Source of the DNA: Alloprevotella sp.
GTDB lineage: Bacteria > Bacteroidota > Bacteroidia > Bacteroidales > Bacteroidaceae
Assembly (NCBI GenBank): GCA_017476545.1
Contig: JAFUZP010000014.1
Coordinates: forward strand, 1-64,000
Reading direction: 5' to 3'
DNA length: 64,000 bases
Below, one piece after another: positions 1-64,000 of the stretch (its first letter is position 1; each line of letters starts with the position of its first letter). The notes beneath the pieces are model-generated. The model was given only the letters and a program-made list of their open reading frames with translations. It was not told the origin of the DNA and ran no database searches. A program made the position numbers and the translations under genes.

Positions 1-139
1 CAGTTAAAGTACGGCCAGTTTTAGTTTCCTGCGCCAGCCCGGCGGCCCGGCGGCCGCCCCCTTCCGCGAATAGCGCCCCGGGGTTACGGGAACCCGCCTG
101 CAGGGTTGCGCATTCCGCCCCTTCCCTTCGGTACGCATT

Positions 140-249
140 TAGCCCAGCGGTCAGGAAGAAGTAACCGCAGGGTAAGTTTTCCTTAACCCTGGGGTCAGTG
201 TATCATAACCGCAGGGTCAGTTTTTTCTAATTTTAGGGCTACTTAACGA
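140..249. repeat. 22-bp repeat array 1 (5 units)
   Basis: Five consecutive 22-nt units start at 140, 162, 184, 206 and 228. Each begins with a 14-nt near-palindrome such as TAACCGCAGGGTAA, followed by an 8-nt spacer such as GTTTTCCT. The last unit is degenerate. The spacers (GTTT type) run opposite to those of arrays 2, 3, 4 and 6, so the array is inverted relative to them. It lies just upstream of the polysaccharide promoter. Bases 1-139 hold only GC-rich sequence and a small hairpin near 80-95, probably the 3' flank of a gene outside the window. Confidence 0.85.
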
Positions 250-267
250 TGATTTCCCGTAAAAAAA

Positions 268-299
268 TTTGCCGCTAAGGTCAGAATGGGCTAAATTTG
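268..299 (+). promoter_or_regulatory. Promoter of the polysaccharide operon
   Basis: TTTG at 268-271, 20 bp, then TAAATTTG at 292-299: an exact match to the Bacteroidales -33/-7 consensus. The transcript would start near 306, leaving a leader of about 215 nt before the flippase gene. I saw no flanking inverted repeats of the kind that mark invertible capsule promoters. Confidence 0.75.
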
Positions 300-329
300 C
301 CCGATAAGTGGCAAGGAATTTACACTTCC

Positions 330-360
330 CGTCCCCCTCTAATAGGGGACGTTTACTATT
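330..360 (+). terminator. Hairpin in the polysaccharide leader, possible attenuator
   Basis: CGTCCCC (330-336) pairs perfectly with GGGGACG (345-351) around an 8-nt loop and is followed by a T-rich stretch. It lies within the first 50 nt of the predicted leader, so it could act as a transcription attenuator. The weak T-run keeps confidence low. Confidence 0.4.
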
Positions 361-522
361 GTCCCGCCTGCAACCTCTCAATTTTCAGTGTGTTATGTCG
401 GATGCGGGGAGCTGGAAGTATGTGCTTTGCCATACATGCATCTTAAGTGAAAGAATTGTTTCCGGCCACTCGGCTGCCTGTGGGAGTGCAGGACGGTATG
501 GTGGCCTGTGAGAGGGATGTTC

Positions 523-1851
523 ATGGAAAGTTCCGCACGGACGCGTAAAGTGAAGAATAATGTGATAGGCTCCCTTGTGATAAAGGGGTTGAGCATTGTC
601 GTGCAGCTGATACTTGTCCCGCTGACGCTGGGTTATGTGTCCGATGAGCTATATGGGATATGGCTGACGCTTTCTTCCATCGTCGTTTGGCTGAACTTCT
701 TTGACATCGGGTTTACCTTAGGGCTGAAGAACAGGCTGGCGGAGGCGATAGCCAAGGAGGATTACGAGAAGGGAAAGCGCCTGGTCTCGACGACTTATGT
801 CCTGATGGCGGCCATCTTTATCCCCCTGTTCTGTTTCGGCGCGCTGGCTGTTCCGCACATTGACTGGCCCTACTGGCTCAAGGTGGATGCCGGCTATCTC
901 CCCGAGATACAGAGCACGCTGTACATTTTGTTGGGGTGCTTCTGTCTTCAGATGATAACAAATGTGCTGGGTGCGGTCGTTGCGGCGTTCCAGCAGGTGG
1001 CGCTGTCCTCCTTGTTCCCTGTCATCGGCAATGTGGCCTCCGTGGCCATCATCTATGTCTTGACGAAGACGGCCCCTCCCTCCCTGATGTATCTGGCTTT
1101 GGCTATCTCCATTGTCCCGATAGTGGTGGTTGTGGTGGCGTCCGCCGTCTTGTATAGTGGTGCATATCGGCGGGTGGCTCCTGCGCTGGGGTACTTTGAT
1201 AAGCGGGAGATAGGAAGCCTGTTTTCCTTGGGCGGCAAGTTTTTCCTGCTCCAGGTGCAGGTGGTGGTCTTGTATCAGACGACGAACTTCCTGATATCCT
1301 TTGTGTCCTCTCCCGTGACGGTGACGGCGTATAACATCGCATACCGCTATATAGGCGTTGCGATGATGGTGTTCATGATTGTCCTCCAACCCTTGTGGCC
1401 CGCCGTCACGGACGCCTACACGAAGGGGGACTTTGCCTGGATGAAGCGGGTGTATAGGAAGATGAGCCTGCTGTACCTGCTGTCGTCCTTGGCTATCGTG
1501 CTGCTCCTTCTCGTCTCTCCGCTGGTCTATAAGGTCTGGATAGGCGGCAAGGCGGAGGTGCCCTTCATCATGACGGCCGTTGTGGCCATATACGTAATCG
1601 TACATACCTGGGATTCCCTGCAGGTGTACATCATAAATGGCACGGGGCACATAAAGCTGCAGGTTTACGTAACCCTCTTCGGCCTCATCGCCCACGTACC
1701 GATGTCCTTGCTGTTCGGTAAGTACTTGGGGTTAGGGGGGCTTGGCGTGGTACTGTCCATGATAGTCGTGAACATCGTATATGCTTCGTGTTTTACGCTA
1801 CAGATTAACAAGCTGCTGAATAATACGGCAAAAGGTATTTGGATAGCATGA
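523..1851 (+). CDS. Wzx-type polysaccharide flippase
   Basis: A 442-residue integral membrane protein of the MATE/Wzx (polysaccharide biosynthesis) fold. It has about 12 hydrophobic segments beginning near residue 15 and few charged loops. It would move an undecaprenyl-linked oligosaccharide unit across the inner membrane. I chose the ATG at 523 because GAGAGGG lies 6 nt upstream; in-frame GTG 508 and ATG 517 are alternatives. It is the first gene of a tightly packed polysaccharide operon, its stop overlapping the next start by 4 nt, and it follows a long leader with a promoter at 268-299. The repeat-unit substrate cannot be read from the sequence. Confidence 0.88.
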   Translation: MESSARTRKVKNNVIGSLVIKGLSIVVQLILVPLTLGYVSDELYGIWLTLSSIVVWLNFFDIGFTLGLKNRLAEAIAKEDYEKGKRLVSTTYVLMAAIFIPLFCFGALAVPHIDWPYWLKVDAGYLPEIQSTLYILLGCFCLQMITNVLGAVVAAFQQVALSSLFPVIGNVASVAIIYVLTKTAPPSLMYLALAISIVPIVVVVVASAVLYSGAYRRVAPALGYFDKREIGSLFSLGGKFFLLQVQVVVLYQTTNFLISFVSSPVTVTAYNIAYRYIGVAMMVFMIVLQPLWPAVTDAYTKGDFAWMKRVYRKMSLLYLLSSLAIVLLLLVSPLVYKVWIGGKAEVPFIMTAVVAIYVIVHTWDSLQVYIINGTGHIKLQVYVTLFGLIAHVPMSLLFGKYLGLGGLGVVLSMIVVNIVYASCFTLQINKLLNNTAKGIWIA

Positions 1852-2564
1852 GTTGGATTAGAAAAAGGCTGCGGGACAACACACTGGTAATAAAGCTTTA
1901 CGCACTGAAGCTTTTCTGGAACCGGTATTTCCCCGTGCGGAAGGAATTGGGAGCTTGCGGCAGCAATTCGCGCCTTGAGTATCCCGTATGCTTTGAGACC
2001 CGAGGCAATGTCTTCCTGGAAGAAAATGTAAGGATACGGGGCGGCTGCCACATCATCAACTCGGCGGCTGAAAAAGTCGTCATCAAGAAATACTCCGTGC
2101 TGGCCCCTAACTGCACCATCATCACGAACAGCCACCGCAGCACGGTGACAGTCCCGCATTTCCTGCTGGGTGCGAGCCACATTAACGACAAGTCGTGCGA
2201 CATTATCATCGAGGAAGATGTCTGGGTCGGTGCCAATGTGGTGCTCCTTCCCGGAGCGCATTTGGGCCGGGGCTGCATCATCGGTGCGGGCTCGGTCGTG
2301 TCAAAACCGATACCTCCTTACGCTTTGGCCGTCGGCTCTCCGGCAAAAGTGATACAAAAAAAGTTTGAGCTGTCGGATGTCCTGGAGCACGAGAAAGCGC
2401 TCTACTGTGAAGCGGACAGGCTCTCGGAGGAATTCCTGCGGGAGCTTTACGCGGAACATTTTGAGGGGCTGAAGACCTATGGTACGGCGGAGGGCATTGA
2501 TGACGCCGCAAGGGAAAGACTCGCCCGCCTGAAGACGGCGACAAGGTTTGTGGAACCCTGCTGA
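1848..2564 (+). CDS. Hexapeptide-repeat O-acyltransferase
   Basis: A 238-residue protein with left-handed beta-helix (hexapeptide) repeats from about residue 60 to 165. Its IIEEDVWVGANVVLLPG and GCIIGAGSVVSK stretches are typical of the LbetaH/WbbJ acetyltransferase family. It probably acetylates a sugar of the polysaccharide from acetyl-CoA in the cytoplasm. The likely catalytic His is in NSHRST. The ATG at 1848 overlaps the flippase stop (ATGA), so the two are probably translationally coupled. The last 60 residues are helical, charged and less conserved in type. Acceptor sugar and acyl donor are inferred from the family and the locus. Confidence 0.82.
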   Translation: MSWIRKRLRDNTLVIKLYALKLFWNRYFPVRKELGACGSNSRLEYPVCFETRGNVFLEENVRIRGGCHIINSAAEKVVIKKYSVLAPNCTIITNSHRSTVTVPHFLLGASHINDKSCDIIIEEDVWVGANVVLLPGAHLGRGCIIGAGSVVSKPIPPYALAVGSPAKVIQKKFELSDVLEHEKALYCEADRLSEEFLRELYAEHFEGLKTYGTAEGIDDAARERLARLKTATRFVEPC

Positions 2565-2601
2565 TTCTGCACAGGGTGAGTTCGGAACGGATAAAGGCTT
2601 A

Positions 2602-3828
2602 ATGACGCGTCAAGACTCCATACATAAGGACTGGCTGGCTTTTATAATAGGGCTGTTTGCCTATGTGCAGGTGCGCATCCTCGGCACGTTTGCGGTCGGT
2701 GAGCTGGTGCTGTTTGCCATTACGCCGTTTATTGCGTTCAAGAAGTTCTGGCATGATACGCGGGCCCGGCACTTTGTCTATATGGGCCTGGTATGGTTGG
2801 CGGGCGTAATGTTTGCGGATATTTGGAACCGGACGCCTCTGGTGGACCACTTGAAGGGCGTCTTTAACGTCGTTTTCCTCATAGCGTTAGTTCCCGCCGT
2901 CTATTGGCTCCTTCACGACAGGCCGCGCCGTCTGCTCTATTATTATGGGGGCGCCGCACTGTCGATGCTTTTCAACTTCTATGTCCAGCGGTCTTATGAT
3001 GTTGTGTATGAGTTCGAGGTCTGGCGGGTGTATGCATTTTATCCTTTAGCGATATTTGCAGCCGGTTTCTTGTACTACAAGGGACGCCACCTCCTGTCCT
3101 ATGCCGTGGTGATGGCCTTTGGTGTGTGGTCGCTCTATAATATGAGCCGGAACATTTTCCTGACCCAATCCATCGCCGTAGCGATACTGTTTTATATGGA
3201 TTTGGTGGCTAAACGGCACGGTATGGTACGGGCTAAGGTCAAAAAAAGGGTGAGCGGGGTCATCTTCTTCTTGCTCGTGGCGCTGTTCTTCGTGGATTAC
3301 ACTTATGAATCCCTGGCATCAAGCGGCGCATTAGGTACGCGGGCTGCCCAGAAATACTGGGTGCAGAAGCGTTCGGACCGTGGTCTGGCTTCGGGTCGCG
3401 GGGATGCTTTTGTCTCACTCTACCTGATAGGCAAGAATCCCATTGTAGGTTATGGCAGTTATGCGAAGGACAAAGACAAGGTGGCGCACAGATATATAGC
3501 GAAACATAGCGTCTGGAAACCGAAATACAAGGCGGACAACCTGTTGCCCGGGCACTCTTATATTTTAGGGGCGTGGGTCTATGCCGGGATATTGGGCTTC
3601 GCTTTCTTTGCATACATACTGGTGCTCCTGTGGAGGGCGTTCTATACGGGGGTATTGTTCTCTGACTTGAAATTGATGGGGCTGAACATATACCTTCTTA
3701 TGATGCTGTTGTGGAATATCCTGTTCTCACCTTTCGCGCACCGCATAAACTTTGTGTTCTTTATCATGGCCGTTATGATACTTTGGCGGCGGTATGACCG
3801 CCAGGAAGCGGCAATAAAGCTGTCATAA
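2602..3828 (+). CDS. O-antigen polymerase/ligase family protein (Wzy-like)
   Basis: A 408-residue polytopic membrane protein with about ten hydrophobic helices and a large periplasmic loop (roughly residues 230-310) holding RG..SGRGDAF and PGHSYILG. This layout is typical of the O-antigen ligase/Wzy superfamily. In a Wzx/Wzy locus it would polymerise repeat units in the periplasm, or ligate them to lipid A core or another carrier. I chose ATG 2602, preceded by ATAAAGG, over an upstream TTG at 2548 that would add 18 non-hydrophobic residues. The neighbouring Wzx supports Wzy, but a WaaL-type ligase role cannot be excluded. Confidence 0.75.
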   Translation: MTRQDSIHKDWLAFIIGLFAYVQVRILGTFAVGELVLFAITPFIAFKKFWHDTRARHFVYMGLVWLAGVMFADIWNRTPLVDHLKGVFNVVFLIALVPAVYWLLHDRPRRLLYYYGGAALSMLFNFYVQRSYDVVYEFEVWRVYAFYPLAIFAAGFLYYKGRHLLSYAVVMAFGVWSLYNMSRNIFLTQSIAVAILFYMDLVAKRHGMVRAKVKKRVSGVIFFLLVALFFVDYTYESLASSGALGTRAAQKYWVQKRSDRGLASGRGDAFVSLYLIGKNPIVGYGSYAKDKDKVAHRYIAKHSVWKPKYKADNLLPGHSYILGAWVYAGILGFAFFAYILVLLWRAFYTGVLFSDLKLMGLNIYLLMMLLWNILFSPFAHRINFVFFIMAVMILWRRYDRQEAAIKLS

Positions 3829-3832
3829 GGAA

Positions 3833-4669
3833 ATGATAGTGCTGTCCATCGTAATCCCTTCTTACAACCAGGGCGCGTTTCTGGAGGAAGCCTTGCTGTC
3901 CGCCGTTTCCCAGAAGACTTCGGAAGTGGAAGTCTTAGTGATGGACGGCGGTTCCACAGATGGCTCTTGTGAAGTTATAAGGAAGTACGAGAAAGAGCTG
4001 TCTTATTGGCAGAGTGCGCAGGACAAGGGGCAGAGCGACGCGATAAATCAGGGTTTTCGGAAAGCGCGCGGGGCGTATGTTACTTGGCTTAACTCAGACG
4101 ACGTCCTGCTTGCAGGTGCTGTGGCGTCTATCTTGGGCGCGGTTAAGCGTTACCCGGAATGCCACTGGTTCCTGGGGAATGTCCTTTGGATGAACAAGTC
4201 CGGGGAAATAATCCGTGCCGGGAAGGTTGAAAAGGAGTGCTGGTTCTGGAACAAACGTTATTTGTTCTCTAACGGAGGCCCCTCTGCGGTGATGCGGCGG
4301 CAAACGTTGTTGGATATAGGTGCTCTCCGCGAGGACTTCCACTATATGATGGATACGGAATTATGGTGTAGGTTCCTTTCACAGGGATATCCCTTCAGAA
4401 GGATTGGGCATTATCTCTGGGGGCTGCGGCTCCATGAGCAGGCTAAGATGTCGGGACACAATTTCGCTAATTCCTCCTTTGCAGATAAAAGCCATCCTTC
4501 GTGGCAGCAAAAAAGGCTTGAGGTAGAGAGGATAGCGGCTCTTTATCCTAAAGGGAAACTGGAAAGCAGGCTTTGGAGGTTTTCAAAAATCCTTTCATCA
4601 ACAGCTTTTTCACGTGTCTTTGATAAGCGGCTTATCGGGAAGAATTATCACATTTTAGGCAAACAATAA
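3833..4669 (+). CDS. Family 2 glycosyltransferase
   Basis: A 278-residue GT-A fold transferase. The N-terminal LSIVIPSYNQGAFLEEAL and MDGGSTDGS stretches form the nucleotide-sugar site, and LNSDDV near residue 85 supplies the DxD-like metal motif. EDFHYMMDTELWCRF near residue 165 fits the catalytic base and acceptor region. It adds one sugar to the lipid-linked repeat unit at the cytoplasmic face of the inner membrane. It starts 4 nt after the polymerase stop, and its TAA overlaps the next ATG by one base. Donor and acceptor sugars are unknown. Confidence 0.88.
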   Translation: MIVLSIVIPSYNQGAFLEEALLSAVSQKTSEVEVLVMDGGSTDGSCEVIRKYEKELSYWQSAQDKGQSDAINQGFRKARGAYVTWLNSDDVLLAGAVASILGAVKRYPECHWFLGNVLWMNKSGEIIRAGKVEKECWFWNKRYLFSNGGPSAVMRRQTLLDIGALREDFHYMMDTELWCRFLSQGYPFRRIGHYLWGLRLHEQAKMSGHNFANSSFADKSHPSWQQKRLEVERIAALYPKGKLESRLWRFSKILSSTAFSRVFDKRLIGKNYHILGKQ

Positions 4670-5790
4670 TGCAAGGTTTGTTATTTTGGGCGAACTCCTT
4701 CTGTCGTTCGACTATGGCGTTCTATGACGGATTGGGCAGGGCGTTTGGTGAGCCGATAGAAGTAGTGGTCTTCAACAGAGATAGTAGTCATCGTGAAAAA
4801 TTAGGCTTTTCTAAGGAAGAATTTTCAAGGATGAATATCTCTTATTTGTGTGAAATCGCTGATTTGGAAGGGTTCATAAAAGCACATAAAGGTTATTCTC
4901 ATCTTTTCGGACGTTATCAGCAAGGAGAATTGTGTGCGGAAATTATGCGTAAGGTCCATGCGCAGGGAGACAGGTTTGCCGTGATGTCGGAAGCTCCATG
5001 TAATATGGAACGGGGTTTTCGCCGGATATTAAAAAAGTTTTATATCCGGTTCGTTTTGCCGCATAGGGTACAGGAGGTTGTCCGTGACGCAGATTTTATT
5101 ATCAATCTTTCTGGAGACGCGGATGGCTTATTTAAGCTGGGCTGGGCGCCACGGAAGGTGATACCATGCGGTTATTATCCGCCAAGGCTTTTGGGTTCAA
5201 GGGCTGAGAAGCGGACGGTGGTGCATTGGGAAGATTTTGTTATCCTATTGACAGGACAACATACTTGGCATCGTGATCCTTTGATGTTGCTGAAAGCCCT
5301 TGTGGAGTTAGAGAAAAAAGGGATGAAGTACAGATGTATGATTACCCAGAGCGGGCCTTTGACTGCGAAGATGCAACGTTTTGCAGAAAAGAATCAACTG
5401 CGCGGGGTTTCCTTTACGGGTTTCTTGCCTATGGCGGATGTAGTACGTCTGTACGAGACTTGTTCCGTCTTTGTGGGAACGGGACGGGATGAACCTTGGG
5501 GTATGCGCCTCAATGACGCGTTAGGTTGTGCTGCGCCACTGCTCGTTTCAGAAGGAATGGGGGGATATAGACTTGCGAAGGAATATGGCTGCGGATTTAC
5601 GTTTCCCCGTAGGGACTATCATGAGTTAGCGCGTTGTTTGGAACGAATGATAACGGATAGGGCGTTGTACCTTTCGGTTGCGGAACATGCATTCTCTGCT
5701 TCCCAAAAGATAGACCCGTATATTAAAAGCAACGAAGTCGCTCACAGTATAAAGGAACGATTCCCTATATGGGGAAACGACGAACAATGA
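4669..5790 (+). CDS. Family 4-like glycosyltransferase
   Basis: A 373-residue GT-B fold transferase. The C-terminal half carries the family 4 layout: VILLTGQHTWHRDPLMLLKA, then GVSFTGFLPMADVVRLY, then DEPWGMRLNDALGCAAPLLVS, where the usual E-x7-E is degenerate. The N-terminal half is divergent and acceptor-specific. The reading frame is visibly more AT-rich than its neighbours: 4800-5100 contains runs such as ATTTTCAAGGATGAATA, whereas the flanks are G/C-rich. This suggests exchange of this one gene. It overlaps both neighbours (TAATG before, ATGA after), so it is still integrated in the operon. Sugar specificity is not predictable. Confidence 0.8.
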   Translation: MQGLLFWANSFCRSTMAFYDGLGRAFGEPIEVVVFNRDSSHREKLGFSKEEFSRMNISYLCEIADLEGFIKAHKGYSHLFGRYQQGELCAEIMRKVHAQGDRFAVMSEAPCNMERGFRRILKKFYIRFVLPHRVQEVVRDADFIINLSGDADGLFKLGWAPRKVIPCGYYPPRLLGSRAEKRTVVHWEDFVILLTGQHTWHRDPLMLLKALVELEKKGMKYRCMITQSGPLTAKMQRFAEKNQLRGVSFTGFLPMADVVRLYETCSVFVGTGRDEPWGMRLNDALGCAAPLLVSEGMGGYRLAKEYGCGFTFPRRDYHELARCLERMITDRALYLSVAEHAFSASQKIDPYIKSNEVAHSIKERFPIWGNDEQ

Positions 5791-6980
5791 AGGTCCTAAC
5801 GGTTATTTCGGGGTTAAGTTATAAGAGTGGCGGCCCGTCGCGCAGCGTTCCTATGCTGGTGCGGGGGCTTGCGGAGGCGGGAGTGGACATCACCCTTATG
5901 GTCGTGAACAAGGAAGCGCGGATGAATGTGGAGCCGTTGCAGGGAACTTCTGCCAAACTGCGGGTGCTGGAGAACGGCTTCAGGCGCAAGGAGGTTGAGG
6001 CGTTCATCCGGGAGGAACGGTTTGACCTGATACAGATTCAAAGCCTTTGGGCATGGCACTACCACCAGGTGGTGCGGATAGCGCGGAGACAGGGTATTCC
6101 TTATATTATCACCACGCGGGGGATGCTCACCCCCTGGAGCTTGTCGCAGAGCCGGCTGAAGAAGGCACTGGCCCTACGCCTATACCAGAAGCAGGACTTG
6201 CAGCGTGCGGCGTGCATATTCACTACGGCGGAAATGGAGGCTGTGCAAGTGCGGGATTTGGGTGTGCAGACGGTGTGCTCCGTGATACCTAACGGTATAA
6301 ATACGGACGACTATCCTTGCAGGGAGACACTCTGCGGCAGGAAAGAGATGCTCTTCCTGTCCCGTATCCACCGGAAGAAGGGGCTGGAACTGTTGATTGA
6401 GGCATGGGAAAGGCTTCAGTCGGACTTTTCCGACTGGACGCTGACGATTGCCGGCAACGGCGACGAGGAATATATCCATGCGCTGCAAGGCAGGCTCCAT
6501 GCGGCGGGGCTGGAGGATGTTGTCAAGATAATACCCCCCGTCTTTGGTGAGGAAAAGATACGGCTGTATCAGCGAGCTTCGCTTTTTGTGCTGCCATCGT
6601 ACAGCGAGAACTTCGGAATGGTGGTTGTAGAGGCGATGAGTTGCGGATTGCCTGTCATCACGACGGACAATACGCCTTGGGAAGTGCTGAACGAAAAAGG
6701 CTTGGGTTGGTGCATCCCGCTGTCGGTGGAGAGTTTGGGCCGGACTTTGTGCGAGGCGATGGGGTTGGGTGTAGAGCGCCTGTCTGAGAAAGGGCGGCGT
6801 GCCGGCAGATGGGTGCGGGAAAGTTTTGATTACCGCCGCATAGCGGGGCAGACAAAAGAACTTTATGAGGACGTGCTGCGCGGAGAGGAACGGGCCAAAC
6901 GAGGATATACGTACCTCCCGCGAGGAGTGAGGCAGCCTCTGAGAGTTGCAACAAATGAAGAACGAAATAATGAGCGGTGA
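5787..6980 (+). CDS. Family 4 glycosyltransferase
   Basis: A 397-residue GT-B transferase with a classical GT4 signature. The N-terminal GLSYKSGGPSRSVPMLVRGLA stretch is followed by TTRGMLTPW, and then by PNGINTDDYP and LSRIHRKKGLELLIEAW. The catalytic EX7E region is SENFGMVVVEAMSCGLPVI. It transfers an activated sugar, usually with retention, to the growing lipid-linked unit. I chose ATG 5787, which overlaps the previous stop (ATGA); an in-frame ATG at 5769 would add six residues. GC content returns here to the level of the rest of the window. Confidence 0.87.
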   Translation: MKVLTVISGLSYKSGGPSRSVPMLVRGLAEAGVDITLMVVNKEARMNVEPLQGTSAKLRVLENGFRRKEVEAFIREERFDLIQIQSLWAWHYHQVVRIARRQGIPYIITTRGMLTPWSLSQSRLKKALALRLYQKQDLQRAACIFTTAEMEAVQVRDLGVQTVCSVIPNGINTDDYPCRETLCGRKEMLFLSRIHRKKGLELLIEAWERLQSDFSDWTLTIAGNGDEEYIHALQGRLHAAGLEDVVKIIPPVFGEEKIRLYQRASLFVLPSYSENFGMVVVEAMSCGLPVITTDNTPWEVLNEKGLGWCIPLSVESLGRTLCEAMGLGVERLSEKGRRAGRWVRESFDYRRIAGQTKELYEDVLRGEERAKRGYTYLPRGVRQPLRVATNEERNNER

Positions 6981-6981
6981 T

Positions 6982-7524
6982 ATGAAAGAGGATAGAGCGT
7001 CCCATAGTGCGCCGTGTCAGTTCGTCCGCATCGTATGGAGCGTGGCATGGCCGGCACTGACATGGTTCCTTCCACGCAGTGTGGGCAGTGGTTGGAAGCG
7101 GTGGCTGTTGCGGCTGTTCGGCGCACAGGTGCATCCGACGGCTGTGGTCTATACGGGGGCGAAGATTTATTATCCTGCGAATTTGCGTATGGACGCGCGT
7201 TCATGTTTGGCTACCGGCGTGGACTGTTACAATGTGGACAAGGTCGTGCTGTGTGAGGGTAGTACTGTTTCTCAGGATGCCTACCTTTGTACTGCCTCGC
7301 ATGACATATCCGACCCGGCGCACCGCCTGGTTACGGCTCCGATATGCATCGGTGCGCGTGCGTGGGTCGGCGCCCGGGCGTTTGTCGGGATGGGTGTGAC
7401 GCTGGGCGAGGGAGCGGTTGCTGGTGCAATGTCCGTCGTTACGCGCGATGTCGCGCCGTGGACCGTTGTGGCGGGTAACCCTGCAACGGAGATAAAGCGG
7501 CGGGTTCTTACTGCGAAAACGTAA
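6982..7524 (+). CDS. WcaF-like hexapeptide acyltransferase
   Basis: A 180-residue left-handed beta-helix acyltransferase. After a hydrophobic N-terminus come hexapeptide repeats from about residue 55, the catalytic-type TASHDISDP, then IGARAWVGARAFVGMGVTLG and AVAGAMSVV, ending in VVAGNPATEIKRR. This is the layout of colanic-acid acetyltransferase WcaF and its relatives. It probably O-acetylates the polymer unit. Start choice is uncertain: in-frame ATGs at 6955 and 6970 overlap the previous gene, while 6982 begins just after its stop and matches the usual family N-terminus better. Confidence 0.82.
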   Translation: MKEDRASHSAPCQFVRIVWSVAWPALTWFLPRSVGSGWKRWLLRLFGAQVHPTAVVYTGAKIYYPANLRMDARSCLATGVDCYNVDKVVLCEGSTVSQDAYLCTASHDISDPAHRLVTAPICIGARAWVGARAFVGMGVTLGEGAVAGAMSVVTRDVAPWTVVAGNPATEIKRRVLTAKT

Positions 7525-7529
7525 CGCTG

Positions 7530-8444
7530 ATGGAAAGAATACGGGAGCCGCTTGACCTTACTGTAGTCGTCCTTACGTACAACGAGGGACTTCATATTCG
7601 CCGTTGCTTGGAGAAGGCATGGGAATATGCGGCCCATGTCTTCGTCGTGGACAGCATGAGTACGGACTCAACGGTGGAGGTCTGTCGCGAATTGGGGGCG
7701 CAGGTTGTGCAGCACCCTTGGCCGGGTAATCAGGCGGAGCAGTTCAACTGGGCATTGGACAATGTGGAAATTCCGACGGGATGGATACTGCGTTTGGATG
7801 CGGACGAGTATCTGCTGCCCGAGTTGGTGGATGAGTTGTATGAGAAGTTGCCCCGGATGCCGGTAGAAGTGACCTCTCTCTCTCTCTCTCGCGCGCGGAC
7901 ATATTGCGGGAAGCGGTTGCGGTACAGCGTAGCCGGTGATGTACGTATTGTCCGCTTGTTCAGGAAGGGGACGGCGCGCTACGAACAGCGGATTATGGAC
8001 GAGCACCTGCTTATTTTGGGGGGCGAGACACGAGAACTGGAGCATCAGTTCGTGGATGATAGCCTCCTTACGGTCGGTTCGTTCACGGACAAGCACAATA
8101 ATTATGCTTCACGCGAGGCGGCCCTTCTGCTTGATGCGGAATTCGGTTTGTCCGGACATAGTGATTCAGCGGGGCCGGAAGGTAGTGCCGGAAAGAAGCG
8201 GAGACAGAAAGCACGGTATGCCCGGATGCCGCTTTTCTGGCGTGCGGTGGCTTATTTCCTGTACCGGTATATTTTCCGTCTTGGCTTTTTGGACGGCGCA
8301 GCGGGTTTCCAGTGGGATTTCTTCCAAGGCTTGTGGTACAGGATGCTTGTGGATGCGAAGATTCACGAGGCCAAGCGGCTTTGCGGGACGGACAAGGAGC
8401 TGCTCCGGGCTCATATCCGGGAGCGGTTGGGCGTGACATTATAA
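7530..8444 (+). CDS. WaaE/KdtX-like family 2 glycosyltransferase
   Basis: A 304-residue GT2 enzyme with LTVVVLTYNEGLHIRRCLE, VVDSMSTDSTVEV and the metal motif LRLDADEYL near residue 90. The second half has HQFVDDSLLTVGSFTDKHNNYA and a C-terminal helical/membrane-associated part, the layout of the LPS core transferase WaaE and similar EPS transferases. The coding sequence includes an uninterrupted (CT)8 tract at 7874-7890, encoding Ser-Leu-Ser-Leu-Ser. This could cause slipped-strand frameshifts. It starts 5 nt after the previous gene. Confidence 0.86.
   Translation: MERIREPLDLTVVVLTYNEGLHIRRCLEKAWEYAAHVFVVDSMSTDSTVEVCRELGAQVVQHPWPGNQAEQFNWALDNVEIPTGWILRLDADEYLLPELVDELYEKLPRMPVEVTSLSLSRARTYCGKRLRYSVAGDVRIVRLFRKGTARYEQRIMDEHLLILGGETRELEHQFVDDSLLTVGSFTDKHNNYASREAALLLDAEFGLSGHSDSAGPEGSAGKKRRQKARYARMPLFWRAVAYFLYRYIFRLGFLDGAAGFQWDFFQGLWYRMLVDAKIHEAKRLCGTDKELLRAHIRERLGVTL
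7874..7890 (+). repeat. (CT)8 dinucleotide tract inside a glycosyltransferase gene
   Basis: Seventeen bases of alternating C and T, followed by GCGCGCG, lie in frame within the GT2 gene near codon 116. Loss or gain of one unit would shift the frame in the middle of the enzyme. Such tracts drive phase variation of surface glycans in other bacteria. Whether this one varies here is unknown. Confidence 0.7.
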
Positions 8445-8494
8445 CTTTATAGTACGGCTGTCGCGATACGTCCGTAGCCGAATGACATCTTCTT

Positions 8495-9271
8495 ATGCTG
8501 ATTTCTCTCATCACGGTCTGCCGCAACAGTGCGGTATCGTTGCGCGATGCGTTCGAGAGCGTACTGCGGCAGACGCATACGGAGGTGGACTATATCGTCG
8601 TGGACGGTGCTTCGACGGACGCCACGCCGGACTTGGTGGCGGAGTATGCGCCGCGCTTTGGCGGGCGGATGCGTTATCTGAGCGAGCCCGACGGGGGACT
8701 CTATTATGCGATGAACAAAGGGCTTGCAATGGCCCGCGGCGAGGTAGTCGGCATGCTGAACGCGGACGACTTCTTTACCTCCCCCACTGTGTTGGAGCGA
8801 GTGGCCGAGGAGTTCATGGTAGCGGGTACGGACGCGATTTATGGCGACGTGCATTTTGTGCGGAACGGCGACCTGACGCGGAGTGTCCGGCACTATTCCT
8901 CCCGCTACTTCCGCCCGTGGATGCTTCACTGCGGCTTTATGCCTGCGCATCCCTCCTTCTATTGCCGCCGGGAGATATACGGGCGTTACGGCGGGTTTGA
9001 CACGTGGTTCAAAGTCAGTGCGGATTATGAGCTGATGGTGCGCCTGTTCCTGATGCACGGCATACGGGCGCGCTATGTGCCGATGGACTTTGTGACGATG
9101 CGCATGGGCGGTGCTTCCACTTCGGGCATCGCGAGCCTGCGTGCGGTGTTCCATGATAAATACTACAGCCTGCGGCGTAACGGCTTTCATGCCAATGCAC
9201 TGCTACTCTGCACCTCTTATGTCCCGAAGTTGTGGGGTGTGTTGCGGACGCGCCTTTCCGGCGGCAGGTGA
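8495..9271 (+). CDS. WcaA-like family 2 glycosyltransferase
   Basis: A 258-residue GT-A enzyme with LISLITVCRNSAVSLRDAF, VVDGASTDATPDLV, the metal-binding LNADDFF near residue 92 and FKVSADYELMVRLF near residue 175. This matches the WcaA/PGL-type GT2 group that builds exopolysaccharide repeat units. ATG 8495 lies 50 bp after the preceding transferase. That is the first real gap in the cluster, but with no terminator it is probably still part of the operon. Downstream, 9272-9516 holds two GC-rich inverted repeats (GGCGGC/GCCGCC at 9358-9375) and no gene. Confidence 0.87.
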   Translation: MLISLITVCRNSAVSLRDAFESVLRQTHTEVDYIVVDGASTDATPDLVAEYAPRFGGRMRYLSEPDGGLYYAMNKGLAMARGEVVGMLNADDFFTSPTVLERVAEEFMVAGTDAIYGDVHFVRNGDLTRSVRHYSSRYFRPWMLHCGFMPAHPSFYCRREIYGRYGGFDTWFKVSADYELMVRLFLMHGIRARYVPMDFVTMRMGGASTSGIASLRAVFHDKYYSLRRNGFHANALLLCTSYVPKLWGVLRTRLSGGR

Positions 9272-9516
9272 GGAATAATTGGGGATTTAGGAATAAAACA
9301 GGGAGAGGAAATGGAAGGAAACTCGTAGCGGTCGTGGACGTTATGTGCTTCGTACAAGGCGGCGGTGCTGCCGCCATGGCAGTCTGGTCCGGCATGCAGG
9401 GCTTCACATCCTGCCGGCTTGCAGCTTAAACTTCCCCGTTACATCCATTTACATTCCCCTTCAAACTTAAATAAGCAACCTTTGCGCTCCAGTATGTGGG
9501 CGTGCTACTGACGACA

Positions 9517-10701
9517 ATGAATAATTGGTTAATTTTTCTCCCGCCACTGATTTCACTGGCTGGCGGCTTCTGGGTTTTTCCTTACATCTTGCGGATTGCC
9601 AAGGCGCACAACCTGACGGATGTCCCGGACGAGCGGAAGTTGCAGCAGCGGCCTATGCCCGTCTTGGGCGGTGCTGCGGTGTTCTTCGGCTTCGTGGTAG
9701 GCATCTTTTCCGCCGTGGCACTGGGAATTCCCGGCCTGGGCGGTGTGCTGCCGGTATTGCTGGGCGGCTCGCTGGTGCTCTATGTAGGGATAATCGATGA
9801 CATGCTGAAGCTGGACTACCGTTTGCGCCTGCTGCTTGAATCCGTAACCTTGTTGGGACTGGTATATGGTTCCGGGATGTGCGTGGACTCGCTCCACGGG
9901 CTTTGGGGCGTGGGCGACTTCTCGTGGTGGGTAGGCGTACCGTTCACGGTGTTCGGGTGTGTCGGCATTATCAATGCCTACAACATGGTGGACGGCGTGA
10001 ACGGGCTTTCCGGCGGGCTGTGCGTATTCTGTTCCCTCCTGTTCGGCTCTTTCTTTTGGAAGGCCGGTGAGACGGGCGATGCCCTGCTGGCCTTCTGCTT
10101 TGCCGCCGCGCTGGTACCCTTCCTGCTGCACAACGTCTTCGGCAAGCGCAGCCGGATGTTCGTGGGTGACGGCGGCACGCTCGTCATGGGGCTGCTCGTG
10201 TCGTGGTTCGTCATCCGCGTGATGAACCACGATAGCGTGGTGTCGGGTCTGCCCAGTGCAGGCCGCGGGCTGTGCTACGTGGCGATGCTCCTTTCCATGG
10301 CGGCGGTCCCCGTGACGGACACGCTACGCGTGATGCTGGGCCGCTTGCTTCGCGGGGTATCCCCCTTCCGTGCGGACAAGACGCACCTGCACCATGCTTT
10401 CATCAGACTGGGCGTGAGCCACAGCGTGACATCGCTGGTAGAGATTCTTATCAACGCGGTCATATTCCTGTTCTGGTACGTTTCCTATAAGGCGGGTGCC
10501 CCAGTGGACTTGCAGTTCTGGCTGACGGTGGCCGTCTGCCTGCTCTTGGTGGCGGCGCCATATCCCGTGTTGGACTGGATTGAGCGGAGCCGCCCGGAAA
10601 CGTGGGCGCGTCTGAAGCGGCTTGCGGCGCGGACGCACTTCGGCCAAAGCGCGTGGTGGCTGCGGCTGCAGGCCTGGCTGGACAGCGGCGAAGAGGACTG
10701 A
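9517..10701 (+). CDS. WecA/MraY-family polyprenyl-phosphate sugar-1-phosphate transferase
   Basis: A 394-residue membrane enzyme of the polyprenyl-P N-acetylhexosamine-1-P transferase family. Visible motifs are the substrate-binding GIIDDMLKLDYRLR near residue 92, NAYNMVDGVNGLSGG near 150, the catalytic VGDGGT near 215 and HLHHAFIRLG near 290. About ten hydrophobic helices separate these cytoplasmic loops. It transfers GlcNAc-1-P or a related sugar phosphate to undecaprenyl phosphate and so primes the repeat unit made by the upstream transferases. I chose ATG 9517 over GTG 9496. A strong hairpin terminator follows at 10724-10764. MraY itself is unlikely because no cell-wall genes are near. 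Confidence 0.88.
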   Translation: MNNWLIFLPPLISLAGGFWVFPYILRIAKAHNLTDVPDERKLQQRPMPVLGGAAVFFGFVVGIFSAVALGIPGLGGVLPVLLGGSLVLYVGIIDDMLKLDYRLRLLLESVTLLGLVYGSGMCVDSLHGLWGVGDFSWWVGVPFTVFGCVGIINAYNMVDGVNGLSGGLCVFCSLLFGSFFWKAGETGDALLAFCFAAALVPFLLHNVFGKRSRMFVGDGGTLVMGLLVSWFVIRVMNHDSVVSGLPSAGRGLCYVAMLLSMAAVPVTDTLRVMLGRLLRGVSPFRADKTHLHHAFIRLGVSHSVTSLVEILINAVIFLFWYVSYKAGAPVDLQFWLTVAVCLLLVAAPYPVLDWIERSRPETWARLKRLAARTHFGQSAWWLRLQAWLDSGEED

Positions 10702-10723
10702 AGCCACCTTGGCAGCGTTGTGT

Positions 10724-10764
10724 CGCGAGCGCGCCCCCGGCAAAACACTGGGGGCGCGCTCGCG
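10724..10764 (+). terminator. Hairpin terminator after the WecA-like gene
   Basis: A perfect 15-bp stem (10724-10738 with 10750-10764, CGCGAGCGCGCCCCC) around an 11-nt loop, followed by TATTTCTTCC. It closes the first polysaccharide transcription unit. Confidence 0.75.
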
Positions 10765-10774
10765 TATTTCTTCC

Positions 10775-10862
10775 TATCCCTAGGGGTAGGAACGCGTACC
10801 CCTAGGGATAGGAGAAACTAACCGTAGGCTTGCGAAGCACTAACCCCGCGGTTACGAAACCG
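10775..10862. repeat. 22-bp repeat array 2 (4 units)
   Basis: Units start at 10775, 10797, 10819 and 10841. The core of unit 1 (TATCCCTAGGGGTA) is the exact reverse complement of the core of unit 2 (TACCCCTAGGGATA), so the pair forms a perfect 14-bp inverted repeat with an 8-nt loop. It lies between two co-oriented genes, directly after a terminator. Confidence 0.88.
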
Positions 10863-10926
10863 GGGATGCGCATCCGCTTCCCCGCGCCAGGAACAGGGCG
10901 GGAATTTCACTCTTAGGAAAATACGC

Positions 10927-10957
10927 TTCGGTGTTCCGTATTTTTATGTTACCTTCG
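10927..10957 (+). promoter_or_regulatory. Promoter of the 4,6-dehydratase gene
   Basis: TTCG at 10927-10930, 19 bp, then TACCTTCG at 10950-10957: one mismatch in each box against TTTG/TAnnTTTG. The leader holds a GCGCGC hairpin (about 10975-10992) and the ribosome site AAAGGAAG 6 nt before the ATG. Confidence 0.55.
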
Positions 10958-11014
10958 CCGTGATTTCCGTACTCGCGCGCGTTACGCGCGCAGAGGCGGG
11001 CAAAGGAAGTTCCT

Positions 11015-12946
11015 ATGTATAATCCGCTTCGTAAACTAAGCAACTGGTATTTCAGCAAACGCGCGCTGCCCTACTGGGCGGTGCTGCTGATGGACAGCCT
11101 CATCGTCTATGGTATGGGGCTTTTCGCCCACCAACAGTTTTTCGGCGCGTTGAAGGTACTGGAGGATTTCGCCCCGCTGAGCGGTATGTTACTGCTCTAC
11201 CTGCTGTTCTACTGTGTAGGGTTCCGCGTGTTCAACACTTATGCCGGCATCCTGCGCTACTCATCTTTTACGGACTTGATGCGCGTGGGCGGTGCCGTGC
11301 TCGTGGCTTTCAGCCTGAGTTACGCAGTCCATTTCATCCAGCTCAAGTACATTCCCGAGCTCTATCCCCTGACGGGACGGGAGATTATCGTTACGGCTCT
11401 GGGCAGCACACTGCTGATGTGGGTGCTGCGCGTCTTGGTCAAGACGGTTTATGAGAGTACGGGCGTGAACTCCGGCGCGAAGCGCGTCTATATTTACGGC
11501 GTGCGCGACGGCGGCATAGGGCTGGCTAAGAGCATCCGCGTTGAGAAGCCGATGCGTTTCAAACTGTGCGGATTTATTTCCGACGAGGGACACTATGGTA
11601 ACAAACTGCTTCAGGGCGTGAAAGTACACCCGCTCGCTTCCGACATACTGGAGCGGATGCGGCGCGAGGACGTGGAGGTATTGCTTGTGTCTCCCCGTAA
11701 GACGCGGGACTTCCTTGCCAACAAGAAATTCCAGGACGAGCTGATAGACGCGGGTGTCCGCATCTATTTCGTCCCCAGTTCGGCGGACTGGACGAACTCG
11801 CCGGAGTCCAGCGCGCGCCACCTGCGCCCCATCAACATCGAGGACCTGCTGGCCCGTGATGTTATTGAGGTGGACTTGGAGTCTGTCCGCACGATGCTGG
11901 CGGGCCGCCGCGTGCTCATCACGGGTTCGGCCGGCAGCATCGGCTCCGAAATCGTGCGCCAGGTGGCCGCTTTCGCACCGGCCCGCATGGTGCTCATCGA
12001 CCAGGCCGAGACGCCGCAGCACGACTTGCGCCTCGCTATGGCGCAGGACTTTCCGGATGTTGAGGCCGAGACGATTGTCGCCTCCGTCTGTGAGGCCGGA
12101 CGCATGGAGGACATCTTCCGCTCCTTCCGCCCGGAATACGTCTTCCATGCGGCCGCTTACAAGCACGTACCTATGATGGAGGACAATCCTGCCGAGAGCG
12201 TCCGCAACAACGTATATGGCACCAAGGTCCTGGCCGACCTCGCCGTAAAGTACGGCACCTCCAAGTTCGTCATGATTTCCACCGACAAGGCCGTGAACCC
12301 GACCAACGTGATGGGCTGTTCCAAGCGTATATGCGAAATCTACGTCCAGAGCCTTGACAAGGCCGTCAAGGAGGGACGCGTGCCCGGCACGACGCAGTTC
12401 GTCACCACGCGCTTCGGCAATGTGCTTGGCTCCAACGGCAGTGTCATCCCCCTCTTCCGCAAGCAGATTGCCGCAGGCGGGCCGATAACGGTCACGCATC
12501 CCGACATCATCCGCTACTTCATGCTTATCCCCGAAGCCTGCAAACTGGTGCTGGAGGCCGGGACGAAGGGTAACGGCGGTGAGATATTCGTGTTCGACAT
12601 GGGCGAGTCCGTCCGCATCGCCGACCTAGCGCGGCGCATGATAAAATTGAGCGGCGCGAAGAATGTGGAAATCCGCTTCACGGGGCTGCGGGAGGGAGAA
12701 AAGCTCTACGAGGAGGTGCTCAACGATGCCGAGACCTCCAAGCCGACGTTCCATAAGAAGATATGGATTGCCAGCGTCCGGGAGTACGACTACGCCGCCG
12801 TGGCAGACGGGCTGGAGCGCCTCTTTGAGGTGAGCACCCGGTACGACGCTATGGAAATCGTGAGGCAGATGAAGTGTATGGTTCCGGAGTACAAAAGCCG
12901 GAACTCCAAGTATGAAATTCTGGATGAAAACACGGAAAAGGAATAA
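11015..12946 (+). CDS. Membrane UDP-sugar 4,6-dehydratase (CapD/WbpM/PglF family)
   Basis: A 643-residue protein with an N-terminal bundle of four hydrophobic helices (about residues 20-150), a first Rossmann-like domain and a C-terminal SDR domain. The SDR domain has the NAD motif TGSAGSIGSEI near residue 305, ISTDKAVNP near 420 and MGCSKR near 432, the family's replacement for the usual YxxxK. It converts UDP-GlcNAc to the 4-keto-6-deoxy sugar, the first step to bacillosamine, QuiNAc or FucNAc. That fits supply of the initiating sugar for the WecA-like enzyme upstream. It has its own promoter, and its 3' end overlaps the next gene. Confidence 0.9.
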   Translation: MYNPLRKLSNWYFSKRALPYWAVLLMDSLIVYGMGLFAHQQFFGALKVLEDFAPLSGMLLLYLLFYCVGFRVFNTYAGILRYSSFTDLMRVGGAVLVAFSLSYAVHFIQLKYIPELYPLTGREIIVTALGSTLLMWVLRVLVKTVYESTGVNSGAKRVYIYGVRDGGIGLAKSIRVEKPMRFKLCGFISDEGHYGNKLLQGVKVHPLASDILERMRREDVEVLLVSPRKTRDFLANKKFQDELIDAGVRIYFVPSSADWTNSPESSARHLRPINIEDLLARDVIEVDLESVRTMLAGRRVLITGSAGSIGSEIVRQVAAFAPARMVLIDQAETPQHDLRLAMAQDFPDVEAETIVASVCEAGRMEDIFRSFRPEYVFHAAAYKHVPMMEDNPAESVRNNVYGTKVLADLAVKYGTSKFVMISTDKAVNPTNVMGCSKRICEIYVQSLDKAVKEGRVPGTTQFVTTRFGNVLGSNGSVIPLFRKQIAAGGPITVTHPDIIRYFMLIPEACKLVLEAGTKGNGGEIFVFDMGESVRIADLARRMIKLSGAKNVEIRFTGLREGEKLYEEVLNDAETSKPTFHKKIWIASVREYDYAAVADGLERLFEVSTRYDAMEIVRQMKCMVPEYKSRNSKYEILDENTEKE

Positions 12947-14084
12947 GCGCACGGAGGACCTCTTCTTCGCCGCACTGCGCAGTGCGCTCTGGGCCGGCAC
13001 GCCGCTGCCGGCTGGTACGTCGGCGGAGTGGGAAGCGGTCTGCGTCGAGGCCCACCGGCAGGCCGTGATAGGGCTTGTCACGGAAGCCTTATTGAACCAT
13101 AAAGTGAAGATGGGGCGGAAGGCGAGCATGGCTGCCTTCTCCAGTTATGTCAAGATACAGCGCACGAACGCCTACATAGACCGCGAGTTACTGGATTTCA
13201 CGGAGCGGATAGCCTCCCTCGGCATCCGTTTTGTCGTCGTGAAGGGGCAGGTTGCCGCGAGGGCCTATCCCGACCCGAGCGTGCGCCAGCCCGGTGACAT
13301 AGACCTGTACCTCGATGCGGACAATTACCGCAAGGCCGTCCGCCTGCTGCCCGCCGAGCTCGGCATCCGCTTCTTGGAAACGACCGAGGCTAGGGAAAGC
13401 GGACTGCACACCAACTTCTTCCGCAATGACGTGAACTACGAGGTGCACTACCATCTGGCGCGTTTCTACTATCCTCCCCACGACCGCTTCTTTGAGGCTC
13501 TCCTTTCTGAGGGTTTCCGTACGCCGGTCACGGAGGATGTGCAGGGAAAACCCGTCCCGACGCTGCCTCCGGCGCTCCACACGCTTTACCTCTTCGTCCA
13601 TATCTTCGGGCATTATCTCCGCGAGGGGATAGGCCTGCGCCAGCTCTGCGACCTGGTGCTGTGGCTGTACCGCTATAAGGATGACGAGGCCTTCCGCCAG
13701 ACCTTGCTCGACAGCCTCCACGGGATAGGGCTCACGCGGGCTTTTTCCGCCTTCGGGTGGGTGATGGTGGAGCGGCTCGGCCTTCCGGAAGAGGTGCTTC
13801 CCCTGCCGCTCACCGCAGCAGACCGGCGCAGGGGGCAGCGCATCGAACGTGACTTGCTCGCTGCGGGCAACTTCGGTATCCACCAGACCCGCAGGGTGCA
13901 CGGTGCGGGCTTGGCGCACAGTCTGGAGAGCGGGTGGATCCTACTACGCAAGGCTGTGCTGAACTTCCCCATCGCTCCGATGGAATTCCTTTGCATTTTC
14001 CCCCGGGTGGGGTGGGAGCACGTCAGGGATTTCTGCCGTTCCGTAGTTAATATCTTCCGGCCCAGCCATGGCGGAGACTTCTGA
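12912..14084 (+). CDS. Nucleotidyltransferase-fold protein (PF14907-like), copy 1
   Basis: A 390-residue protein with the minimal nucleotidyltransferase signature: VVKGQVAARAYPDPS near residue 110, then QPGDIDLYLD near 127, giving the paired metal-binding Asp residues of a DxD site. C-terminal helical and basic segments follow. It resembles the uncharacterised nucleotidyltransferase family NTP_transf_5 from memory. Substrate unknown: a sugar, a lipid-linked glycan or a small peptide are all possible. It overlaps the dehydratase gene by 35 nt and the next gene by 17 nt. The second protein is a clear paralog. ATG 12924 is an alternative start. Confidence 0.75.
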   Translation: MKFWMKTRKRNKRTEDLFFAALRSALWAGTPLPAGTSAEWEAVCVEAHRQAVIGLVTEALLNHKVKMGRKASMAAFSSYVKIQRTNAYIDRELLDFTERIASLGIRFVVVKGQVAARAYPDPSVRQPGDIDLYLDADNYRKAVRLLPAELGIRFLETTEARESGLHTNFFRNDVNYEVHYHLARFYYPPHDRFFEALLSEGFRTPVTEDVQGKPVPTLPPALHTLYLFVHIFGHYLREGIGLRQLCDLVLWLYRYKDDEAFRQTLLDSLHGIGLTRAFSAFGWVMVERLGLPEEVLPLPLTAADRRRGQRIERDLLAAGNFGIHQTRRVHGAGLAHSLESGWILLRKAVLNFPIAPMEFLCIFPRVGWEHVRDFCRSVVNIFRPSHGGDF

Positions 14085-15159
14085 GGGTATCCGCCACCTG
14101 TTGCTTGCCTGCCTACGCAGTGCGTTGTGGGGTGAGCCGCTTTCTGCCGCCCGACTGTCCGCCGCCGAGGCAGCGGCACTTTTTGCGGAAGCCCGGCGGC
14201 AGTCCGTTGTAGGAATGGTTGCCGACGTGCTGCTCCGACAGGGCGTGCAGGCCGAGGGCGACGAAGCCCTCTATGCCTATGCCGACTTGCAGGAGATACG
14301 GGAGCGCAACCGTTACGTGGACGGCGAACTCGCTGCTTTCTCCGCCTTCCTGACGCGCCACGGCGTGCGGCAGGTCGTCGTGAAGGGGCAGGTCGCGGCC
14401 CGCGCCTATCCGCATCCTGACGTGCGGCAGTCGGGCGACATTGACTTTTATCTGGACGCGGCAAACTATGCCGCCGCGAAGCCGCTTATCGAGAAGCAGT
14501 TGGGCGTGGAACTGCTGGCGCACGCCTCGGAAAAACACGTGGAGTTCGGCGGGAACGGCGTACACTATGAGATGCATTCCGTCTTGGCTGACTTTGCTTA
14601 TCCGCCGCACCAGCGCGCTTGGGAACGCCTGCTACGGGCCGACATGGCCGCAGGCAGCCATTCCGTAGAGGTGGCGGGAACAGCCGTACCCACGCTGTCG
14701 CCTACGCTCCATGCGCTCTATATCTTCTACCACATCCTCTACCACCTCGCCATCAGCGGGGTTGGGCTGCGCCAGTTTTGCGACTGGGCCGCCTGGCTCG
14801 TGCGTTACGAAGCGGAGGTGGACGGCGCCCTGCTCCGCCATGCGCTCCGCGAACTCGGCCTGCAGCGCGCCTGGACTGCACTCGGCGCGGTGCTCACGGA
14901 TGCGCTCGGCGTGCCTGCCGAGGCGCTGCACCTGCCGTTGGCACCCCGCGACAGCCGGCGAGGCGACCGCATCCTGCGAAACGTGTTCCGTATGGGCAAC
15001 TTCGGGCATAACGTGCACGGCACAGGGTCGCAAGGCCTCCGCCGCAGTCTGGAAACCGGCAGCGTAGCCCTGTGCCAGTCCTTGCGCTTCCTGCCCCTCG
15101 CGCCTGCCGAGATGCTCCTCCGCGTGCCTAAGCTCCTGAACTGGTACGTCAGGCGGTGA
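14068..15159 (+). CDS. Nucleotidyltransferase-fold protein (PF14907-like), copy 2
   Basis: A 363-residue paralog of the preceding gene. They share LLACLRSALWG-type N-termini, VVVKGQVAARAYPHPD near residue 105, SGDIDFYLDAANY near 123, GLRQFCDWA near 235 and the C-terminal GNFGHNVHG...LRRSLETGS. Both retain the two Asp residues, so both may be active. Tandem duplication with divergence, plus the 17-nt overlap, suggests two related transfer steps or a heterodimer. Placement after the 4,6-dehydratase links the pair to surface glycan assembly. I recognise no characterised homolog. Confidence 0.75.
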   Translation: MAETSEGIRHLLLACLRSALWGEPLSAARLSAAEAAALFAEARRQSVVGMVADVLLRQGVQAEGDEALYAYADLQEIRERNRYVDGELAAFSAFLTRHGVRQVVVKGQVAARAYPHPDVRQSGDIDFYLDAANYAAAKPLIEKQLGVELLAHASEKHVEFGGNGVHYEMHSVLADFAYPPHQRAWERLLRADMAAGSHSVEVAGTAVPTLSPTLHALYIFYHILYHLAISGVGLRQFCDWAAWLVRYEAEVDGALLRHALRELGLQRAWTALGAVLTDALGVPAEALHLPLAPRDSRRGDRILRNVFRMGNFGHNVHGTGSQGLRRSLETGSVALCQSLRFLPLAPAEMLLRVPKLLNWYVRR

Positions 15160-15217
15160 AGGACAGCGCACGGCGGCGCGGAGCGGCCGCATCGAGGGCT
15201 GCATGGCCGTGCGGTGC

Positions 15218-15235
15218 GCTTTTCCCGGGAAAAGC
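15218..15235. promoter_or_regulatory. 18-bp perfect palindrome upstream of the pyrophosphatase gene
   Basis: GCTTTTCCCGGGAAAAGC is a perfect 18-bp palindrome that ends at the -33 box of the predicted promoter at 15235-15266. It could be an operator for a dimeric regulator. The same TTTTCCC/GGGAAAA halves recur in the terminator at 17594-17624 and in the array at 26958-27045. An imperfect hairpin (15167-15174 with 15206-15213) just upstream could terminate the polysaccharide transcript. Confidence 0.5.
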
Positions 15236-15266
15236 TTGGCCTGAAGTGAATTTTGCGCTATCTTCG
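15235..15266 (+). promoter_or_regulatory. Promoter of the pyrophosphatase gene
   Basis: CTTG at 15235-15238, 20 bp, then TATCTTCG at 15259-15266. Each box differs from consensus at one position. The start codon is about 40 bp further on. Confidence 0.6.
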
Positions 15267-15307
15267 CGGCCTAACAGCCTACTTAAAAAACATTAAATAG
15301 AAACACT

Positions 15308-17500
15308 ATGCAAATTCATCCCCTATTTTGGCTTGTGCCCGTGGCTTCTATCGTAGCCTTGAGCATGGCGTGGGTATTCTTCAAGAGCATGATTAGTGCC
15401 GATGAAGGTACGCCCCGCATGAAAGAAATTGCCGAGTACGTCCGCAAGGGCGCAATGGCTTACCTGAAGCAGCAGTACAAGGTGGTATTCATCGTATTCA
15501 TCGTACTTGCTGCTCTCTTTGCGTTTATGGCGTATGGCCTTGGCGTACAGAATCCCTGGGTGCCCTTTGCCTTCCTGACGGGCGGTTTCTTCAGTGGATT
15601 GGCCGGCTTCTTCGGCATGAAGACCGCCACTTATGCCAGCGGCCGCACCGCCAACGCAGCGCGCAAGAGCCTCGACAGCGGTCTGAAGATAGCCTTCCGT
15701 TCCGGTGCCGTGATGGGCTTGACGGTGGTAGGCCTCGGTCTGCTCGACATTGCCATCTGGTTCATTGTGCTGAGCCAGTTCTACACGGAGGGCAGCGCCG
15801 CTCTCATCACGATTACTACCACGATGCTGACCTTCGGTATGGGTGCATCTACGCAGGCCCTCTTTGCCCGTGTGGGTGGTGGTATCTATACGAAGGCAGC
15901 CGACGTGGGTGCCGACATCGTGGGTAAGGTGGAAGCCGACATCCCCGAGGACGACCCCCGCAACCCCGCCACCATCGCCGACAACGTGGGCGACAACGTG
16001 GGCGACGTGGCCGGTATGGGTGCCGACCTCTACGAGAGCTATTGCGGCTCCATCCTCAGTACGGCAGCCCTTGGTGCTGTGGCCTTTGCGGCTACGGACT
16101 TCCAGCTGAATGCCGTCATCGCTCCTATGGCCATTGCTGCCGTGGGCATCTTCCTGAGCCTCATCGGCATCTTCCTCGTCCGCACGAAGGAAGGAGCCAC
16201 GATGCGCGACCTCCTGAAGAGCCTCTCGCTCGGCACGAACGTAAGTGCCGTGCTCATTGCAGCCGCCACGTTCGGCATCCTCTACGGTCTTGGTCTGGAG
16301 AACTGGCTCGGCCTGAGCTTCTCCGTCATCAGCGGTCTGGCCGCAGGTGTCATCATCGGACAGGCTACCGAGTACTACACCAGCCACAGTTACAAGCCGA
16401 CGCAGGCTATCTCCGCCGCAGGTCAGACGGGCTCCGCCACCGTTATCATCAAGGGTATCGGTACGGGCATGATTTCCACCTGCATCCCCGTGCTCACCAT
16501 CGGTGTGGCCATCATGCTCAGCTATCTCTGCGCAAATGGTTTCGATATCAACATGGACCCCGCCAGCATTTCTAAGGGTCTCTATGGTATTGGCATCGCC
16601 GCAGTAGGTATGCTGTCCACGCTGGGCATCACGCTCGCCACGGACGCTTACGGCCCCATTGCCGACAACGCTGGCGGTAACGCCGAAATGAGCGAACTGG
16701 GCGAAGAAGTGCGCCACCGCACCGATGCCCTCGACGCACTTGGCAACACCACGGCCGCTACAGGTAAGGGCTTCGCCATCGGCAGTGCCGCTCTGACGGC
16801 CCTGGCACTTCTGGCAAGCTACATCGAGGAAGTGAAAATTGCCGTTCAGCGCATGGCCGACGAGGGCAATGCCGTCATGCAGGAGATGATTACGAAGATC
16901 AGCGACATCCCCTCCTTCATGGACTACTTCCAGGTGAACCTCATGAATCCCCGCGTGCTTGTCGGCGCCTTCATCGGTGCTATGGCCGCATTCCTGTTCT
17001 GCGGTCTCACGATGGAAGCCGTAGGACGCGCCGCGCAGAAGATGGTTGTCGAGGTACGCCGCCAGTTCAAGGAGATTGCAGGCATCCTCGAGGGCACGGG
17101 AACGCCCGACTACGGCCGCTGCGTAGAGATTTCCACGCGTGCCGCTCAGCACGAGATGATTGTGCCCTCCGTGCTGGCCATCATTATCCCCATCGCCGTA
17201 GGCCTCCTGCTCGGCGTTGCCGGCGTACTGGGTCTGCTTGTCGGCGGCCTCTGCGCAGGCTTCACGCTTGCAGTCTTCATGGCCAACGCCGGCGGTGCTT
17301 GGGACAACGCCAAGAAGAACGTCGAGGAAGGCAACTTCGGTGGTAAGGGCTCGTTTGCCCATAAGGCCACCATCGTGGGCGACACCGTGGGCGACCCCTT
17401 CAAGGACACCAGCGGCCCCTCGCTGAACATCCTCATCAAGCTCATGTCCATGGTCAGCATCGTGATGGCCGGCCTCACCGTAGCTTGGAGCGTGTTCTAA
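15308..17500 (+). CDS. hppA: Membrane-bound ion-pumping pyrophosphatase
   Basis: A 730-residue protein with about 16 hydrophobic helices and the invariant cytoplasmic motifs of H+/Na+-translocating pyrophosphatases: DVGADIVGKVEADIPEDDP near residue 198, then DNVGDNVGDVAGMGADL, and DNAGGNAEMSEL with GNTTAATGKG near 475-485. It couples hydrolysis of pyrophosphate to ion export across the inner membrane. The Ala in NTTAA, where K+-independent enzymes carry Lys, predicts a K+-dependent enzyme, a group that includes Na+ and dual Na+/H+ pumps in this phylum. Pumped ion is inferred. It is a single-gene unit with its own promoter and two terminators downstream. Confidence 0.96.
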   Translation: MQIHPLFWLVPVASIVALSMAWVFFKSMISADEGTPRMKEIAEYVRKGAMAYLKQQYKVVFIVFIVLAALFAFMAYGLGVQNPWVPFAFLTGGFFSGLAGFFGMKTATYASGRTANAARKSLDSGLKIAFRSGAVMGLTVVGLGLLDIAIWFIVLSQFYTEGSAALITITTTMLTFGMGASTQALFARVGGGIYTKAADVGADIVGKVEADIPEDDPRNPATIADNVGDNVGDVAGMGADLYESYCGSILSTAALGAVAFAATDFQLNAVIAPMAIAAVGIFLSLIGIFLVRTKEGATMRDLLKSLSLGTNVSAVLIAAATFGILYGLGLENWLGLSFSVISGLAAGVIIGQATEYYTSHSYKPTQAISAAGQTGSATVIIKGIGTGMISTCIPVLTIGVAIMLSYLCANGFDINMDPASISKGLYGIGIAAVGMLSTLGITLATDAYGPIADNAGGNAEMSELGEEVRHRTDALDALGNTTAATGKGFAIGSAALTALALLASYIEEVKIAVQRMADEGNAVMQEMITKISDIPSFMDYFQVNLMNPRVLVGAFIGAMAAFLFCGLTMEAVGRAAQKMVVEVRRQFKEIAGILEGTGTPDYGRCVEISTRAAQHEMIVPSVLAIIIPIAVGLLLGVAGVLGLLVGGLCAGFTLAVFMANAGGAWDNAKKNVEEGNFGGKGSFAHKATIVGDTVGDPFKDTSGPSLNILIKLMSMVSIVMAGLTVAWSVF

Positions 17501-17537
17501 GGATTCAAAGAAATCATACAAGCATTAAGCATAAGCG

Positions 17538-17582
17538 AGTGGACGAGCCTGCCGCGCACAGCGGGAAGCTCGTCCACTTCTT
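17538..17582 (+). terminator. Terminator of the pyrophosphatase gene
   Basis: An 11-bp perfect stem (AGTGGACGAGC at 17538-17548 with 17568-17578) and a 19-nt loop, followed by CTTCTTTC. Confidence 0.55.
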
Positions 17583-17592
17583 TCAGCCTGAG

Positions 17593-17625
17593 AAAAAAGT
17601 TTTCCCAAACCGGGAAAACTTTTTA
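17593..17625. terminator. Bidirectional terminator between hppA and miaB
   Basis: AAAAAGTTTTCCC (17594-17606) pairs perfectly with 17612-17624 around a 5-nt loop. An A-run on the left and a T-run on the right make it work for both converging genes. Confidence 0.8.
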
Positions 17626-17660
17626 GGTGCGGTGATATCGTGGAACCGTGCTCCAGATGG

Positions 17661-18965
<1,305 letters not shown>

Positions 18966-18992
18966 AGTCTGGGTCGTTATTTTTTTCGGCTG

Positions 18993-19000
18993 CAAAATTA
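18993..19000 (-). promoter_or_regulatory. -7 promoter element of miaB
   Basis: TAATTTTG on the minus strand (CAAAATTA as written), about 28 bp before the chosen GTG. No good TTTG box at the expected distance. Its position is what rules out the upstream TTG start. Confidence 0.45.
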
Positions 19001-19176
19001 CACAATTATTCCCCCTCCTCGGAGATTATTTCAGGAATAAATCCGCTCAACCCCGGCGGAGATCGTGCAGGCGGCGGTGCTCTGCGCCGGGGCACTGCCC
19101 GGTGCGGAGGTGTTCCGGCGGCATTGCAGGCGCGTCCTTTCCCTCCATAAAATCCGCTGACGCGTGCGTTTTTTCT

Positions 19177-19264
19177 TAACCATAGAGGTACGGGAGACTG
19201 AACGCAGGGTTACGGCACACTAACCCTAGGGTTAAGAAACGCTATCCCTGGGGGTAAGGAAAAT
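19177..19264. repeat. 22-bp repeat array 3 (4 units)
   Basis: Units start at 19177, 19199, 19221 and 19243. Unit 3 contains the perfect palindrome TAACCCTAGGGTTA. The array ends 16 bp from the stop of the acyltransferase gene and lies upstream of miaB. The rest of 18966-19280 shows no gene. Confidence 0.9.
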
Positions 19265-19280
19265 TGTCTGGAGGGAGTGT

Positions 19281-20333
19281 TTACCGGTGTATGCGCCGCA
19301 GTAGGGCGTTCCATAGCCATATCCGAATGCGGTCCAGACCGATGGCGGCGATGAACCAGGCGATAATCCACAGGAGCGTGTACCCTACGAACATCCAGCC
19401 GGGAAGCCCGTAGTACCACGTTCGGACCTGTTCGGCATAGATGGGGTGGAGCAGGAGGCGGTGGCCGTGGAACAGGTAAACGGCGAAGCACGATGCAGCC
19501 ACCCAACCTATCCACCGGCTCCGAACCCGCAGATGGCTGAAGAAGAGCAGCAGGCCGATGGCGGCGGCAATGACGAACGGGGAACTGTAGTCAAACAGCG
19601 GCGGGCAAAGCCGCCATAGGCGGATGCTGGCGAACATTACCGCCGCAGCGGTCACGACGCTGCCGACATACAGGAGCAGGAAATGGTTGCGTGGCGCGTT
19701 GCAGATGCGTGGGCAGTGCAGCCGTAGGTAGCGTGCCGTGAGGTAGAGTAGCATGAAGAAGAAGGGCTTGTCTTCTTCCATGTGCCATTGGCTCCCGGCG
19801 TAAAGCCATCCGTAGAGCCACAGCATGGCGTAGAGTGCCGCAAGGAGACGGCGGAAATCGCGTCGTTCCAACCGTTCCACCAGTCCGTTGAGCAGCGGCG
19901 CGAAGAGGTAGAGAGCCACGTAGGACTTGAAGAATGCATAGTCGCTCCCGTCCAGCAGTAAGATGCTGCCCAGCCCGTGGCGTGTCAGTGCCGCGTCCGG
20001 GATGAGCACCGCGCCGAAGGCGAAGCCTAGCAGGGCGAAGAAAAGCACCTGGAAGGCGAAACTCGCCAGACGTTCCGTGCGGAAACGGATGCCGTACCAC
20101 CCGCTGAGCAGTACGAACACATCCACGCAGCACGAACTGGCCGCCTGCACCAGGTAGCGCATCGCGGAGGAAAGCGGCGCTGTCACCGTGTCGGCATGGC
20201 TCGGCTCGCCTAGTGCGAGGAAGTCGGCATGGATAACCAGCACGAGGAGCATGGCCGCGATGCGCAGCAACTCCATATTCATATCACGCGTGCGCGCGGG
20301 GAGGACGGACGGGTCGGACTGGTTCTGGCTCAT
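19281..20333 (-). CDS. Membrane acyltransferase (acyltransferase 3 family)
   Basis: A 350-residue protein with about ten hydrophobic helices. The start MNMELLRIAAMLLVLVIHAD, with its His in the first helix, is the hallmark of OafA/YiaH-like acyltransferase 3 proteins. A FSSH...RWIGWVAASCFAVYLFHGHR stretch near the C-terminus also fits. It probably O-acylates a cell-envelope glycan across the inner membrane. I chose ATG 20333 because a perfect promoter at 20364-20395 puts the transcript start near 20357, excluding the upstream TTG at 20366. It is monocistronic and not linked to the main polysaccharide locus. The acceptor is unknown. Confidence 0.85.
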   Translation of the reverse strand: MSQNQSDPSVLPARTRDMNMELLRIAAMLLVLVIHADFLALGEPSHADTVTAPLSSAMRYLVQAASSCCVDVFVLLSGWYGIRFRTERLASFAFQVLFFALLGFAFGAVLIPDAALTRHGLGSILLLDGSDYAFFKSYVALYLFAPLLNGLVERLERRDFRRLLAALYAMLWLYGWLYAGSQWHMEEDKPFFFMLLYLTARYLRLHCPRICNAPRNHFLLLYVGSVVTAAAVMFASIRLWRLCPPLFDYSSPFVIAAAIGLLLFFSHLRVRSRWIGWVAASCFAVYLFHGHRLLLHPIYAEQVRTWYYGLPGWMFVGYTLLWIIAWFIAAIGLDRIRIWLWNALLRRIHR

Positions 20334-20363
20334 TCTCGTGTGGCTGGGGATTTCTGTCAGCGG

Positions 20364-20395
20364 CAAAGTTACGAAGAACGATGGGTTAGGGCAAA
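20364..20395 (-). promoter_or_regulatory. Promoter of the membrane acyltransferase gene
   Basis: On the minus strand, TTTG (20392-20395), 20 bp, then TAACTTTG (20364-20371): a perfect match. Its -33 box is embedded in the T-run of the small RNA terminator next to it. Confidence 0.8.
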
Positions 20396-20455
20396 AAAAA
20401 TGGGATACCGCTGTATCCCGACCTTGTTAACCTTAAATCTAATACTATGAAAAAC
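20392..20455 (-). ncRNA. Candidate small RNA with intrinsic terminator
   Basis: On the minus strand a promoter-like pair, CTTG (20490-20493), 20 bp, GATATTTG (20462-20469), is followed by about 64 nt of AT-rich leader containing ATAGTATTAGATTTAAGG. A hairpin, GGGATAC (20402-20408) with GTATCCC (20413-20419) around a 4-nt loop, then runs into eight Ts. No convincing reading frame exists on that strand. The unit ends just before the acyltransferase promoter. It is either an independent sRNA or a terminated leader. The AT-rich segment reminds me of one recurring in other Bacteroidales, from memory only. Confidence 0.5.
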
Positions 20456-20614
20456 ACGATGCAAATATCGGGATAGTTTTTTACATGTGCAAGCTTTTTT
20501 GCGATTTTTTTTGACAAAGATGCAAAAAAGTTGTTTTTAGCTATGTCTTTGTATTGGGTAATCGGCGAAAAAACGGCAAATATTTGTTTTTCGCGGCGAG
20601 CGTAAAATCAAAAA

Positions 20615-20651
20615 AGAGGCGGCCCGGAAAAGTCCTTCCCGGGCCGCCTCT
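20615..20651 (-). terminator. Terminator of secDF
   Basis: A 13-bp perfect stem (AGAGGCGGCCCGG at 20615-20627 with 20639-20651), followed on the minus strand by TTTTTT. It is a classical intrinsic terminator 29 bp after the secDF stop. Bases 20496-20600 beyond it are AT-rich, with a hairpin GCGAAAAA/TTTTTCGC and no gene. Confidence 0.9.
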
Positions 20652-20679
20652 GTATGATATGTAAGATGTTGGAGTCTGC

Positions 20680-23580
20680 TTACTGCTCACTTTCGATCAC
20701 CACGCGCTTCTTCCCGAAGACGCGCAGGGCGAGGGGTGCGGCGATAAACATGGAGCTGAGCGTTCCGAACACGACACCCAGAATCATCGCGAAGGCGAAG
20801 GAGCGGATGCTGTCGCCACCGAGGATGAAGATGCAGAGCAGCACGAGGAGCGTCGTGAGCGACGTCATCAACGTACGGGCCAGCGTCTGGTTCAGCGACT
20901 CGTTGAAGAGGCGCTTCGTATCGCGCTTGGGCCAGAGCCCTAAGTTTTCACGTATGCGGTCGAATACCACCACCTTGTCGTTGATGGAGTAACCGATAGC
21001 TGTCAGGATGGCACCGACGAACGTCTGGTCCACCTCGAGTGAGAAGGGTACCCAGCCCCAGCAGAGGGAGTAAACGCCGATGATGAGGAACGTATCTACC
21101 GCCAAAGCGAAGATGGAGCCTACGGAGAAGGCCACGTTGCGGAAGCGGACGAGGATGTAAACGAAGATGGCGATCAGCGCAAGGATGGTTGCGAGGATGG
21201 CATCCTTGGTCATTTCGCTGGCCACGCTTGCACCAACTTTCTGTGCGCTCACGATAGATCCGCCTTCATGCACGTCGCGGTTCTTGAAAGTGTCGTAGTC
21301 GGCGGTGATGAGTTGCGCATCGTGCAGTCCTTGCCAGATACTCTGTTCAACTTGTGCGTCGGCATCATCGGCATCATCGTCGATGAGGTAGTTCGTGGAG
21401 AGGCGTACGGCCTTGCCCTGCGTAGTGCTCACCTCGATGCCCGTTACGGATGCGTTGGCGTCCTTGGCGTTGATAACCTTGGCCACGGCGGCCTGCACCT
21501 GCTCGGGCGTGGTGTTCTTATCTGCGAATTCTATGACAAAGTTGCGGCCACCCGTGAAGTCAATGCCCTTGGACAGCCCGCGGACAGCCAGCGATGCGAG
21601 GCCGGCGACAACGAGAATGCCGAACACGACGGCGGTCTTCTTGGCTGTGTCTATGAAGTTGAAGCGGGTGTTTTGCAACAGACCACGGGACAGCGGCGTC
21701 TCGAAGGTAAGGCCGAGCCACTTATCCTTGTTGAGGAAGTGCTCATAGATGATGCGGCTAATCCAAACAGCTGTGAAGAAGCTGGCCAAGATACCGATGG
21801 CGAGCGTCAGGGCGAATCCTCGGATGGGGCCTGTGCCGACATTGTAGAGGATAAGTGCCGTGATGATACTCGTCAGGTTGGAGTCGAAGATGGCGGAGAA
21901 GGCGTTGCCGTAACCGGCGGCCACAGCCTGCTTGATGCCCTTGCCCGCGCGGAGTTCTTCCTTCGTACGTTCATAGATGAGCACGTTGGCGTCCACGGCC
22001 ATACCGAGCGTCAGTACCATACCGGCGATGCCGCTCATGGTAAGTGCTGCCTGGAACGATGTGAGAACGCCGAGCGTGAAGAAGAAGTTCAGGATTAGTG
22101 CAAGGTTGGCTACCATGCCGGGGATGAGACCGTAGTAGCAGCACATGAAAATCATCAGGAGGATGAAGGCGATGACTGCGCTCTCTATACCTGCCTGCAC
22201 CGAGGCGGAGCCGAGGCTCGGGCCGACGGTCTCCTCAGAAATGATGTTCGTGGGGGCCGGCATCTTACCGCTCTTCAGTACGTTGCTGAGGTCGCGGGTG
22301 TCGTCCACGGTGAAGTGTCCGCTGATTTCGGAATGCCCGCCGTTAATTTCGGAATTTACGCGGGGAGCGCTATATACTGCATCGTCCAGCACGATGGCTA
22401 CGCCCCGGCCGATGTTCTTCTTTGTCAGGTTTGCCCATTCGCGTGAGCCGTCACTCGTCATCGCCATGGTCACGATGGGCTGGTGCATCTGGTTGAAGTC
22501 GTCCTTTGCATCGTCAATGACGGCGCCCTGCATGGCGGGTTGTCCGTTCATGGCCTTGAGGCTGTAGAGCGCGAAAGCGTGCCCGTTCTCAGGTTTCACG
22601 CTCCAGCGCAGGCGCAAATCCTTCGGAAGTTTCACCTGTGCGGCGTCACTGTTGATGATGGCGTTGATGGCGGCGGTGTCCTTCGGCAGTGCGTAGCCGA
22701 CAACCCATCCTTGCGGGTCGGCCGGCATGAGCATCTGCGAGAAGAGCTTGCCCTCTGCGGGTGCTGCAGCCACCTGTGTCTTGGTCGTGTCGGCTACAGC
22801 AGTGGTGTCCGCCTGTGCGGCAGGTTGCCCTACCTGGTTCAGAGCGGCGATGGCTCCCTGTATCTCGTTCACGTTATACGTCTCCCAGAATTCGAGGTTC
22901 GCGCTACCCTGGAGTAGCTTGCGGATACGTTCGGGTTCCTTGATACCCGGCATTTCGACCATTATCTGGCCAATCTGTCCGCGCCCACGGAGTATCTGGA
23001 TGTTGGGCTGTGCCACACCGAACTGGTCCACGCGGTTACGTACAACCTGATAGGCGTTGCTTACGGCGGCATCCACCTCGCGTTCCAGCGCGCTCTTCAC
23101 CTGTGCGTCTTTCGAGGTGTACGAGATGTCCGAGTTCTTCAGTCCGGCGGCGAAGATGGCTCCGAGCTTGTCCGCGCCGTTTGCCTCGGCGTAGCGTGCT
23201 ACGAAGCGTTCCACGAAATCGCCCTCTCCCTTCTTGTAGTCCTCACGAGCCTGTGCAGAGGCTTTCTGGAAGGCGGCATCCTTGGCGTTGTCGCCCGCCA
23301 GGTTCTTTACCACTTCGGGTACGGAAACTTCAAGAATGACGTCCATACCGCCCTTCAAGTCTAGTCCGAGTCCGATTTGCAGCGCTTCGCACTCTTTCAG
23401 GGTCTTGCCCATATAAACGCGCTCGTTGGCCATGGAGTCCAGATAAGCCCGTCCCGCCTCTTCGCCCATGGCGGCTGCCTTCTTCTCATAATGCCCCGTC
23501 ACGAACGAGAACGAGAAGTAGAAAAGACAGATTAGCGTGAGCAACACTGCGATAACCTTAACAAATCCTTTGTTTTGCAT
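20680..23580 (-). CDS. secDF: Fused protein translocase subunit SecDF
   Basis: A 966-residue SecD-SecF fusion with about 12 transmembrane helices. The N-terminal SecD part has GLGLDLKGGMDVILEV near residue 80, a large periplasmic domain and the membrane motif MAVDANVLIYERTKEE. The SecF part begins near residue 677 with KGIDFTGGRNFVIEF and has GYSINDKVVVFDRIREN. It uses the ion gradient to pull secreted proteins from SecYEG on the periplasmic side. The periplasmic domain carries an Ala/Gln/Thr-rich insert. I chose ATG 23580; an upstream TTG at 23619 falls in the leader of a perfect promoter. It is monocistronic. Confidence 0.95.
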   Translation of the reverse strand: MQNKGFVKVIAVLLTLICLFYFSFSFVTGHYEKKAAAMGEEAGRAYLDSMANERVYMGKTLKECEALQIGLGLDLKGGMDVILEVSVPEVVKNLAGDNAKDAAFQKASAQAREDYKKGEGDFVERFVARYAEANGADKLGAIFAAGLKNSDISYTSKDAQVKSALEREVDAAVSNAYQVVRNRVDQFGVAQPNIQILRGRGQIGQIMVEMPGIKEPERIRKLLQGSANLEFWETYNVNEIQGAIAALNQVGQPAAQADTTAVADTTKTQVAAAPAEGKLFSQMLMPADPQGWVVGYALPKDTAAINAIINSDAAQVKLPKDLRLRWSVKPENGHAFALYSLKAMNGQPAMQGAVIDDAKDDFNQMHQPIVTMAMTSDGSREWANLTKKNIGRGVAIVLDDAVYSAPRVNSEINGGHSEISGHFTVDDTRDLSNVLKSGKMPAPTNIISEETVGPSLGSASVQAGIESAVIAFILLMIFMCCYYGLIPGMVANLALILNFFFTLGVLTSFQAALTMSGIAGMVLTLGMAVDANVLIYERTKEELRAGKGIKQAVAAGYGNAFSAIFDSNLTSIITALILYNVGTGPIRGFALTLAIGILASFFTAVWISRIIYEHFLNKDKWLGLTFETPLSRGLLQNTRFNFIDTAKKTAVVFGILVVAGLASLAVRGLSKGIDFTGGRNFVIEFADKNTTPEQVQAAVAKVINAKDANASVTGIEVSTTQGKAVRLSTNYLIDDDADDADAQVEQSIWQGLHDAQLITADYDTFKNRDVHEGGSIVSAQKVGASVASEMTKDAILATILALIAIFVYILVRFRNVAFSVGSIFALAVDTFLIIGVYSLCWGWVPFSLEVDQTFVGAILTAIGYSINDKVVVFDRIRENLGLWPKRDTKRLFNESLNQTLARTLMTSLTTLLVLLCIFILGGDSIRSFAFAMILGVVFGTLSSMFIAAPLALRVFGKKRVVIESEQ

Positions 23581-23638
23581 CTTGTAGTTGTTTTTATTTA
23601 TAGTTGTATTTTTGTTCAAGCTGTGCTATAATAGCGCG

Positions 23639-23670
23639 CAAATATAGTGTAAGATGGAAGAACAGCCAAA
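23639..23670 (-). promoter_or_regulatory. Promoter of secDF
   Basis: On the minus strand, TTTG (23667-23670), 20 bp, TATATTTG (23639-23646): a perfect consensus match, about 59 bp upstream of the chosen ATG. Confidence 0.85.
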
Positions 23671-23739
23671 TTTATTTGGAAATTCCCCATCGCATGGGGG
23701 CGGCGGAGCGGCGTGCGGCAGTTTTTGTTTGCGCCGTGT

Positions 23740-23770
23740 TTTGTGCTGCCCGCGCTTTACGTTATCTTTG
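23740..23770 (+). promoter_or_regulatory. Promoter of the nitroreductase gene
   Basis: TTTG (23740-23743), 19 bp, TATCTTTG (23763-23770): a perfect consensus match. The leader is about 85 nt. It diverges from the secDF promoter, the two -33 boxes being about 70 bp apart. Confidence 0.85.
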
Positions 23771-23863
23771 CCCCGGAATATGGCGTGGCGCGTCCGTCCT
23801 CTCCCGTTTGCGTGCGCCCCGCTTCTGCACAGTGAGTCTATAATTATATAAAAGTATTGCGAT

Positions 23864-24475
23864 ATGAAAAAAGTTTTCATCCTTTTTACCCTGTTGTGTA
23901 CCACGCTGCCCGCATCGGCACAGGGCGTGTCATGCTGCCAAAAGGAGGCGCAGGGTTGCTGCAGGAAGAACCCTGTCATCGAGAGCATCATGACCCGTAC
24001 GAGTGTCCGCCAGTACCAGAACCGCACCCTGAGTGCCGACACCATAGAGATACTGCTGCGTGCCGGTATGGCGGCCCCCACGGCCCGCAACTGCCAGCCC
24101 TGGCATTTCGTGTTGATAACTGGCAAGGACGTACTCGAAGCCCTGGGCGGTAGGTCGAAAGACGCTCCGCTGGCCATCGCCGTGTGCGGTGACATGACGA
24201 AAGCCCTTGAGGGCGAAGCGCGCGAATACTGGGTGCTGGACTGCTCTGCGGCCACGGAAAACATCCTTCTGGCGGCGCATGCCCTCGGGCTGGGCGCCGT
24301 GTGGCAGGGAGTCTATCCGATTCAGCAGCGCGTGGAGCAAGTGAGCCAACTGCTCAAGCTGCCCGAAACGCTCGTACCCCTGAACGTTATTGCTATCGGA
24401 TATCCCGGCGAGGCTCCGGCACCGAAGGACAAATGGAAGCCGGAGAACGTGACAATTAGGAAAGGCTTGGAGTGA
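23864..24475 (+). CDS. Exported nitroreductase-family protein
   Basis: A 203-residue protein with a signal peptide (MKKVFILFTLLCTTLPASA, cleavage probably after AQ at residues 19-20) and a nitroreductase fold: TRTSVRQYQNR near residue 45, AAPTARNCQPWHFVLI near 70 and GLGAVWQGVYP near 145, all parts of the FMN site. Family members reduce nitro groups, quinones or flavins with NAD(P)H. Export is odd because NAD(P)H is cytoplasmic. Just after the signal peptide are two Cys pairs (SCC...GCC). These might bind metal, or be a lipid site if the Cys at 24 is used. It has its own promoter; substrate unknown. Confidence 0.85.
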   Translation: MKKVFILFTLLCTTLPASAQGVSCCQKEAQGCCRKNPVIESIMTRTSVRQYQNRTLSADTIEILLRAGMAAPTARNCQPWHFVLITGKDVLEALGGRSKDAPLAIAVCGDMTKALEGEAREYWVLDCSAATENILLAAHALGLGAVWQGVYPIQQRVEQVSQLLKLPETLVPLNVIAIGYPGEAPAPKDKWKPENVTIRKGLE

Positions 24476-24574
24476 CAAATGACAGGAGGCCGCGCCTCCC
24501 TTACGAGCGGCAAGTTACAGCTGACTATATCGTGAAGGGGTTTCTCACTTGTCGTCCCGTTACAAAATACAACC

Positions 24575-26749
24575 ATGAGTACAAAAGAATATAAGCGCAC
24601 GCTCATCACAGCGGCGCTGCCTTACGCTAACGGCGGTGTGCATATCGGCCACCTGGCCGGAGTATATATACCTGCCGACATCTATGCCCGCTATCTCCGC
24701 CTACGGGGGGAACGCGTGATGTTTGTCTGCGGTAGCGACGAGCACGGCGTGCCCATCACCATAAGGGCCCGCAAAGAGGGCATCACCCCGCAGGACGTGG
24801 TGAACCGTTACCATGAGATGATTAAGAACTCCTTTGAGGATTTCGGCATCAGTTTCGACGTGTACAGCCGCACTACGAGCAAGACGCACGAGACGTTCGC
24901 GGCGGACTTTTTCCGCAAACTATACGATGAGGGGAAACTGACGGAGGAGACGACGACGCAGCTCTATGACGAGGAGGCGCACCAGTTCTTGGCAGACCGC
25001 TACGTAACTGGTGAGTGCCCCCACTGCCACCAGCCCGGCGCTTACGGCGACCAGTGCGAGAAGTGTGGCCGCGACTTGTCCCCGACGGAGCTCATCAACC
25101 CAAAAAGTGCCATCAGCGGCTCCGTCCCCGTGTTGCGGGAGACGAAGAACTGGTACCTACCCCTGAACGAGTACCAGCAATGGCTGCGGGAGTGGATTCT
25201 GAAGGGGCACAAAGAGTGGCGGCCGAACGTCTATGGGCAGTGCAAGTCCTGGCTCGAAATGGACTTGCAGCCCCGTGCCATGACGCGCGATCTGGACTGG
25301 GGCATCCCCGTACCCGTGGAGGGCGCGGGGGGCAAAGTGCTCTACGTGTGGTTCGACGCCCCTATCGGCTATGTTTCTAACACGAAGGAGCTCTGCGAGA
25401 CCGACCCCGCGCGCTGGGGTACCTGGCAGGAATGGTGGCAGCAACAGGACACCAAGCTCGTCCATTTCATAGGGAAGGATAACATCGTATTCCACTGCAT
25501 CATCTTCCCCACGATGATGAAAGCGCACGGAGGCTACATTCTGCCGGACAATGTACCCTCCAACGAGTTCCTGAACCTGGAGAACGATAAGATTTCCACT
25601 AGCCGAAACTGGGCCGTATGGCTCCACGAATATCTCCTTGACTTCCCCGGCAAGCAGGACGTGATGCGCTATGTGCTCACCGCCAACGCTCCGGAAACGA
25701 AGGACAACAACTTTACTTGGGCCGATTTCCAGGAGCGCAACAATTCCGAGCTCGTAGCCATTTACGGCAACTTCGTGAACCGTGCCTTGCAACTCACCAA
25801 GAAGTACTTCGGCGGCGTTGTGCCGCCCTGTGGCGAGTTGGCCGATACCGACTGCGCCGCCATCGCCGAGTTCAAGGACGTGAAGGCCCGCGTGGATCAG
25901 CTGCTTGAGCAGTACAAGTTCCGCGAGGCACAGAAGGAAGTAATGAATCTGGCCCGCATTGGTAACAAATACATCACCGAGTGCGAGCCCTGGAAGCTGT
26001 GGAAGCAGGTGGATGCCGCCCTCCAGAAGCCCGTCGTGGCGCGTAGGGGAGACGGGACGCTCACCTCCGCCGACCTGAAGCGGCAGACGGAGGCCAATGC
26101 CTGCCTCGTGGAAGCGTCCGAGGCCGCCGCGCGCATCGCCACCGTACTCTACGTTTCCCTCCAGCTTGTCGGTAATCTCTCCATAGCCTTCGACCCCTTC
26201 ATGCCTTTCAGTTCCAACAGGCTCCGCAAAATGCTCTGTCTCGACAGTTTCAGTTGGGACCAACTCGGCCGCACCGACATCCTGCCCGCAGGCCACGCCA
26301 TGCAGGAGCCCGGACTGCTCTTTGAGAAAATAGAGGACGAGGCTGTGCAGGCGCAGCTCGACCGCTTGGAACGCATCAAGCGGGAGAACGAGGCTGCCGT
26401 GCACAAGGCTGACCCCGTGAAACCCGATGTGTCGTTCGAGGACTGGGAACGCCTTGATATCCGCATCGGTACCGTACTCGAGTGTGAGAAGGTGCCCAAG
26501 GCCGACAAACTTCTGCGCTTCCTCATCGACGACGGCTTGGAGAAGCGCACCATCGTCAGCGGCATTGCAAAGTTTTATAAGCCCGAGGAACTTGTGGGTA
26601 AGCAGGTTTGCTTCCTTGCCAACCTCCCCGCCCGCAAACTGCGCGGCATAGAGAGCCAGGGCATGATACTCTCCTCCGAGGACGCGGACGGCAGCCTGAG
26701 CCTCGTGGCGCCTCAGCGCGGCGTGGCGGACGGCAGTCCCGTGAAGTGA
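24575..26749 (+). CDS. metG: Methionyl-tRNA synthetase
   Basis: A 724-residue class I synthetase. HIGH box at residues 23-26, a zinc knuckle with four Cys ([17 protein letters not shown]) near 147, the KMSKS loop as KISTS near 338, an anticodon-binding helical domain and a C-terminal EMAP-II/Arc1p tRNA-binding domain from about residue 622 ([18 protein letters not shown]). It charges tRNA-Met in the cytoplasm. Ile-Ser-Thr in place of Met-Ser-Lys keeps the first Lys of the loop, and I recall it as usual in this phylum. ATG 24575 fits the family start. No consensus promoter is seen in the 99-bp gap after the nitroreductase gene. Confidence 0.96.
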
Positions 26750-26817
26750 CGCTCGCCCCGTCCGGCCTCTCCGGGCGGCATACAATAAATATATATACGC
26801 GTGCGTGTTTGTGTGCG

Positions 26818-26855
26818 ACCGCAGGGTTCCCGTCAGTCGGCGGGAACCCTGCGGT
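26818..26855. repeat. 15-bp perfect inverted repeat after metG
   Basis: ACCGCAGGGTTCCCG (26818-26832) is inverted at 26841-26855 around 8 nt. There is no T-run on either side, so it is a weak terminator candidate. Its arms contain ACCGCAGGGTT, the core sequence of the 22-bp arrays, and it may be two inverted array-type units. It lies between converging genes. Confidence 0.6.
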
Positions 26856-26957
26856 GTGTAGTGCCTGGGGTGTGGTCTTCCCCTCTCTTCAAGTACGCCT
26901 CTATTCCTGTTCGGTGACAGCTCTGGGACGTATCTACTCCGGGCTGTTCCGGGTGCG

Positions 26958-27045
26958 CGGGAAATTTTCCAGTGCGCTTGGGAAAATTTTCCCGGTCGCG
27001 TGGAAAAAAATCCCGAGCGGAGTGGACAATCCGAAACGCGGCGTT
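26958..27045. repeat. 22-bp repeat array of a second type (3-4 units)
   Basis: Units begin at 26958, 26980, 27002 and 27024. The core is a different palindrome: GGGAAATTTTCC, then the perfect GGGAAAATTTTCCC, then GGAAAAAAATCCC, then a degenerate copy. Spacers resemble GGTCGCGT. Period (22 bp), unit count and intergenic position match the other arrays. With the inverted repeat at 26818-26855 it fills the gap between metG and the converging glycosyltransferase gene. Confidence 0.65.
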
Positions 27046-27074
27046 CCTGTGAGAAGGGAGGGACGGTTAAGGCT

Positions 27075-28067
27075 TCACTTCCCCCGCTTCTGCAAAAGGA
27101 AGCGCTGCCAGCGGAGGAGTAGGGAGAAGCTGGGGAGGTAAAGCAGTGAGGGGCGCATGGGCCAGCGGAGGCGGAGGGGGCGGATGTTGGCGTGGGCCCG
27201 CTGCAGGCGGAGGTATATTTGACTGCGCTCCTGCGGGCTGAAGGCTCCGCCATCGGTCAGGTACAGGCGAAGTAGGCCGATGTAGTTGCCCCAGACGTAG
27301 CGCTCGCAGCGGCGGAGCGTATCGCCGTCCGCACTGGCCTGTGTGAGCTGCTGGCGCAGGGAATCGTTGGCTTCGAGGAAGTCAAAGCGGTTCGGGCTTA
27401 GGCGGTGGGTAGCGCTTTGGTCGTGCTGGCGGTAGTAATAAACGGCGTGGCTGAGGGCTACACGACGGCTGTGCAGGTAGTGCAGGCGGCAGGTGTTGTC
27501 ATCGGCGTAGGTGCGGACGCAGGTGTCGTAGGGTAGACGGCGGTGGAGGCTGGTGCGCACGGCGTTGTAACCATGTAGCCGCCAGTCGATACTTAGGGCG
27601 CAGGCCTCCTTCCCGCTGAGGGTGGGTGCGGGGCTGTCCACGTGGGTTTGGAGGAGGTGTTCGTAGCTGTCGTCGCTCTCCTGCCGCCCGCCGTAGTCGC
27701 GCACGAGCCGTAGGGCTACGGTGTCCGCCTCCGCCGCTTCCGTGTAGGCTCGCCAGATGAGCTCAATAGCATCGTCGGCAAGCCAATCGTCGGCATCGAG
27801 CATCATGGTCAGTTCGCCCCGCGCCTCGCTGAGCCCCAGGTTGCGCGCCGCGCCCTGCCCGCTGTTTCTAGGCGTTTGGAGGACGCGGATGCGGGAGTCG
27901 CGGGCGGCGTATTCGCGGAGCAGGGCGAGCGTTTCGTCCGTGGAGCAGTCGTCAATGCAGATCGCCTCGAAGGCGGGCTCCGTCTGGCGTAGTAGGGATC
28001 CGAGGCACTGCAGCAGGAAGGGTGCGGCGTTATAGGCGGCGATGAGGATGCTGACTTTAGGCTTCAT
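27075..28067 (-). CDS. Family 2 glycosyltransferase
   Basis: A 330-residue GT-A transferase with VSILIAAYNAAPFLLQCL, CIDDCSTDETLALL, a metal motif LDADDWLAD near residue 93 and a C-terminal helical region rich in Arg. It resembles capsular/LPS transferases such as WcaA-type GT2. The gene overlaps the 3' end of the upstream flippase by 11 nt, so the pair forms one minus-strand unit. It is a small glycan module separate from the main locus. Donor and acceptor are unknown. Confidence 0.85.
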   Translation of the reverse strand: MKPKVSILIAAYNAAPFLLQCLGSLLRQTEPAFEAICIDDCSTDETLALLREYAARDSRIRVLQTPRNSGQGAARNLGLSEARGELTMMLDADDWLADDAIELIWRAYTEAAEADTVALRLVRDYGGRQESDDSYEHLLQTHVDSPAPTLSGKEACALSIDWRLHGYNAVRTSLHRRLPYDTCVRTYADDNTCRLHYLHSRRVALSHAVYYYRQHDQSATHRLSPNRFDFLEANDSLRQQLTQASADGDTLRRCERYVWGNYIGLLRLYLTDGGAFSPQERSQIYLRLQRAHANIRPLRLRWPMRPSLLYLPSFSLLLRWQRFLLQKRGK

Positions 28068-29559
28068 GGCGGGGACGGGTAAGTTTTTCCTTCAGTTTCT
28101 CCAGCTTGGCTGTCACGGCTGTTTCGTGGCGGAGTAGCCGCCAAGAGAGGGCGACGCTCAGCGCGGCGGTGACGCTTCCTACCAAAGCCTTGGGCACGGG
28201 GGCGAGCCATGCGGTGGCGAGGAGGCTTGCGGATAGCAGCGCGTACTGGGCGGCGGCGCGGCGCAGTGTGCTCCCCTCAAAGTGGAAACCGTAGCGGAAG
28301 CGGTAAACTGTTGATACAGCGAGGAGGTCGAACAGGTGGGCGAATGACAGCCCGAGGCCTGCCCCGACCAGTCCCCGGTAGTAGTAGCCGGCCATAACGC
28401 TGAGGACGTAAACGGTGTCGTAGAGAGCCTCCATCCCAAGGTAAACGAACGAGTCGCCGCGTGCCAGCGGGAGGTAAGAGATGGGGGCATAGACGGCCTT
28501 GAAGAACATGTAGCTCATCGCACATATCGCCATCGGGATTACCAGCAGGAACTTCTCGGAGTAGAGCAGGGGGACGAGTACGGGCAGGAAGAGCGTGAAG
28601 AGGATGAGGAAAGGCCCCATGAGAAGCACGAGTACGTCTATCTGCCGATTGATGGTTGTGTTGCGCCGTGTCAAATCTTCGCCCGTGGCGGAGAGGCGCG
28701 GGAAATAGTCGGCATCCATGGATGCGAATATCAGTCGCGCGTAGGAGACAATGAGCGTGAATCCTGCGCCGTAGAGGCCTACAGCATGGGGCGAACTCGT
28801 GCGGGCGATGCTGGCGGTGATAATCATGTCCGCCCCGCTACCGAGCAGACCGGCCAGGATGAACGCGCTGCCAAGCTTTATCATATGTCCGCCCCGGCGG
28901 AGCAGGTTCATACTGCGCAGGCCGACACGGTAGGGAAAGTCGCGTGTAGTGGCATGGAGGTTGAGCAGGAGCGTGGCAGCCGTTGTCGTGAGTAACACGG
29001 GGAGGATGCCGTGGATGTCCAGCTGCCAGTAGATAAGGATTGTGAGGGCGGTTGTCAGTACGGCGGACACGGCGGAAACGGCCGCCATGCGGCGTAGCCG
29101 CTGCAGGCCCTTAAGGATGGCGAGTTCCCCGCCGAGGAATGTCAGCATGAACACCATGGGCGAGAGCAGCACGAAGCCGCGCGTCGTGTGGTGGCTACCG
29201 AGCATCTGCTGGCTCAGTACCGGGGCGAAAGCTGCGCAAGTGAGCATCCCGAAGATGGCAGTTATCAGGGTCCAGCTGCGGATAAGCTTGATGTACTGCT
29301 CCAGTGCCTGCCGCTCGCCGCGTTCATTGAGCTCTGCCAACCGGCGTACCGCACTGAAAGCGATGCCGAAGTTCGTCGTATTTCCGATGAACTCCGCCGC
29401 TTTCGTATATACGAGTACGACACCCATTCCCCATGGCCCGATAAAGAGTGCCGTGAACTTGTTGCGGATGACGGCCATCAGGATGTAGATGACCTGCACG
29501 CCGCCTAAGAGCCCCGTGTACTTCAGGATATGGTTGTATGAGTTGTCTTTCTTCAGCAC
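28057..29559 (-). CDS. Second polysaccharide flippase (WzxE/O-antigen translocase-like)
   Basis: A 500-residue polytopic protein of the MATE/Wzx superfamily with about 12-14 helices. It begins NHILKYTGLLGGVQVIYILM with FIGPWGMGVVLVYTKA, the pattern of WzxE/RfbX O-antigen translocases. It would flip a lipid-linked oligosaccharide, perhaps the one extended by its partner transferase. The start is GTG 29559, 11 nt after the dGTPase stop, so it is probably cotranscribed with dgt. The C-terminal tail (about 20 residues) is charged. It differs in sequence type from the flippase at 523. Confidence 0.85.
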   Translation of the reverse strand: MLKKDNSYNHILKYTGLLGGVQVIYILMAVIRNKFTALFIGPWGMGVVLVYTKAAEFIGNTTNFGIAFSAVRRLAELNERGERQALEQYIKLIRSWTLITAIFGMLTCAAFAPVLSQQMLGSHHTTRGFVLLSPMVFMLTFLGGELAILKGLQRLRRMAAVSAVSAVLTTALTILIYWQLDIHGILPVLLTTTAATLLLNLHATTRDFPYRVGLRSMNLLRRGGHMIKLGSAFILAGLLGSGADMIITASIARTSSPHAVGLYGAGFTLIVSYARLIFASMDADYFPRLSATGEDLTRRNTTINRQIDVLVLLMGPFLILFTLFLPVLVPLLYSEKFLLVIPMAICAMSYMFFKAVYAPISYLPLARGDSFVYLGMEALYDTVYVLSVMAGYYYRGLVGAGLGLSFAHLFDLLAVSTVYRFRYGFHFEGSTLRRAAAQYALLSASLLATAWLAPVPKALVGSVTAALSVALSWRLLRHETAVTAKLEKLKEKLTRPRHEA

Positions 29560-29570
29560 GGTGGGTGGGG

Positions 29571-30893
29571 TTATACCATGGGGAGGCTATGTCCGCTAAT
29601 CTTGCGGTAGAGATCGAGGGCGAAGACATCGGTCATACCGCTCAGGTAATCTAACACGGCCATGATGCGGACGCAGAGGTCCTCGTCCCGCAGCTCGTAC
29701 TGCGCGCTGGCCTGTCCGAGGAGGAGTTTGCTGTAAGCCTTGTCGGGGGAGATGACGGCCTCGGTCATCAGTTTGAGCAGCGTATATATGATGTGGTAGC
29801 CTGCCAGTTCGTTGTCCAGCACTGCCTTGCTGTTGTAGATACGCGCGATGGCTGTCTGTTCGCAGCGGCGGTAAGCCTCTTGCAATCGCTGGGGGATGTG
29901 CTGGATGAGGCTTCCTTCAAAAGTGGCGTCCAGCAGTTTGTCCTCATTCTCCATGAAGACTTGCACGCAGGCCTGCTCCAGTGCGTTGATAACACTGGAG
30001 CGGTAGTAAACCACTTGGTCGTTGAAGTCGGTCACGGAGGGGTAGGCGTTGCGCAACTTATGCTGCGTCGGTTCATCGAAGAAACCGAGGAGGAGGTCCT
30101 CCGTCTCCGCATCGGAGAGCAGGCGCAGCTTGTGTGCGTCCTCAATGTCCATGATCTGGTAGCAAATATCGTCCGCTGCCTCGACAAGATAGACGAAGGG
30201 ATGGCGCGCCCACTGCAGGGGGCATCCCTCCAGTTGCGGTATGCCCAGTTCGCTGGCTATGCGGGCGTAATCCCCAGCCTCAGACTGGAAGAATCCGAAC
30301 TTGGACTTGGTGCAGTGCGTGGAGGGATAAGGGTATTTTACGATGGATGCGAGCGTGGAGTAGGTCATGACGAAGCCGCCGCGCCGGTGACCGTTGAACT
30401 GGTGTGTGAGGAGGCGGAAGGCGTTCGCATTGCCGTCAAAGTGGATGAGGTCCGTCCATATCCGTGCTAACGGCTCTTGCAGTGCTTTCCCTTCCCCTTC
30501 GGAGAAGAAACTGCGGATGGCGCGTTCGCCGCTATGTCCGAAGGGGGGGTTTCCCATGTCGTGGGCGAGGCAGGCCGCACTGACGATGGCACCGATTTCC
30601 CCGAAGCCGTCGCCGGTTACCAGTTCAGGATGCCGGCGGGCCAGTTCGCGCGCCACATCCGTGCCGAGTGAACGGCCGACGCTGGACACTTCAAGGCTGT
30701 GCGTCAGGCGATTGTGTACGAATATGCTGCCCGGCAGAGGGAATACTTGCGTCTTGTTCTGCATCCGGCGGAACGCGGAAGAGAAAATAAGGCGGTCGAA
30801 GTCGCGCTGGAATTCCGTGCGCCACTCGTCCAAAACGCGGTGTTCCTCCTCTTTACCAAGCCGTTTGTAGGATATGAGTTGTTTCCAATTCAC
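29571..30893 (-). CDS. dgt: Deoxyguanosinetriphosphate triphosphohydrolase (HD domain)
   Basis: A 440-residue HD-superfamily phosphohydrolase. RTEFQRDFDRLIFSSAFRR and NKTQVFPLPG at the start, NRLTHSLEVSSVGR, then CLAHDMGNPPFGH near residue 105, where the His-Asp pair binds metal, and later EAADDICYQIMDIEDA. It splits dGTP (or other dNTPs) into the nucleoside and triphosphate. I chose GTG 30893: it gives the usual family start (MNWKQLISYKR), and the TATCTTTG box at 30918-30925 lies just upstream. Divergent from dut, another dNTP-pool enzyme. It belongs to the larger dgt subgroup rather than the short YfbR type. Confidence 0.93.
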   Translation of the reverse strand: MNWKQLISYKRLGKEEEHRVLDEWRTEFQRDFDRLIFSSAFRRMQNKTQVFPLPGSIFVHNRLTHSLEVSSVGRSLGTDVARELARRHPELVTGDGFGEIGAIVSAACLAHDMGNPPFGHSGERAIRSFFSEGEGKALQEPLARIWTDLIHFDGNANAFRLLTHQFNGHRRGGFVMTYSTLASIVKYPYPSTHCTKSKFGFFQSEAGDYARIASELGIPQLEGCPLQWARHPFVYLVEAADDICYQIMDIEDAHKLRLLSDAETEDLLLGFFDEPTQHKLRNAYPSVTDFNDQVVYYRSSVINALEQACVQVFMENEDKLLDATFEGSLIQHIPQRLQEAYRRCEQTAIARIYNSKAVLDNELAGYHIIYTLLKLMTEAVISPDKAYSKLLLGQASAQYELRDEDLCVRIMAVLDYLSGMTDVFALDLYRKISGHSLPMV

Positions 30894-30917
30894 GGTAAAG
30901 TTTCTTTTATTGCGTGG

Positions 30918-30925
30918 CAAAGATA
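30918..30925 (-). promoter_or_regulatory. -7 promoter element of dgt
   Basis: TATCTTTG on the minus strand, about 25 bp before GTG 30893. The -33 box is not clear. The opposing dut -7 candidate, TAATTTCG (30991-30998, plus strand), lies about 65 bp away, so the two genes share a compact divergent promoter region. Confidence 0.6.
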
Positions 30926-31020
30926 CACGAAATTTGCGTGCGCTTTGACGTTTTTCCCCAAAAACTGCCCCGTGATTGCGCGCTTTTCTGTAATTTCGCA
31001 CTCAAACAGGAAAATCTATT

Positions 31021-31455
31021 ATGGAAGTTAAGATAAAGAATTGCTCGCGCCACGCATTGCCGCAGTACGAGACACCGCTGAGTGCTGGGATGGATTTGCG
31101 CGCCAACCTTGACGCGCCGCTCACGCTTGCCCCGCTGGAACGCAAACTTATACCGACAGGACTGTTCATCGCCCTGCCGCCCGGCTACGAAGCACAGGTA
31201 CGGCCACGTTCCGGTCTTGCGTTAAAGAAGGGCATCGGAGTGCTCAACAGCCCCGGCACGATTGACGCGGATTATCGTGGGGAGATAGGGGTCATTCTCG
31301 TGAATCTGTCCCAGGAGGATTTCACGGTGCACGACGGAGACCGCATTGCGCAGATGGTCGTGGCGCGCCACGAGCGGGTTTGCTGGGAGATAGCCGCCGA
31401 GTTGGATGAGACGGCGCGCGGTGCGGGCGGATTCGGACACACAGGAAAGGAATAA
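31021..31455 (+). CDS. dut: dUTP diphosphatase
   Basis: A 144-residue trimeric dUTPase with all five family motifs in order: AGMDLRA near residue 23, [10 protein letters not shown] near 62, [14 protein letters not shown] near 79, GDRIAQMVV near 105 and the C-terminal P-loop-like [10 protein letters not shown] near 131. It hydrolyses dUTP to dUMP and pyrophosphate, keeping uracil out of DNA and supplying dTMP synthesis. It heads a five-gene run (dut, TPR, DUF4292, EnvC-like, antiporter), with 7 nt to the next start. Confidence 0.95.
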
Positions 31456-31462
31456 CTGCCGG

Positions 31463-33277
31463 ATGCGACGCTGCACCATATATATATATGAGCGTGCGGT
31501 CGGGGCGGGACTGGTTCTCGCCTTGGCCTTGGTTTCACTTTGTGCCTGTATGGAGCCGGGGCACGGGGTGGCGGCATCCGGTGTTGTGCAGCCGCAGATC
31601 CGCCTTACGCCAGCGCAGCAGTTGCGCTTCAATGAGTACTACCTTGCTTCCGTCCTGAGGCGTGAGAAGGAGGAGTACGATGCGGCCTACGAATTGCTTG
31701 AGCGGGCGTTGGCACTCAACCCGACCGCGCCGGAAGCGTTGTTCGATATGGCCATGTTGCGCTTCAGTATGGGGGGCATGATGGACAGCCGGAGCCTCGC
31801 TGTCGGCGACAGCCTGTTGCGCCAGGCCGTAGCGTTCGCACCGGGAAATAAATACTACAAGGAAACGTTGGGTAACCTGCTTGTCTCGAAAGGGCAATTC
31901 AGGGAGGCCGCCGCTGTGTACGAGGAACTCGTGGGCCAGGGGCCGGCTTCATCCGAAATGCTGTACAGGTTGATGCGGCTTTATGAGCAGTCGCAGGACT
32001 ACGAGGCGGCCATCCGCACCATCAGCCGCCTGGAAGAGCGGGAGGGAGCGGACGAGTCGCTGACCATGGAGAAACTTCAGAACTATTTGGCTATAGAGGA
32101 TTCGGCCGGTGCCGTCCGCCTTGTGGAGAATTTATGCGCAGAGAATCCCAACGTCTCGCGCTATAAAATCATTTTGGGACAGCTGTACTACATGCGTCCG
32201 GGGCGCGAGGAGTACGGCTTTGCCATTATTGACAGCGTGATGGCCGTAGAGCCCGACAATTATTATGGGCAGTTAGCGTATTACTATTACTATGCTTCGC
32301 AGAAACAGGACTCCCTGGCACAGCGACAGCAGGAGCGCATCATTCTTAACCCGGCCACGCCTTCGGACGTTCGGGTGGGAATGTTGCAACAGAAGGCTGC
32401 GGCGGCCCTGACTGCTGGAGGGGACACGCTTGGTGTCTTGAGGCTCATGCGTGCGGCACTGGAACTGCCGCAGGCGGATGCCGCCCTTGGGGGGCTTTGC
32501 GCTTCCTTCATGGCGGCCAACTTAGGTATGCCGGCCGATTCGCTTCTACCCGTCATGGACAAGATTTTGGAGGTGGAGCCGGACAATTCCCGGGCGCGGC
32601 TAACGAAGTTGCAGGCACTGCTTTTCCAGGATAGGGTAGAGCAGGTGCTTGCATTTTGCAGGGAGAGCCAGCTTTACTGCCCCGACGTGCTCGCTTTCTA
32701 CTACTTCGAGGGGATGAACGCGATGCGCCTTGACCGCCAAGATGAGGCCCTCGCGGCTTTGCAGCAGGGCGTGAAGCAGGCGGCCGACTCGTCAGACCCG
32801 GAACTCGTAGCGGACGTGTACAGCCTCCTTGGTGACCTGTTGCATGAAGACGGACGGAACGATGAGGCTTTTGCTGCCTATGATAAGGCACTCCAACTAC
32901 AGCCCTCCAACGTATTGGTACTGAACAATTACGCTTATTTCCTCTCACTTGAGGGAAAGGAACTGGACAAGGCGGTGGAAATGAGCCGGCAGGCAGTGGA
33001 TGCGGAACCGCAGAACGCAACCTACCTGGATACCTATGCGTGGTGTCTTTATAGCAATGGCGAGTACCAGCAGGCACGCATTTATATTGACGAAGCCCTC
33101 AAATATATGGATGCGGAGGCGGGGAAAGACGTTTACTACGACCACGCCGGAGACATCTATTACTTCTGCAAGGAGACAGCGGAGGCATTGGTGTACTGGA
33201 AGGAGGCCCTGCGTGTTACAGAGGATGCCGACCTCCGCCAGAAACTGAAGCGGAAGATACAATGGCGTAAGCCGTAA
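31463..33277 (+). CDS. TPR-repeat lipoprotein
   Basis: A 604-residue lipoprotein. After a short n-region (MRRCTIYIYERA) comes a hydrophobic stretch ending in LVSLCAC, the likely lipidated Cys near residue 30. The rest is a solenoid of tetratricopeptide repeats, such as EKEEYDAAYELLERALALNP, ending with clear repeats near residues 470-590. It probably acts as a scaffold at the inner face of the outer membrane. I chose ATG 31463; the ORF extends upstream inside dut without a start. Codons 6-9 lie in an (AT)6 tract (31478-31489), a possible frameshift hotspot. The dut-TPR-DUF4292-EnvC order is conserved in Bacteroidales, from memory. Confidence 0.85.
   Translation: MRRCTIYIYERAVGAGLVLALALVSLCACMEPGHGVAASGVVQPQIRLTPAQQLRFNEYYLASVLRREKEEYDAAYELLERALALNPTAPEALFDMAMLRFSMGGMMDSRSLAVGDSLLRQAVAFAPGNKYYKETLGNLLVSKGQFREAAAVYEELVGQGPASSEMLYRLMRLYEQSQDYEAAIRTISRLEEREGADESLTMEKLQNYLAIEDSAGAVRLVENLCAENPNVSRYKIILGQLYYMRPGREEYGFAIIDSVMAVEPDNYYGQLAYYYYYASQKQDSLAQRQQERIILNPATPSDVRVGMLQQKAAAALTAGGDTLGVLRLMRAALELPQADAALGGLCASFMAANLGMPADSLLPVMDKILEVEPDNSRARLTKLQALLFQDRVEQVLAFCRESQLYCPDVLAFYYFEGMNAMRLDRQDEALAALQQGVKQAADSSDPELVADVYSLLGDLLHEDGRNDEAFAAYDKALQLQPSNVLVLNNYAYFLSLEGKELDKAVEMSRQAVDAEPQNATYLDTYAWCLYSNGEYQQARIYIDEALKYMDAEAGKDVYYDHAGDIYYFCKETAEALVYWKEALRVTEDADLRQKLKRKIQWRKP
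31478..31489 (+). repeat. (AT)6 tract in the signal peptide of the TPR lipoprotein
   Basis: Twelve bases of alternating A and T start 15 nt after the start codon and encode Ile-Tyr-Ile-Tyr. A change of one unit would shift the frame before the lipidated Cys. Confidence 0.65.
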
Positions 33278-33291
33278 TCAAAGGAAAAGAT

Positions 33292-34140
33292 ATGAAGCAC
33301 TACAAAAACCTGATAGCGGCCTGCGCCTTGTTGGTGGCCACGTCCTGCGGAACGCATAAGCCGGTTGTGAATCCGGGCACGCCCACCACGGCCGTCGAGG
33401 ATGCCGCAATGGCTTACAAACGGCAGGTGCAGGCAAACCGCCAGACGGCTGCTGCGCTGACAGCCCGCCTTGGCGTGAATTTGCAGTACGGTGACAAGAG
33501 CGTTTCCTGCAACGGCCATCTGCGTATGAAGCGCGGCGATGTCATCCAGCTCTCCCTTACGTTGCCCTTAATCGGTACGGAGGTGGGTCGCCTCGAGTGT
33601 ACGCCCGCCGAAGTCCTCATCGTAGATAGAATTAACAAACAGTACGTGCGGGCTACTTACGGGCAGGTGCAGTTCCTTGCCCAGGCCGGTCTGGATTTCT
33701 ATGCCTTGCAGGCGCTTCTCTGGAACGAGCTGTTTGTTCCCGGTAGCAGCGAGGTCGTCAGCCATCTGGGACGCTTCCGTTCCTCGGCAAGCGGCAGTTA
33801 TACGCTCCTCGCCCTGACAGACGCACCCCGTTTGGAGTACGACTTCCTGACGCAGACCTCGTCAGCCCGTATTGAGCGGGTGAATGTCCGTAGCAAGTCG
33901 GCTGGCGAGAAGGGCGAACTGGTTTGTAAGTATGCGGACTTCGCTACAGTTTCCGGGAAGCCTTTTCCCGCTACGGTTTCCCTACAGATCAAGGACCTCG
34001 GCAAGGACTTCGGGTTGAACCTCAGCCTGTCACGCATCAATAATAGTACGGACTGGGAAACGCGCACGACGCTTTCCGCCAAGTACCGGCAGCGTACGCC
34101 CGAGGAAATACTGGGCCAGTTGGTGAACATTGCGGGCTGA
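33292..34140 (+). CDS. DUF4292 lipoprotein (LolB-like)
   Basis: A 282-residue protein with a lipoprotein signal (MKHYKNLIAACALLVATSCG, Cys near residue 19) followed by a half-barrel domain: LGVNLQYGDKSVSCNGHLRM, then LSLTLPLIGTEVGRLECTP and IVDRINKQYV. This is the DUF4292 pattern, which resembles the lipid-binding fold of LolB/LolA. A role in carrying or inserting outer-membrane lipoproteins or lipids is plausible but not proven. It lies between the TPR lipoprotein (14 nt) and the EnvC-like gene (31 nt), consistent with a cell-envelope module. No Asp/Glu-rich surface-export signal follows the Cys. Confidence 0.82.
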   Translation: MKHYKNLIAACALLVATSCGTHKPVVNPGTPTTAVEDAAMAYKRQVQANRQTAAALTARLGVNLQYGDKSVSCNGHLRMKRGDVIQLSLTLPLIGTEVGRLECTPAEVLIVDRINKQYVRATYGQVQFLAQAGLDFYALQALLWNELFVPGSSEVVSHLGRFRSSASGSYTLLALTDAPRLEYDFLTQTSSARIERVNVRSKSAGEKGELVCKYADFATVSGKPFPATVSLQIKDLGKDFGLNLSLSRINNSTDWETRTTLSAKYRQRTPEEILGQLVNIAG

Positions 34141-34171
34141 AATAAGATTAAGTATAGCAGAAGGTAAAGAT

Positions 34172-35560
34172 ATGCGCAAGTGGTTACTCCTCCTGTCCCT
34201 GTTGTTGCCCGGTACGGGCGCATGGGCTCAGACAAAGCAGATTAACACGCTGAAGAATCAGAGCGCGGCCTTGCAGAAGCAGCTCCAAGAGTCGGAGAAG
34301 ATGCTCAATACGACGCGGAAGGATGTCGGCACACAACTGAACAACTTGGCCTTGCTCAATACGCAGATTGGGGAGCAGCAGAAATATGTGGACGGCATAG
34401 CCGGCGAGGTGGCGCGTCTGGGTGGTACGCTTGAAAATATGGAACGGGAACTCGCCGCCCTACAGACCGACCTTGCCGAATGTAAACGCAGGCACCACCG
34501 GGCGATGCTCTACATGTTCCGCAACCGCTCCTCGCAGACAGGTTGGATGTTCGTTCTTTCCGCTAAGGACTTCCGGCAAATGTACCGCCGCCTGCGCTAT
34601 GTCAGCGAGTACAGCAAGTTCCAGCGCATACAAGCGGATGCCATACGGGAGAAGGAGCGCGCTATACGGGAGAAGAAAGCCGAGATAATGGGGCTTAAGT
34701 CAGAGAAAGACGTGCTTCTTGCGGAGGGGAAGCGGCAGCAGGCCTCGCTCCAACAGAAGCAGGCGCAGCAGCAAGCTGTTGTTTCCGACCTCAACCGCCG
34801 GCAGGCGGAATTGCAGAAGAACATAGCCGCAGCACGCTCTAAGCAGGCCGCCCTTACGGCGCGTATTGACCAACTCGTGCAGGCGGAGATTGCCGCTGCC
34901 GAGAAACGGCGCAAGGCCGAAGAGGCTGCCCGCAAGAAACGCGAGGAGGCCGCTCGTAAGAAGCGTGAGGAAGAACGTCGCCAGGCTGAAGCGCGGCGTA
35001 AGCAGGAAGCGGCCCGCCAGCAACAGGCCAAGGGTAACCAGAACGCGAAAGGTAAGGGAAAGGCTATCGCTGCGGCAAAGACGAAGGCCGAGAGGACGGA
35101 GGAGCGGACGGCAACGCCGAAGTTCGCCGCGCCGGACAATACGGACCGCAAACTCAGCGGAGGCTTCGCGGCCAACAAGGGACGGCTTCCCGTACCCATT
35201 ACCGGTTCCTATGCCATCACCGCCCGCTATGGTAGTTACAACCCCATGAAGGGTGTCACGCTTGATAACAAGGGTATTAACATCACCGGACAGGCAGGCG
35301 CACAGGCCCGTTGCGTGTACGACGGAGAGGTGAGTGCTATCTTCACCGTTGCTGGCCTTTATAACGTCATCGTCCGCCACGGCAGTTACATGAGCGTTTA
35401 CTGTAACCTGAGCAGCGTTAGCGTGAAGCGCGGACAGCGTGTCAGCACGCGCCAGAGCCTCGGATCCGTAGCGCGCGACGCTTCCGGAGCCTATACGCTT
35501 CACTTCCAGCTGCGGCAGGAAACGGCGAAGCTCAACCCGGAGGCTTGGATAGGCCGCTGA
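34172..35560 (+). CDS. EnvC-like murein hydrolase activator
   Basis: A 462-residue protein. Signal peptide (residues 1-20, ending GAWAQ), a long coiled coil (about residues 22-260) ending in an Arg/Lys/Glu/Ala-rich stretch, a linker, and a C-terminal LytM/M23 domain from about 350. The catalytic zinc ligands look lost: the usual HPxxG...HxGxD region reads YNPMKGVTLDNKGINI and the final HxH is HFQ. As in E. coli EnvC, this predicts an activator of periplasmic amidases during division rather than a peptidase. I chose ATG 34172, which starts directly at the signal peptide. Confidence 0.88.
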   Translation: MRKWLLLLSLLLPGTGAWAQTKQINTLKNQSAALQKQLQESEKMLNTTRKDVGTQLNNLALLNTQIGEQQKYVDGIAGEVARLGGTLENMERELAALQTDLAECKRRHHRAMLYMFRNRSSQTGWMFVLSAKDFRQMYRRLRYVSEYSKFQRIQADAIREKERAIREKKAEIMGLKSEKDVLLAEGKRQQASLQQKQAQQQAVVSDLNRRQAELQKNIAAARSKQAALTARIDQLVQAEIAAAEKRRKAEEAARKKREEAARKKREEERRQAEARRKQEAARQQQAKGNQNAKGKGKAIAAAKTKAERTEERTATPKFAAPDNTDRKLSGGFAANKGRLPVPITGSYAITARYGSYNPMKGVTLDNKGINITGQAGAQARCVYDGEVSAIFTVAGLYNVIVRHGSYMSVYCNLSSVSVKRGQRVSTRQSLGSVARDASGAYTLHFQLRQETAKLNPEAWIGR

Positions 35561-35581
35561 CGGCACGTTTTATTTAGGGAT

Positions 35582-36886
35582 ATGCCCGCACGTAACGCCA
35601 TATTGAAGCGTAACGGACTCCTTGCGTTGAGCCCGCTGGCCGTGATGGTACTGCTTTTTGTGGTGCTCAGCCTTTTTTGCGGCGGCTTCTCCAAGGTGCC
35701 GCTCCTCGTGGTATTCCTCTGTACGTCCGCCTATGCGCTCACCACGCTGCGGGGAATGCGTCTGGAAGAGCGTATCCGTGTTTTTTCCGATGGCGCGGGC
35801 GCACCGGATCTCCTGCTGATGGTCTGGATTTTTATCCTTGCGGGTGCGTTCGCTTCCGCCGCGAAGGCGATGGGTGCCATTGATGCCGCAGTCGCCCTCT
35901 GCTTGTGGGTGCTGCCTGCTGGGATGCTGCTTCCGGGGCTTTTCCTTGCTGGCTGTTTTGTCAGTTTGTCTATAGGTACGAGTGTCGGAACCATCGTCGC
36001 GCTTGTTCCGGTCGCCGCCGGACTGGCCCAGCCGTCCGGTATGGCCATCGTCCTGCCCGTTGCAGCAGTTGTCAGCGGGGCGTTCTTTGGCGACAATCTT
36101 TCCTTTATCAGCGACACGACGGTTGTTGCAACACGGACGCAGGGCTGCCAGATGCGCGACAAGTTCCTGATGAATCTGCGCGTAGCCTTGCCTGCCGCGC
36201 TGCTGTCGTTGCTGGTGTACGCCGTTCTGGGTAGCGATACTTCTTCCTCCCCTGCCGTCAGCGAGGGGCATCCCGCATGGCTGGTGCTACCCTATGCCTG
36301 CGTGTTGGTGACGGCAGTGCTCGGACTGAACGTCGTCCTTGTGCTGGCGTTGGGCATTGTACTGACGGGACTGCTGGGTATCGGTAGCGGCGCTTTCGAC
36401 CTGCCGGGCTGGTTTGCCGCCCTCTGCGACGGCATAGGGGCGATGGGTGAACTCATCATTGTCTCTATGCTGGCGGGCGGTCTGTTGGCCGTGATGCGTC
36501 GTGGCGGCGGCATCACGTGGTTGATGCGACGGCTCACGCGCCATGTCCGCACACCCCGGGGCGCACAAATCAGCATAGCCGCTCTGGTGAGCCTGACGAA
36601 TGTCTGCACGGCCAACAACACCGTGGCCATCCTGAGTGTCGGTGCGCTGGCTCACGACATTTCGGTGCGCTTCGGCATCGACCCGAGGCGCACGGCAAGC
36701 GTCCTCGACAGTTTCTCCTGCGTCGTGCAAGGGCTGCTGCCCTACGGCGCACAGTTGCTAATAGCCGCCGGACTGTCGGGCGTGGCTCCCGGCGGGCTCA
36801 TCCCTTATCTCTCCTATCCCGCCTTGTTGGGGCTTTGTATGCTGGCGGCCATCCTTTGGCCGGGCCGCAGGAGAATTGTTTCCTGA
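35582..36886 (+). CDS. NhaC-family Na+/H+ antiporter
   Basis: A 434-residue membrane protein with about 11 helices. SIGTSVGTIVALVPVA near residue 130, SGAFFGDNLSFISDTTVVATRTQGC near 165 and a second re-entrant-like TNVCTANNTVAILSVGALA near 340 match the NhaC ion-transporter superfamily. It probably exchanges Na+ (or a coupled organic anion) for protons. It is the last gene of the dut operon, 21 nt after the EnvC-like gene, and converges on an outer-membrane protein gene. The substrate is inferred from the family only. Confidence 0.82.
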   Translation: MPARNAILKRNGLLALSPLAVMVLLFVVLSLFCGGFSKVPLLVVFLCTSAYALTTLRGMRLEERIRVFSDGAGAPDLLLMVWIFILAGAFASAAKAMGAIDAAVALCLWVLPAGMLLPGLFLAGCFVSLSIGTSVGTIVALVPVAAGLAQPSGMAIVLPVAAVVSGAFFGDNLSFISDTTVVATRTQGCQMRDKFLMNLRVALPAALLSLLVYAVLGSDTSSSPAVSEGHPAWLVLPYACVLVTAVLGLNVVLVLALGIVLTGLLGIGSGAFDLPGWFAALCDGIGAMGELIIVSMLAGGLLAVMRRGGGITWLMRRLTRHVRTPRGAQISIAALVSLTNVCTANNTVAILSVGALAHDISVRFGIDPRRTASVLDSFSCVVQGLLPYGAQLLIAAGLSGVAPGGLIPYLSYPALLGLCMLAAILWPGRRRIVS

Positions 36887-36946
36887 TATAGATAACAGGT
36901 GCTTCCCACCGTCCGGAAGTAGGGCGGGGCTTCGGGGTACGCGGCT

Positions 36947-37034
36947 TACCCCTATGGGTAGGAAAAACTATCTATAGGGTTACGGCGAACTAACCCTACG
37001 GTTACGGTGCGCTATCCCTATAGGTAAGATCCGA
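36947..37034. repeat. 22-bp repeat array 4 (4 units)
   Basis: Units start at 36947, 36969, 36991 and 37013 with cores TACCCCTATGGGTA, TATCTATAGGGTTA, TAACCCTACGGTTA and TATCCCTATAGGTA. It lies between two converging genes, next to a hairpin terminator. Confidence 0.9.
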
Positions 37035-37045
37035 TAGGTACAGAA

Positions 37046-37076
37046 ATCCCCATCCCTATCTCGGAGGGACGGGGAT
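37046..37076. terminator. Hairpin between converging genes
   Basis: A 12-bp stem with one mismatch (ATCCCCATCCCT at 37046-37057 with 37065-37076) and a 7-nt loop. It probably terminates the minus-strand barrel gene and perhaps the plus-strand operon. No strong T-run. Confidence 0.5.
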
Positions 37077-37097
37077 GGGAAAGGGAACGTCCGCGTC

Positions 37098-37763
37098 TCA
37101 GAACTGGTAGGCGAGGGTGAGCAACGCGGCGATGTTGTGTAGTCCTCGTTCATTGAACTTGGTGAGTCCGTAGTCTGCCTCGATACCGATGGTCATGTGG
37201 GAGGGCAGCTGGTAGCCGATGCCTGCCGTGAGGCCGGCCTCGAAGCGGCGCGTCCCGCTCTCCTTGAACGTCCGCGTTTCGTAGTAGAAGCGGCGTCCGC
37301 CCTCCTGTTGTTCCGTGTCGCCCTTGGTCTTTTGCTTGCCGCTAAGGCCGACGGCGGCGTAGGGACCGGCGGAGAATACGAGATAGTGGCCTTCGGAGAG
37401 GCGGGTGTAGTAGTTGAAGAGCAGGGGCAGTTCTAGGTAGTTGGCCGTTGTAGTGCGGTTCTTGATGCCCGTGCGGGGTTGTCCTTCCTCGTCATAGACT
37501 TGCTGTCCCCCCTCATCGTAGAGGAATACGGTTTGATTGTGGTTCTTCCACCCCTTGCCGTAGATGTAGAGCGCGGGCGTGAGGGTCCAGTGTAGGTCGA
37601 ACTCCACTTCGTAGCCGACACCGCCCTTGAAAGCGCCGACGAACGCGGCGTCGCGGCTGACGGTGGAGAGGCCGCCGCCGATTTTCAGTTGCCAGTTTTG
37701 CGCCGTACAGGGCATGGCCGTCAGGGCGGCTACCAGGGTTGTGAACAGGATGTGCCGTTTCAT
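37098..37763 (-). CDS. PorT-family outer-membrane beta-barrel protein
   Basis: A 221-residue protein. Signal peptide (MKRHILFTTLVAALTAMPCTAQ) followed by alternating amphipathic strands: LKIGGGLSTV, GGVGYEVEFDLHWTLTPALYIYG, LELPLLFNYY, YLVFSAGPYAAVGLSG, and the terminal aromatic GIEADYGLTKF...LTLAYQF. This fits an eight-stranded OMP-b-brl_2/PorT-like barrel. The terminal Phe is the usual BAM signal. No specific function can be assigned. It starts 9 nt after the DEAD-box helicase stop, so the two may be cotranscribed. Confidence 0.8.
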   Translation of the reverse strand: MKRHILFTTLVAALTAMPCTAQNWQLKIGGGLSTVSRDAAFVGAFKGGVGYEVEFDLHWTLTPALYIYGKGWKNHNQTVFLYDEGGQQVYDEEGQPRTGIKNRTTTANYLELPLLFNYYTRLSEGHYLVFSAGPYAAVGLSGKQKTKGDTEQQEGGRRFYYETRTFKESGTRRFEAGLTAGIGYQLPSHMTIGIEADYGLTKFNERGLHNIAALLTLAYQF

Positions 37764-37772
37764 GGTGTCGTG

Positions 37773-39572
37773 TCAGTCGTTGTTGAAGAACTGGCGCCAG
37801 TCGTCCTTCTTGTTTGCCTGCTTCATGGGGACGAAGTCCCGCTGCTTCTTCCGCTTGTTTCCCGCGCCCTTGGCCTGCCGCTTGGCGGGCTTCGTGCCTT
37901 CCGTACGGTCGGCCCAGTCCACACGCACTTGGCGGTCGCCCACCTTGGCGCGGTTCATCTTGCGGAGTACGTCGTGAGCGAATTCTTCCGGCACTTCGAA
38001 GAAGGAGCAGTTCGTAGTCAGGTCAATGCGTCCTACGGGTACGTTGCCCTTGATGTAGCGGTTCAGGAGGTTGATGATTTCGCGTGCGTAGAAGTTGTCG
38101 AGCTTGCCGAGGTTGATGAACAGGCGCTTGTATCCGGCTTCGGCCTGTCGGGGCGCGCCGGCGGCTTTCCCGGGGCGGGCGGGCCGTTCGCCTCGTGGGG
38201 CTTTCGCTTTCCCTTTCTTCTCGGGCCGCTCGGTGGGCTGCTCGATGGGGGCTTCCTTGGCGTAGTAGTCCAGGAAGCGGCCGAATGCGCTGCCGACGAT
38301 GCGTTTGATGAGGTCCTCCTTGGTAAGCCAGTTGAGCTTGCGGTACACCTCGGGGAGGAAGGGGGCTATCTGGTTCTCGTCCACCTCTATGCGTTCCAGA
38401 TTGTCGATGGCGTTGTAGAGCTGCTTGGTGCATATTTCCGAGGGTTCGGGCAGTGGGGCAGTCTCAAAGGTCTTGCCGATGGTGCGCTCTATGGTGCGGA
38501 CTTTGCCCCGTTCGCGAAGGTGGATGACGCTGATACTGGTTCCCCGCTTGCCTGCCCGCCCAGTGCGTCCGCTGCGGTGGGTGTAGTTTTCCACATCATC
38601 GGGCAGTCCGTAGTTGATGACGTGGGTGAGGTCGTCCACATCGAGCCCGCGTGCGGCCACATCGGTAGCCACGAGGAGCTGCGTCTGGTGCTGGCGGAAT
38701 TTCTGCATCGTTATGTCGCGCTGCGCCTGGGAGAGGTCGCCGTGCAGAGGCTCGGCGTTGTAGCCGTCCTGGATGAGCTTGTCGGCCACTTCCTGCGTCT
38801 CTCGGCGCGTGCGACAGAAGATGATGGCGTAGATTTTGGGGAAGTAGTCCACAACGCGCTTCAGTGCGCGGTACTTGTCCCGTGCCTGAACGATGTGGCA
38901 TACGTGGTTCACGTTCTCCGCCCCCTCGTTGCGCGAACCGACGACTATCTCGCGGTGGTCGTGCAGGTACTGGCGTGCGATTTTCTCTATCTCGCGGCTC
39001 ATGGTGGCGGAGAAGAGTAGCGTGTTACGTTCGCGGGGCACGCCCTCAAGTATGGCGTCGATGCTTTCGGTGAAGCCCATGTCGAGCATCTCATCGGCCT
39101 CATCGAGGACGACGTTCTCCACGGCATCGAGCCGCGCCACGCCGCGCTTCATCAGGTCAATGAGGCGTCCGGGTGTGGCCACGATGACCTGCGCGCCTTT
39201 TTTCAGGGCGCGTATCTGGCTCTCGATGCTGGCCCCGCCGTAAACGGCCTGCACATGCAGGCCGCCGATGTAGCGGCTGTAGTCGCGCAGGTCGCCGGCA
39301 ATCTGGAGGCAGAGCTCGCGGGTGGGGCTGAGGACGACGGCCTGCGTCTCGCGGCTCGCGGGGTCAGCCTTCTGCAGCAGGGGCAGGCCGTAGGCGGCCG
39401 TCTTGCCCGTTCCTGTCTGGGCCAGGGCGATGATGTCGTTCCCTTCGCCGAGCAGGTAGGGGATTACTTCCTGTTGCACGGGCATGGGCCGTTCGTAGCC
39501 CATCTCGCTGATGGCGCGGAGCAGTTCCTCGCGCAGCCCGAGTTCTTCGAATGTCTTTGCGGTGCTGTCCAT
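37773..39572 (-). CDS. DEAD-box RNA helicase with DbpA-type RNA-binding domain
   Basis: A 599-residue RNA helicase. Q motif (GYERPMPVQQEVIP), motif I AQTGTGKTAAYG near residue 47, PTRELCLQ, motif II LDEADEML, SAT motif (LLFSATM), then RGLDVDDLTHVINYGLP and HRSGRTGRAGKRG. After a basic, Pro-rich linker comes a DbpA-like RNA-binding domain (about 480-557; YKRLFINLGKLDNF...EVPEEFA). The layout matches CsdA/DbpA-type helicases in ribosome assembly or cold adaptation. I chose ATG 39572, which gives the usual start; the ORF upstream runs into the promoter (TATCTTCG at 39601-39608). Confidence 0.92.
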   Translation of the reverse strand: MDSTAKTFEELGLREELLRAISEMGYERPMPVQQEVIPYLLGEGNDIIALAQTGTGKTAAYGLPLLQKADPASRETQAVVLSPTRELCLQIAGDLRDYSRYIGGLHVQAVYGGASIESQIRALKKGAQVIVATPGRLIDLMKRGVARLDAVENVVLDEADEMLDMGFTESIDAILEGVPRERNTLLFSATMSREIEKIARQYLHDHREIVVGSRNEGAENVNHVCHIVQARDKYRALKRVVDYFPKIYAIIFCRTRRETQEVADKLIQDGYNAEPLHGDLSQAQRDITMQKFRQHQTQLLVATDVAARGLDVDDLTHVINYGLPDDVENYTHRSGRTGRAGKRGTSISVIHLRERGKVRTIERTIGKTFETAPLPEPSEICTKQLYNAIDNLERIEVDENQIAPFLPEVYRKLNWLTKEDLIKRIVGSAFGRFLDYYAKEAPIEQPTERPEKKGKAKAPRGERPARPGKAAGAPRQAEAGYKRLFINLGKLDNFYAREIINLLNRYIKGNVPVGRIDLTTNCSFFEVPEEFAHDVLRKMNRAKVGDRQVRVDWADRTEGTKPAKRQAKGAGNKRKKQRDFVPMKQANKKDDWRQFFNND

Positions 39573-39600
39573 GTGTGTTCCCTCGTTAGGTTTCCGGGCG

Positions 39601-39608
39601 CGAAGATA
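39601..39608 (-). promoter_or_regulatory. -7 promoter element of the DEAD-box helicase gene
   Basis: TATCTTCG on the minus strand (one mismatch to TAnnTTTG), 29 bp before ATG 39572. No clear -33 box. Confidence 0.4.
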
Positions 39609-39694
39609 CGATAAAAGCGCGGAACGGGTACGTGCGGCGCGGCGCATTCTGCGCTGTGGTGGCGGGCGCGCTGCCGTCACGGGGGCATAAAGAG

Positions 39695-39728
39695 GGCGTG
39701 GGCGCGCTCCGGGGAACGCGTCCACGCC
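39695..39728 (-). terminator. Hairpin after the large secreted protein gene
   Basis: A 12-bp stem (39695-39706 with 39717-39728) with a single G/T position and a 10-nt loop, followed on the minus strand by CTCTTTATG. It is the probable terminator of the 1050-residue protein gene. Confidence 0.45.
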
Positions 39729-39781
39729 TGTCTGTCCTGCCGCTTCCGCGCCGGGAGTCCCGGGCGGCTGCTGCAGGGGGG

Positions 39782-42700
39782 CTACTTGAGCAGCTTGCGG
39801 CCGTTCACGATGTAGATGCCTCCGCGCTGGGGGGCTGCCACGCGGCGGCCTTGCAGGTCGTAGGCGGCGGTTCCGGCGGCGGTTCCGGCTCCCTCAAGGG
39901 TGCTGAGGCCGGTGGGGACGGAGATCTTCTCGCCGCTGAACGTCAGGCCCATCACATCTTCCACGAGGTCCTTCGGGACGGCGAGGTAGGCGCGGTGCGG
40001 CTCGTTGGTGAAGGCTGCGCCGTAGTCCGCTTCCCAGAAGAAGCCCTTCTGCTGTGTGCCGGCGTCCTCCTTGAGCTTGTAGAAGTAGTACTCCTCCGTC
40101 GGGTCGTCGCCCACGGTGGTCAGTTCCTCGTCGGAGCCGTGCAGGTAGTTCTTCACCATAACGGAGGGGTCGTAGCTGTCGTCCTCAGTGGTCTGGAAGG
40201 TGAACACTTCGACGACCTCGCTCTCCCCGGCGCGGTTGGTGCGGGAGCGTACGGCATCAGCTACGCCGCTGCCCTCAATGACTACGCCGGTGCGGGCTAC
40301 GATGACTTCGCCGGGCTGGTACTCGTAGCCGCGCTCCATGTTGCCCTGTTCGGTGATGGTCATGGTGTAGACCTTCACGCCGGCGGGGACTACGAGGTTC
40401 TTCTCGCCGTAGTAGAGCGTGGTGTAACCGAAATCAAGGGGCACTTCCACGTCAATTTCCTCGTCTGTATCGGGATTCTGGCTGCGTAGGATAGTGAACT
40501 CGGCGGTGACGACTTCGCTCTCTCCCTCGGTGTCCATCTGCGCGATGCCTAAGGCGTATGCTTTCACGGTAAGCGTCTCGCGGCCGTCGGCCACGAGGTC
40601 GGCCACGTTGAGCGTTACGCCCATGAGGCGCTTCGTGGCGGTTTGGGATAGCTTCGGGTCGGTGCCGTCCGTCGTGTAGATGACGTACGCGCCACCGTTA
40701 CCGTGCCAGGAGATGGTGATGGAGGCGTTCTCGGATATCTCGCCGCCGGCGGGTTCGATGGAGGGCGCTTCAATGGAGGGCACTGCGGCCTTGGCAAGTG
40801 TCAGCGTGAAGGACACCTCTGCGGCGGCGTACTCCTCCGTACCGGCAAAGGTGGCCGTGACAGTGGCCTCGCCCTCTTTCGTGCCGGCATAAACGAAGCC
40901 GAGGTCATCCACACGGGCTACTTCGGGGTCGCTGCTGCTGAAGGTCACCTCAAGCTGGTTCGGATTTACGAACGTGTTCCCGACCATTTCGCCGTTAGGC
41001 TCGGCCTGCACGTATTCCTGCTCCCATGCGATGCCTGCTTCCTTCTGCTCTTCGACGAAGTACTCCCACGTGACAGCGGGGAAGCCGATGTTACCGTACT
41101 TGTCCACGAAGACTGCAGTGACGGTATGCTGGCCTGCCTCGAGCGTGAAGGGAGCTTCGTAGAGCGTGCCCACAGCAGGCGTGGCGTTCGGATCGGGGGT
41201 GGAGCCGTCCGTGGTGTAATATACGTCCTGGAAATCGTTTGTTCCGCTGATGCTTATCTGCGTGCCTGTGAAGATTTGCTCGCGTTGCGGTGTGATTTCA
41301 GGTACCCCTTCGAATGATACGACAATGAAGTACGTCTTTTCTACCACCTCGCTGATGTTGCCGTCCTCGTCCACCGCGACAGCCTTTACGAGCCACCCGC
41401 CCGGCTTCGTCAGGAGGAACGGTTCCTCGTACCTGATGCCCGTCTTGCCGGCAGGGTCAGTGCCGTCCAAGGTGTAGTAGATGGTGAGGTCTTCGTTTTC
41501 TACGCTGATGGAAACCTCAAGGCCGGGTTGGCCGTTCTCCTTTTCGGGGGCGATGACGGGCGTTTCCACCTGTATCACTTCCTCGGGAGCCTGCACGGGG
41601 CAGATTTCATAGATGTTGTTGAAGGGGATGAGGATACCTTTAATATTATATACCTTGCCGTCTTCGACGGTGTAGCCCAGGCGGAACTTGTCATACACCT
41701 GAACGCGGTTCTCGCCATCGGTGGCGTAGAAGTTGTTCCCGTCCTTGATGACATCCACCTCGCTGAGGGTGATGAGGTCGCAGGTGTAGCTGCTGGCGGT
41801 GGCCACCGTGGCGTCGCGTGCCTCGGGGGCAGCGGTGCCGCCTGCTGCGGTGACGCTCACGTCTTCGGGACTGGTGAGTTCGCTCATGCCGTTGTAGATG
41901 TCGTGCGTAGCTACCAGCGTGCCGTTGAGGATGTCGCCAGTGCTGTAGCCGAGGTCGGTGCGGAAGAAGTCAATCGCACCGCTGGCGTCGCGGACGAAGA
42001 TGTCGTTACCCTGTGCATATACCACCTCGGCATCCGTCAGCGTGAGTTTGGCTTTCGTGCCCTTGGCCAGCGCGTTGAACGCAGCGATGTCGGCTACGGC
42101 GGGCTGGATGGTGATGGTGTAGCTTGCCGTGGCAGGCTTGTACGTGTTGTCACCCGCGAAGGTGGCGGTGACGGTGGCCTTACCTGCAAGCGTTTCGTCC
42201 AGCAGGAGGAAGTAGGACTCGTCGTCCATGACGACCATATCCTTAGGATCGGCGCTTACGGAGTAGGCGATGCTCACGCCTTCAATCGGTGCGCCGGACA
42301 CGCTACGCAGGGTTGCTTCCTGCCCCTCGAAGTTCCGGGCTTCGTCGCTGCCTTGGTCAAAAGTGAGCGATTGCTGGGGGAAGGTGAGGATGGCGTCAAG
42401 GCGGTTGTCGCCGCTGGCGGCCTGCTCCCAGGTAACCTCTACGCTGCTGAGGTAGATGGCTCCGTTGTTTGAGCGTATGCCGATGTATTTGTAGCTTCCC
42501 TGTACGGTGATAGTTCCCGATGCCGCGAGGCTGCCAAGGAGTGTCCCTTGGGTGACGTTATCCGTTGTGGCATACAGATCCCCCGCACTGGTGTAGGCAG
42601 TGTTGCTGCCATACACATCAACTGTGTTGCTTCCCGAGGCTACGGTAATTTTAACGCTCTTTACGGTTCCGCCGGAAACCGTTGAGACGATACCGCTGTT

Positions 42701-42934
42701 ACTGTTCTTTGAGCGCATCTGGATAGCTCCTTCTTTGGTCTTGGCGGAGTTACCGGCATACACTGCCTCAGAAGTTTTCGACACGCCGCTGAAGTCGGTG
42801 TAAGTCGTGTTGGTTGCAGCGAAGTCGCTTGCCGTCAGCACGTCCGTCACCTGCGTCTGCGCCAGTGCCGTCCCTCCCAGCAGGCTCACGAGCGCGGCGA
42901 GGAGGAATGTCCTGAATGAGTACAAGTTTCTCAT
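39782..42934 (-). CDS. Large secreted multidomain protein with chitobiase-type domains
   Basis: A 1050-residue exported protein. Signal peptide (ends ALAQ), then an N-terminal beta domain with repeated Ser/Thr/Asn, Ig-like bacterial domains, and three beta-hexosaminidase/chitobiase C-terminal-type domains. These have YYTLDGTDP near 480, YYTTDGSTPD near 560 and IYTTDGTDPK near 745. The end is YDLQGRRVAAPQRGGIYIVNG, the short C-terminal tail common on secreted Prevotella-type proteins. No catalytic domain is recognised. It probably binds glycan or mediates adhesion at the surface. It is a single gene with a TACCTTTG box at 43000-43007. Export route (type 9 or other) is not settled by the tail. 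Confidence 0.75.
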   Translation of the reverse strand: MRNLYSFRTFLLAALVSLLGGTALAQTQVTDVLTASDFAATNTTYTDFSGVSKTSEAVYAGNSAKTKEGAIQMRSKNSNSGIVSTVSGGTVKSVKITVASGSNTVDVYGSNTAYTSAGDLYATTDNVTQGTLLGSLAASGTITVQGSYKYIGIRSNNGAIYLSSVEVTWEQAASGDNRLDAILTFPQQSLTFDQGSDEARNFEGQEATLRSVSGAPIEGVSIAYSVSADPKDMVVMDDESYFLLLDETLAGKATVTATFAGDNTYKPATASYTITIQPAVADIAAFNALAKGTKAKLTLTDAEVVYAQGNDIFVRDASGAIDFFRTDLGYSTGDILNGTLVATHDIYNGMSELTSPEDVSVTAAGGTAAPEARDATVATASSYTCDLITLSEVDVIKDGNNFYATDGENRVQVYDKFRLGYTVEDGKVYNIKGILIPFNNIYEICPVQAPEEVIQVETPVIAPEKENGQPGLEVSISVENEDLTIYYTLDGTDPAGKTGIRYEEPFLLTKPGGWLVKAVAVDEDGNISEVVEKTYFIVVSFEGVPEITPQREQIFTGTQISISGTNDFQDVYYTTDGSTPDPNATPAVGTLYEAPFTLEAGQHTVTAVFVDKYGNIGFPAVTWEYFVEEQKEAGIAWEQEYVQAEPNGEMVGNTFVNPNQLEVTFSSSDPEVARVDDLGFVYAGTKEGEATVTATFAGTEEYAAAEVSFTLTLAKAAVPSIEAPSIEPAGGEISENASITISWHGNGGAYVIYTTDGTDPKLSQTATKRLMGVTLNVADLVADGRETLTVKAYALGIAQMDTEGESEVVTAEFTILRSQNPDTDEEIDVEVPLDFGYTTLYYGEKNLVVPAGVKVYTMTITEQGNMERGYEYQPGEVIVARTGVVIEGSGVADAVRSRTNRAGESEVVEVFTFQTTEDDSYDPSVMVKNYLHGSDEELTTVGDDPTEEYYFYKLKEDAGTQQKGFFWEADYGAAFTNEPHRAYLAVPKDLVEDVMGLTFSGEKISVPTGLSTLEGAGTAAGTAAYDLQGRRVAAPQRGGIYIVNGRKLLK

Positions 42935-42999
42935 AACTGTTGGTTTAATTATTAGTAAATGTGTGAGTAGTCCGTCTTCCCCGTAGGGGGATTTGTGCC

Positions 43000-43007
43000 A
43001 AAGGTAG
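43000..43007 (-). promoter_or_regulatory. -7 promoter element of the large secreted protein gene
   Basis: TACCTTTG on the minus strand (exact consensus), about 65 bp before the ATG. It is divergent from the typA candidate TACTTTCG at 43101-43108 on the plus strand. Neither has a clear -33 box. Confidence 0.5.
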
Positions 43008-43146
43008 GAAATATTTTAAGTAACGTGCCCGGAGGTGCAGTTTTTTTGTTTGTTAAGTCCCCTTTTCCCCCGTGCCTGCGGGCGTTCAGAGTTTTTTTGT
43101 TACTTTCGCGCCCTGCAAAAACGAAACTTTCACTATAGCAGCAATT

Positions 43147-44949
43147 ATGAAGGATATCCGAAACATTGCCATCATCGCGCACGTTGACCACGGGAAGACG
43201 ACGCTCGTAGATAAAATGCTGCTTGCGGGAAACCTCTTCCGCGAGAACCAGCAGACCGGCGACCTGATGCTCGACAACAACGAGCTGGAGCGCGAACGCG
43301 GCATCACGATTCTTTCCAAGAACGTTTCCATCGACTATAAAGGCACCAAGATAAACATCATCGACACTCCGGGGCACAGCGACTTCGGCGGCGAGGTGGA
43401 GCGCGTCCTCAACATGGCGGACGGCTGCCTGCTCCTCGTCGATGCCTTCGAGGGCCCCATGCCGCAGACGCGCTTCGTGCTGCAGAAAGCCTTGCAGATT
43501 GGCCTGAAGCCCATCGTCGTGGTGAACAAGGTGGACAAGCCCAACTGCCGCCCCGAGGAGGTTTACGAGATGGTCTTCGACCTCATGTTCGACCTCGGCG
43601 CCACGGAGGACCAGCTGGACTTCCCCGTCGTCTACGGTTCCGCCAAGCAGGGCTGGATGGGGGCCGACTACAAGACGCCTACGCAGGACATCACTTATCT
43701 GCTGGACAAGATTGTCGAGGTGATACCCGCCCCGCAGCCCGAGGACGGCACGCTGCAGCTGCTCATCACGTCCCTGGACTATTCCAACTACCTGGGCCGC
43801 ATAGCCGTAGGCCGCATCCACCGTGGGGAGCTACGCGACGGCCAGCAGGTCACCATCGCCCACCGCGACGGCACGCAGGAGCGCACGAAGATTAAGGAGC
43901 TGCACACCTTCGAGGGCATGGGACACCAGCGCACGGACAGCGTGGAGGCTGGCGACATCTGCGCCGTGGTGGGCCTGGAACGCTTCGAGATTGGCGACAC
44001 GCTCTGCGACGCCGAAAATCCCGAGCCCTTGCCGCCCATCGCCATCGACGAGCCCACCATGTCCATGCTCTTCACCATCAACGACTCCCCCTTCTTCGGA
44101 AAGGAAGGCAAATACTGCACTTCGCGCCACATACACGACCGCCTGCAAAAGGAGCTTGAGAAGGACCTCGCCCTGCGCGTGGAGCAGACGGACGCCGACA
44201 AGTGGATTGTCTCAGGGCGCGGCGTGCTCCACCTCTCCATCCTCGTGGAGACCATGCGCCGCGAAGGCTACGAACTCCAGGTGGGGCAGCCGCAGGTCAT
44301 CTTCAAGCAGATTGACGGCCAGCGCTGCGAACCCGTCGAGGAACTCACCATCAACGTCCCCGAGGAGTTCGCCTCCAAGATGATCGACATGGTGACGCGC
44401 CGCAAGGGCGAGATGACCTCCATGCAGACCCTCGGCGAACGCACGGACATAGAATTCCTCATCCCCTCGCGCGGCATCATAGGCCTGCGCACCAACGTCC
44501 TGACGGCCTCACAGGGCGAAGCCATCATGGCGCACCGCTACAAGGAGTACCAGCCCTACAAGGGCGACCTTCCGCGCCGCTCCAACGGCTCCATGATATC
44601 CATGGACAGCGGCACCGTCTTCGCCTACGCACTTGACAAGCTGCAGGACCGCGGCCGCTTCTTCATCAACCCGCAGGACGAAGTCTATGCCGGGCAGGTC
44701 GTCGGCGAACACGTCCACGAAAAGGACCTCGTCATCAACGTCTGCAAGGCCAAGCAACTCACCAACGTCCGCGCCAGCGGTACGGACGAGAAGGCGCACA
44801 TCATACCCCCCATCGTGTTCTCCCTCGAGGAAGCCCTCGAGTACATCAAGGAGGACGAATACGTGGAGGTGACGCCCAAGTCCATGCGCATCCGCAAAAT
44901 CATCCTCGACCACCTGGCCCGCAAGCGCGCCAACCGCGACGAGGCGTGA
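43147..44949 (+). CDS. typA: Ribosome-associated GTPase TypA/BipA
   Basis: A 600-residue translational GTPase. G1 AHVDHGKTT at residues 11-19, effector region ERERGITI, G3 [10 protein letters not shown]4 NKVDKP, then EF-G-like domains III and V and the TypA-specific C-terminal domain ([14 protein letters not shown], then [11 protein letters not shown]-type sequence near the end). It binds 70S ribosomes and is needed for assembly and stress or cold growth. I chose ATG 43147 because the upstream extension (from 43072) is leader sequence. It is monocistronic, with a TACTTTCG -7 candidate upstream. Confidence 0.95.
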
Positions 44950-44956
44950 GGCGCGG

Positions 44957-45000
44957 CGGGATGCGCAGTGCGGCACACATATATATATATAGGCATCCCG
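44957..45000 (+). repeat. AT tract within an inverted repeat after typA
   Basis: An alternating AT tract (44979-44991) lies in the loop of an 8-bp perfect inverted repeat (CGGGATGC 44957-44964 with GCATCCCG 44993-45000). A second inverted repeat, ATAAGCC/GGCTTAT, follows in 45010-45085. Together they fill the gap between the converging typA and the 194-residue protein gene and may serve as terminators. Confidence 0.45.
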
Positions 45001-45106
45001 GCGCGGTACATAAGCCCCCCTTCAGGAGGGACATAAGGAAACGGGCTCCGTTCCATAAGGGAACCCCGGCAGGCTTATAAGGCGGGGTGGGCAGGTCGCA
45101 GGAAGA

Positions 45107-45691
45107 TTATCCGCAATTGTGGCAGCTGCCAAAAAACTGGAAGGTAACAACAACTGGGGTTCCCCTATAGCTCCCGACGATTCCCGTTGCGTCAAGGTGG
45201 CCCCAGCTTCCTCTGTTCGTAGGCCATTCTCCTTTCACAGCGCAGCCATTAGGAAGCACCACGTTGGCAAGGAAGTCCGTGGCGTCCCAAGTCTCGCCAC
45301 CTGCGCCAAAAACGACGGAGGGTTCTATGTAGTCGAATGCCTGCGTACGCCAATGGATTGAATTAGCACCGAAACAGGAAGCCGGGTAGAAGCCGGCCGA
45401 GATACCCTCCGTATCCGCCCCATCAGTCCATTCGTATTCGCCATACGTATCCTTCAGGCTGGTCCGGAAAGCGTCGCAGGGCACGGCGGTGTTTATTATA
45501 CCCAGGCACTCTGCACCCCAATAATAACTCATCCCGCCTGCGATGGTGACATGCACGGGTCCTGTTGCCTGGCTCGCTGCGAGCAGCTGGCAGTTCAGCG
45601 GTATCACCTGCATCCGGGGCGGCGCGTAGGCCTTCTTCCCGTCCTGTGCCTCGTGCGCGGCCGGGCGCTGTTCATTGCTTTGTTGTTGCAT
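45107..45691 (-). CDS. Unrecognised 194-residue protein with a LLAAS-type N-terminal leader
   Basis: I do not recognise the main domain. The N-terminus (KKAYAPPRMQVIPLNCQLLA followed by AS, residues 19-40) matches a pattern I recall from many short Bacteroidales proteins: Tyr-x-x-Pro, a hydrophobic/acidic stretch, then Leu-Leu-Ala-x-Ser. It could be a leader cleaved or recognised after LLAAS. The rest (residues 45-194) is rich in Gly, Trp, aromatic residues and Cys, ending FFGSCHNCG, and looks like a folded, possibly disulphide-bearing beta domain. There is no Sec signal peptide. A structured RNA lies just upstream on the same strand and could be its regulatory leader. Confidence 0.6.
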   Translation of the reverse strand: MQQQSNEQRPAAHEAQDGKKAYAPPRMQVIPLNCQLLAASQATGPVHVTIAGGMSYYWGAECLGIINTAVPCDAFRTSLKDTYGEYEWTDGADTEGISAGFYPASCFGANSIHWRTQAFDYIEPSVVFGAGGETWDATDFLANVVLPNGCAVKGEWPTNRGSWGHLDATGIVGSYRGTPVVVTFQFFGSCHNCG

Positions 45692-45745
45692 AATCGTATA
45701 GGTTTTAGTGAAACATAGTTGTATCCGTTGTTCACGTGCCTATAC

Positions 45746-46021
45746 AAAAAAGCGTGGAAGACCGATCCGTTCGCTCGTCCCGCTTATAGAGGCTCTCGCA
45801 TTGCCCATTGTTACTGAACGAGCAACGCAAACGCCCCACGCAGATAGTGCGTGTGCCCAACCCACCATGCGCGCTGCATGGCGGGATGCCACGCTACGCA
45901 TACGGCTCCAGGGCTGTATGGGTACACACCATCCGTAGGCATTTACTGCTGCTAAGTCCTTGGTAACAATGAAATTTGCGAGATTCCTATAAGCCAAGAC
46001 TCCGCGCGTAAACGCTTTTCT
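45746..46021 (-). ncRNA. Candidate structured non-coding RNA of about 276 nt
   Basis: On the minus strand the ends pair: AGAAAAGCGT (46021-46012) with ACGCTTTTTT (45755-45746). Inside this come nested stems: GTCTT + GCTTATAG (46000-45987) with CTATAAGC + GGGAC (45789-45777), TCTCGCA (45983-45977) with 45800-45794, and CATTGTTAC (45971-45963) with 45814-45806. That is 39 long-range pairs. The interior holds local hairpins, including a 10-bp stem (CCCGCCATGC...GCATGGTGGG). G-U pairs favour the minus strand. The final T-run would terminate it. A TATCTTTG box lies at 46081-46088. It lacks tmRNA tag and RNase P core motifs. Alternatives: 6S RNA, or a long riboswitch-like leader of the 194-residue gene. 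Confidence 0.6.
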
Positions 46022-46080
46022 GTATATCCGTTCCCGCATCCGGCAGCCTGCTGCGAGGCGTTGGCGGCGCGGCAACGCTG

Positions 46081-46088
46081 CAAAGATA
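46081..46088 (-). promoter_or_regulatory. -7 promoter element of the structured RNA
   Basis: TATCTTTG on the minus strand, exact consensus, 60 bp before the first closing stem. The -33 position is AT-rich without a clear TTTG. The transcript would start near 46074. Confidence 0.55.
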
Positions 46089-46168
46089 AAGATTTATTTG
46101 GAAAACACTTGGTGGCGGCAACTTTTTTAGGCGGGCGTTTGGAATGCGGCGGCTCGGCGGTATTCTCC

Positions 46169-46256
46169 CACCCCCAGGGTTGGTCGTCCGTAACCGTAGG
46201 GTTAGTTTGCCATAACCGTAGGGTCAGTTTACCGTAACCGTAGGGATAGGTTCATC
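46169..46256. repeat. 22-bp repeat array 5 (4 units)
   Basis: Units start at 46169 (degenerate), 46191, 46213 and 46235. The last three share TAACCGTAGGG. Spacers (GTTTGCCA, GTTTACCG) show the array is inverted relative to arrays 2, 3, 4 and 6. It lies between the structured RNA and the end of the nuclease operon. Confidence 0.9.
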
Positions 46257-46275
46257 CTCGGCGGCGTTCCGTTAT

Positions 46276-46310
46276 AAAAGAGGAGGGGGGAGCGTCTCCG
46301 CTCTCCCCTC
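46276..46310 (-). terminator. Terminator of the nuclease operon
   Basis: A 12-bp stem with one G/T position (46283-46294 with 46299-46310), loop TCTC, followed on the minus strand by CTTTTATAAC. It lies 28 bp after the stop of the last nuclease gene. Confidence 0.65.
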
Positions 46311-46338
46311 TTGTAAGCCTCTCCTGCCTGGGTTTTCC

Positions 46339-47868
46339 CTACAGCCCCCAGAGGCTGGGGGTATAGGAAGCCTCGACGGTACGCTCCGTATCGTCGGGCA
46401 GGTTGTGGAAGAAGTCCAGTCCTGTAACCTCCTCAAGCCGGTCGATGCTCATAGCGTGCCCGGCGAGGACGCTGGCGGGGGCCTGGTCGCTGTTCGTATA
46501 GCCGTACTCCTTGTGTTCCATGAGGAAGCCTACGGCGGAGTATGCGCCGTTCTTCACCCGGAGCAGGGCCATGAAATAGTACTTGGGTATGGCTACGCGC
46601 TTGCCGCTGCGGTTGATGGTGCCGAGACGCAGGTCGCTGGCCGTTGTCCCCCCCTTGACAACGTAGAGCGTGTCGGCGAAGGAGGCGTCGCGCCCCAGGT
46701 TCCGCACCTTGTTCTCCAGTGTGATCCAGTAGCCTTGGTTGAAGGAGGCAAGCTGGGGGGATATGTTTGTCATGTAGAACGTCTGGGCGTTGGCGGCGTC
46801 GCTATAGAGGCGGTCGGCCGATCCGCAGATGTGCCCGCGGTCGTAGCCGGAGCCGAAGGTGGAGGAGCCGATGCGGTAGGCGGCGGGCAGGTCGGGATCG
46901 TCGGTGAATGGCTCATCGCTGCGCGAGGTGTTGCGCTGGCGCGTGGTGGCGTCGAAGCGCAGGGCGACCCAGCGACTGTGGTATGCGGAGGGGTCGAACT
47001 CGAGACAGTAGTTCATGACGCTGTCACCGCCTTCCACCGTCCAATGGGAAATGAGCTGCGATGCATCCTTGAGGGCTGGCACTTCGAGCCGGCGTGGCAC
47101 GTAGGCCTTGCGCCCGAGGGCGGCGAGGGGGTCTTCGGCGGCGTTACCGGCCTGTGCGGAGAAGCTCCGGACCTCCCACGTACTGCTCGTCGTACCGCAG
47201 TTGTAACGGAAGGCGAAGCGTACGGTCTTGCCAAGGAAGGCCGAGGGAACCTGCACGTCGGCATCGTGGAAGGTGGTGTAGTTGCTGCTTTCCTCATGCT
47301 TCTGCGTGAGGACCGTCCAACCCTGTGCGGCGTTGTCCGCACTGAAGTCTTCGGCGTTGATGATGAGGAGCTGCTGGTTGGCATCGCCCCGGTTGTAGCG
47401 CAGGAGGTAGTTGTAGAGAAGGTGTACGGCCTTGCCCGGGAGTTTTATCGCGGGGCTGACGAGGTAATAAGTGCCGGCCACGGTGGTTCTGGAGGAAGCG
47501 TTGTAGCCGGATGCGTAGGCGGTCTGGTAATCCGTCTTCCAGCCGCCGCTTCCACTCGTGGTGTAGTTGGTCCATCCGGCAAGGCTGGTGGCGAAACTGG
47601 CACTGTAGGGCAAGTCGCTCTCGTCGGCGAGGTCGATAACGGTAAGGCTGTCCACGTTGTCCGCGCGGTAAACGACGGTGCGCCGGCTGTGTAGCCAGAT
47701 GTTCAAATTAAGCACGCCGCCTTCTCTCGAAGTGGTGATACTGTCAATCTTGGCGGTCTGAAACTGATCGACCCGGTCGTCAGGCATGTGGATGCGCAGC
47801 ACCTGCTGGGCGCGCACGGCTGATGCGGCAGCACAAAGCAGGAGGGTAAGTATGAGTATCCGTTTCAT
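46339..47868 (-). CDS. Exported DNA/RNA non-specific endonuclease with N-terminal choice-of-anchor J domain
   Basis: A 509-residue exported protein. Signal peptide (MKRILILTLLLCAAASAVRA), a beta linker, a choice-of-anchor J-type domain (about residues 85-245; SASFATSLAGWTNYTTSGSG) and a C-terminal NUC1-type nuclease. The nuclease has the ββα-metal motif GYDRGHICGSADR near residue 345 and the metal-coordinating Asn in FYMTNISPQ near 375, as in Serratia nuclease. It should cut DNA and RNA outside the cell or in the periplasm, with Mg2+. The J domain is close to those of the neighbouring 732-residue lipoprotein, and the nuclease half is paralogous to the 302-residue neighbour, so it looks like a fusion of the two. 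Last gene of the operon. Confidence 0.88.
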   Translation of the reverse strand: MKRILILTLLLCAAASAVRAQQVLRIHMPDDRVDQFQTAKIDSITTSREGGVLNLNIWLHSRRTVVYRADNVDSLTVIDLADESDLPYSASFATSLAGWTNYTTSGSGGWKTDYQTAYASGYNASSRTTVAGTYYLVSPAIKLPGKAVHLLYNYLLRYNRGDANQQLLIINAEDFSADNAAQGWTVLTQKHEESSNYTTFHDADVQVPSAFLGKTVRFAFRYNCGTTSSTWEVRSFSAQAGNAAEDPLAALGRKAYVPRRLEVPALKDASQLISHWTVEGGDSVMNYCLEFDPSAYHSRWVALRFDATTRQRNTSRSDEPFTDDPDLPAAYRIGSSTFGSGYDRGHICGSADRLYSDAANAQTFYMTNISPQLASFNQGYWITLENKVRNLGRDASFADTLYVVKGGTTASDLRLGTINRSGKRVAIPKYYFMALLRVKNGAYSAVGFLMEHKEYGYTNSDQAPASVLAGHAMSIDRLEEVTGLDFFHNLPDDTERTVEASYTPSLWGL

Positions 47869-47888
47869 AGGGTAAAGTGATTTTGTCG

Positions 47889-48797
47889 TCAGTTAAGCTG
47901 CCAGGCCGAGGGCGTGAAGGTGGCTTCCACCACTTCCTCCACCTGGTCGGGCAGGTTGGGGAAGAAGTTGATGCCGGTGAAGTTCTCCAGCTCGTCTATG
48001 GTCAGCGCGTAGGGAATGTAGGCCCGCTCGGTGACGGAGCCGTAGTTGCGGTGTTCCATCAGGAAGGCCACGCCGCTGTAGGTATTGTTCTTCACTTTCA
48101 GTAGTGCCATGAAATAGTGCTGCGGGACGGCGATGCTCTGCAGCCCGCCGTTGCGTACGAGGGGGGCACCCTTGAGCTGCCCGTCCGCGATGGTGCCGCC
48201 CTTGACAACGTAGAGGGTGTCGGCGAAGGCTGCGTCGCGCCCGATGCCTTGTACGTAGGCCTCAAGTTTCTGCCATAGCCCGGCGTTGAAGTCGGAAAGC
48301 TGCGGGGACATATTGCTCATGTAGAAGGTCTGGGCGTTGGCCTCGGCGGAGTAGAGGCGGTCGGCGCTGGCACAGAGATGCCCGCGCGAGTATCCGCTGC
48401 CGAAGTAGGCTGTCCCGATGCGCAGGCCTTGCGGCAGTTCGGGGTCGTCGGCCCAGGCCTCGGTACGTCCGATTCCCTTGGCGCGCGTCTTGTTGTCAAA
48501 GCGGAAGGCGACCCAACGGGAGTGGTACTTCTGCGGGTCGAACTCCAAGCAGTAGGTCATTACGCTGTCGCGCCCCTGCAACGTCCAGTGGCTGACGAAT
48601 ACGTTACCGGACTTCAGCTCCGGCACTTCCATCCGCGACAGTACGGCGGGACGTGCGTCGGACTGGCCCGTGCCGGACGGTGTGTCGCCGGAACTTCCGC
48701 CGTAGCGGATGCCGTCATCGTCGTCACCGCAAGCAGCGGCGGTGAGGAGTACCGCCGCTGCCGCGATTAACGGATATAGCTTGTTGATAAAACTCAT
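47889..48797 (-). CDS. Surface lipoprotein DNA/RNA non-specific endonuclease
   Basis: A 302-residue nuclease lipoprotein. The signal ends LTAAAC with the lipidated Cys near residue 23, followed at once by GDDDDG, an Asp-rich stretch that resembles the Bacteroidota lipoprotein export signal for surface display. The NUC1 domain covers most of the rest: GYSRGHLCASADR near residue 140 (Ser replaces the first Asp of DRGH; the catalytic His stays), FYMSNMSPQ near 170 and HYFMALLKVKN near 235. It probably degrades extracellular nucleic acid at the cell surface. It is separated by 20 nt from the fused paralog and by 6 nt from the repeat lipoprotein. Confidence 0.9.
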   Translation of the reverse strand: MSFINKLYPLIAAAAVLLTAAACGDDDDGIRYGGSSGDTPSGTGQSDARPAVLSRMEVPELKSGNVFVSHWTLQGRDSVMTYCLEFDPQKYHSRWVAFRFDNKTRAKGIGRTEAWADDPELPQGLRIGTAYFGSGYSRGHLCASADRLYSAEANAQTFYMSNMSPQLSDFNAGLWQKLEAYVQGIGRDAAFADTLYVVKGGTIADGQLKGAPLVRNGGLQSIAVPQHYFMALLKVKNNTYSGVAFLMEHRNYGSVTERAYIPYALTIDELENFTGINFFPNLPDQVEEVVEATFTPSAWQLN

Positions 48798-48803
48798 GCA
48801 GGC

Positions 48804-51002
48804 TTAGTAAATCAGTTCGGCTCCGTTGGCGTTCATCAGCTTGAAGTCATCAACGAGTACGCTCAGGCCTGGTGTCTTCGATACCATGAGCAAAGGGCAA
48901 AGGGTCGTTGTGGCGTTCAGCGAGAACTCCATGGTTATTTGCGTCCAATCCGTGTTGGTAAGGTCGTTTATATACAGGTTTTTGCCGCTCGCGTCCTTGA
49001 GGTAGAAGTACGTGGGGTTCTTTCCCTCAACGACAGTGGCATAGCCAGGGATGACGGACGCCCCGGATGCCGACTCGGCCTTCACCCAGAAAGAGATGGT
49101 ATATCTGTCGGGAGCAAGTTCCAGCTCCTTGTAGGCGAGACGCTGGTTACCGGCCGTGCTTCCCTTTACGAGGACGGAATAGCTGCCCGTGCGTGCATCG
49201 GTGCTCATGGAAAGGGTGGCGTTGCTGGCTGTGGAGGCGGATTTCCAGTTGTTGGGCAGGCCGTTGGTCCAGTTCTCGAAGTCGCCGTTGGGCGCATCGG
49301 GCGTTCCGATGGTCTCATCAGTCTGTGTGCCGCCGCTACCGCTGCCATCATCGGTGCTCTGTCCGGCCACACCTTCCTGTACGGTGAAGTTTTTCACTTC
49401 CCACGTAGCACTCTCGGTGCTGGTGCAGTTGAAGCGGAGGGCGAAACGCACGGTCTTGCCGAGGAAAGCCTGCGGTATTTGCACATCGACTTTGGCGAAG
49501 TCCGTATAGTTCACACCTTCGGTGTGTCTGGCCGGCAGGGGTGTCCAGCCTTCGGCAGGCTTGGAGGCGTCAAAAGCGTCGGTAATGAGGAACTGCTGGT
49601 TGTCATCGCCGCGCAGGAAGCGCAGGATGTATTCGTAGGACGCATGGATTACTTCGTACGTGAGCTGCACTTCGGGACTCACAAGGTAGTAAGTACCGGC
49701 CACGTTCACCTTGTTATTGTAGCCTGTAGCGGTGGCGCAGTTGTAGGAGTTCACCCATGAGCCGCCGCCGGAGGTTGTGTAGTTCGTCCATCCCTCTAGG
49801 CTGGTGGTGAAGGTAGCCGTGTAGGGGAGCGTCTTGAGGCCGCCGTCGTCAGTCGTCCCGCCTCCGCTGGCGGTTTCCGCATCCTGCGCGCCTTGGCCGT
49901 TCTGCACGGTGAAGTTCTTCACTTCCCACGTGCCGCTGTTGCTGTTGGTGCAGTTAAAGCGCATCGCAAAGCGGACCTTCTTGCCGGCAAATGCCTGCGG
50001 GATGGTGATATCGGCAGTGCTGAATGTTGTGTAGTCTGTACCCTCCGTGTGTTTCTGCTTGAGGAGTGTCCACCCGGCCGTGGGGTTGGCGGAATCGTAA
50101 GCGTCGGAGATGAGCACCTGCTGGTTCTCATCGCCACGGTTGAAGCGCAGGATATATTGGTACGTCACATGGGCCGTTTCCGTACCGAGCTGCACTTCGG
50201 GGCTGACGAGGTAGTAGGTGCCGGCCACGTTCACTTGGTTGTTGTAGCCTGTGGCGGTAGCGCAGCTGTAGGCATTACGCCATGCGCCGGCACCGCTCGT
50301 TGTCACATTTGTCCATCCCTCAAGACTTGAGGTGAACGCTGCGGTGTAGGGGAGCTGGTGGACAGTACCGTCGTCCGTGCTTCCGCCACCGCTTCCGCCC
50401 TTGCCGAGCTGCACGCGGAAGTTCTTAACCTCCCAGGTAGAGCCGCTTTGAGCGTTGGTGTTGTAACGGAGCGCCACGCGGATGGTCTTGCCCTGATAGC
50501 GTTCAGGTATTTGTACATCGGCAGTAGAGAAGGTGCTCCAGTCGCTCCCTTCCACCCAGGTCTGGCTGAGTACGTTCCAACCCCGCGTTACGTTGTCCGC
50601 ATTGAAGTCTTCTGCGTTGATGATGAGGAGTTGCTGGTTCTCATCGCCCTTGTTGTAACGCAGGATGTAGTCGAACGTGACGTGCGCATCCTGCCCTTCG
50701 GGAATTGTGAGCTCGGGGCTGACGAGGTAGTACGTACCCGCCGTTGTTTGCTTACTGGAGTTGTCGTAGCCGGAAGCCTTCGCGGTACTGTAGTCTATCA
50801 CCCAGGCACCTGCGCCGGAGGTCGTGTAATTCGTGAAGGGGTTGAGCGTGGAGGAGAAGTCCGCCCGCAGGAGGACGGTCGTTTCGCCGCCGTCGCTGCC
50901 GCCATGCTGGCTGTTAATACTGTAAGGCGCGGGGACATCCTCGCAGGATGCCAGTCCGAGGGCGAGGGATGCCGCTGCCAATATGAAAAGATGCTTCTTC
51001 AT
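48804..51002 (-). CDS. Lipoprotein with three choice-of-anchor J repeats
   Basis: A 732-residue lipoprotein (signal ends LGLASC, Cys near residue 20). Three near-identical domains follow at about residues 44-205, 222-375 and 395-550. Each has a [NS]YTTSG[AG]G[AS]W block, AGTYYLVSPE and, at the end, WEVKNF. Linkers rich in Gly, Ser and Asp separate them. A fourth, different jelly-roll-like domain (about 590-732; GDFENWTNGLPNNW, AYKELELAPDRYTISFWVKA) resembles carbohydrate-binding modules. There is no catalytic motif. It probably binds ligand at the surface for the receptor and nucleases of the operon. High repeat identity suggests recent duplication or gene conversion. Confidence 0.8.
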   Translation of the reverse strand: MKKHLFILAAASLALGLASCEDVPAPYSINSQHGGSDGGETTVLLRADFSSTLNPFTNYTTSGAGAWVIDYSTAKASGYDNSSKQTTAGTYYLVSPELTIPEGQDAHVTFDYILRYNKGDENQQLLIINAEDFNADNVTRGWNVLSQTWVEGSDWSTFSTADVQIPERYQGKTIRVALRYNTNAQSGSTWEVKNFRVQLGKGGSGGGSTDDGTVHQLPYTAAFTSSLEGWTNVTTSGAGAWRNAYSCATATGYNNQVNVAGTYYLVSPEVQLGTETAHVTYQYILRFNRGDENQQVLISDAYDSANPTAGWTLLKQKHTEGTDYTTFSTADITIPQAFAGKKVRFAMRFNCTNSNSGTWEVKNFTVQNGQGAQDAETASGGGTTDDGGLKTLPYTATFTTSLEGWTNYTTSGGGSWVNSYNCATATGYNNKVNVAGTYYLVSPEVQLTYEVIHASYEYILRFLRGDDNQQFLITDAFDASKPAEGWTPLPARHTEGVNYTDFAKVDVQIPQAFLGKTVRFALRFNCTSTESATWEVKNFTVQEGVAGQSTDDGSGSGGTQTDETIGTPDAPNGDFENWTNGLPNNWKSASTASNATLSMSTDARTGSYSVLVKGSTAGNQRLAYKELELAPDRYTISFWVKAESASGASVIPGYATVVEGKNPTYFYLKDASGKNLYINDLTNTDWTQITMEFSLNATTTLCPLLMVSKTPGLSVLVDDFKLMNANGAELIY

Positions 51003-51047
51003 GATGTTTTATGGTTTGTTCTTTTATTTTTTGTGCATGCAGTATGG

Positions 51048-52004
51048 TTACTTGACGGAGGGGTAGATGTCGTCCAACGAGCGGAGTGTCATCTGCCACT
51101 CGCTACCGTAGTAGGATAGCATCCCGGTGTAGGAGCGGGAATCGCTTGGGATAGCGGTGAACGAGATGGCGTTGTCCGTGCTTGTGCGTAGCGTCACTTG
51201 GTAGTTATTGCCGAGGACGATGTGGCGGTTCACGGCATATCCGTCGTCGTAGAGTGCTTCCGGGCCGTAAATCTTCGGCAGTGGCTCCGCCTCACCGCTG
51301 TTGGCGCCGATTTCCGCCGTAGCGGCGGCCGCGCCTTGCACTTCCGCTATTACGCCTTTGACGGTGGCCAGGATGGGCGTGTTGTTGTAGTTCCGGTTGG
51401 CGGAAGCCTGCAACCAGGCGTCCTCAAGCACGATGGGGATGAGTTCCGGCGCGCCCCGGTTCGGCTTCCCTATCAGCTCAATGTTCTTCCGGCACAATTC
51501 TAGCAGCATGGCACCGAGCCTCTTGTTGCCCATTGACGTGATGTAAGGCTGTCCGATGACGGGCATAGCGCTATAAACACCCACGTAAAGTCCTTTCAGG
51601 TTTACCTTCACGCGCTGTCCGAGCGGGAAATAGGGCGACAGGAAGGTGTTCCGTATCTTCAGACCGATGCACTGGTCGCTGCCAGCCGCCGCATTGATGT
51701 CGCGCAACAGGAGGGTCTGATACATATTCTCCCCTTCATCGTTGCCTACTACGACGCCTTCGAGCACCAGGTTCTCGGTTACTTTGCTCCAATAGTTGTT
51801 CGAGTTGATTGTTGTCTCGGCTACGCTGCTCCCGGAGCAGAAGCGGGCCTTCACCGCAGCGATAGTCGTGTTCGTCTCACCGACGGATGTGGTGCTCGTT
51901 ACGAGCAGTTCGCCGGCGGCAGGCTCGTCGTGCTGGTCCACGCAGGCGGCGAGTCCGACGGCGAGCAGCGCATATATATATAAATAAATGTGTCTTGCTT
52001 TCAT
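51048..52004 (-). CDS. DUF5689 lipoprotein
   Basis: A 318-residue lipoprotein (signal ends VGLAAC, Cys near residue 21). The body matches the DUF5689 pattern: AAVKARFCSG, then ENLVLEGVVVGNDEGENMYQ, QCIGLKIRNTF, FPLGQRVKVNLKGL and PYITSMG. This is an OB-fold-like domain that I recall being often linked to secreted nucleases in Bacteroidota. It occupies the SusD position after a TonB-dependent receptor, so it may be the ligand-capturing partner, perhaps of nucleic acid. The signal peptide contains an alternating AT tract (51972-51980). It lies 20 nt after the receptor stop and 45 nt before the repeat lipoprotein. Confidence 0.82.
   Translation of the reverse strand: MKARHIYLYIYALLAVGLAACVDQHDEPAAGELLVTSTTSVGETNTTIAAVKARFCSGSSVAETTINSNNYWSKVTENLVLEGVVVGNDEGENMYQTLLLRDINAAAGSDQCIGLKIRNTFLSPYFPLGQRVKVNLKGLYVGVYSAMPVIGQPYITSMGNKRLGAMLLELCRKNIELIGKPNRGAPELIPIVLEDAWLQASANRNYNNTPILATVKGVIAEVQGAAAATAEIGANSGEAEPLPKIYGPEALYDDGYAVNRHIVLGNNYQVTLRTSTDNAISFTAIPSDSRSYTGMLSYYGSEWQMTLRSLDDIYPSVK
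51972..51980 (-). repeat. AT tract in the signal peptide of the DUF5689 lipoprotein
   Basis: ATATATATA lies inside the first dozen codons and encodes part of Tyr-Leu-Tyr-Ile-Tyr. It is short, so slippage is less likely than at 31478. Confidence 0.5.
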
Positions 52005-52024
52005 TGCTGTCTATGAGTATTTCG

Positions 52025-54730
52025 TTAGAACTTGAAGCCAATGTTAAGGAAGGCGTTAATAGCGTTTGCATAATAGTAGCGGGCGTTCTTCGAGAACTGG
52101 TACGCTTTCGCTTCTCCCTTGCTGTATACGCCTCCGCGCTCGTTGTAGTAGTTGTCCGCACGCTGCCACTCCATGCCGCCCGTCCGCATGTTACGGTTGT
52201 TCGTCACGTTGTTCACGGAGAGGTTAATGCTCAGGCTCTTTCCCTTCTTCAGGCGGAGATAGCGGCCTATGGACAGGTCTAGCATGAAGCCGCCGTCGAA
52301 CTTTTCCTGCTTGATGGCATATGTCTTGAGGACGTTCCCTGCGTTATCGAAGAGTATGCCGCCGTTGGTTTCCAGTTCCGCCTTAGTCGGCTCAAACACC
52401 ATCTGCCCGTTAGCGTCCACACTGCTGGGTGTGTAGAAACGGCCGTCCGTGCGGTAAGTCGCGTTGAGGCGGCGGTACTGCGACCAGCCTACATACACGC
52501 GGTCATAATAGTTCAGGTTAGCCTCAAAGAACCAGCCGTTAATGTTGTAGTTCGCTCCGAGACTTACTGCTGTCAGGGGCGTTCCGCTGACGCGCATCCC
52601 GTCCGCTACGACGCGGAGCGGAGTCTCTTTCCCGTTCGGGTCGGTGCACTGGTTCAGACGCTCAAGTTCCGAAGCGTTCATACCTTGGTAGCTGATTTGC
52701 GCGTAAGGGTTGTTCACGTATTTCGCATCGCTAATCGTTCCGATGAGGTTGAAGGAGAGGTGCGAATCCACCTGATAGACGAAAGCGGCTTCCAGTCCGT
52801 AGTGCGCCTTGCTCACGTTACTCATCGTCAGGTAGGTGAAAGTGCTTTGTTGGTCATTGTAATACCAGGACTGCTCTACGCCCTTGCTGAAATGGGCATA
52901 GTATCCGCTCAGCTTACCCGTAAGTTCACCGAAGCGGAAGTTGTAGGCCAGCTCCGTACCGAACACACGCTCAAGGTGAAGGTTGTCCACGAAATTGTTC
53001 TGCATCTCGGGGGCTACGAAGCTGTTGCGGGCGAGGGGAGCCTGCGCATCATAGCTTCCGGAGAACGTGATGCGGTTGTTCGCCGCCGGGCGCCATGCCA
53101 GGGAGAATTTTCCGCCACCGCCGAGGAAGCGGGCGTGCCCGCTCTTTCCGTAGGAGTTCTTCGGTGCGCGTCCGTTCTGCATGAGTCCTTCGCGCTCAAT
53201 GCTGGTTCCCTCGATATCACCGCCGACAGCCGCGCTTATGTTGCCCCGGTTGTATTGGTATTGCGCCCAGAAATTCGCTTTGTTCACGAAGATATTGTAA
53301 TTATTGCCGAACTTATCGCCCTCTTTCACCTGCCTATTCCAGTAGCGCAGGTCGTTCTGTGCCTCTTCGCTGCCGAGTCCGTAGTCGCTGACGGCGAACT
53401 TGTCGATGTCAGTGTAGCGTGTGCCGCCGAGCAAGTCCTCCATCTGGTTGTAGTGCATCGTCTTCGTGTGGCTCATTTGCAGGCCTGCCGAAGCCTTACT
53501 GTAGCGGTCAATGGTGTGGTTGTAGGTACTGCTGAGGCTATAGACAAGCTGGTCGCTGTGGCGGCTGTAGAGGTAGTAGAGCGCTTCGCCGCCTGCCTTC
53601 TCGTTTTCGCGGTTCACGTAGTAGAGCCTGTCCCAGTTGATCTGCCGGTTCGCCTTGCTGCTTGTCCAGTAGTCCACGAGTGTTTCGTACTGCTCGAGGA
53701 AGTAGGGATTCTCGGCCAAATAGTCAGGGTTGTTCCGTTCGGGGTCATAAACGTTGAAGACGGAGCTTGGCAGGTTTTTGTAGTACGTCGGTCTCGGGTC
53801 ATAGGCGTCCCCCGCCCATCCGAGGCTAGACTTGCCATAGCTGTTGTACGTGAAGCCGGCGGAAGTAGTGAGCTTCTGCAACTCGTTGATGCGCCAGTCC
53901 CACGTCAGTATGGTCGTGGGCTCGAAACTTTTCACGACGGCAGCGTTCCGTTTCTTCCCGTTCTGGTATCCCCAGTTGGGGTTGTAGTAGTGCGAGTTGG
54001 CGAGCCAGTAAGCCTCTTCGGTCGCGAACGTCTGCGTACCGCGCTTGGTAGGCGCGCCGAAGGTGACGAGGCTCACGCTGTGCTCCCCGTCGCGCAGCCG
54101 TTTCTCAGCGGCGAGGAAATAGTTGAAGGCACTGTAGAAAGTTCCTTCTATAACCCCCTCCTTAGCCCAGCGGTAGCCTACGTTGGCGGCAAACGCCCAT
54201 CCGCTGGGCAGCACGCCCGTTGCGTGGGTGAAGGCGCCGCGCAGGATGTAGTTACGGTTCGTGGCCGAAAGTGTCAGCTTAGACCCTTCGGCGAACTGGC
54301 TGGCGCGCGAGTTGATGTTAGTCCCGCCTCCGATGTCCTGGAGGCCGAAGTTGTTGAATTCGTAGCCGCCCACGTTCTCGCGGTTGCGTGTGGCATCGTT
54401 CATACCGCCTATCTGGCTGTAGTTGAACGTGCCGCGCTCTTGGTCGTTCAGCAGCAGTCCGTTCATATAGTACTGGCTGTAGCGGTTATCAAGCGCACGC
54501 ACGCGGAAGCGCATGGAGCTCCATCGGTAGCCCACTTTGGAGAGGTAGGTGTCGCTCTGCGAGCCGATAACGGACGATACCGTCTGGCTCACGTCGCTCT
54601 CCTCGTCCAGCTGCGTCTCTGTGAACGTGAAGTCCGCATTTTCTTCCTGCACGTAGAGTGAGTCGGCCACCTGGGCCGCCGCGCCGAGTGCGGAGCAGAA
54701 TGCGGCAGTGAGTAATACTGCTTTCTTCAT
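52025..54730 (-). CDS. TonB-dependent outer-membrane receptor
   Basis: A 901-residue outer-membrane protein. Signal peptide (ends GAAAQ), a short N-terminal acidic segment (VQEENADFTFTETQLDEE) that may include the TonB box, a plug-like domain (VSQTVSSVIGSQSDTYLSK, RFRVRALDNRYSQYYMNGLL) and a long beta-barrel of aromatic-rich strands ending FLNIGFKF. The carboxypeptidase-like N-terminal domain of SusC-type receptors is missing, so it is not a typical polysaccharide SusC. It is the first gene of a five-gene minus-strand operon with two nucleases, suggesting import of nucleic-acid breakdown products or a bound metal. Leader about 120 nt. Confidence 0.85.
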   Translation of the reverse strand: MKKAVLLTAAFCSALGAAAQVADSLYVQEENADFTFTETQLDEESDVSQTVSSVIGSQSDTYLSKVGYRWSSMRFRVRALDNRYSQYYMNGLLLNDQERGTFNYSQIGGMNDATRNRENVGGYEFNNFGLQDIGGGTNINSRASQFAEGSKLTLSATNRNYILRGAFTHATGVLPSGWAFAANVGYRWAKEGVIEGTFYSAFNYFLAAEKRLRDGEHSVSLVTFGAPTKRGTQTFATEEAYWLANSHYYNPNWGYQNGKKRNAAVVKSFEPTTILTWDWRINELQKLTTSAGFTYNSYGKSSLGWAGDAYDPRPTYYKNLPSSVFNVYDPERNNPDYLAENPYFLEQYETLVDYWTSSKANRQINWDRLYYVNRENEKAGGEALYYLYSRHSDQLVYSLSSTYNHTIDRYSKASAGLQMSHTKTMHYNQMEDLLGGTRYTDIDKFAVSDYGLGSEEAQNDLRYWNRQVKEGDKFGNNYNIFVNKANFWAQYQYNRGNISAAVGGDIEGTSIEREGLMQNGRAPKNSYGKSGHARFLGGGGKFSLAWRPAANNRITFSGSYDAQAPLARNSFVAPEMQNNFVDNLHLERVFGTELAYNFRFGELTGKLSGYYAHFSKGVEQSWYYNDQQSTFTYLTMSNVSKAHYGLEAAFVYQVDSHLSFNLIGTISDAKYVNNPYAQISYQGMNASELERLNQCTDPNGKETPLRVVADGMRVSGTPLTAVSLGANYNINGWFFEANLNYYDRVYVGWSQYRRLNATYRTDGRFYTPSSVDANGQMVFEPTKAELETNGGILFDNAGNVLKTYAIKQEKFDGGFMLDLSIGRYLRLKKGKSLSINLSVNNVTNNRNMRTGGMEWQRADNYYNERGGVYSKGEAKAYQFSKNARYYYANAINAFLNIGFKF

Positions 54731-54858
54731 TGTTGTGGTTTATGTTTAATTTTCTTGTTGTTTCCGTTCCTCCCGGAAGCCGTTCCAGGCGTTTTTCAGG
54801 GTGGCCAGTTCCCTGCATACGTTGCGATCCGCAGGCTATGCGGCGGGAAAAAGCGTGT

Positions 54859-54866
54859 CAAAAGTA
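54859..54866 (-). promoter_or_regulatory. -7 promoter element of the receptor-nuclease operon
   Basis: TACTTTTG on the minus strand (exact TAnnTTTG), about 128 bp before the receptor ATG. No good -33 box, so an activator may be needed. The rest of 54731-54989 has a small CCGCA/TGCGG hairpin in the leader and no gene. Confidence 0.5.
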
Positions 54867-54989
54867 CACATTTATTTTCATATGCGCGCACGTGGAGGGA
54901 ATAAATTTTACCGCGCGCGATGTTTTTGTGCAGGGAGAAAAGTTACGGAGCGTGGAAATGAGGGCGGACTGACGTGCGAGGCAGGGCTT

Positions 54990-55077
54990 TACCTATAGGG
55001 GTAAGGAAAACTGACTCTAGGGGTACGAAGAACTGACCGTAGGGTTACGGAGCGCTAACCCTAGGGTTAGGAACGGC
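54990..55077. repeat. 22-bp repeat array 6 (4 units)
   Basis: Units start at 54990, 55012, 55034 and 55056. The last carries the perfect palindrome TAACCCTAGGGTTA. The array lies between divergent genes, outside both predicted promoters, so it cannot serve as a transcription terminator of either. Confidence 0.9.
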
Positions 55078-55168
55078 GCACGCGGACTTCCCGGGGAACG
55101 ACACGGCAGGATGGGCTGACGACGTCCCTTTTTCCTCTGCGGGAGGCCTGTGTTCTGAAAACTATCCG

Positions 55169-55176
55169 TACATTTG
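55169..55176 (+). promoter_or_regulatory. -7 promoter element of nadB
   Basis: TACATTTG, exact consensus, 45 bp before the ATG. No clear -33 box. I saw no obvious operator for an NAD-responsive repressor. Confidence 0.55.
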
Positions 55177-55221
55177 CACGGCAATACCCTCTGAAAGACA
55201 AACGAAAAACAGACCAACCGG

Positions 55222-56811
55222 ATGATACGTAAGTTCGACTTTCTCGTCATTGGCTCGGGCGTAGCAGGAATGAGCTACGCGCTGCAGGCCGCCGCATCGG
55301 GCAAGGGGCGTGTGGCGCTCGTGTGTAAGACTAGCATAGACGAGGCCAACACGGCCAAAGCGCAAGGCGGCGTGGCCAGCGTGACCGACCTGGAAAAGGA
55401 TAACTTTGAGAAACACATACAGGACACCATCGTGGCGGGCGACTATATCAGTGACCCCGCTGCCGTGCGGCAGGTGGTGGAGAACGCTCCCGAAGGCATA
55501 CGCCGCCTCGTGGAGTGGGGGGTGCAATTTGACAAGCGTGAGGATGGTTCCTTCGACCTGCACCGCGAAGGCGGCCACTCGGAGTTCCGCATCCTGCACC
55601 ACGCGGACGACACGGGTTTCGAGATACAGCGCGGGCTCATTGAGGCCGTGCGCCGTCATCCGGCTATCACGGTTCTGGAGCACCACTTTGCCATTGAAAT
55701 CATCACACAGCACCACTTGGGCGTTACCGTCACGCGGCAGACGCCGGACATAGAGTGCTTCGGTGCTTACGTACTTGACCCCGATACGAAAAAAGTAGAT
55801 ACCATCCTCTCCCGCGTTACGGTGTTGGCCACGGGTGGCATAGGGGCTATCTATTCATCCACCACCAATCCCGACATCGCCACCGGCGACGGCATCGCCA
55901 TGGCATACCGCGCCAAGGCTACGGTACAGGACATGGAGTTCGTCCAGTTCCATCCTACAGCCCTCTATAACCCGGGCGAGACGCATCCCGCCTACCTCAT
56001 CACGGAAGCCATGCGCGGCTACGGCGGCATCCTGCGCCTGCCAAGCGGTGAGGAATTCATGCAGAAATACGACAAACGCCTCAGTCTCGCGCCGCGCGAC
56101 ATCGTGGCGCGGGCCATTGACCGCGAGATGAAAATCCACGGTATCGACCATGTCTGCCTCGACGTGCGGCACAAAGATGCTGACGAGACCCGGAAGCATT
56201 TTCCCAACATCTACAAAAAATGTCTCAGCATAGGCATTGACATCACGCGGCAGATGATTCCCGTCGTACCCTGCCAGCACTACTTCTGCGGCGGCATTAA
56301 GGTGAATCTTGACGGATGTACGAGTATCAAACGCCTTTATGCCATAGGCGAGTGCAGTTGCACGGGTCTCCATGGCGGCAACCGCCTCGCTTCCAACTCC
56401 CTCATCGAGGCGGTCGTTTATGCTGACACGGCGGCCCGCCACAGCATCGGGCACATAGAAGACTATACCTTCAACGAAAAAGTCCCCGAATGGAACGATG
56501 AGGGAACGATGACCAATGAGGAAAAAGTACTCATCGCACAGGACGTGAAGGAAGTGGGTCAGATAATGTCAGCTTACGTAGGCATCGTGCGCAGCGACTT
56601 GCGCCTGAATCGCGCCTGGACGCGCCTGGATTTGCTTTACGAGGAGACGGAGGAGCTCTTCAAGCGCGTGAAAGCGACCCCCGACATCTGCGAACTGCGC
56701 AACATGATTAACGTGGGCTACCTCATTACCCGGCAGGCCATGGAGCGCAAGGAGAGCCGTGGGCTGCACTACACCCTCGATTATCCGCGCCACGCCTACG
56801 ACCAAAAATAA
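55222..56811 (+). CDS. nadB: L-aspartate oxidase
   Basis: A 529-residue flavoenzyme. FAD-binding VIGSGVAGMSYALQAA at residues 8-24, ANTAKAQGGVASV near 45, EGGHSEFRILHHADDTG near 115, GPRDIVARAID-type SLAPRDIVARAID near 290, CQHYFCGGIKVN near 350 and LHGGNRLASNSLIEA near 385. This set separates aspartate oxidase from succinate dehydrogenase and fumarate reductase. It oxidises L-aspartate to iminoaspartate, the substrate of quinolinate synthase NadA, which is encoded 6 kb away on the other strand. It is monocistronic. In anaerobes of this group fumarate, rather than oxygen, may be the electron acceptor (inference). Confidence 0.94.
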   Translation: MIRKFDFLVIGSGVAGMSYALQAAASGKGRVALVCKTSIDEANTAKAQGGVASVTDLEKDNFEKHIQDTIVAGDYISDPAAVRQVVENAPEGIRRLVEWGVQFDKREDGSFDLHREGGHSEFRILHHADDTGFEIQRGLIEAVRRHPAITVLEHHFAIEIITQHHLGVTVTRQTPDIECFGAYVLDPDTKKVDTILSRVTVLATGGIGAIYSSTTNPDIATGDGIAMAYRAKATVQDMEFVQFHPTALYNPGETHPAYLITEAMRGYGGILRLPSGEEFMQKYDKRLSLAPRDIVARAIDREMKIHGIDHVCLDVRHKDADETRKHFPNIYKKCLSIGIDITRQMIPVVPCQHYFCGGIKVNLDGCTSIKRLYAIGECSCTGLHGGNRLASNSLIEAVVYADTAARHSIGHIEDYTFNEKVPEWNDEGTMTNEEKVLIAQDVKEVGQIMSAYVGIVRSDLRLNRAWTRLDLLYEETEELFKRVKATPDICELRNMINVGYLITRQAMERKESRGLHYTLDYPRHAYDQK

Positions 56812-56863
56812 GTTCGCGCGGCAAAAAACATGGCAGGAGCGGGGATAATTCCGAAAAAAGCCC

Positions 56864-56871
56864 TATATTTG
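56864..56871 (+). promoter_or_regulatory. -7 promoter element of the OmpA-family gene
   Basis: TATATTTG, exact consensus, 51 bp before the ATG. No TTTG at the usual distance. Confidence 0.55.
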
Positions 56872-56922
56872 CGCAACTGAGACCGTGAAACGAACAAACA
56901 ACCAAACTTTTATAATACCATT

Positions 56923-58071
56923 ATGCGACTTAAATCCATCCTCGCAGCAGCTTTGGCCATCGCTATGGCCGCTCCCGCTGCAGCCCAAAGTCGGCAGGAC
57001 GAGAACTGGGACAAGGACTACAAGCCTTATCCCTACGCTTTCATCAACCTGCAGGGCGGGGCACAGACAACGTTCACGAACTACGATTTCAAGAAACTCA
57101 TCATGCCGACCGGCGCAGCCCATATCGGCGCGATGTTTTCCCCTGTAGTCGGTGTGCGCGCAGGCGTCAGCGGATGGCGCAACAAGGGGGCGTTCAGACA
57201 GAACGACCGCACTTATTACTACAACTACGCGAACTACGATGCGGACGTACTCCTTAACGTGTCCAACATCATCTGGCGGGAGAACTACCACGCACTGAAC
57301 CTCTACGTCCTTGGCGGCGTGGGCTTACAGTATGCTTGGCACAACAAGAATGTCCTCAACATGGTGAATGCGGGAGAAGTACAGGCTCCTTACGCTTGGC
57401 GCAACCGCCTTTTCCACAATTTCCGCGCAGGGGCAATGCTTGAAGCCTGCCTGTCAAAGAACATCGCAGTGAACCTTGAGGTGAACGCGAACAATGTCGG
57501 AGACCGCTATAACAGTAAGACTAACGGACACGGAGACTGGCAGATTAACGCGCTGGCGGGTCTTGTGTTCAAATTCGGGCACAAGAAAAACCTGCGTCCT
57601 GTACCCGTCGTTATCCCTGAACCCGAGCCCGAACCCATCGTAGTGCCCGAGCCGGTCATCGTTGAAGAACCCGTAGTGGAGCCGCCTAAGCCCGAGCCGA
57701 AAGCCGTGGTGAAGCGTGACAACGTGAAACTCCATAAGGTAATTTTCTACGCTATCCGCGTCAGCGACAACGAAGCCTCCAGTGCCGTCATGAAGGAGGT
57801 AGCCGAATTCATGAAGAAGTACAAGGATGTGAAAGTACAGGTAGTGGGCTATGCGGACAAGGGTACTGGCAATGCCAAACTCAACGCTATGTATGCGCAG
57901 AAGCGCGCGGAGAACTTCAAAGAAGACCTCGTAGCCCGGTATGGCGTAGAGGCCGATGTAATCAGCACCGACTCGAAGGGTGACACCATCCAGCCCTTTG
58001 ATGAGAACGACAAGAACCGTTGCGTAATCATTGATGCGGAGGGCATCAATGAATACACCGTGTACGAGTAA
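56923..58071 (+). CDS. OmpA-family outer-membrane protein
   Basis: A 382-residue protein. Signal peptide (ends APAAAQ), an N-terminal eight-strand barrel (to about residue 220), a Pro/Glu/Val-rich linker (about 225-262, PEPEPEPIVVPEPV), and a C-terminal OmpA/MotB domain. That domain includes VVGYADKGTGNAKLNAMYAQ KRAENF near 310-335, with the Asp and Arg that bind the diaminopimelate of peptidoglycan. It anchors the outer membrane to the wall. It is abundant in related bacteria, and codon use here looks like that of a highly expressed gene. It has its own promoter and terminator. Confidence 0.92.
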   Translation: MRLKSILAAALAIAMAAPAAAQSRQDENWDKDYKPYPYAFINLQGGAQTTFTNYDFKKLIMPTGAAHIGAMFSPVVGVRAGVSGWRNKGAFRQNDRTYYYNYANYDADVLLNVSNIIWRENYHALNLYVLGGVGLQYAWHNKNVLNMVNAGEVQAPYAWRNRLFHNFRAGAMLEACLSKNIAVNLEVNANNVGDRYNSKTNGHGDWQINALAGLVFKFGHKKNLRPVPVVIPEPEPEPIVVPEPVIVEEPVVEPPKPEPKAVVKRDNVKLHKVIFYAIRVSDNEASSAVMKEVAEFMKKYKDVKVQVVGYADKGTGNAKLNAMYAQKRAENFKEDLVARYGVEADVISTDSKGDTIQPFDENDKNRCVIIDAEGINEYTVYE

Positions 58072-58093
58072 GCGGACGCATCACTACAAAAAA

Positions 58094-58138
58094 AGCGGAG
58101 CGGGGCGCAGCGCAGACTGCACTCCGCTCCAACTTTTT
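58094..58138 (+). terminator. Terminator of the OmpA-family gene
   Basis: A 7-bp outer stem (GGAGCGG 58097-58103 with 58124-58130) with an inner GCAG/CTGC pair, followed by AACTTTTT. It lies 25 bp after the stop. Confidence 0.6.
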
Positions 58139-58183
58139 AGAAATATCCGTCGCACAAAAACTGCGTGGAACGCGAAAAATCCG

Positions 58184-58191
58184 TACCTTTG
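58184..58191 (+). promoter_or_regulatory. -7 promoter element of the EEP-family gene
   Basis: TACCTTTG, exact consensus, about 24 bp before the ATG. The -33 region is weak. Confidence 0.5.
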
Positions 58192-58214
58192 CAGCCATAG
58201 AAGACAAATACACC

Positions 58215-59330
58215 ATGAGAAAAGTAATCCTCACGCTGGCCGCTATCTTCCTGGCCACCGCTCTATCCGCCCAGAACGGCGGGAAGCGCTATGCCCTCTA
58301 TGGCATCTGTTTCTACAACCTCGAGAATCTGTTTGACACCATCCACGATGCAGGAAAGAATGACTATGAGTACCTGCCCGACGGAGCCAATAAGTGGGGT
58401 GCCATGAAGTACGCGAACAAACTGAAAAACATGGCCAAAGTTCTTTCTGAGTTATGCCGCGACAAACTCCCGGGCGGCCCTGCTGTCGTGGGAGTCAGCG
58501 AGGTGGAGAACCGCCGCGTGCTTGAAGATCTACTGAGGCAGCCCGCCTTGGCCGGACAGGGCTGGCAGATTGTGCACGAGGACGGGCCGGACCGCCGTGG
58601 CGTGGAGTGCGCATTCTTTTACAACCCTCGTCTTTTCAAATATGAGGGGCACCAGCTCGTGCCCTACTACTACAAAGACCCTGAACAGCCCGACGTGGAT
58701 CTCGGTTTCTACGAGGATACGAACGGGAAAGTCGTGGCCTACAAAGAACTGCGCGGCGACACGACACACATCACCCGAGGCTTCCTCGTTATGAGTGGTA
58801 CGCTTGCGGGCGAAAAGACGCACTGCATTGTCTGCCACTGGCCCAGTCGCTTCGCAGGGAGTCCCGTCCGGGAACGCGCCGGTGAGCAGGTACGTGCCTT
58901 GAAGGACGCTTTGCTGCGTCAGGACCCGGGCTGCCACGTTATCATCATGGGCGACATGAACGACGACCCCAAGGATAAGAGTATGAGCGAGGCACTTGGT
59001 TGCAAGCACAAGGTGAAAGATGTCAAGGGAGACGGGGATATGTATAACCCATGGTGGGATATGCTCTACAAAGTCGGCCAGGGAACACTCCTCTATAACG
59101 GGAAGTGGAATCTTTTCGACCAGATAGTATTCAATGGAAACCTGTTGCACGATGCGGACGCTCAGACGCTGCAATTCTACCGGAACGAAATTTTCCTCCG
59201 GGACTACCTCTTGCAGCAGGAAGGCCGCTATAAGGGCAACCCGCTCCGCACGCAGGCCGGTGGGACGTGGCTCAACGGCTACAGCGACCACCTGCCCACA
59301 ATGATCTACCTTAAGAAAGAAGTGAAATAA
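58215..59330 (+). CDS. Exported endonuclease/exonuclease/phosphatase-family protein
   Basis: A 371-residue exported protein. Signal peptide (MRKVILTLAAIFLATALSAQ), then the EEP fold: YGICFYNLENLFD near residue 30, VVGVSEVENRRVLEDL near 95 (metal Glu), DGPDRRGVECAFFY near 125, HCIVCHWPSR near 205, MGDMNDDP near 248 (Asp-x-Asn) and the C-terminal YSDHLP with the catalytic Asp-His. Substrate may be nucleic acid or a phosphorylated small molecule. With the two nucleases at 46-49 kb it makes three exported nuclease-type enzymes within 13 kb. It sits 9 nt before hisS, so the pair is probably cotranscribed. Confidence 0.87.
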   Translation: MRKVILTLAAIFLATALSAQNGGKRYALYGICFYNLENLFDTIHDAGKNDYEYLPDGANKWGAMKYANKLKNMAKVLSELCRDKLPGGPAVVGVSEVENRRVLEDLLRQPALAGQGWQIVHEDGPDRRGVECAFFYNPRLFKYEGHQLVPYYYKDPEQPDVDLGFYEDTNGKVVAYKELRGDTTHITRGFLVMSGTLAGEKTHCIVCHWPSRFAGSPVRERAGEQVRALKDALLRQDPGCHVIIMGDMNDDPKDKSMSEALGCKHKVKDVKGDGDMYNPWWDMLYKVGQGTLLYNGKWNLFDQIVFNGNLLHDADAQTLQFYRNEIFLRDYLLQQEGRYKGNPLRTQAGGTWLNGYSDHLPTMIYLKKEVK

Positions 59331-59339
59331 GCTCATAAG

Positions 59340-60713
59340 ATGAAACCAAGTATCCCTAAAGGAACGCGCGACTTCGGCCCGGTCGAGACGGCGCGGCGCA
59401 ACTATATTTTCAACACAATCCGCGACGTGTATGCTCTACACGGCTTCCGGCAGATAGAAACCCCCGCCTTAGAGAACCTCTCCACGCTGTTGGGGAAATA
59501 CGGGGAGGAGGGTGACAAGCTACTCTTCAAGGTGTTGAACTCGGGAGACTTCCTTTCAAAAGTCACGGACGCGGAGCTTGCGGAGCGTGACATCCCCCGT
59601 CTCGCCGCCCGCATCTGTGAGAAGGGACTGCGCTACGACCTCACAGTTCCTTTTGCCCGCTATGTCGTGCAGCACCGCGAGGAGTTGCAAATGCCCTTCA
59701 AGCGGTACCAAATACAGCCCGTCTGGCGCGCTGACCGCCCGCAAAAGGGGCGTTACCGCGAATTTTACCAGTGCGACGCGGATGTTGTCGGCTCGGATTC
59801 GCTGCTGAACGAGGTGGAATTGGTACAAATCATGGACGACGTATTCCGCCGTTTCGGTATCCGCGTAAGCATTAAGCTCAACAACCGGAAAATTCTCACG
59901 GGCATCGCGGAAGTCATGGGTGCGGCAGACAAAATAATCGCTATCACGGTAGCCATCGATAAACTGGACAAAATAGGCCTTGACGCTGTGAACGAAGAGC
60001 TTAGGACGGCAGGTATCTGCGACGATGCTATTGCCAAATTGCAGCCTGTCATCGGGTTAGCCGGCACAAACGAGGAGAAACTTCGGACCATGCGGGCTGT
60101 ACTGAAAGACTCCGAGGTGGGGCTCAAGGGCTTGGATGAGGTGGAATTTGTCCTCAACGCATTGGAAGCGCTGCCACGTCCCGCCGATGGAAGCAGCCGC
60201 AATGCTGTGGAACTGGATCTTACCTTAGCACGCGGGCTGAATTACTATACGGGTTGCATCTTTGAGGTGAAGGCGTTGGACGTAGAGATAGGCAGCATAA
60301 CGGGCGGTGGACGCTACGACAACCTCACCGGCATATTTGGGCTGCCCGGTCTCAGCGGTGTGGGTATCTCATTTGGAGCCGACCGTATTTACGACGTACT
60401 CACCCAGCTTGACCTCTTCCCCGCCGAGGCGGCACAGAGTGTCCGTGTGTTATTCCTTAACTTCGGTGCGCAGGAAGTGGCCCGCTGTCTGGTTCTCGCG
60501 CAAATGGTCCGTGCGGCAGGCGTTCCCGCCGAGGTGTACCCCGACACTGTCAAGATGAAAAAGCAGATGGCCTATGCCAACGCGCTCGGCGTACCGTTCG
60601 TTGCCATCGTCGGCGAGGATGAGCTGCGGCGCGATATCGTGGCGCTCAAGGATATGCGTAGCGGCGAGCAGCGCGAAGTGGCGGCTGGCGGATTGCTCGC
60701 TGCCATAAGTTAA
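59340..60713 (+). CDS. hisS: Histidyl-tRNA synthetase
   Basis: A 457-residue class II synthetase. [10 protein letters not shown] at the start, motif 1 region, motif 2 [20 protein letters not shown] near residue 125, the histidine-A motif [14 protein letters not shown] near 298, motif 3 [13 protein letters not shown] near 320 and a C-terminal anticodon-binding domain ([14 protein letters not shown] near 405). It charges tRNA-His. Length and motifs are normal. It follows the exported EEP gene by 9 nt and is closed by a terminator that overlaps the converging helicase gene end. Confidence 0.96.
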
Positions 60714-60736
60714 TCGTTTATTGTATGGCGGATGAT

Positions 60737-60766
60737 AAAGGGCGGCCCCTATGGGTCGTCCTTTTG
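60737..60766 (+). terminator. Terminator of hisS
   Basis: AAAGGGCGGCCC (60737-60748) pairs with GGGTCGTCCTTT (60753-60764), 12 pairs including two G-U, around the 4-nt loop CTAT, then TTTTGTTG. G-U pairs occur only on the plus strand, so it serves hisS. It overlaps the last codons of the converging helicase gene. Confidence 0.7.
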
Positions 60767-62887
60767 TTGCGGCGGTAGGCCGGCGCGGTGTTGCTGGCAG
60801 AACGTTTGCACGATGCGGAGCAGTTGCGCGCCATAGCGTTCAACTTTCGCTTTCCCCAGCCCCGGAATGCGTTGCAGGGCGGCGGGTGTTTCCGGGAGGA
60901 GGTTGGCTACGCCCAGCAGGGCTTTTTGCTGCAATATGAAGTGGGCCGGGAGCCCTTCTTCCCGCATCTGTTCCCGCCGCCAGTCCGTCAGAGCTTTGAA
61001 GAGGGCGGGGTAGCGGATGTCGGAAGGCACTTCTAATTTCGTCGCCGTGCGGGTTTTCTTTGTTTTGTCCGTGTCAGGGGTGGCCTCGGCCCGGGCCAGC
61101 ACGGCAAAACGGCGGCGTTGGTAGCGGTCCAGTACGACCCCTTCCGCAGCGACATAGCGCAGGAGGGCTACGCGGTGCCCGAGACTCTCGTTTAAGGCGG
61201 CTAATGCCTCTGTCGCGCGCCGTGCTACTTGTTTGTTGTCGGTCGGTAAAGACGTTTCTTCTGTCAGGTGGCGCAATCCCGACAGTTCCTTGGCAAAATA
61301 ATCCGCCCCTTTGCGCAGACGTTCCTGCAAGGTGTCGTCCGCCGCATGGTCTGCGGAGCCGCCCACTAGGCGGCGGTACTGCACCCGGAACCGCTCACTT
61401 ACGGTTACTACCCTTTCCTCAAACTCCGCCAGCTGTGTGCGCCAAGTTGTGAGTACCTGCGGATAGAGGCGGTAAAAGTGCTCCTCCATGATGCGGAGCA
61501 GGGTGCCTGCCTGGGCCGCCAGTGGGGCGAAGCCGAAGAGTTCGTCAAGCAGTCCGAGGTAGAACTGCTGGCGGAAAGCGCGCAGCATTGCCCCGTCCGG
61601 CGTGCGCTGTGCGAGACGGCGGGAAAAGTCGCCCACTGAGGCATCATTGATGATGGCGGACTGCGGTATAGGTGCGCTAAGGATAAGCCCCTCCAGCGTG
61701 CGGCAACGGCTCAGTGCCACATAGGTCTGTCCGTGCGAGAAGGCGGCATGGACATCAATGAGGGCGCGGTCGAACGTGAGTCCCTGGCTCTTGTGAACAG
61801 TAATGGCCCAGGCCAGTTTAACAGGGAATTGCCGGAAAAGCCCTTCCACGTGCTCCTCGATTTCCCCTGTCTGGTCGTTCAAGGCGTAGCGCGTGCTGGT
61901 CCATTCCACCTGCGGCACGTCAATTTCCGTATCTTCCCCTGTGAGGCGCACGCGGAAGCCTGTCTCGCTGATGGCCGACACCTCGCCGATGGAACCGTTG
62001 ACGTAGCGGTGCTCCGTGTCGTTCTTTACGAACATGACTTGTGCGCCCCGCTTCAGGACAAGGCGTTCCTCCGTCGGGAAGGACGAAGCGGCGAACTGTC
62101 CCTGCACATCCGCCTCGTAAATGTGTTCCGGGCCGGGCAGGCGGGCCAGTTCCCGGCGGTTCGTTTCCTGTGCCTGCCGGTTGTGCGTCACGAGTCGGAT
62201 GCAACCGTCACCCTGCCGGGGCGTATAGCCCGGCACATAGCGGCAGTTCAGTTTGTGCAACACGGCCTCGTTGATTTGGTTCTCGCGGACGCTGTTAAGC
62301 AAGTGGAGGAAATCCGCGTCTTGCTGCCGATAGACGCGCTGCAGCTCTATGGTCACGTAGTCCGTTTGGCGCAGGGCGAGGCTGCTGAAGAAAAAGGGAG
62401 TTTCGTAGTACTGCCGCAGCAGTTGCCACTCCTCCCCCTGTGCCACGGGCGGAAGCTGCTGCAAGTCGCCGATCATCACGAGTTGCACGCCGCCGAAGGG
62501 GCGGGTATGGTCGCGGTAACGCCGCAGCATGGAGTCAATGCGGTCCAGTAAGTCGGCGCGCACCATGGAAATCTCGTCAATGACGAGTGTGTCAATGCTC
62601 CTGACTAAGCGCACTTTCTGCCGTGTCAGGCTGAAATCCTTCGCCGCATACCGTGCGCCGGGGACGTAGGGGGCGAAGGGAAACTGGAAGAAGGAGTGGA
62701 TAGTCTGTCCTCCTGCGTTGATAGCGGCGATACCCGTGGGCGCAAGGATTACGACACGCTTCGGTGCCTGGGTGGCGACGGCGCGCAGGAAGGTTGTCTT
62801 CCCCGTCCCGGCGCGTCCCGTCAGGAACAGGTGGCGGTCGGTATGCTCCACTATTTCCCGCGCGATGCGGAGTTCTTCGTTATCCAT
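60749..62887 (-). CDS. PIF1-like helicase with C-terminal HRDC domain
   Basis: A 712-residue SF1B helicase. Walker A LTGRAGTGKTTFLRAVA near residue 20, APTGIAAINAGGQTIHSFF, Walker B LVIDEISMVRADLL near 100, GDLQQLPPV near 135, and motif VI-type AITVHKSQGLTFDRALIDVHAAFS, then YVALSRC near 400. After a helical middle region an HRDC domain covers about 630-705 (PALFKALTDWRREQMREEGLPAHF). It probably unwinds DNA with 5'-3' polarity in genome maintenance, as PIF1/RecD2 proteins do. I chose ATG 62887, which follows a perfect promoter at 62918-62949. Single gene. Confidence 0.9.
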   Translation of the reverse strand: MDNEELRIAREIVEHTDRHLFLTGRAGTGKTTFLRAVATQAPKRVVILAPTGIAAINAGGQTIHSFFQFPFAPYVPGARYAAKDFSLTRQKVRLVRSIDTLVIDEISMVRADLLDRIDSMLRRYRDHTRPFGGVQLVMIGDLQQLPPVAQGEEWQLLRQYYETPFFFSSLALRQTDYVTIELQRVYRQQDADFLHLLNSVRENQINEAVLHKLNCRYVPGYTPRQGDGCIRLVTHNRQAQETNRRELARLPGPEHIYEADVQGQFAASSFPTEERLVLKRGAQVMFVKNDTEHRYVNGSIGEVSAISETGFRVRLTGEDTEIDVPQVEWTSTRYALNDQTGEIEEHVEGLFRQFPVKLAWAITVHKSQGLTFDRALIDVHAAFSHGQTYVALSRCRTLEGLILSAPIPQSAIINDASVGDFSRRLAQRTPDGAMLRAFRQQFYLGLLDELFGFAPLAAQAGTLLRIMEEHFYRLYPQVLTTWRTQLAEFEERVVTVSERFRVQYRRLVGGSADHAADDTLQERLRKGADYFAKELSGLRHLTEETSLPTDNKQVARRATEALAALNESLGHRVALLRYVAAEGVVLDRYQRRRFAVLARAEATPDTDKTKKTRTATKLEVPSDIRYPALFKALTDWRREQMREEGLPAHFILQQKALLGVANLLPETPAALQRIPGLGKAKVERYGAQLLRIVQTFCQQHRAGLPPQQKDDP

Positions 62888-62917
62888 GCGTCTTGGTTTA
62901 CTGGTTTGGGCTTGTTG

Positions 62918-62949
62918 CAAAGGTAAAAGGGGCGGCGGAGAAAAGCAAA
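62918..62949 (-). promoter_or_regulatory. Promoter of the PIF1-like helicase gene
   Basis: On the minus strand, TTTG (62946-62949), 20 bp, TACCTTTG (62918-62925): a perfect consensus match, 30 bp before the chosen ATG. It excludes the upstream extension of the ORF to 62995. Confidence 0.85.
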
Positions 62950-63056
62950 CCGCCGGCACAAAGAATTGTCCGAAGCGGCCTGATGCATACCGCATCGGGC
63001 CGCTTTGCCTGCGTCCGGCGGGGGGCGGAAGGTGCTGGCCGCTGCGCCAATTCTCT

Positions 63057-63144
63057 TACCCTTAGGGTTGCGGCGAGCTAACCCTAGGGGTAGTCACTCG
63101 TAACCCTGCGGTTAGTTTGTCGTAACCCTATGGGTAATTCCGCG
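63057..63144. repeat. 22-bp repeat array 7 (4 units)
   Basis: Units start at 63057, 63079, 63101 and 63123. Cores are TACCCTTAGGGTTG, TAACCCTAGGGGTA, TAACCCTGCGGTTA and TAACCCTATGGGTA. Spacer types are mixed, so orientation changes within the array. It lies between nadA and the helicase gene, both on the minus strand. Confidence 0.9.
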
Positions 63145-63199
63145 CAGGGCTGTGTACCCGTGCGTTTATCCCCGCACCGGAAAACGGAGAGGGGTGGGG

Positions 63200-64000
63200 T
63201 CAGAGGCCGAGACGGGCGGAGATGTCCAGCATCCGCTTGATGGGGCGCAAGGCTTTGCGGCGTACTTCGGCAGGCACGTCCACCTCGGGCGTTTCTTCCA
63301 GAAGGCAGCGGTGGAGCTTATCCAGTGTGTTTAGGCGCATATAGGCGCACTCGTTGCAGGCGCAGCCCACTTCGCCGCTCACTTCGGGGGGCACGGGGAT
63401 GAACGTCTTGCCGGGTGCTTGCTTCTTCATCTCATGCAGGATGCCACTCTCTGTCACGACGATAAATTCCGTCTCTTCGGAGTGTACGGCATGTTTGAGG
63501 AGTTTCGCAGTAGAACCTACCACGTCGGCCATCTGTAGCACAGGGGCCTTGCACTCAGGGTGTGCCAGTACCTTGGCATTGGGATAGGCGGCTTTTAGTT
63601 CCAATATCTTGGTTACGGAAAAGCGTTCGTGGACGTGGCAGGCACCGTCCCAGAGCAGCATCTGGCGGCCCGTCAGGTCATTAAGGTAGCTGCCCAGGTT
63701 GCGGTCGGGTCCGAAGATGAGTGGCTGGTCCTTAGGGAAGCTGTCCACGATTTGCCGCGCGTTGGTGCTGGTGACGACCACGTCCGTGACGGCTTTCACA
63801 GCCGCCGAGGTGTTCACGTAGGAGACTACCTTGTGGTCGGGGTGGGCGCGGACGAATGCGGCGAACTCCTCGGCCGGGCAGCTCTCTGCCAGGGAGCAGG
63901 AGGCTGCGGGGTCGGGGATGAGCACCTTTTTCCCGGGGCATAGAATCTTGCAGGTCTCGGCCATGAAGTGTACACCGCACATGACGATGATGCGTGCGTC
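63200..64000 (-). CDS. nadA: Quinolinate synthase (partial, 5' end outside the window)
   Basis: The C-terminal 266 residues of NadA; the N-terminus lies beyond base 64000. Visible features: VMCGVHFMAETCKIL at the window edge, then LIPDPAASCSLAESCP, SYVNTSAAVKA, TSTNARQIV, HPECKAPVLQMADVVGST and the C-terminal CACNECAYMRLNTL. The three Cys needed for the 4Fe-4S cluster can be assigned to the first, HPEC and C-terminal blocks. It condenses iminoaspartate (from NadB, encoded at 55.2-56.8 kb) with dihydroxyacetone phosphate to quinolinate. NadC is not in the window. Confidence 0.94.
   Translation of the reverse strand, partial: DARIIVMCGVHFMAETCKILCPGKKVLIPDPAASCSLAESCPAEEFAAFVRAHPDHKVVSYVNTSAAVKAVTDVVVTSTNARQIVDSFPKDQPLIFGPDRNLGSYLNDLTGRQMLLWDGACHVHERFSVTKILELKAAYPNAKVLAHPECKAPVLQMADVVGSTAKLLKHAVHSEETEFIVVTESGILHEMKKQAPGKTFIPVPPEVSGEVGCACNECAYMRLNTLDKLHRCLLEETPEVDVPAEVRRKALRPIKRMLDISARLGL

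Follow-up and report, generated by a model that had tools for sequence, protein, structure and literature searches.

Phased palindrome arrays at even distances along an Alloprevotella chromosome suggest an organising protein with a fast-changing DNA target

Described systems closest to the arrays

It is a long-standing question whether the sequence itself fixes the boundaries of supercoil domains in bacteria. Among known chromosomal sites, those of the parS and Noc type are palindromes of 14–16 bp, bound by a dimeric protein and present several times per chromosome. The arrays described here differ in that they hold 3–5 phased sites at even distances; moreover, the recognition helix of ParB is nearly constant across species. 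The Lrp-type protein BarR binds several semi-palindromic 15-bp sites set at regular distances, and in AFM some of its complexes wrap the DNA (PMC10201364). The regular series of semi-palindromes resembles our arrays, but those of BarR belong to a single control region, at least 30–32 bp apart centre to centre (our own arithmetic from PMC10201364), whereas ours occur chromosome-wide.

Two repeat families also come close. In the accessible part of their description, REP/BIME elements are dispersed intergenic palindromes, often in small clusters, with more than 100 copies and a suggested role in chromosome organisation (PMC2817692), and in all of this our arrays are like them. The differences are an exact 22-bp period, even chromosomal spacing, spacers that keep one orientation throughout the array rather than alternating (31 of 46 arrays), no half-site covariation in the genome under study (G000) and no intact RAYT found. 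The RAYT-type domain (PF01797) gave one partial match in G000, which is 80% complete (24.2 bits against a cut-off of 23, in a 332-aa frame), and no match in 7 of the 12 sister genomes searched. Membership in BIME/REP, which the initial annotation had offered, finds no backing in the half-sites of G000, and the domain search gave no more than this partial match in that genome.

BrickBuilt, a MITE of Porphyromonas gingivalis, is built, as far as the available part of the source describes it, of 23-nt units without spacers between a leader and a tail with inverted ends, in 19 copies (PMC4596501). Tandem units of similar length, an always intergenic position and a Bacteroidales host are shared. 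Our arrays differ in that a palindrome is joined to a less conserved spacer, no ends were found, the copy number extrapolates to ~190, and sister species carry other motifs. Across 45 arrays in G000, the best mean identity of an inverted 12-mer within 30 bases of the ends was 0.32, at most two arrays shared a perfect word of at least 5 bases at any one offset pair within 12 bases, as a target-site duplication would, and a strongly conserved flank was not found. The suggested kinship with BrickBuilt was thus dropped, since these arrays yielded no inverted ends. At the level of titles and abstract openings, we found no description of 21/22-bp arrays at even distances in this group.

Arrays in the window and across the genome

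The window, that is, the whole 64-kb stretch of DNA analysed, contains seven arrays of one palindrome family (family 1), all without assigned strand and all where the initial annotation had placed them. The units are exactly 22 bp long and number four per array, except for five in the first; read directly, each unit joins a near-palindrome of 14 bp to a spacer of 8 bp. The array at 140–249 has weak first and last units and a profile score of 54.6 over its first four; those at 10775–10862, 19177–19264, 36947–37034, 46169–46256, 54990–55077 and 63057–63144 score 69.0, 68.2, 72.0, 74.5, 75.6 and 75.9. An eighth array at 26958–27016 (no strand assigned) had been counted as a relative; it is real, but its motif is not that of family 1. 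Its three units, with a period of ~22 bp, are of the GGGAAAATTTTCCC type (score 52.5) and represent a second family, inside a 17.8-kb gap separating family-1 arrays. The array at 19177 lies upstream of a putative miaB-type gene (17661–18995, minus strand), so called from its UPF0004, radical SAM and TRAM domains (Pfam); in some sister species, a different 21-bp repeat lies upstream of the copy of this gene.

Family 1 is dispersed well past the window. The word TAACCCTAGGGTTA occurs at 424 sites within 2 mismatches genome-wide, versus 4 for its reversed control. A 14-bp profile, trained on family-1 arrays and summed over four units, scored at least 42 at 45 places in a sample of 449,384 bases, with no scores between 8 and 42 and a top score of −6.2 in shuffled or reversed sequence; a two-unit array ending contig C1 (110492) was left out of the 45. 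Extrapolation gives ~190 arrays per genome. Intergenic gaps hold 42 of the 45, when an overlap of 40 bp with a called gene is tolerated (needed once, for 29 bp), and the remaining three are at contig starts, without a called gene on both sides. The palindrome is far better conserved than the spacer, and no array matched a known RNA family.

The half-sites of the palindrome bear on whether it acts as duplex or hairpin. Over 200 units in G000, the Watson-Crick cells fell below the shuffled mean at five of seven half-site pairs, were level at one (165 vs 164.1) and slightly above at one (109 vs 101.7, P 0.095); at the central pair, both halves were off in 1 of 200 units versus ~25 expected from the frequencies. 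This is a dimer-type constraint on sequence, and the period lies near two helical turns, as had been noted. Together with the absence of inverted ends and target duplications, the missing covariation in G000 favours sites for a dimer on duplex DNA over hairpins or MITEs. No pair covaries above 1 sd in the sister genome G026, and two of six do in G061 (by 2.4 and 2.6 sd); RNA or cruciform hairpins were rejected on these tests in the three genomes.

Unrelated motifs, evenly spaced, in three species

Comparison with random intergenic placement had been set beforehand as the refuting check on regular spacing, and the outcome did not refute it. In G000, 39 gaps average 9.97 kb with a CV of 0.45, versus null means of 0.78–0.87, and 0 of 5000 random intergenic placements reached this CV, whichever of four minimum gap lengths was applied. 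Beyond the window the spacing is looser (3.2–19.8 kb) and still significantly regular. The result was repeated in two sisters with unrelated motifs: G061 has 29 arrays over 240 contiguous kb (CV 0.28, 0/4000), and G026 has 28 strong arrays (CV 0.44, at most 3/4000), with two weak arrays (scores 21.9 and 29.3) omitted from the count. Regular spacing, the point of likeness to sites of a chromosome-domain organiser, is common to the arrays of three species.

The distance rule is soft. In the pooled sample (n = 94), four gaps are <5 kb, none is <3 kb and 27 are 5–7 kb; the G000 sample has gaps of 3.2 kb, between two similar arrays that perhaps arose by duplication, and 3.5 kb. Outside that sample, sites at C7:18473–18508 would pair with the array at C7:20461 at a distance of 2.0 kb. 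A further 22-bp repeat at C10:92831 lies 3.3 kb from a family-1 array. Gaps >15 kb in G026 are not rarer than chance (6 vs ~5).

Sister species share the design and not the motif. TAACCCTAGGGTTA occurs 0–12 times in the 36 sister genomes searched; TGTCAGCTGACA occurs 167 times in G061 versus 0–9 in the other 57 genomes, and AATTGCATWATGCAATT 242 times in G026, 40 in G002 and 0–3 in the other 56. In a census that covered the intergenic tandem repeats of another 32 genomes from the genus (18–100 kb per genome, with tandem repetition as the sole criterion, palindromes not required and weak arrays missed), periods of 21 and 22 bp dominate (30 and 13 hits), followed by 16 bp (8). Rows of N were dropped in G022 and in one stretch of G080; five of ten G022 stretches were N only, so that G022 was not judged. 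Repeats of 21/22 bp of their own were found in 18 of the 32 sampled sisters and not seen in the other 14, including G081 (99% complete, 80 kb sampled). A Xylanibacter ruminicola contig also has a 22-bp repeat.

Between species, array positions show no clear conservation. From G000 to G026, array-flanked gene ends have an array in 5 of 8 cases versus 3 of 24 for array-free ends; from G000 to G061, the counts are 4 of 16 versus 10 of 36. At the one junction where G026 and G002 were compared in search of an empty site, the lengths were 509 and 423 bp.

Readings of the arrays and possible replacement of their motifs

Even distances could also arise as a by-product of insertion if the arrays were the ends of a mobile element or what is left of one, which we regard as unlikely. 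Target immunity keeps copies of Mu, Tn7 and IS21 apart, and the ends of Mu and Tn7 carry repeated sites of ~22 bp. The scarcity of short gaps would fit such an origin, as would G068, where a stretch of 200 bp or more around the 21-bp repeat recurs in very similar copies. Yet inverted ends, target duplications and a strongly conserved flank were all not found in the 45 G000 arrays, conservation is concentrated in the palindrome and not the spacer, and second families sit in the gaps of the first. IstB matches over the cut-off are solely 451–486-aa frames in six of eight genomes (G000, G026, G007, G080, G066 and G032), which from their length and family kinship we read as probable DnaA; the exceptions are an extra borderline match in G061 and a clear fragment (82.9 bits) in G021. 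Mu-transpos_C (PF09299) matched none of 31 genomes, the control genomes being equally silent. Still less probable is spread by a RAYT transposase as a REP/BIME-type family maintained as hairpins, which we hold to be very improbable: the dispersed, clustered palindromes and the partial covariation in G061 would suit it, but not the half-sites of G000 and G026 or the scant RAYT-type matches.

Transcription operators or insulators between operons, blocking read-through or regulating neighbours, would account for the position of arrays in tandem gaps, where 22 of 24 start 16–149 bp from the upstream stop. A strong 17-pair terminator-like stem (10724–10764) also precedes the array at 10775, which starts 11 positions past the stem end, although such stems are not in excess in that 10-kb region (9 vs 8.5 in shuffles). 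Against this reading, which we judge improbable, array gaps are tandem, convergent and divergent in 24, 9 and 9 cases versus 68, 21 and 19 for gaps of at least 150 bp, a similar mix that upholds the initial view of arrays as independent of gene orientation. Further, 61 of 103 gaps of at least 165 bp are array-free, and insulation does not predict even spacing. Flanking genes (10 window proteins by Pfam and, on our own reading, 17 genes next to long or close arrays) are ordinary and revealed no common theme; nor, on reading the proteins, were candidate regulators seen beside long arrays. Self marks for a species-specific defence, DNA uptake or exchange system, like Chi or uptake sequences, would explain species-specific motifs of high copy number and regular density. 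To our knowledge, however, such marks are single short words and never phased palindrome arrays, and we give this idea equally little credence.

The reading we prefer, held with about as much belief as doubt, is that each array is an anchoring or loading site of a putative dimeric nucleoid protein that organises the chromosome. Arrays of one cluster design with wholly different sequences in related species suggest such a protein with a fast-changing DNA target, and their spacing comes near the ~10 kb (range 2–66) reported for supercoil domains in E. coli and Salmonella (PMC3820752), which we count in favour of this reading. We also count for it that arrays in tandem gaps sit closer to the upstream stop (median 81 bp) than to the following start (median 190 bp). 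An array would then be 3–5 adjacent predicted sites, each to be bound by a dimer of a single sequence-specific protein; two-helical-turn phasing would put the dimers on one face of the duplex, allowing cooperative binding or DNA wrapping. Selection would keep the ~190 extrapolated nodes ~8–10 kb apart, and these may load or anchor a chromosome-organising complex as loop anchors, supercoil barriers or loading sites with spreading of a few kb each way. The protein would shift its DNA specificity between species and the sites would follow, with period and spacing retained. The arrays may thereby mark topological domains, as was first proposed. That such a protein exists, binds cooperatively and shapes the chromosome is our inference.

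A search for the array-binding protein did not find it among Lrp/AsnC and ParB proteins, the recognition helices of which are constant across species of differing motif. The Lrp/AsnC sequence SRAA[IV]HQ is kept in all 22 proteins of the common paralogue, including those of G000, G026 and G061 (the remaining 8 of 30 are a second paralogue), and the ParB/Noc helix G-K-x-R-[AT]-[AT]-[IV]-A-N is present in all 12 proteins, including G000 and G061. None was found in G026, and ParB is single copy in the other 12 of 13 genomes.

More tentatively, and with doubt outweighing belief, the arrays might form a chromosome ruler that is genus-wide, perhaps family-wide: a fast-evolving dimeric protein would nucleate on phased arrays ~8–10 kb apart and cover or loop the intervening DNA. 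The geometry would stay while the DNA code is replaced from species to species, the old code and the new one serving side by side during the change. Such coexistence is proposed from the second families in gaps and from a mixed array in G026. Motif replacement with the geometry kept would provide a natural record, of a kind rarely available in bacteria, of DNA-binding specificity changing across a whole genome, and a single genome offers ~190 predicted, regularly spaced candidate sites in a group with cultured relatives.

Family 2 (GGGAAAATTTTCCC) has 31 sites genome-wide versus 1 in the control, and all three of its arrays found sit in stretches of >16 kb free of family 1. On contig C1 of G026, two arrays of a further family lie within 17-kb gaps of the main one. 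Both placements count for the anchoring or loading reading. Against it, adding second families barely moved the CV (0.44 to 0.42 in G000; 0.44 to 0.44 in G026). The mixed array of G026 is at C1:172028.

Spacing of the main array family

All seven palindromic arrays that the initial annotation described in the window (140-249, 10775-10862, 19177-19264, 36947-37034, 46169-46256, 54990-55077, and 63057-63144) were confirmed at these positions. They represent family 1, the main array family of this genome (46 contigs totaling 1.98 Mb, 80% completeness), in which TAACCCTAGGGTTA occurs at 424 sites with ≤2 mismatches, versus 4 for the reversed pattern. An initial chain search of the window plus added stretches (449,384 bases, 23% of the genome) yielded 46 arrays, 33 of them with exactly four units (≤4 mismatches). 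A profile built from these arrays, with scores summed over four units, found 45 arrays scoring ≥42 in the same bases and none between 8 and 42; its maximum in shuffled and reversed sequence was -6.2. Based on gene calls from a simple custom codon-usage finder, 42 of the 45 are in intergenic gaps, and three are at contig starts, where one side has no called gene. Extrapolation from 47 arrays in 489 kb gives ~190 per genome; a further list of arrays draws on 150 scored candidates out of 633. These analyses cover ~25% of one genome at 80% completeness, and smaller shares of its sisters.

The 39 gaps of the first sample have a mean of 9.97 kb (median 8.8, range 3.2–19.8 kb, CV 0.45). When compared with random intergenic placement, as the initial annotation had proposed, the arrays are more even: for four minimum region lengths, the mean random CV was 0.78–0.87, and 0 of 5000 draws were as even at any length. 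There were no gaps <3 kb (about 6 expected) and none >20 kb (about 4 expected). With a further 40 kb, picked for its sites of a minor family (family 2), the 41 gaps have a CV of 0.44. The shortage of short gaps is not a search artefact, as suppression covers only neighbors within 300 bases. It is also not absolute: on contig C7, two units (18473 and 18495) are 2.0 kb from an array at 20461, and exact matches at 265290 and 267523 on contig C3 of sister genome G061 are a possible further close pair. On C9, neighboring arrays at 16924 and 20133 (L038/L039) share spacers and unit order, perhaps through a ~3 kb duplication. A 22-bp repeat of GAAAAACGGACTGCCCGTGTAG type near C10:92831 (L047), 3.3 kb from a family-1 array, does not clearly belong to family 1 or 2.

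Arrays in related genomes

The own-genome motif (≤2 mismatches) has 0–12 sites in each of 36 congeneric genomes and 0–28 in each of 24 genomes from this order, the highest being G060, whose control gives 9. Many sisters have their own repeats; in two of them, arrays with a period of 21 bp were examined in detail. G026 carries AATTGCATWATGCAATT in 30 arrays over 317.5 kb (28 strong; five units in 20 of 30), and G061 carries TGTCAGCTGACA plus an additional conserved arm in 29 arrays over 240 contiguous kb (three units in 18). The G026 motif has 242 sites in G026, 40 in G002, and 0–3 in the other 56 genomes; the G061 motif has 167 sites in G061 versus 0–9 in each of the other 57. Judged by such site counts, these motifs are species-specific. 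Nearly all arrays are again intergenic (27/28 in G026, 29/29 in G061). Spacing in G061 has a CV of 0.28 (gaps 5.5–13.0 kb), with 0 of 4000 random draws as even; in G026, the CV is 0.44, with at most 3 of 4000 as even, and gaps >15 kb are not depleted relative to chance. Array positions showed no clear conservation when species were compared.

A census of intergenic tandem repeats in 32 genus genomes (18–100 kb each) found 30 of period 21 and 13 of period 22, with at most 8 for any other period of 15–40. At least one 21/22-bp repeat was present in 18 of the 32, including a single weak, AT-rich one in G004, and none in the samples of the other 14, including 80 kb of G081. At loci of the miaB-type gene, which adjoins a family-1 array in the window, 11 of 30 have a 21- or 22-bp tandem repeat, a count that includes our own locus and may include coding repeats. 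Relatives of the window nuclease (46339-47868; best identity 64%) gave 31 loci, mostly Prevotella and other Bacteroidales, where intergenic repeats of 21 and 22 bp have seven matches each, followed by five at 16 bp. This suggests that the array design may reach beyond the genus. Prevotella-type contigs (L017, L021, L022, L023) have 22-bp repeats with other palindromes again, e.g., TTCCCANNGTGGGAA and CTTTCCTCCGAGGAAAG.

Other repeats were also seen. In 20 kb sampled from G011, intergenic repeats are 16-bp, not 21-bp; L060/L131 of this genome contain a direct repeat of 66 bp that includes TAACCTTAAGGTTA and GAGGTTAT words, adjoined by a 27-bp tandem repeat. In G068, L184-L192 are highly similar copies of a ≥200-bp element containing a 21-bp repeat, and several contigs start or stop close by; the element may be a separate MITE or a mobile relative of recent origin.

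Minor array families

The minor family of our genome, GGGAAAATTTTCCC (period ~22 bp; 31 sites versus 1 in the control), forms three clear arrays in 489 kb. One, at C1:26958, is the related 27.0-kb array of the initial annotation and falls inside a 17.8-kb family-1 gap; another (C8:45169) is inside a 16.6-kb gap, and the third (C9:114944) follows the last array at a distance of 13.7 kb, where family 1 is missing over at least 18.7 kb. On contig C1 of G026, two additional families occur, at 172028 and 305234, each within a ~17-kb gap of the main family there. The C1:172028 array (L167) is mixed, with three second-family TTTCAAGCCTTGGAA units and then one first-family ATTGCATAATGCAAT unit in 21-bp register; the same second family recurs at C4:108839. 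Counting second-family arrays leaves the CV almost unaltered. These small numbers fit, but do not prove, that second families do one job with the main families. Outside both own-genome families, a 23-bp tandem repeat, GGTGCGATGTTGCGCAGGATGGC, occurs near C8:28675 (L049).

Unit anatomy and possible role

Each family-1 unit is a 14-bp palindrome plus an 8-bp spacer. Palindrome positions 3, 4, 9, and 10 (from 0) are 94–98% conserved, and mid-spacer conservation is almost nil. Across 200 units, the half-sites vary independently: of the seven pairs, five have Watson-Crick cells lower than the shuffled mean, one about equals it, and one slightly exceeds it (109 vs 101.7, P 0.095). At the central pair, a single unit of the 200 deviates in both halves, versus about 25 expected from base frequencies. 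Because of this independence and the rarity of doubly altered central pairs, the units behave like sites for a dimeric protein on duplex DNA, unlike a stem. In G026, no pair is >1 sd above shuffles; the case in G061 is less clear, since two of six pairs exceed shuffles (by 2.4 and 2.6 sd).

Even spacing across species with different sequences points to either selection on spacing or insertion with exclusion. A conserved flank block, an inverted end, and a target duplication were each sought in the 45 own-genome arrays, and none was found; flank information falls to 0.1–0.3 bits by about four bases out, with a few isolated positions above the 99% null of 0.20 bits (maximum 0.43). Among transposition-related domains, IstB scored above cut-off in six of eight genomes only in frames of 451-486 aa, interpreted as DnaA, plus one borderline match in G061 and one clear fragment in G021. 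RAYT gave a weak partial match in our genome, and a Mu-type search had no matches, its control being equally silent. Neither of two candidate proteins seems to track the motif in its specificity: Lrp/AsnC, found in 39 of 41 genomes, has an identical recognition helix in all 22 compared members, among which are three species whose motifs are unrelated, and ParB is single-copy in 12 of 13 genomes with a nearly invariant helix.

We favor an architectural role for the arrays on the basis of their period, number, ~10-kb spacing, indifference to gene orientation, and placement soon after the upstream stop. The indifference bears out the earlier claim of no tie to flanking-gene orientation. The spacing is near the 10 kb supercoil domain size given in PMC3820752. 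Our searches of open-licence literature brought up no description of evenly spaced arrays of this kind, which does not prove that none exists.

In the window, Rfam gives a single match reaching the gathering score, to FopS (RF04319; 20390-20457, minus strand; 73.2 bits), a Bacteroidetes sRNA family. At 15308-17521, open frames on opposite strands (730 and 732 aa) overlap, and one of them is probably a shadow.
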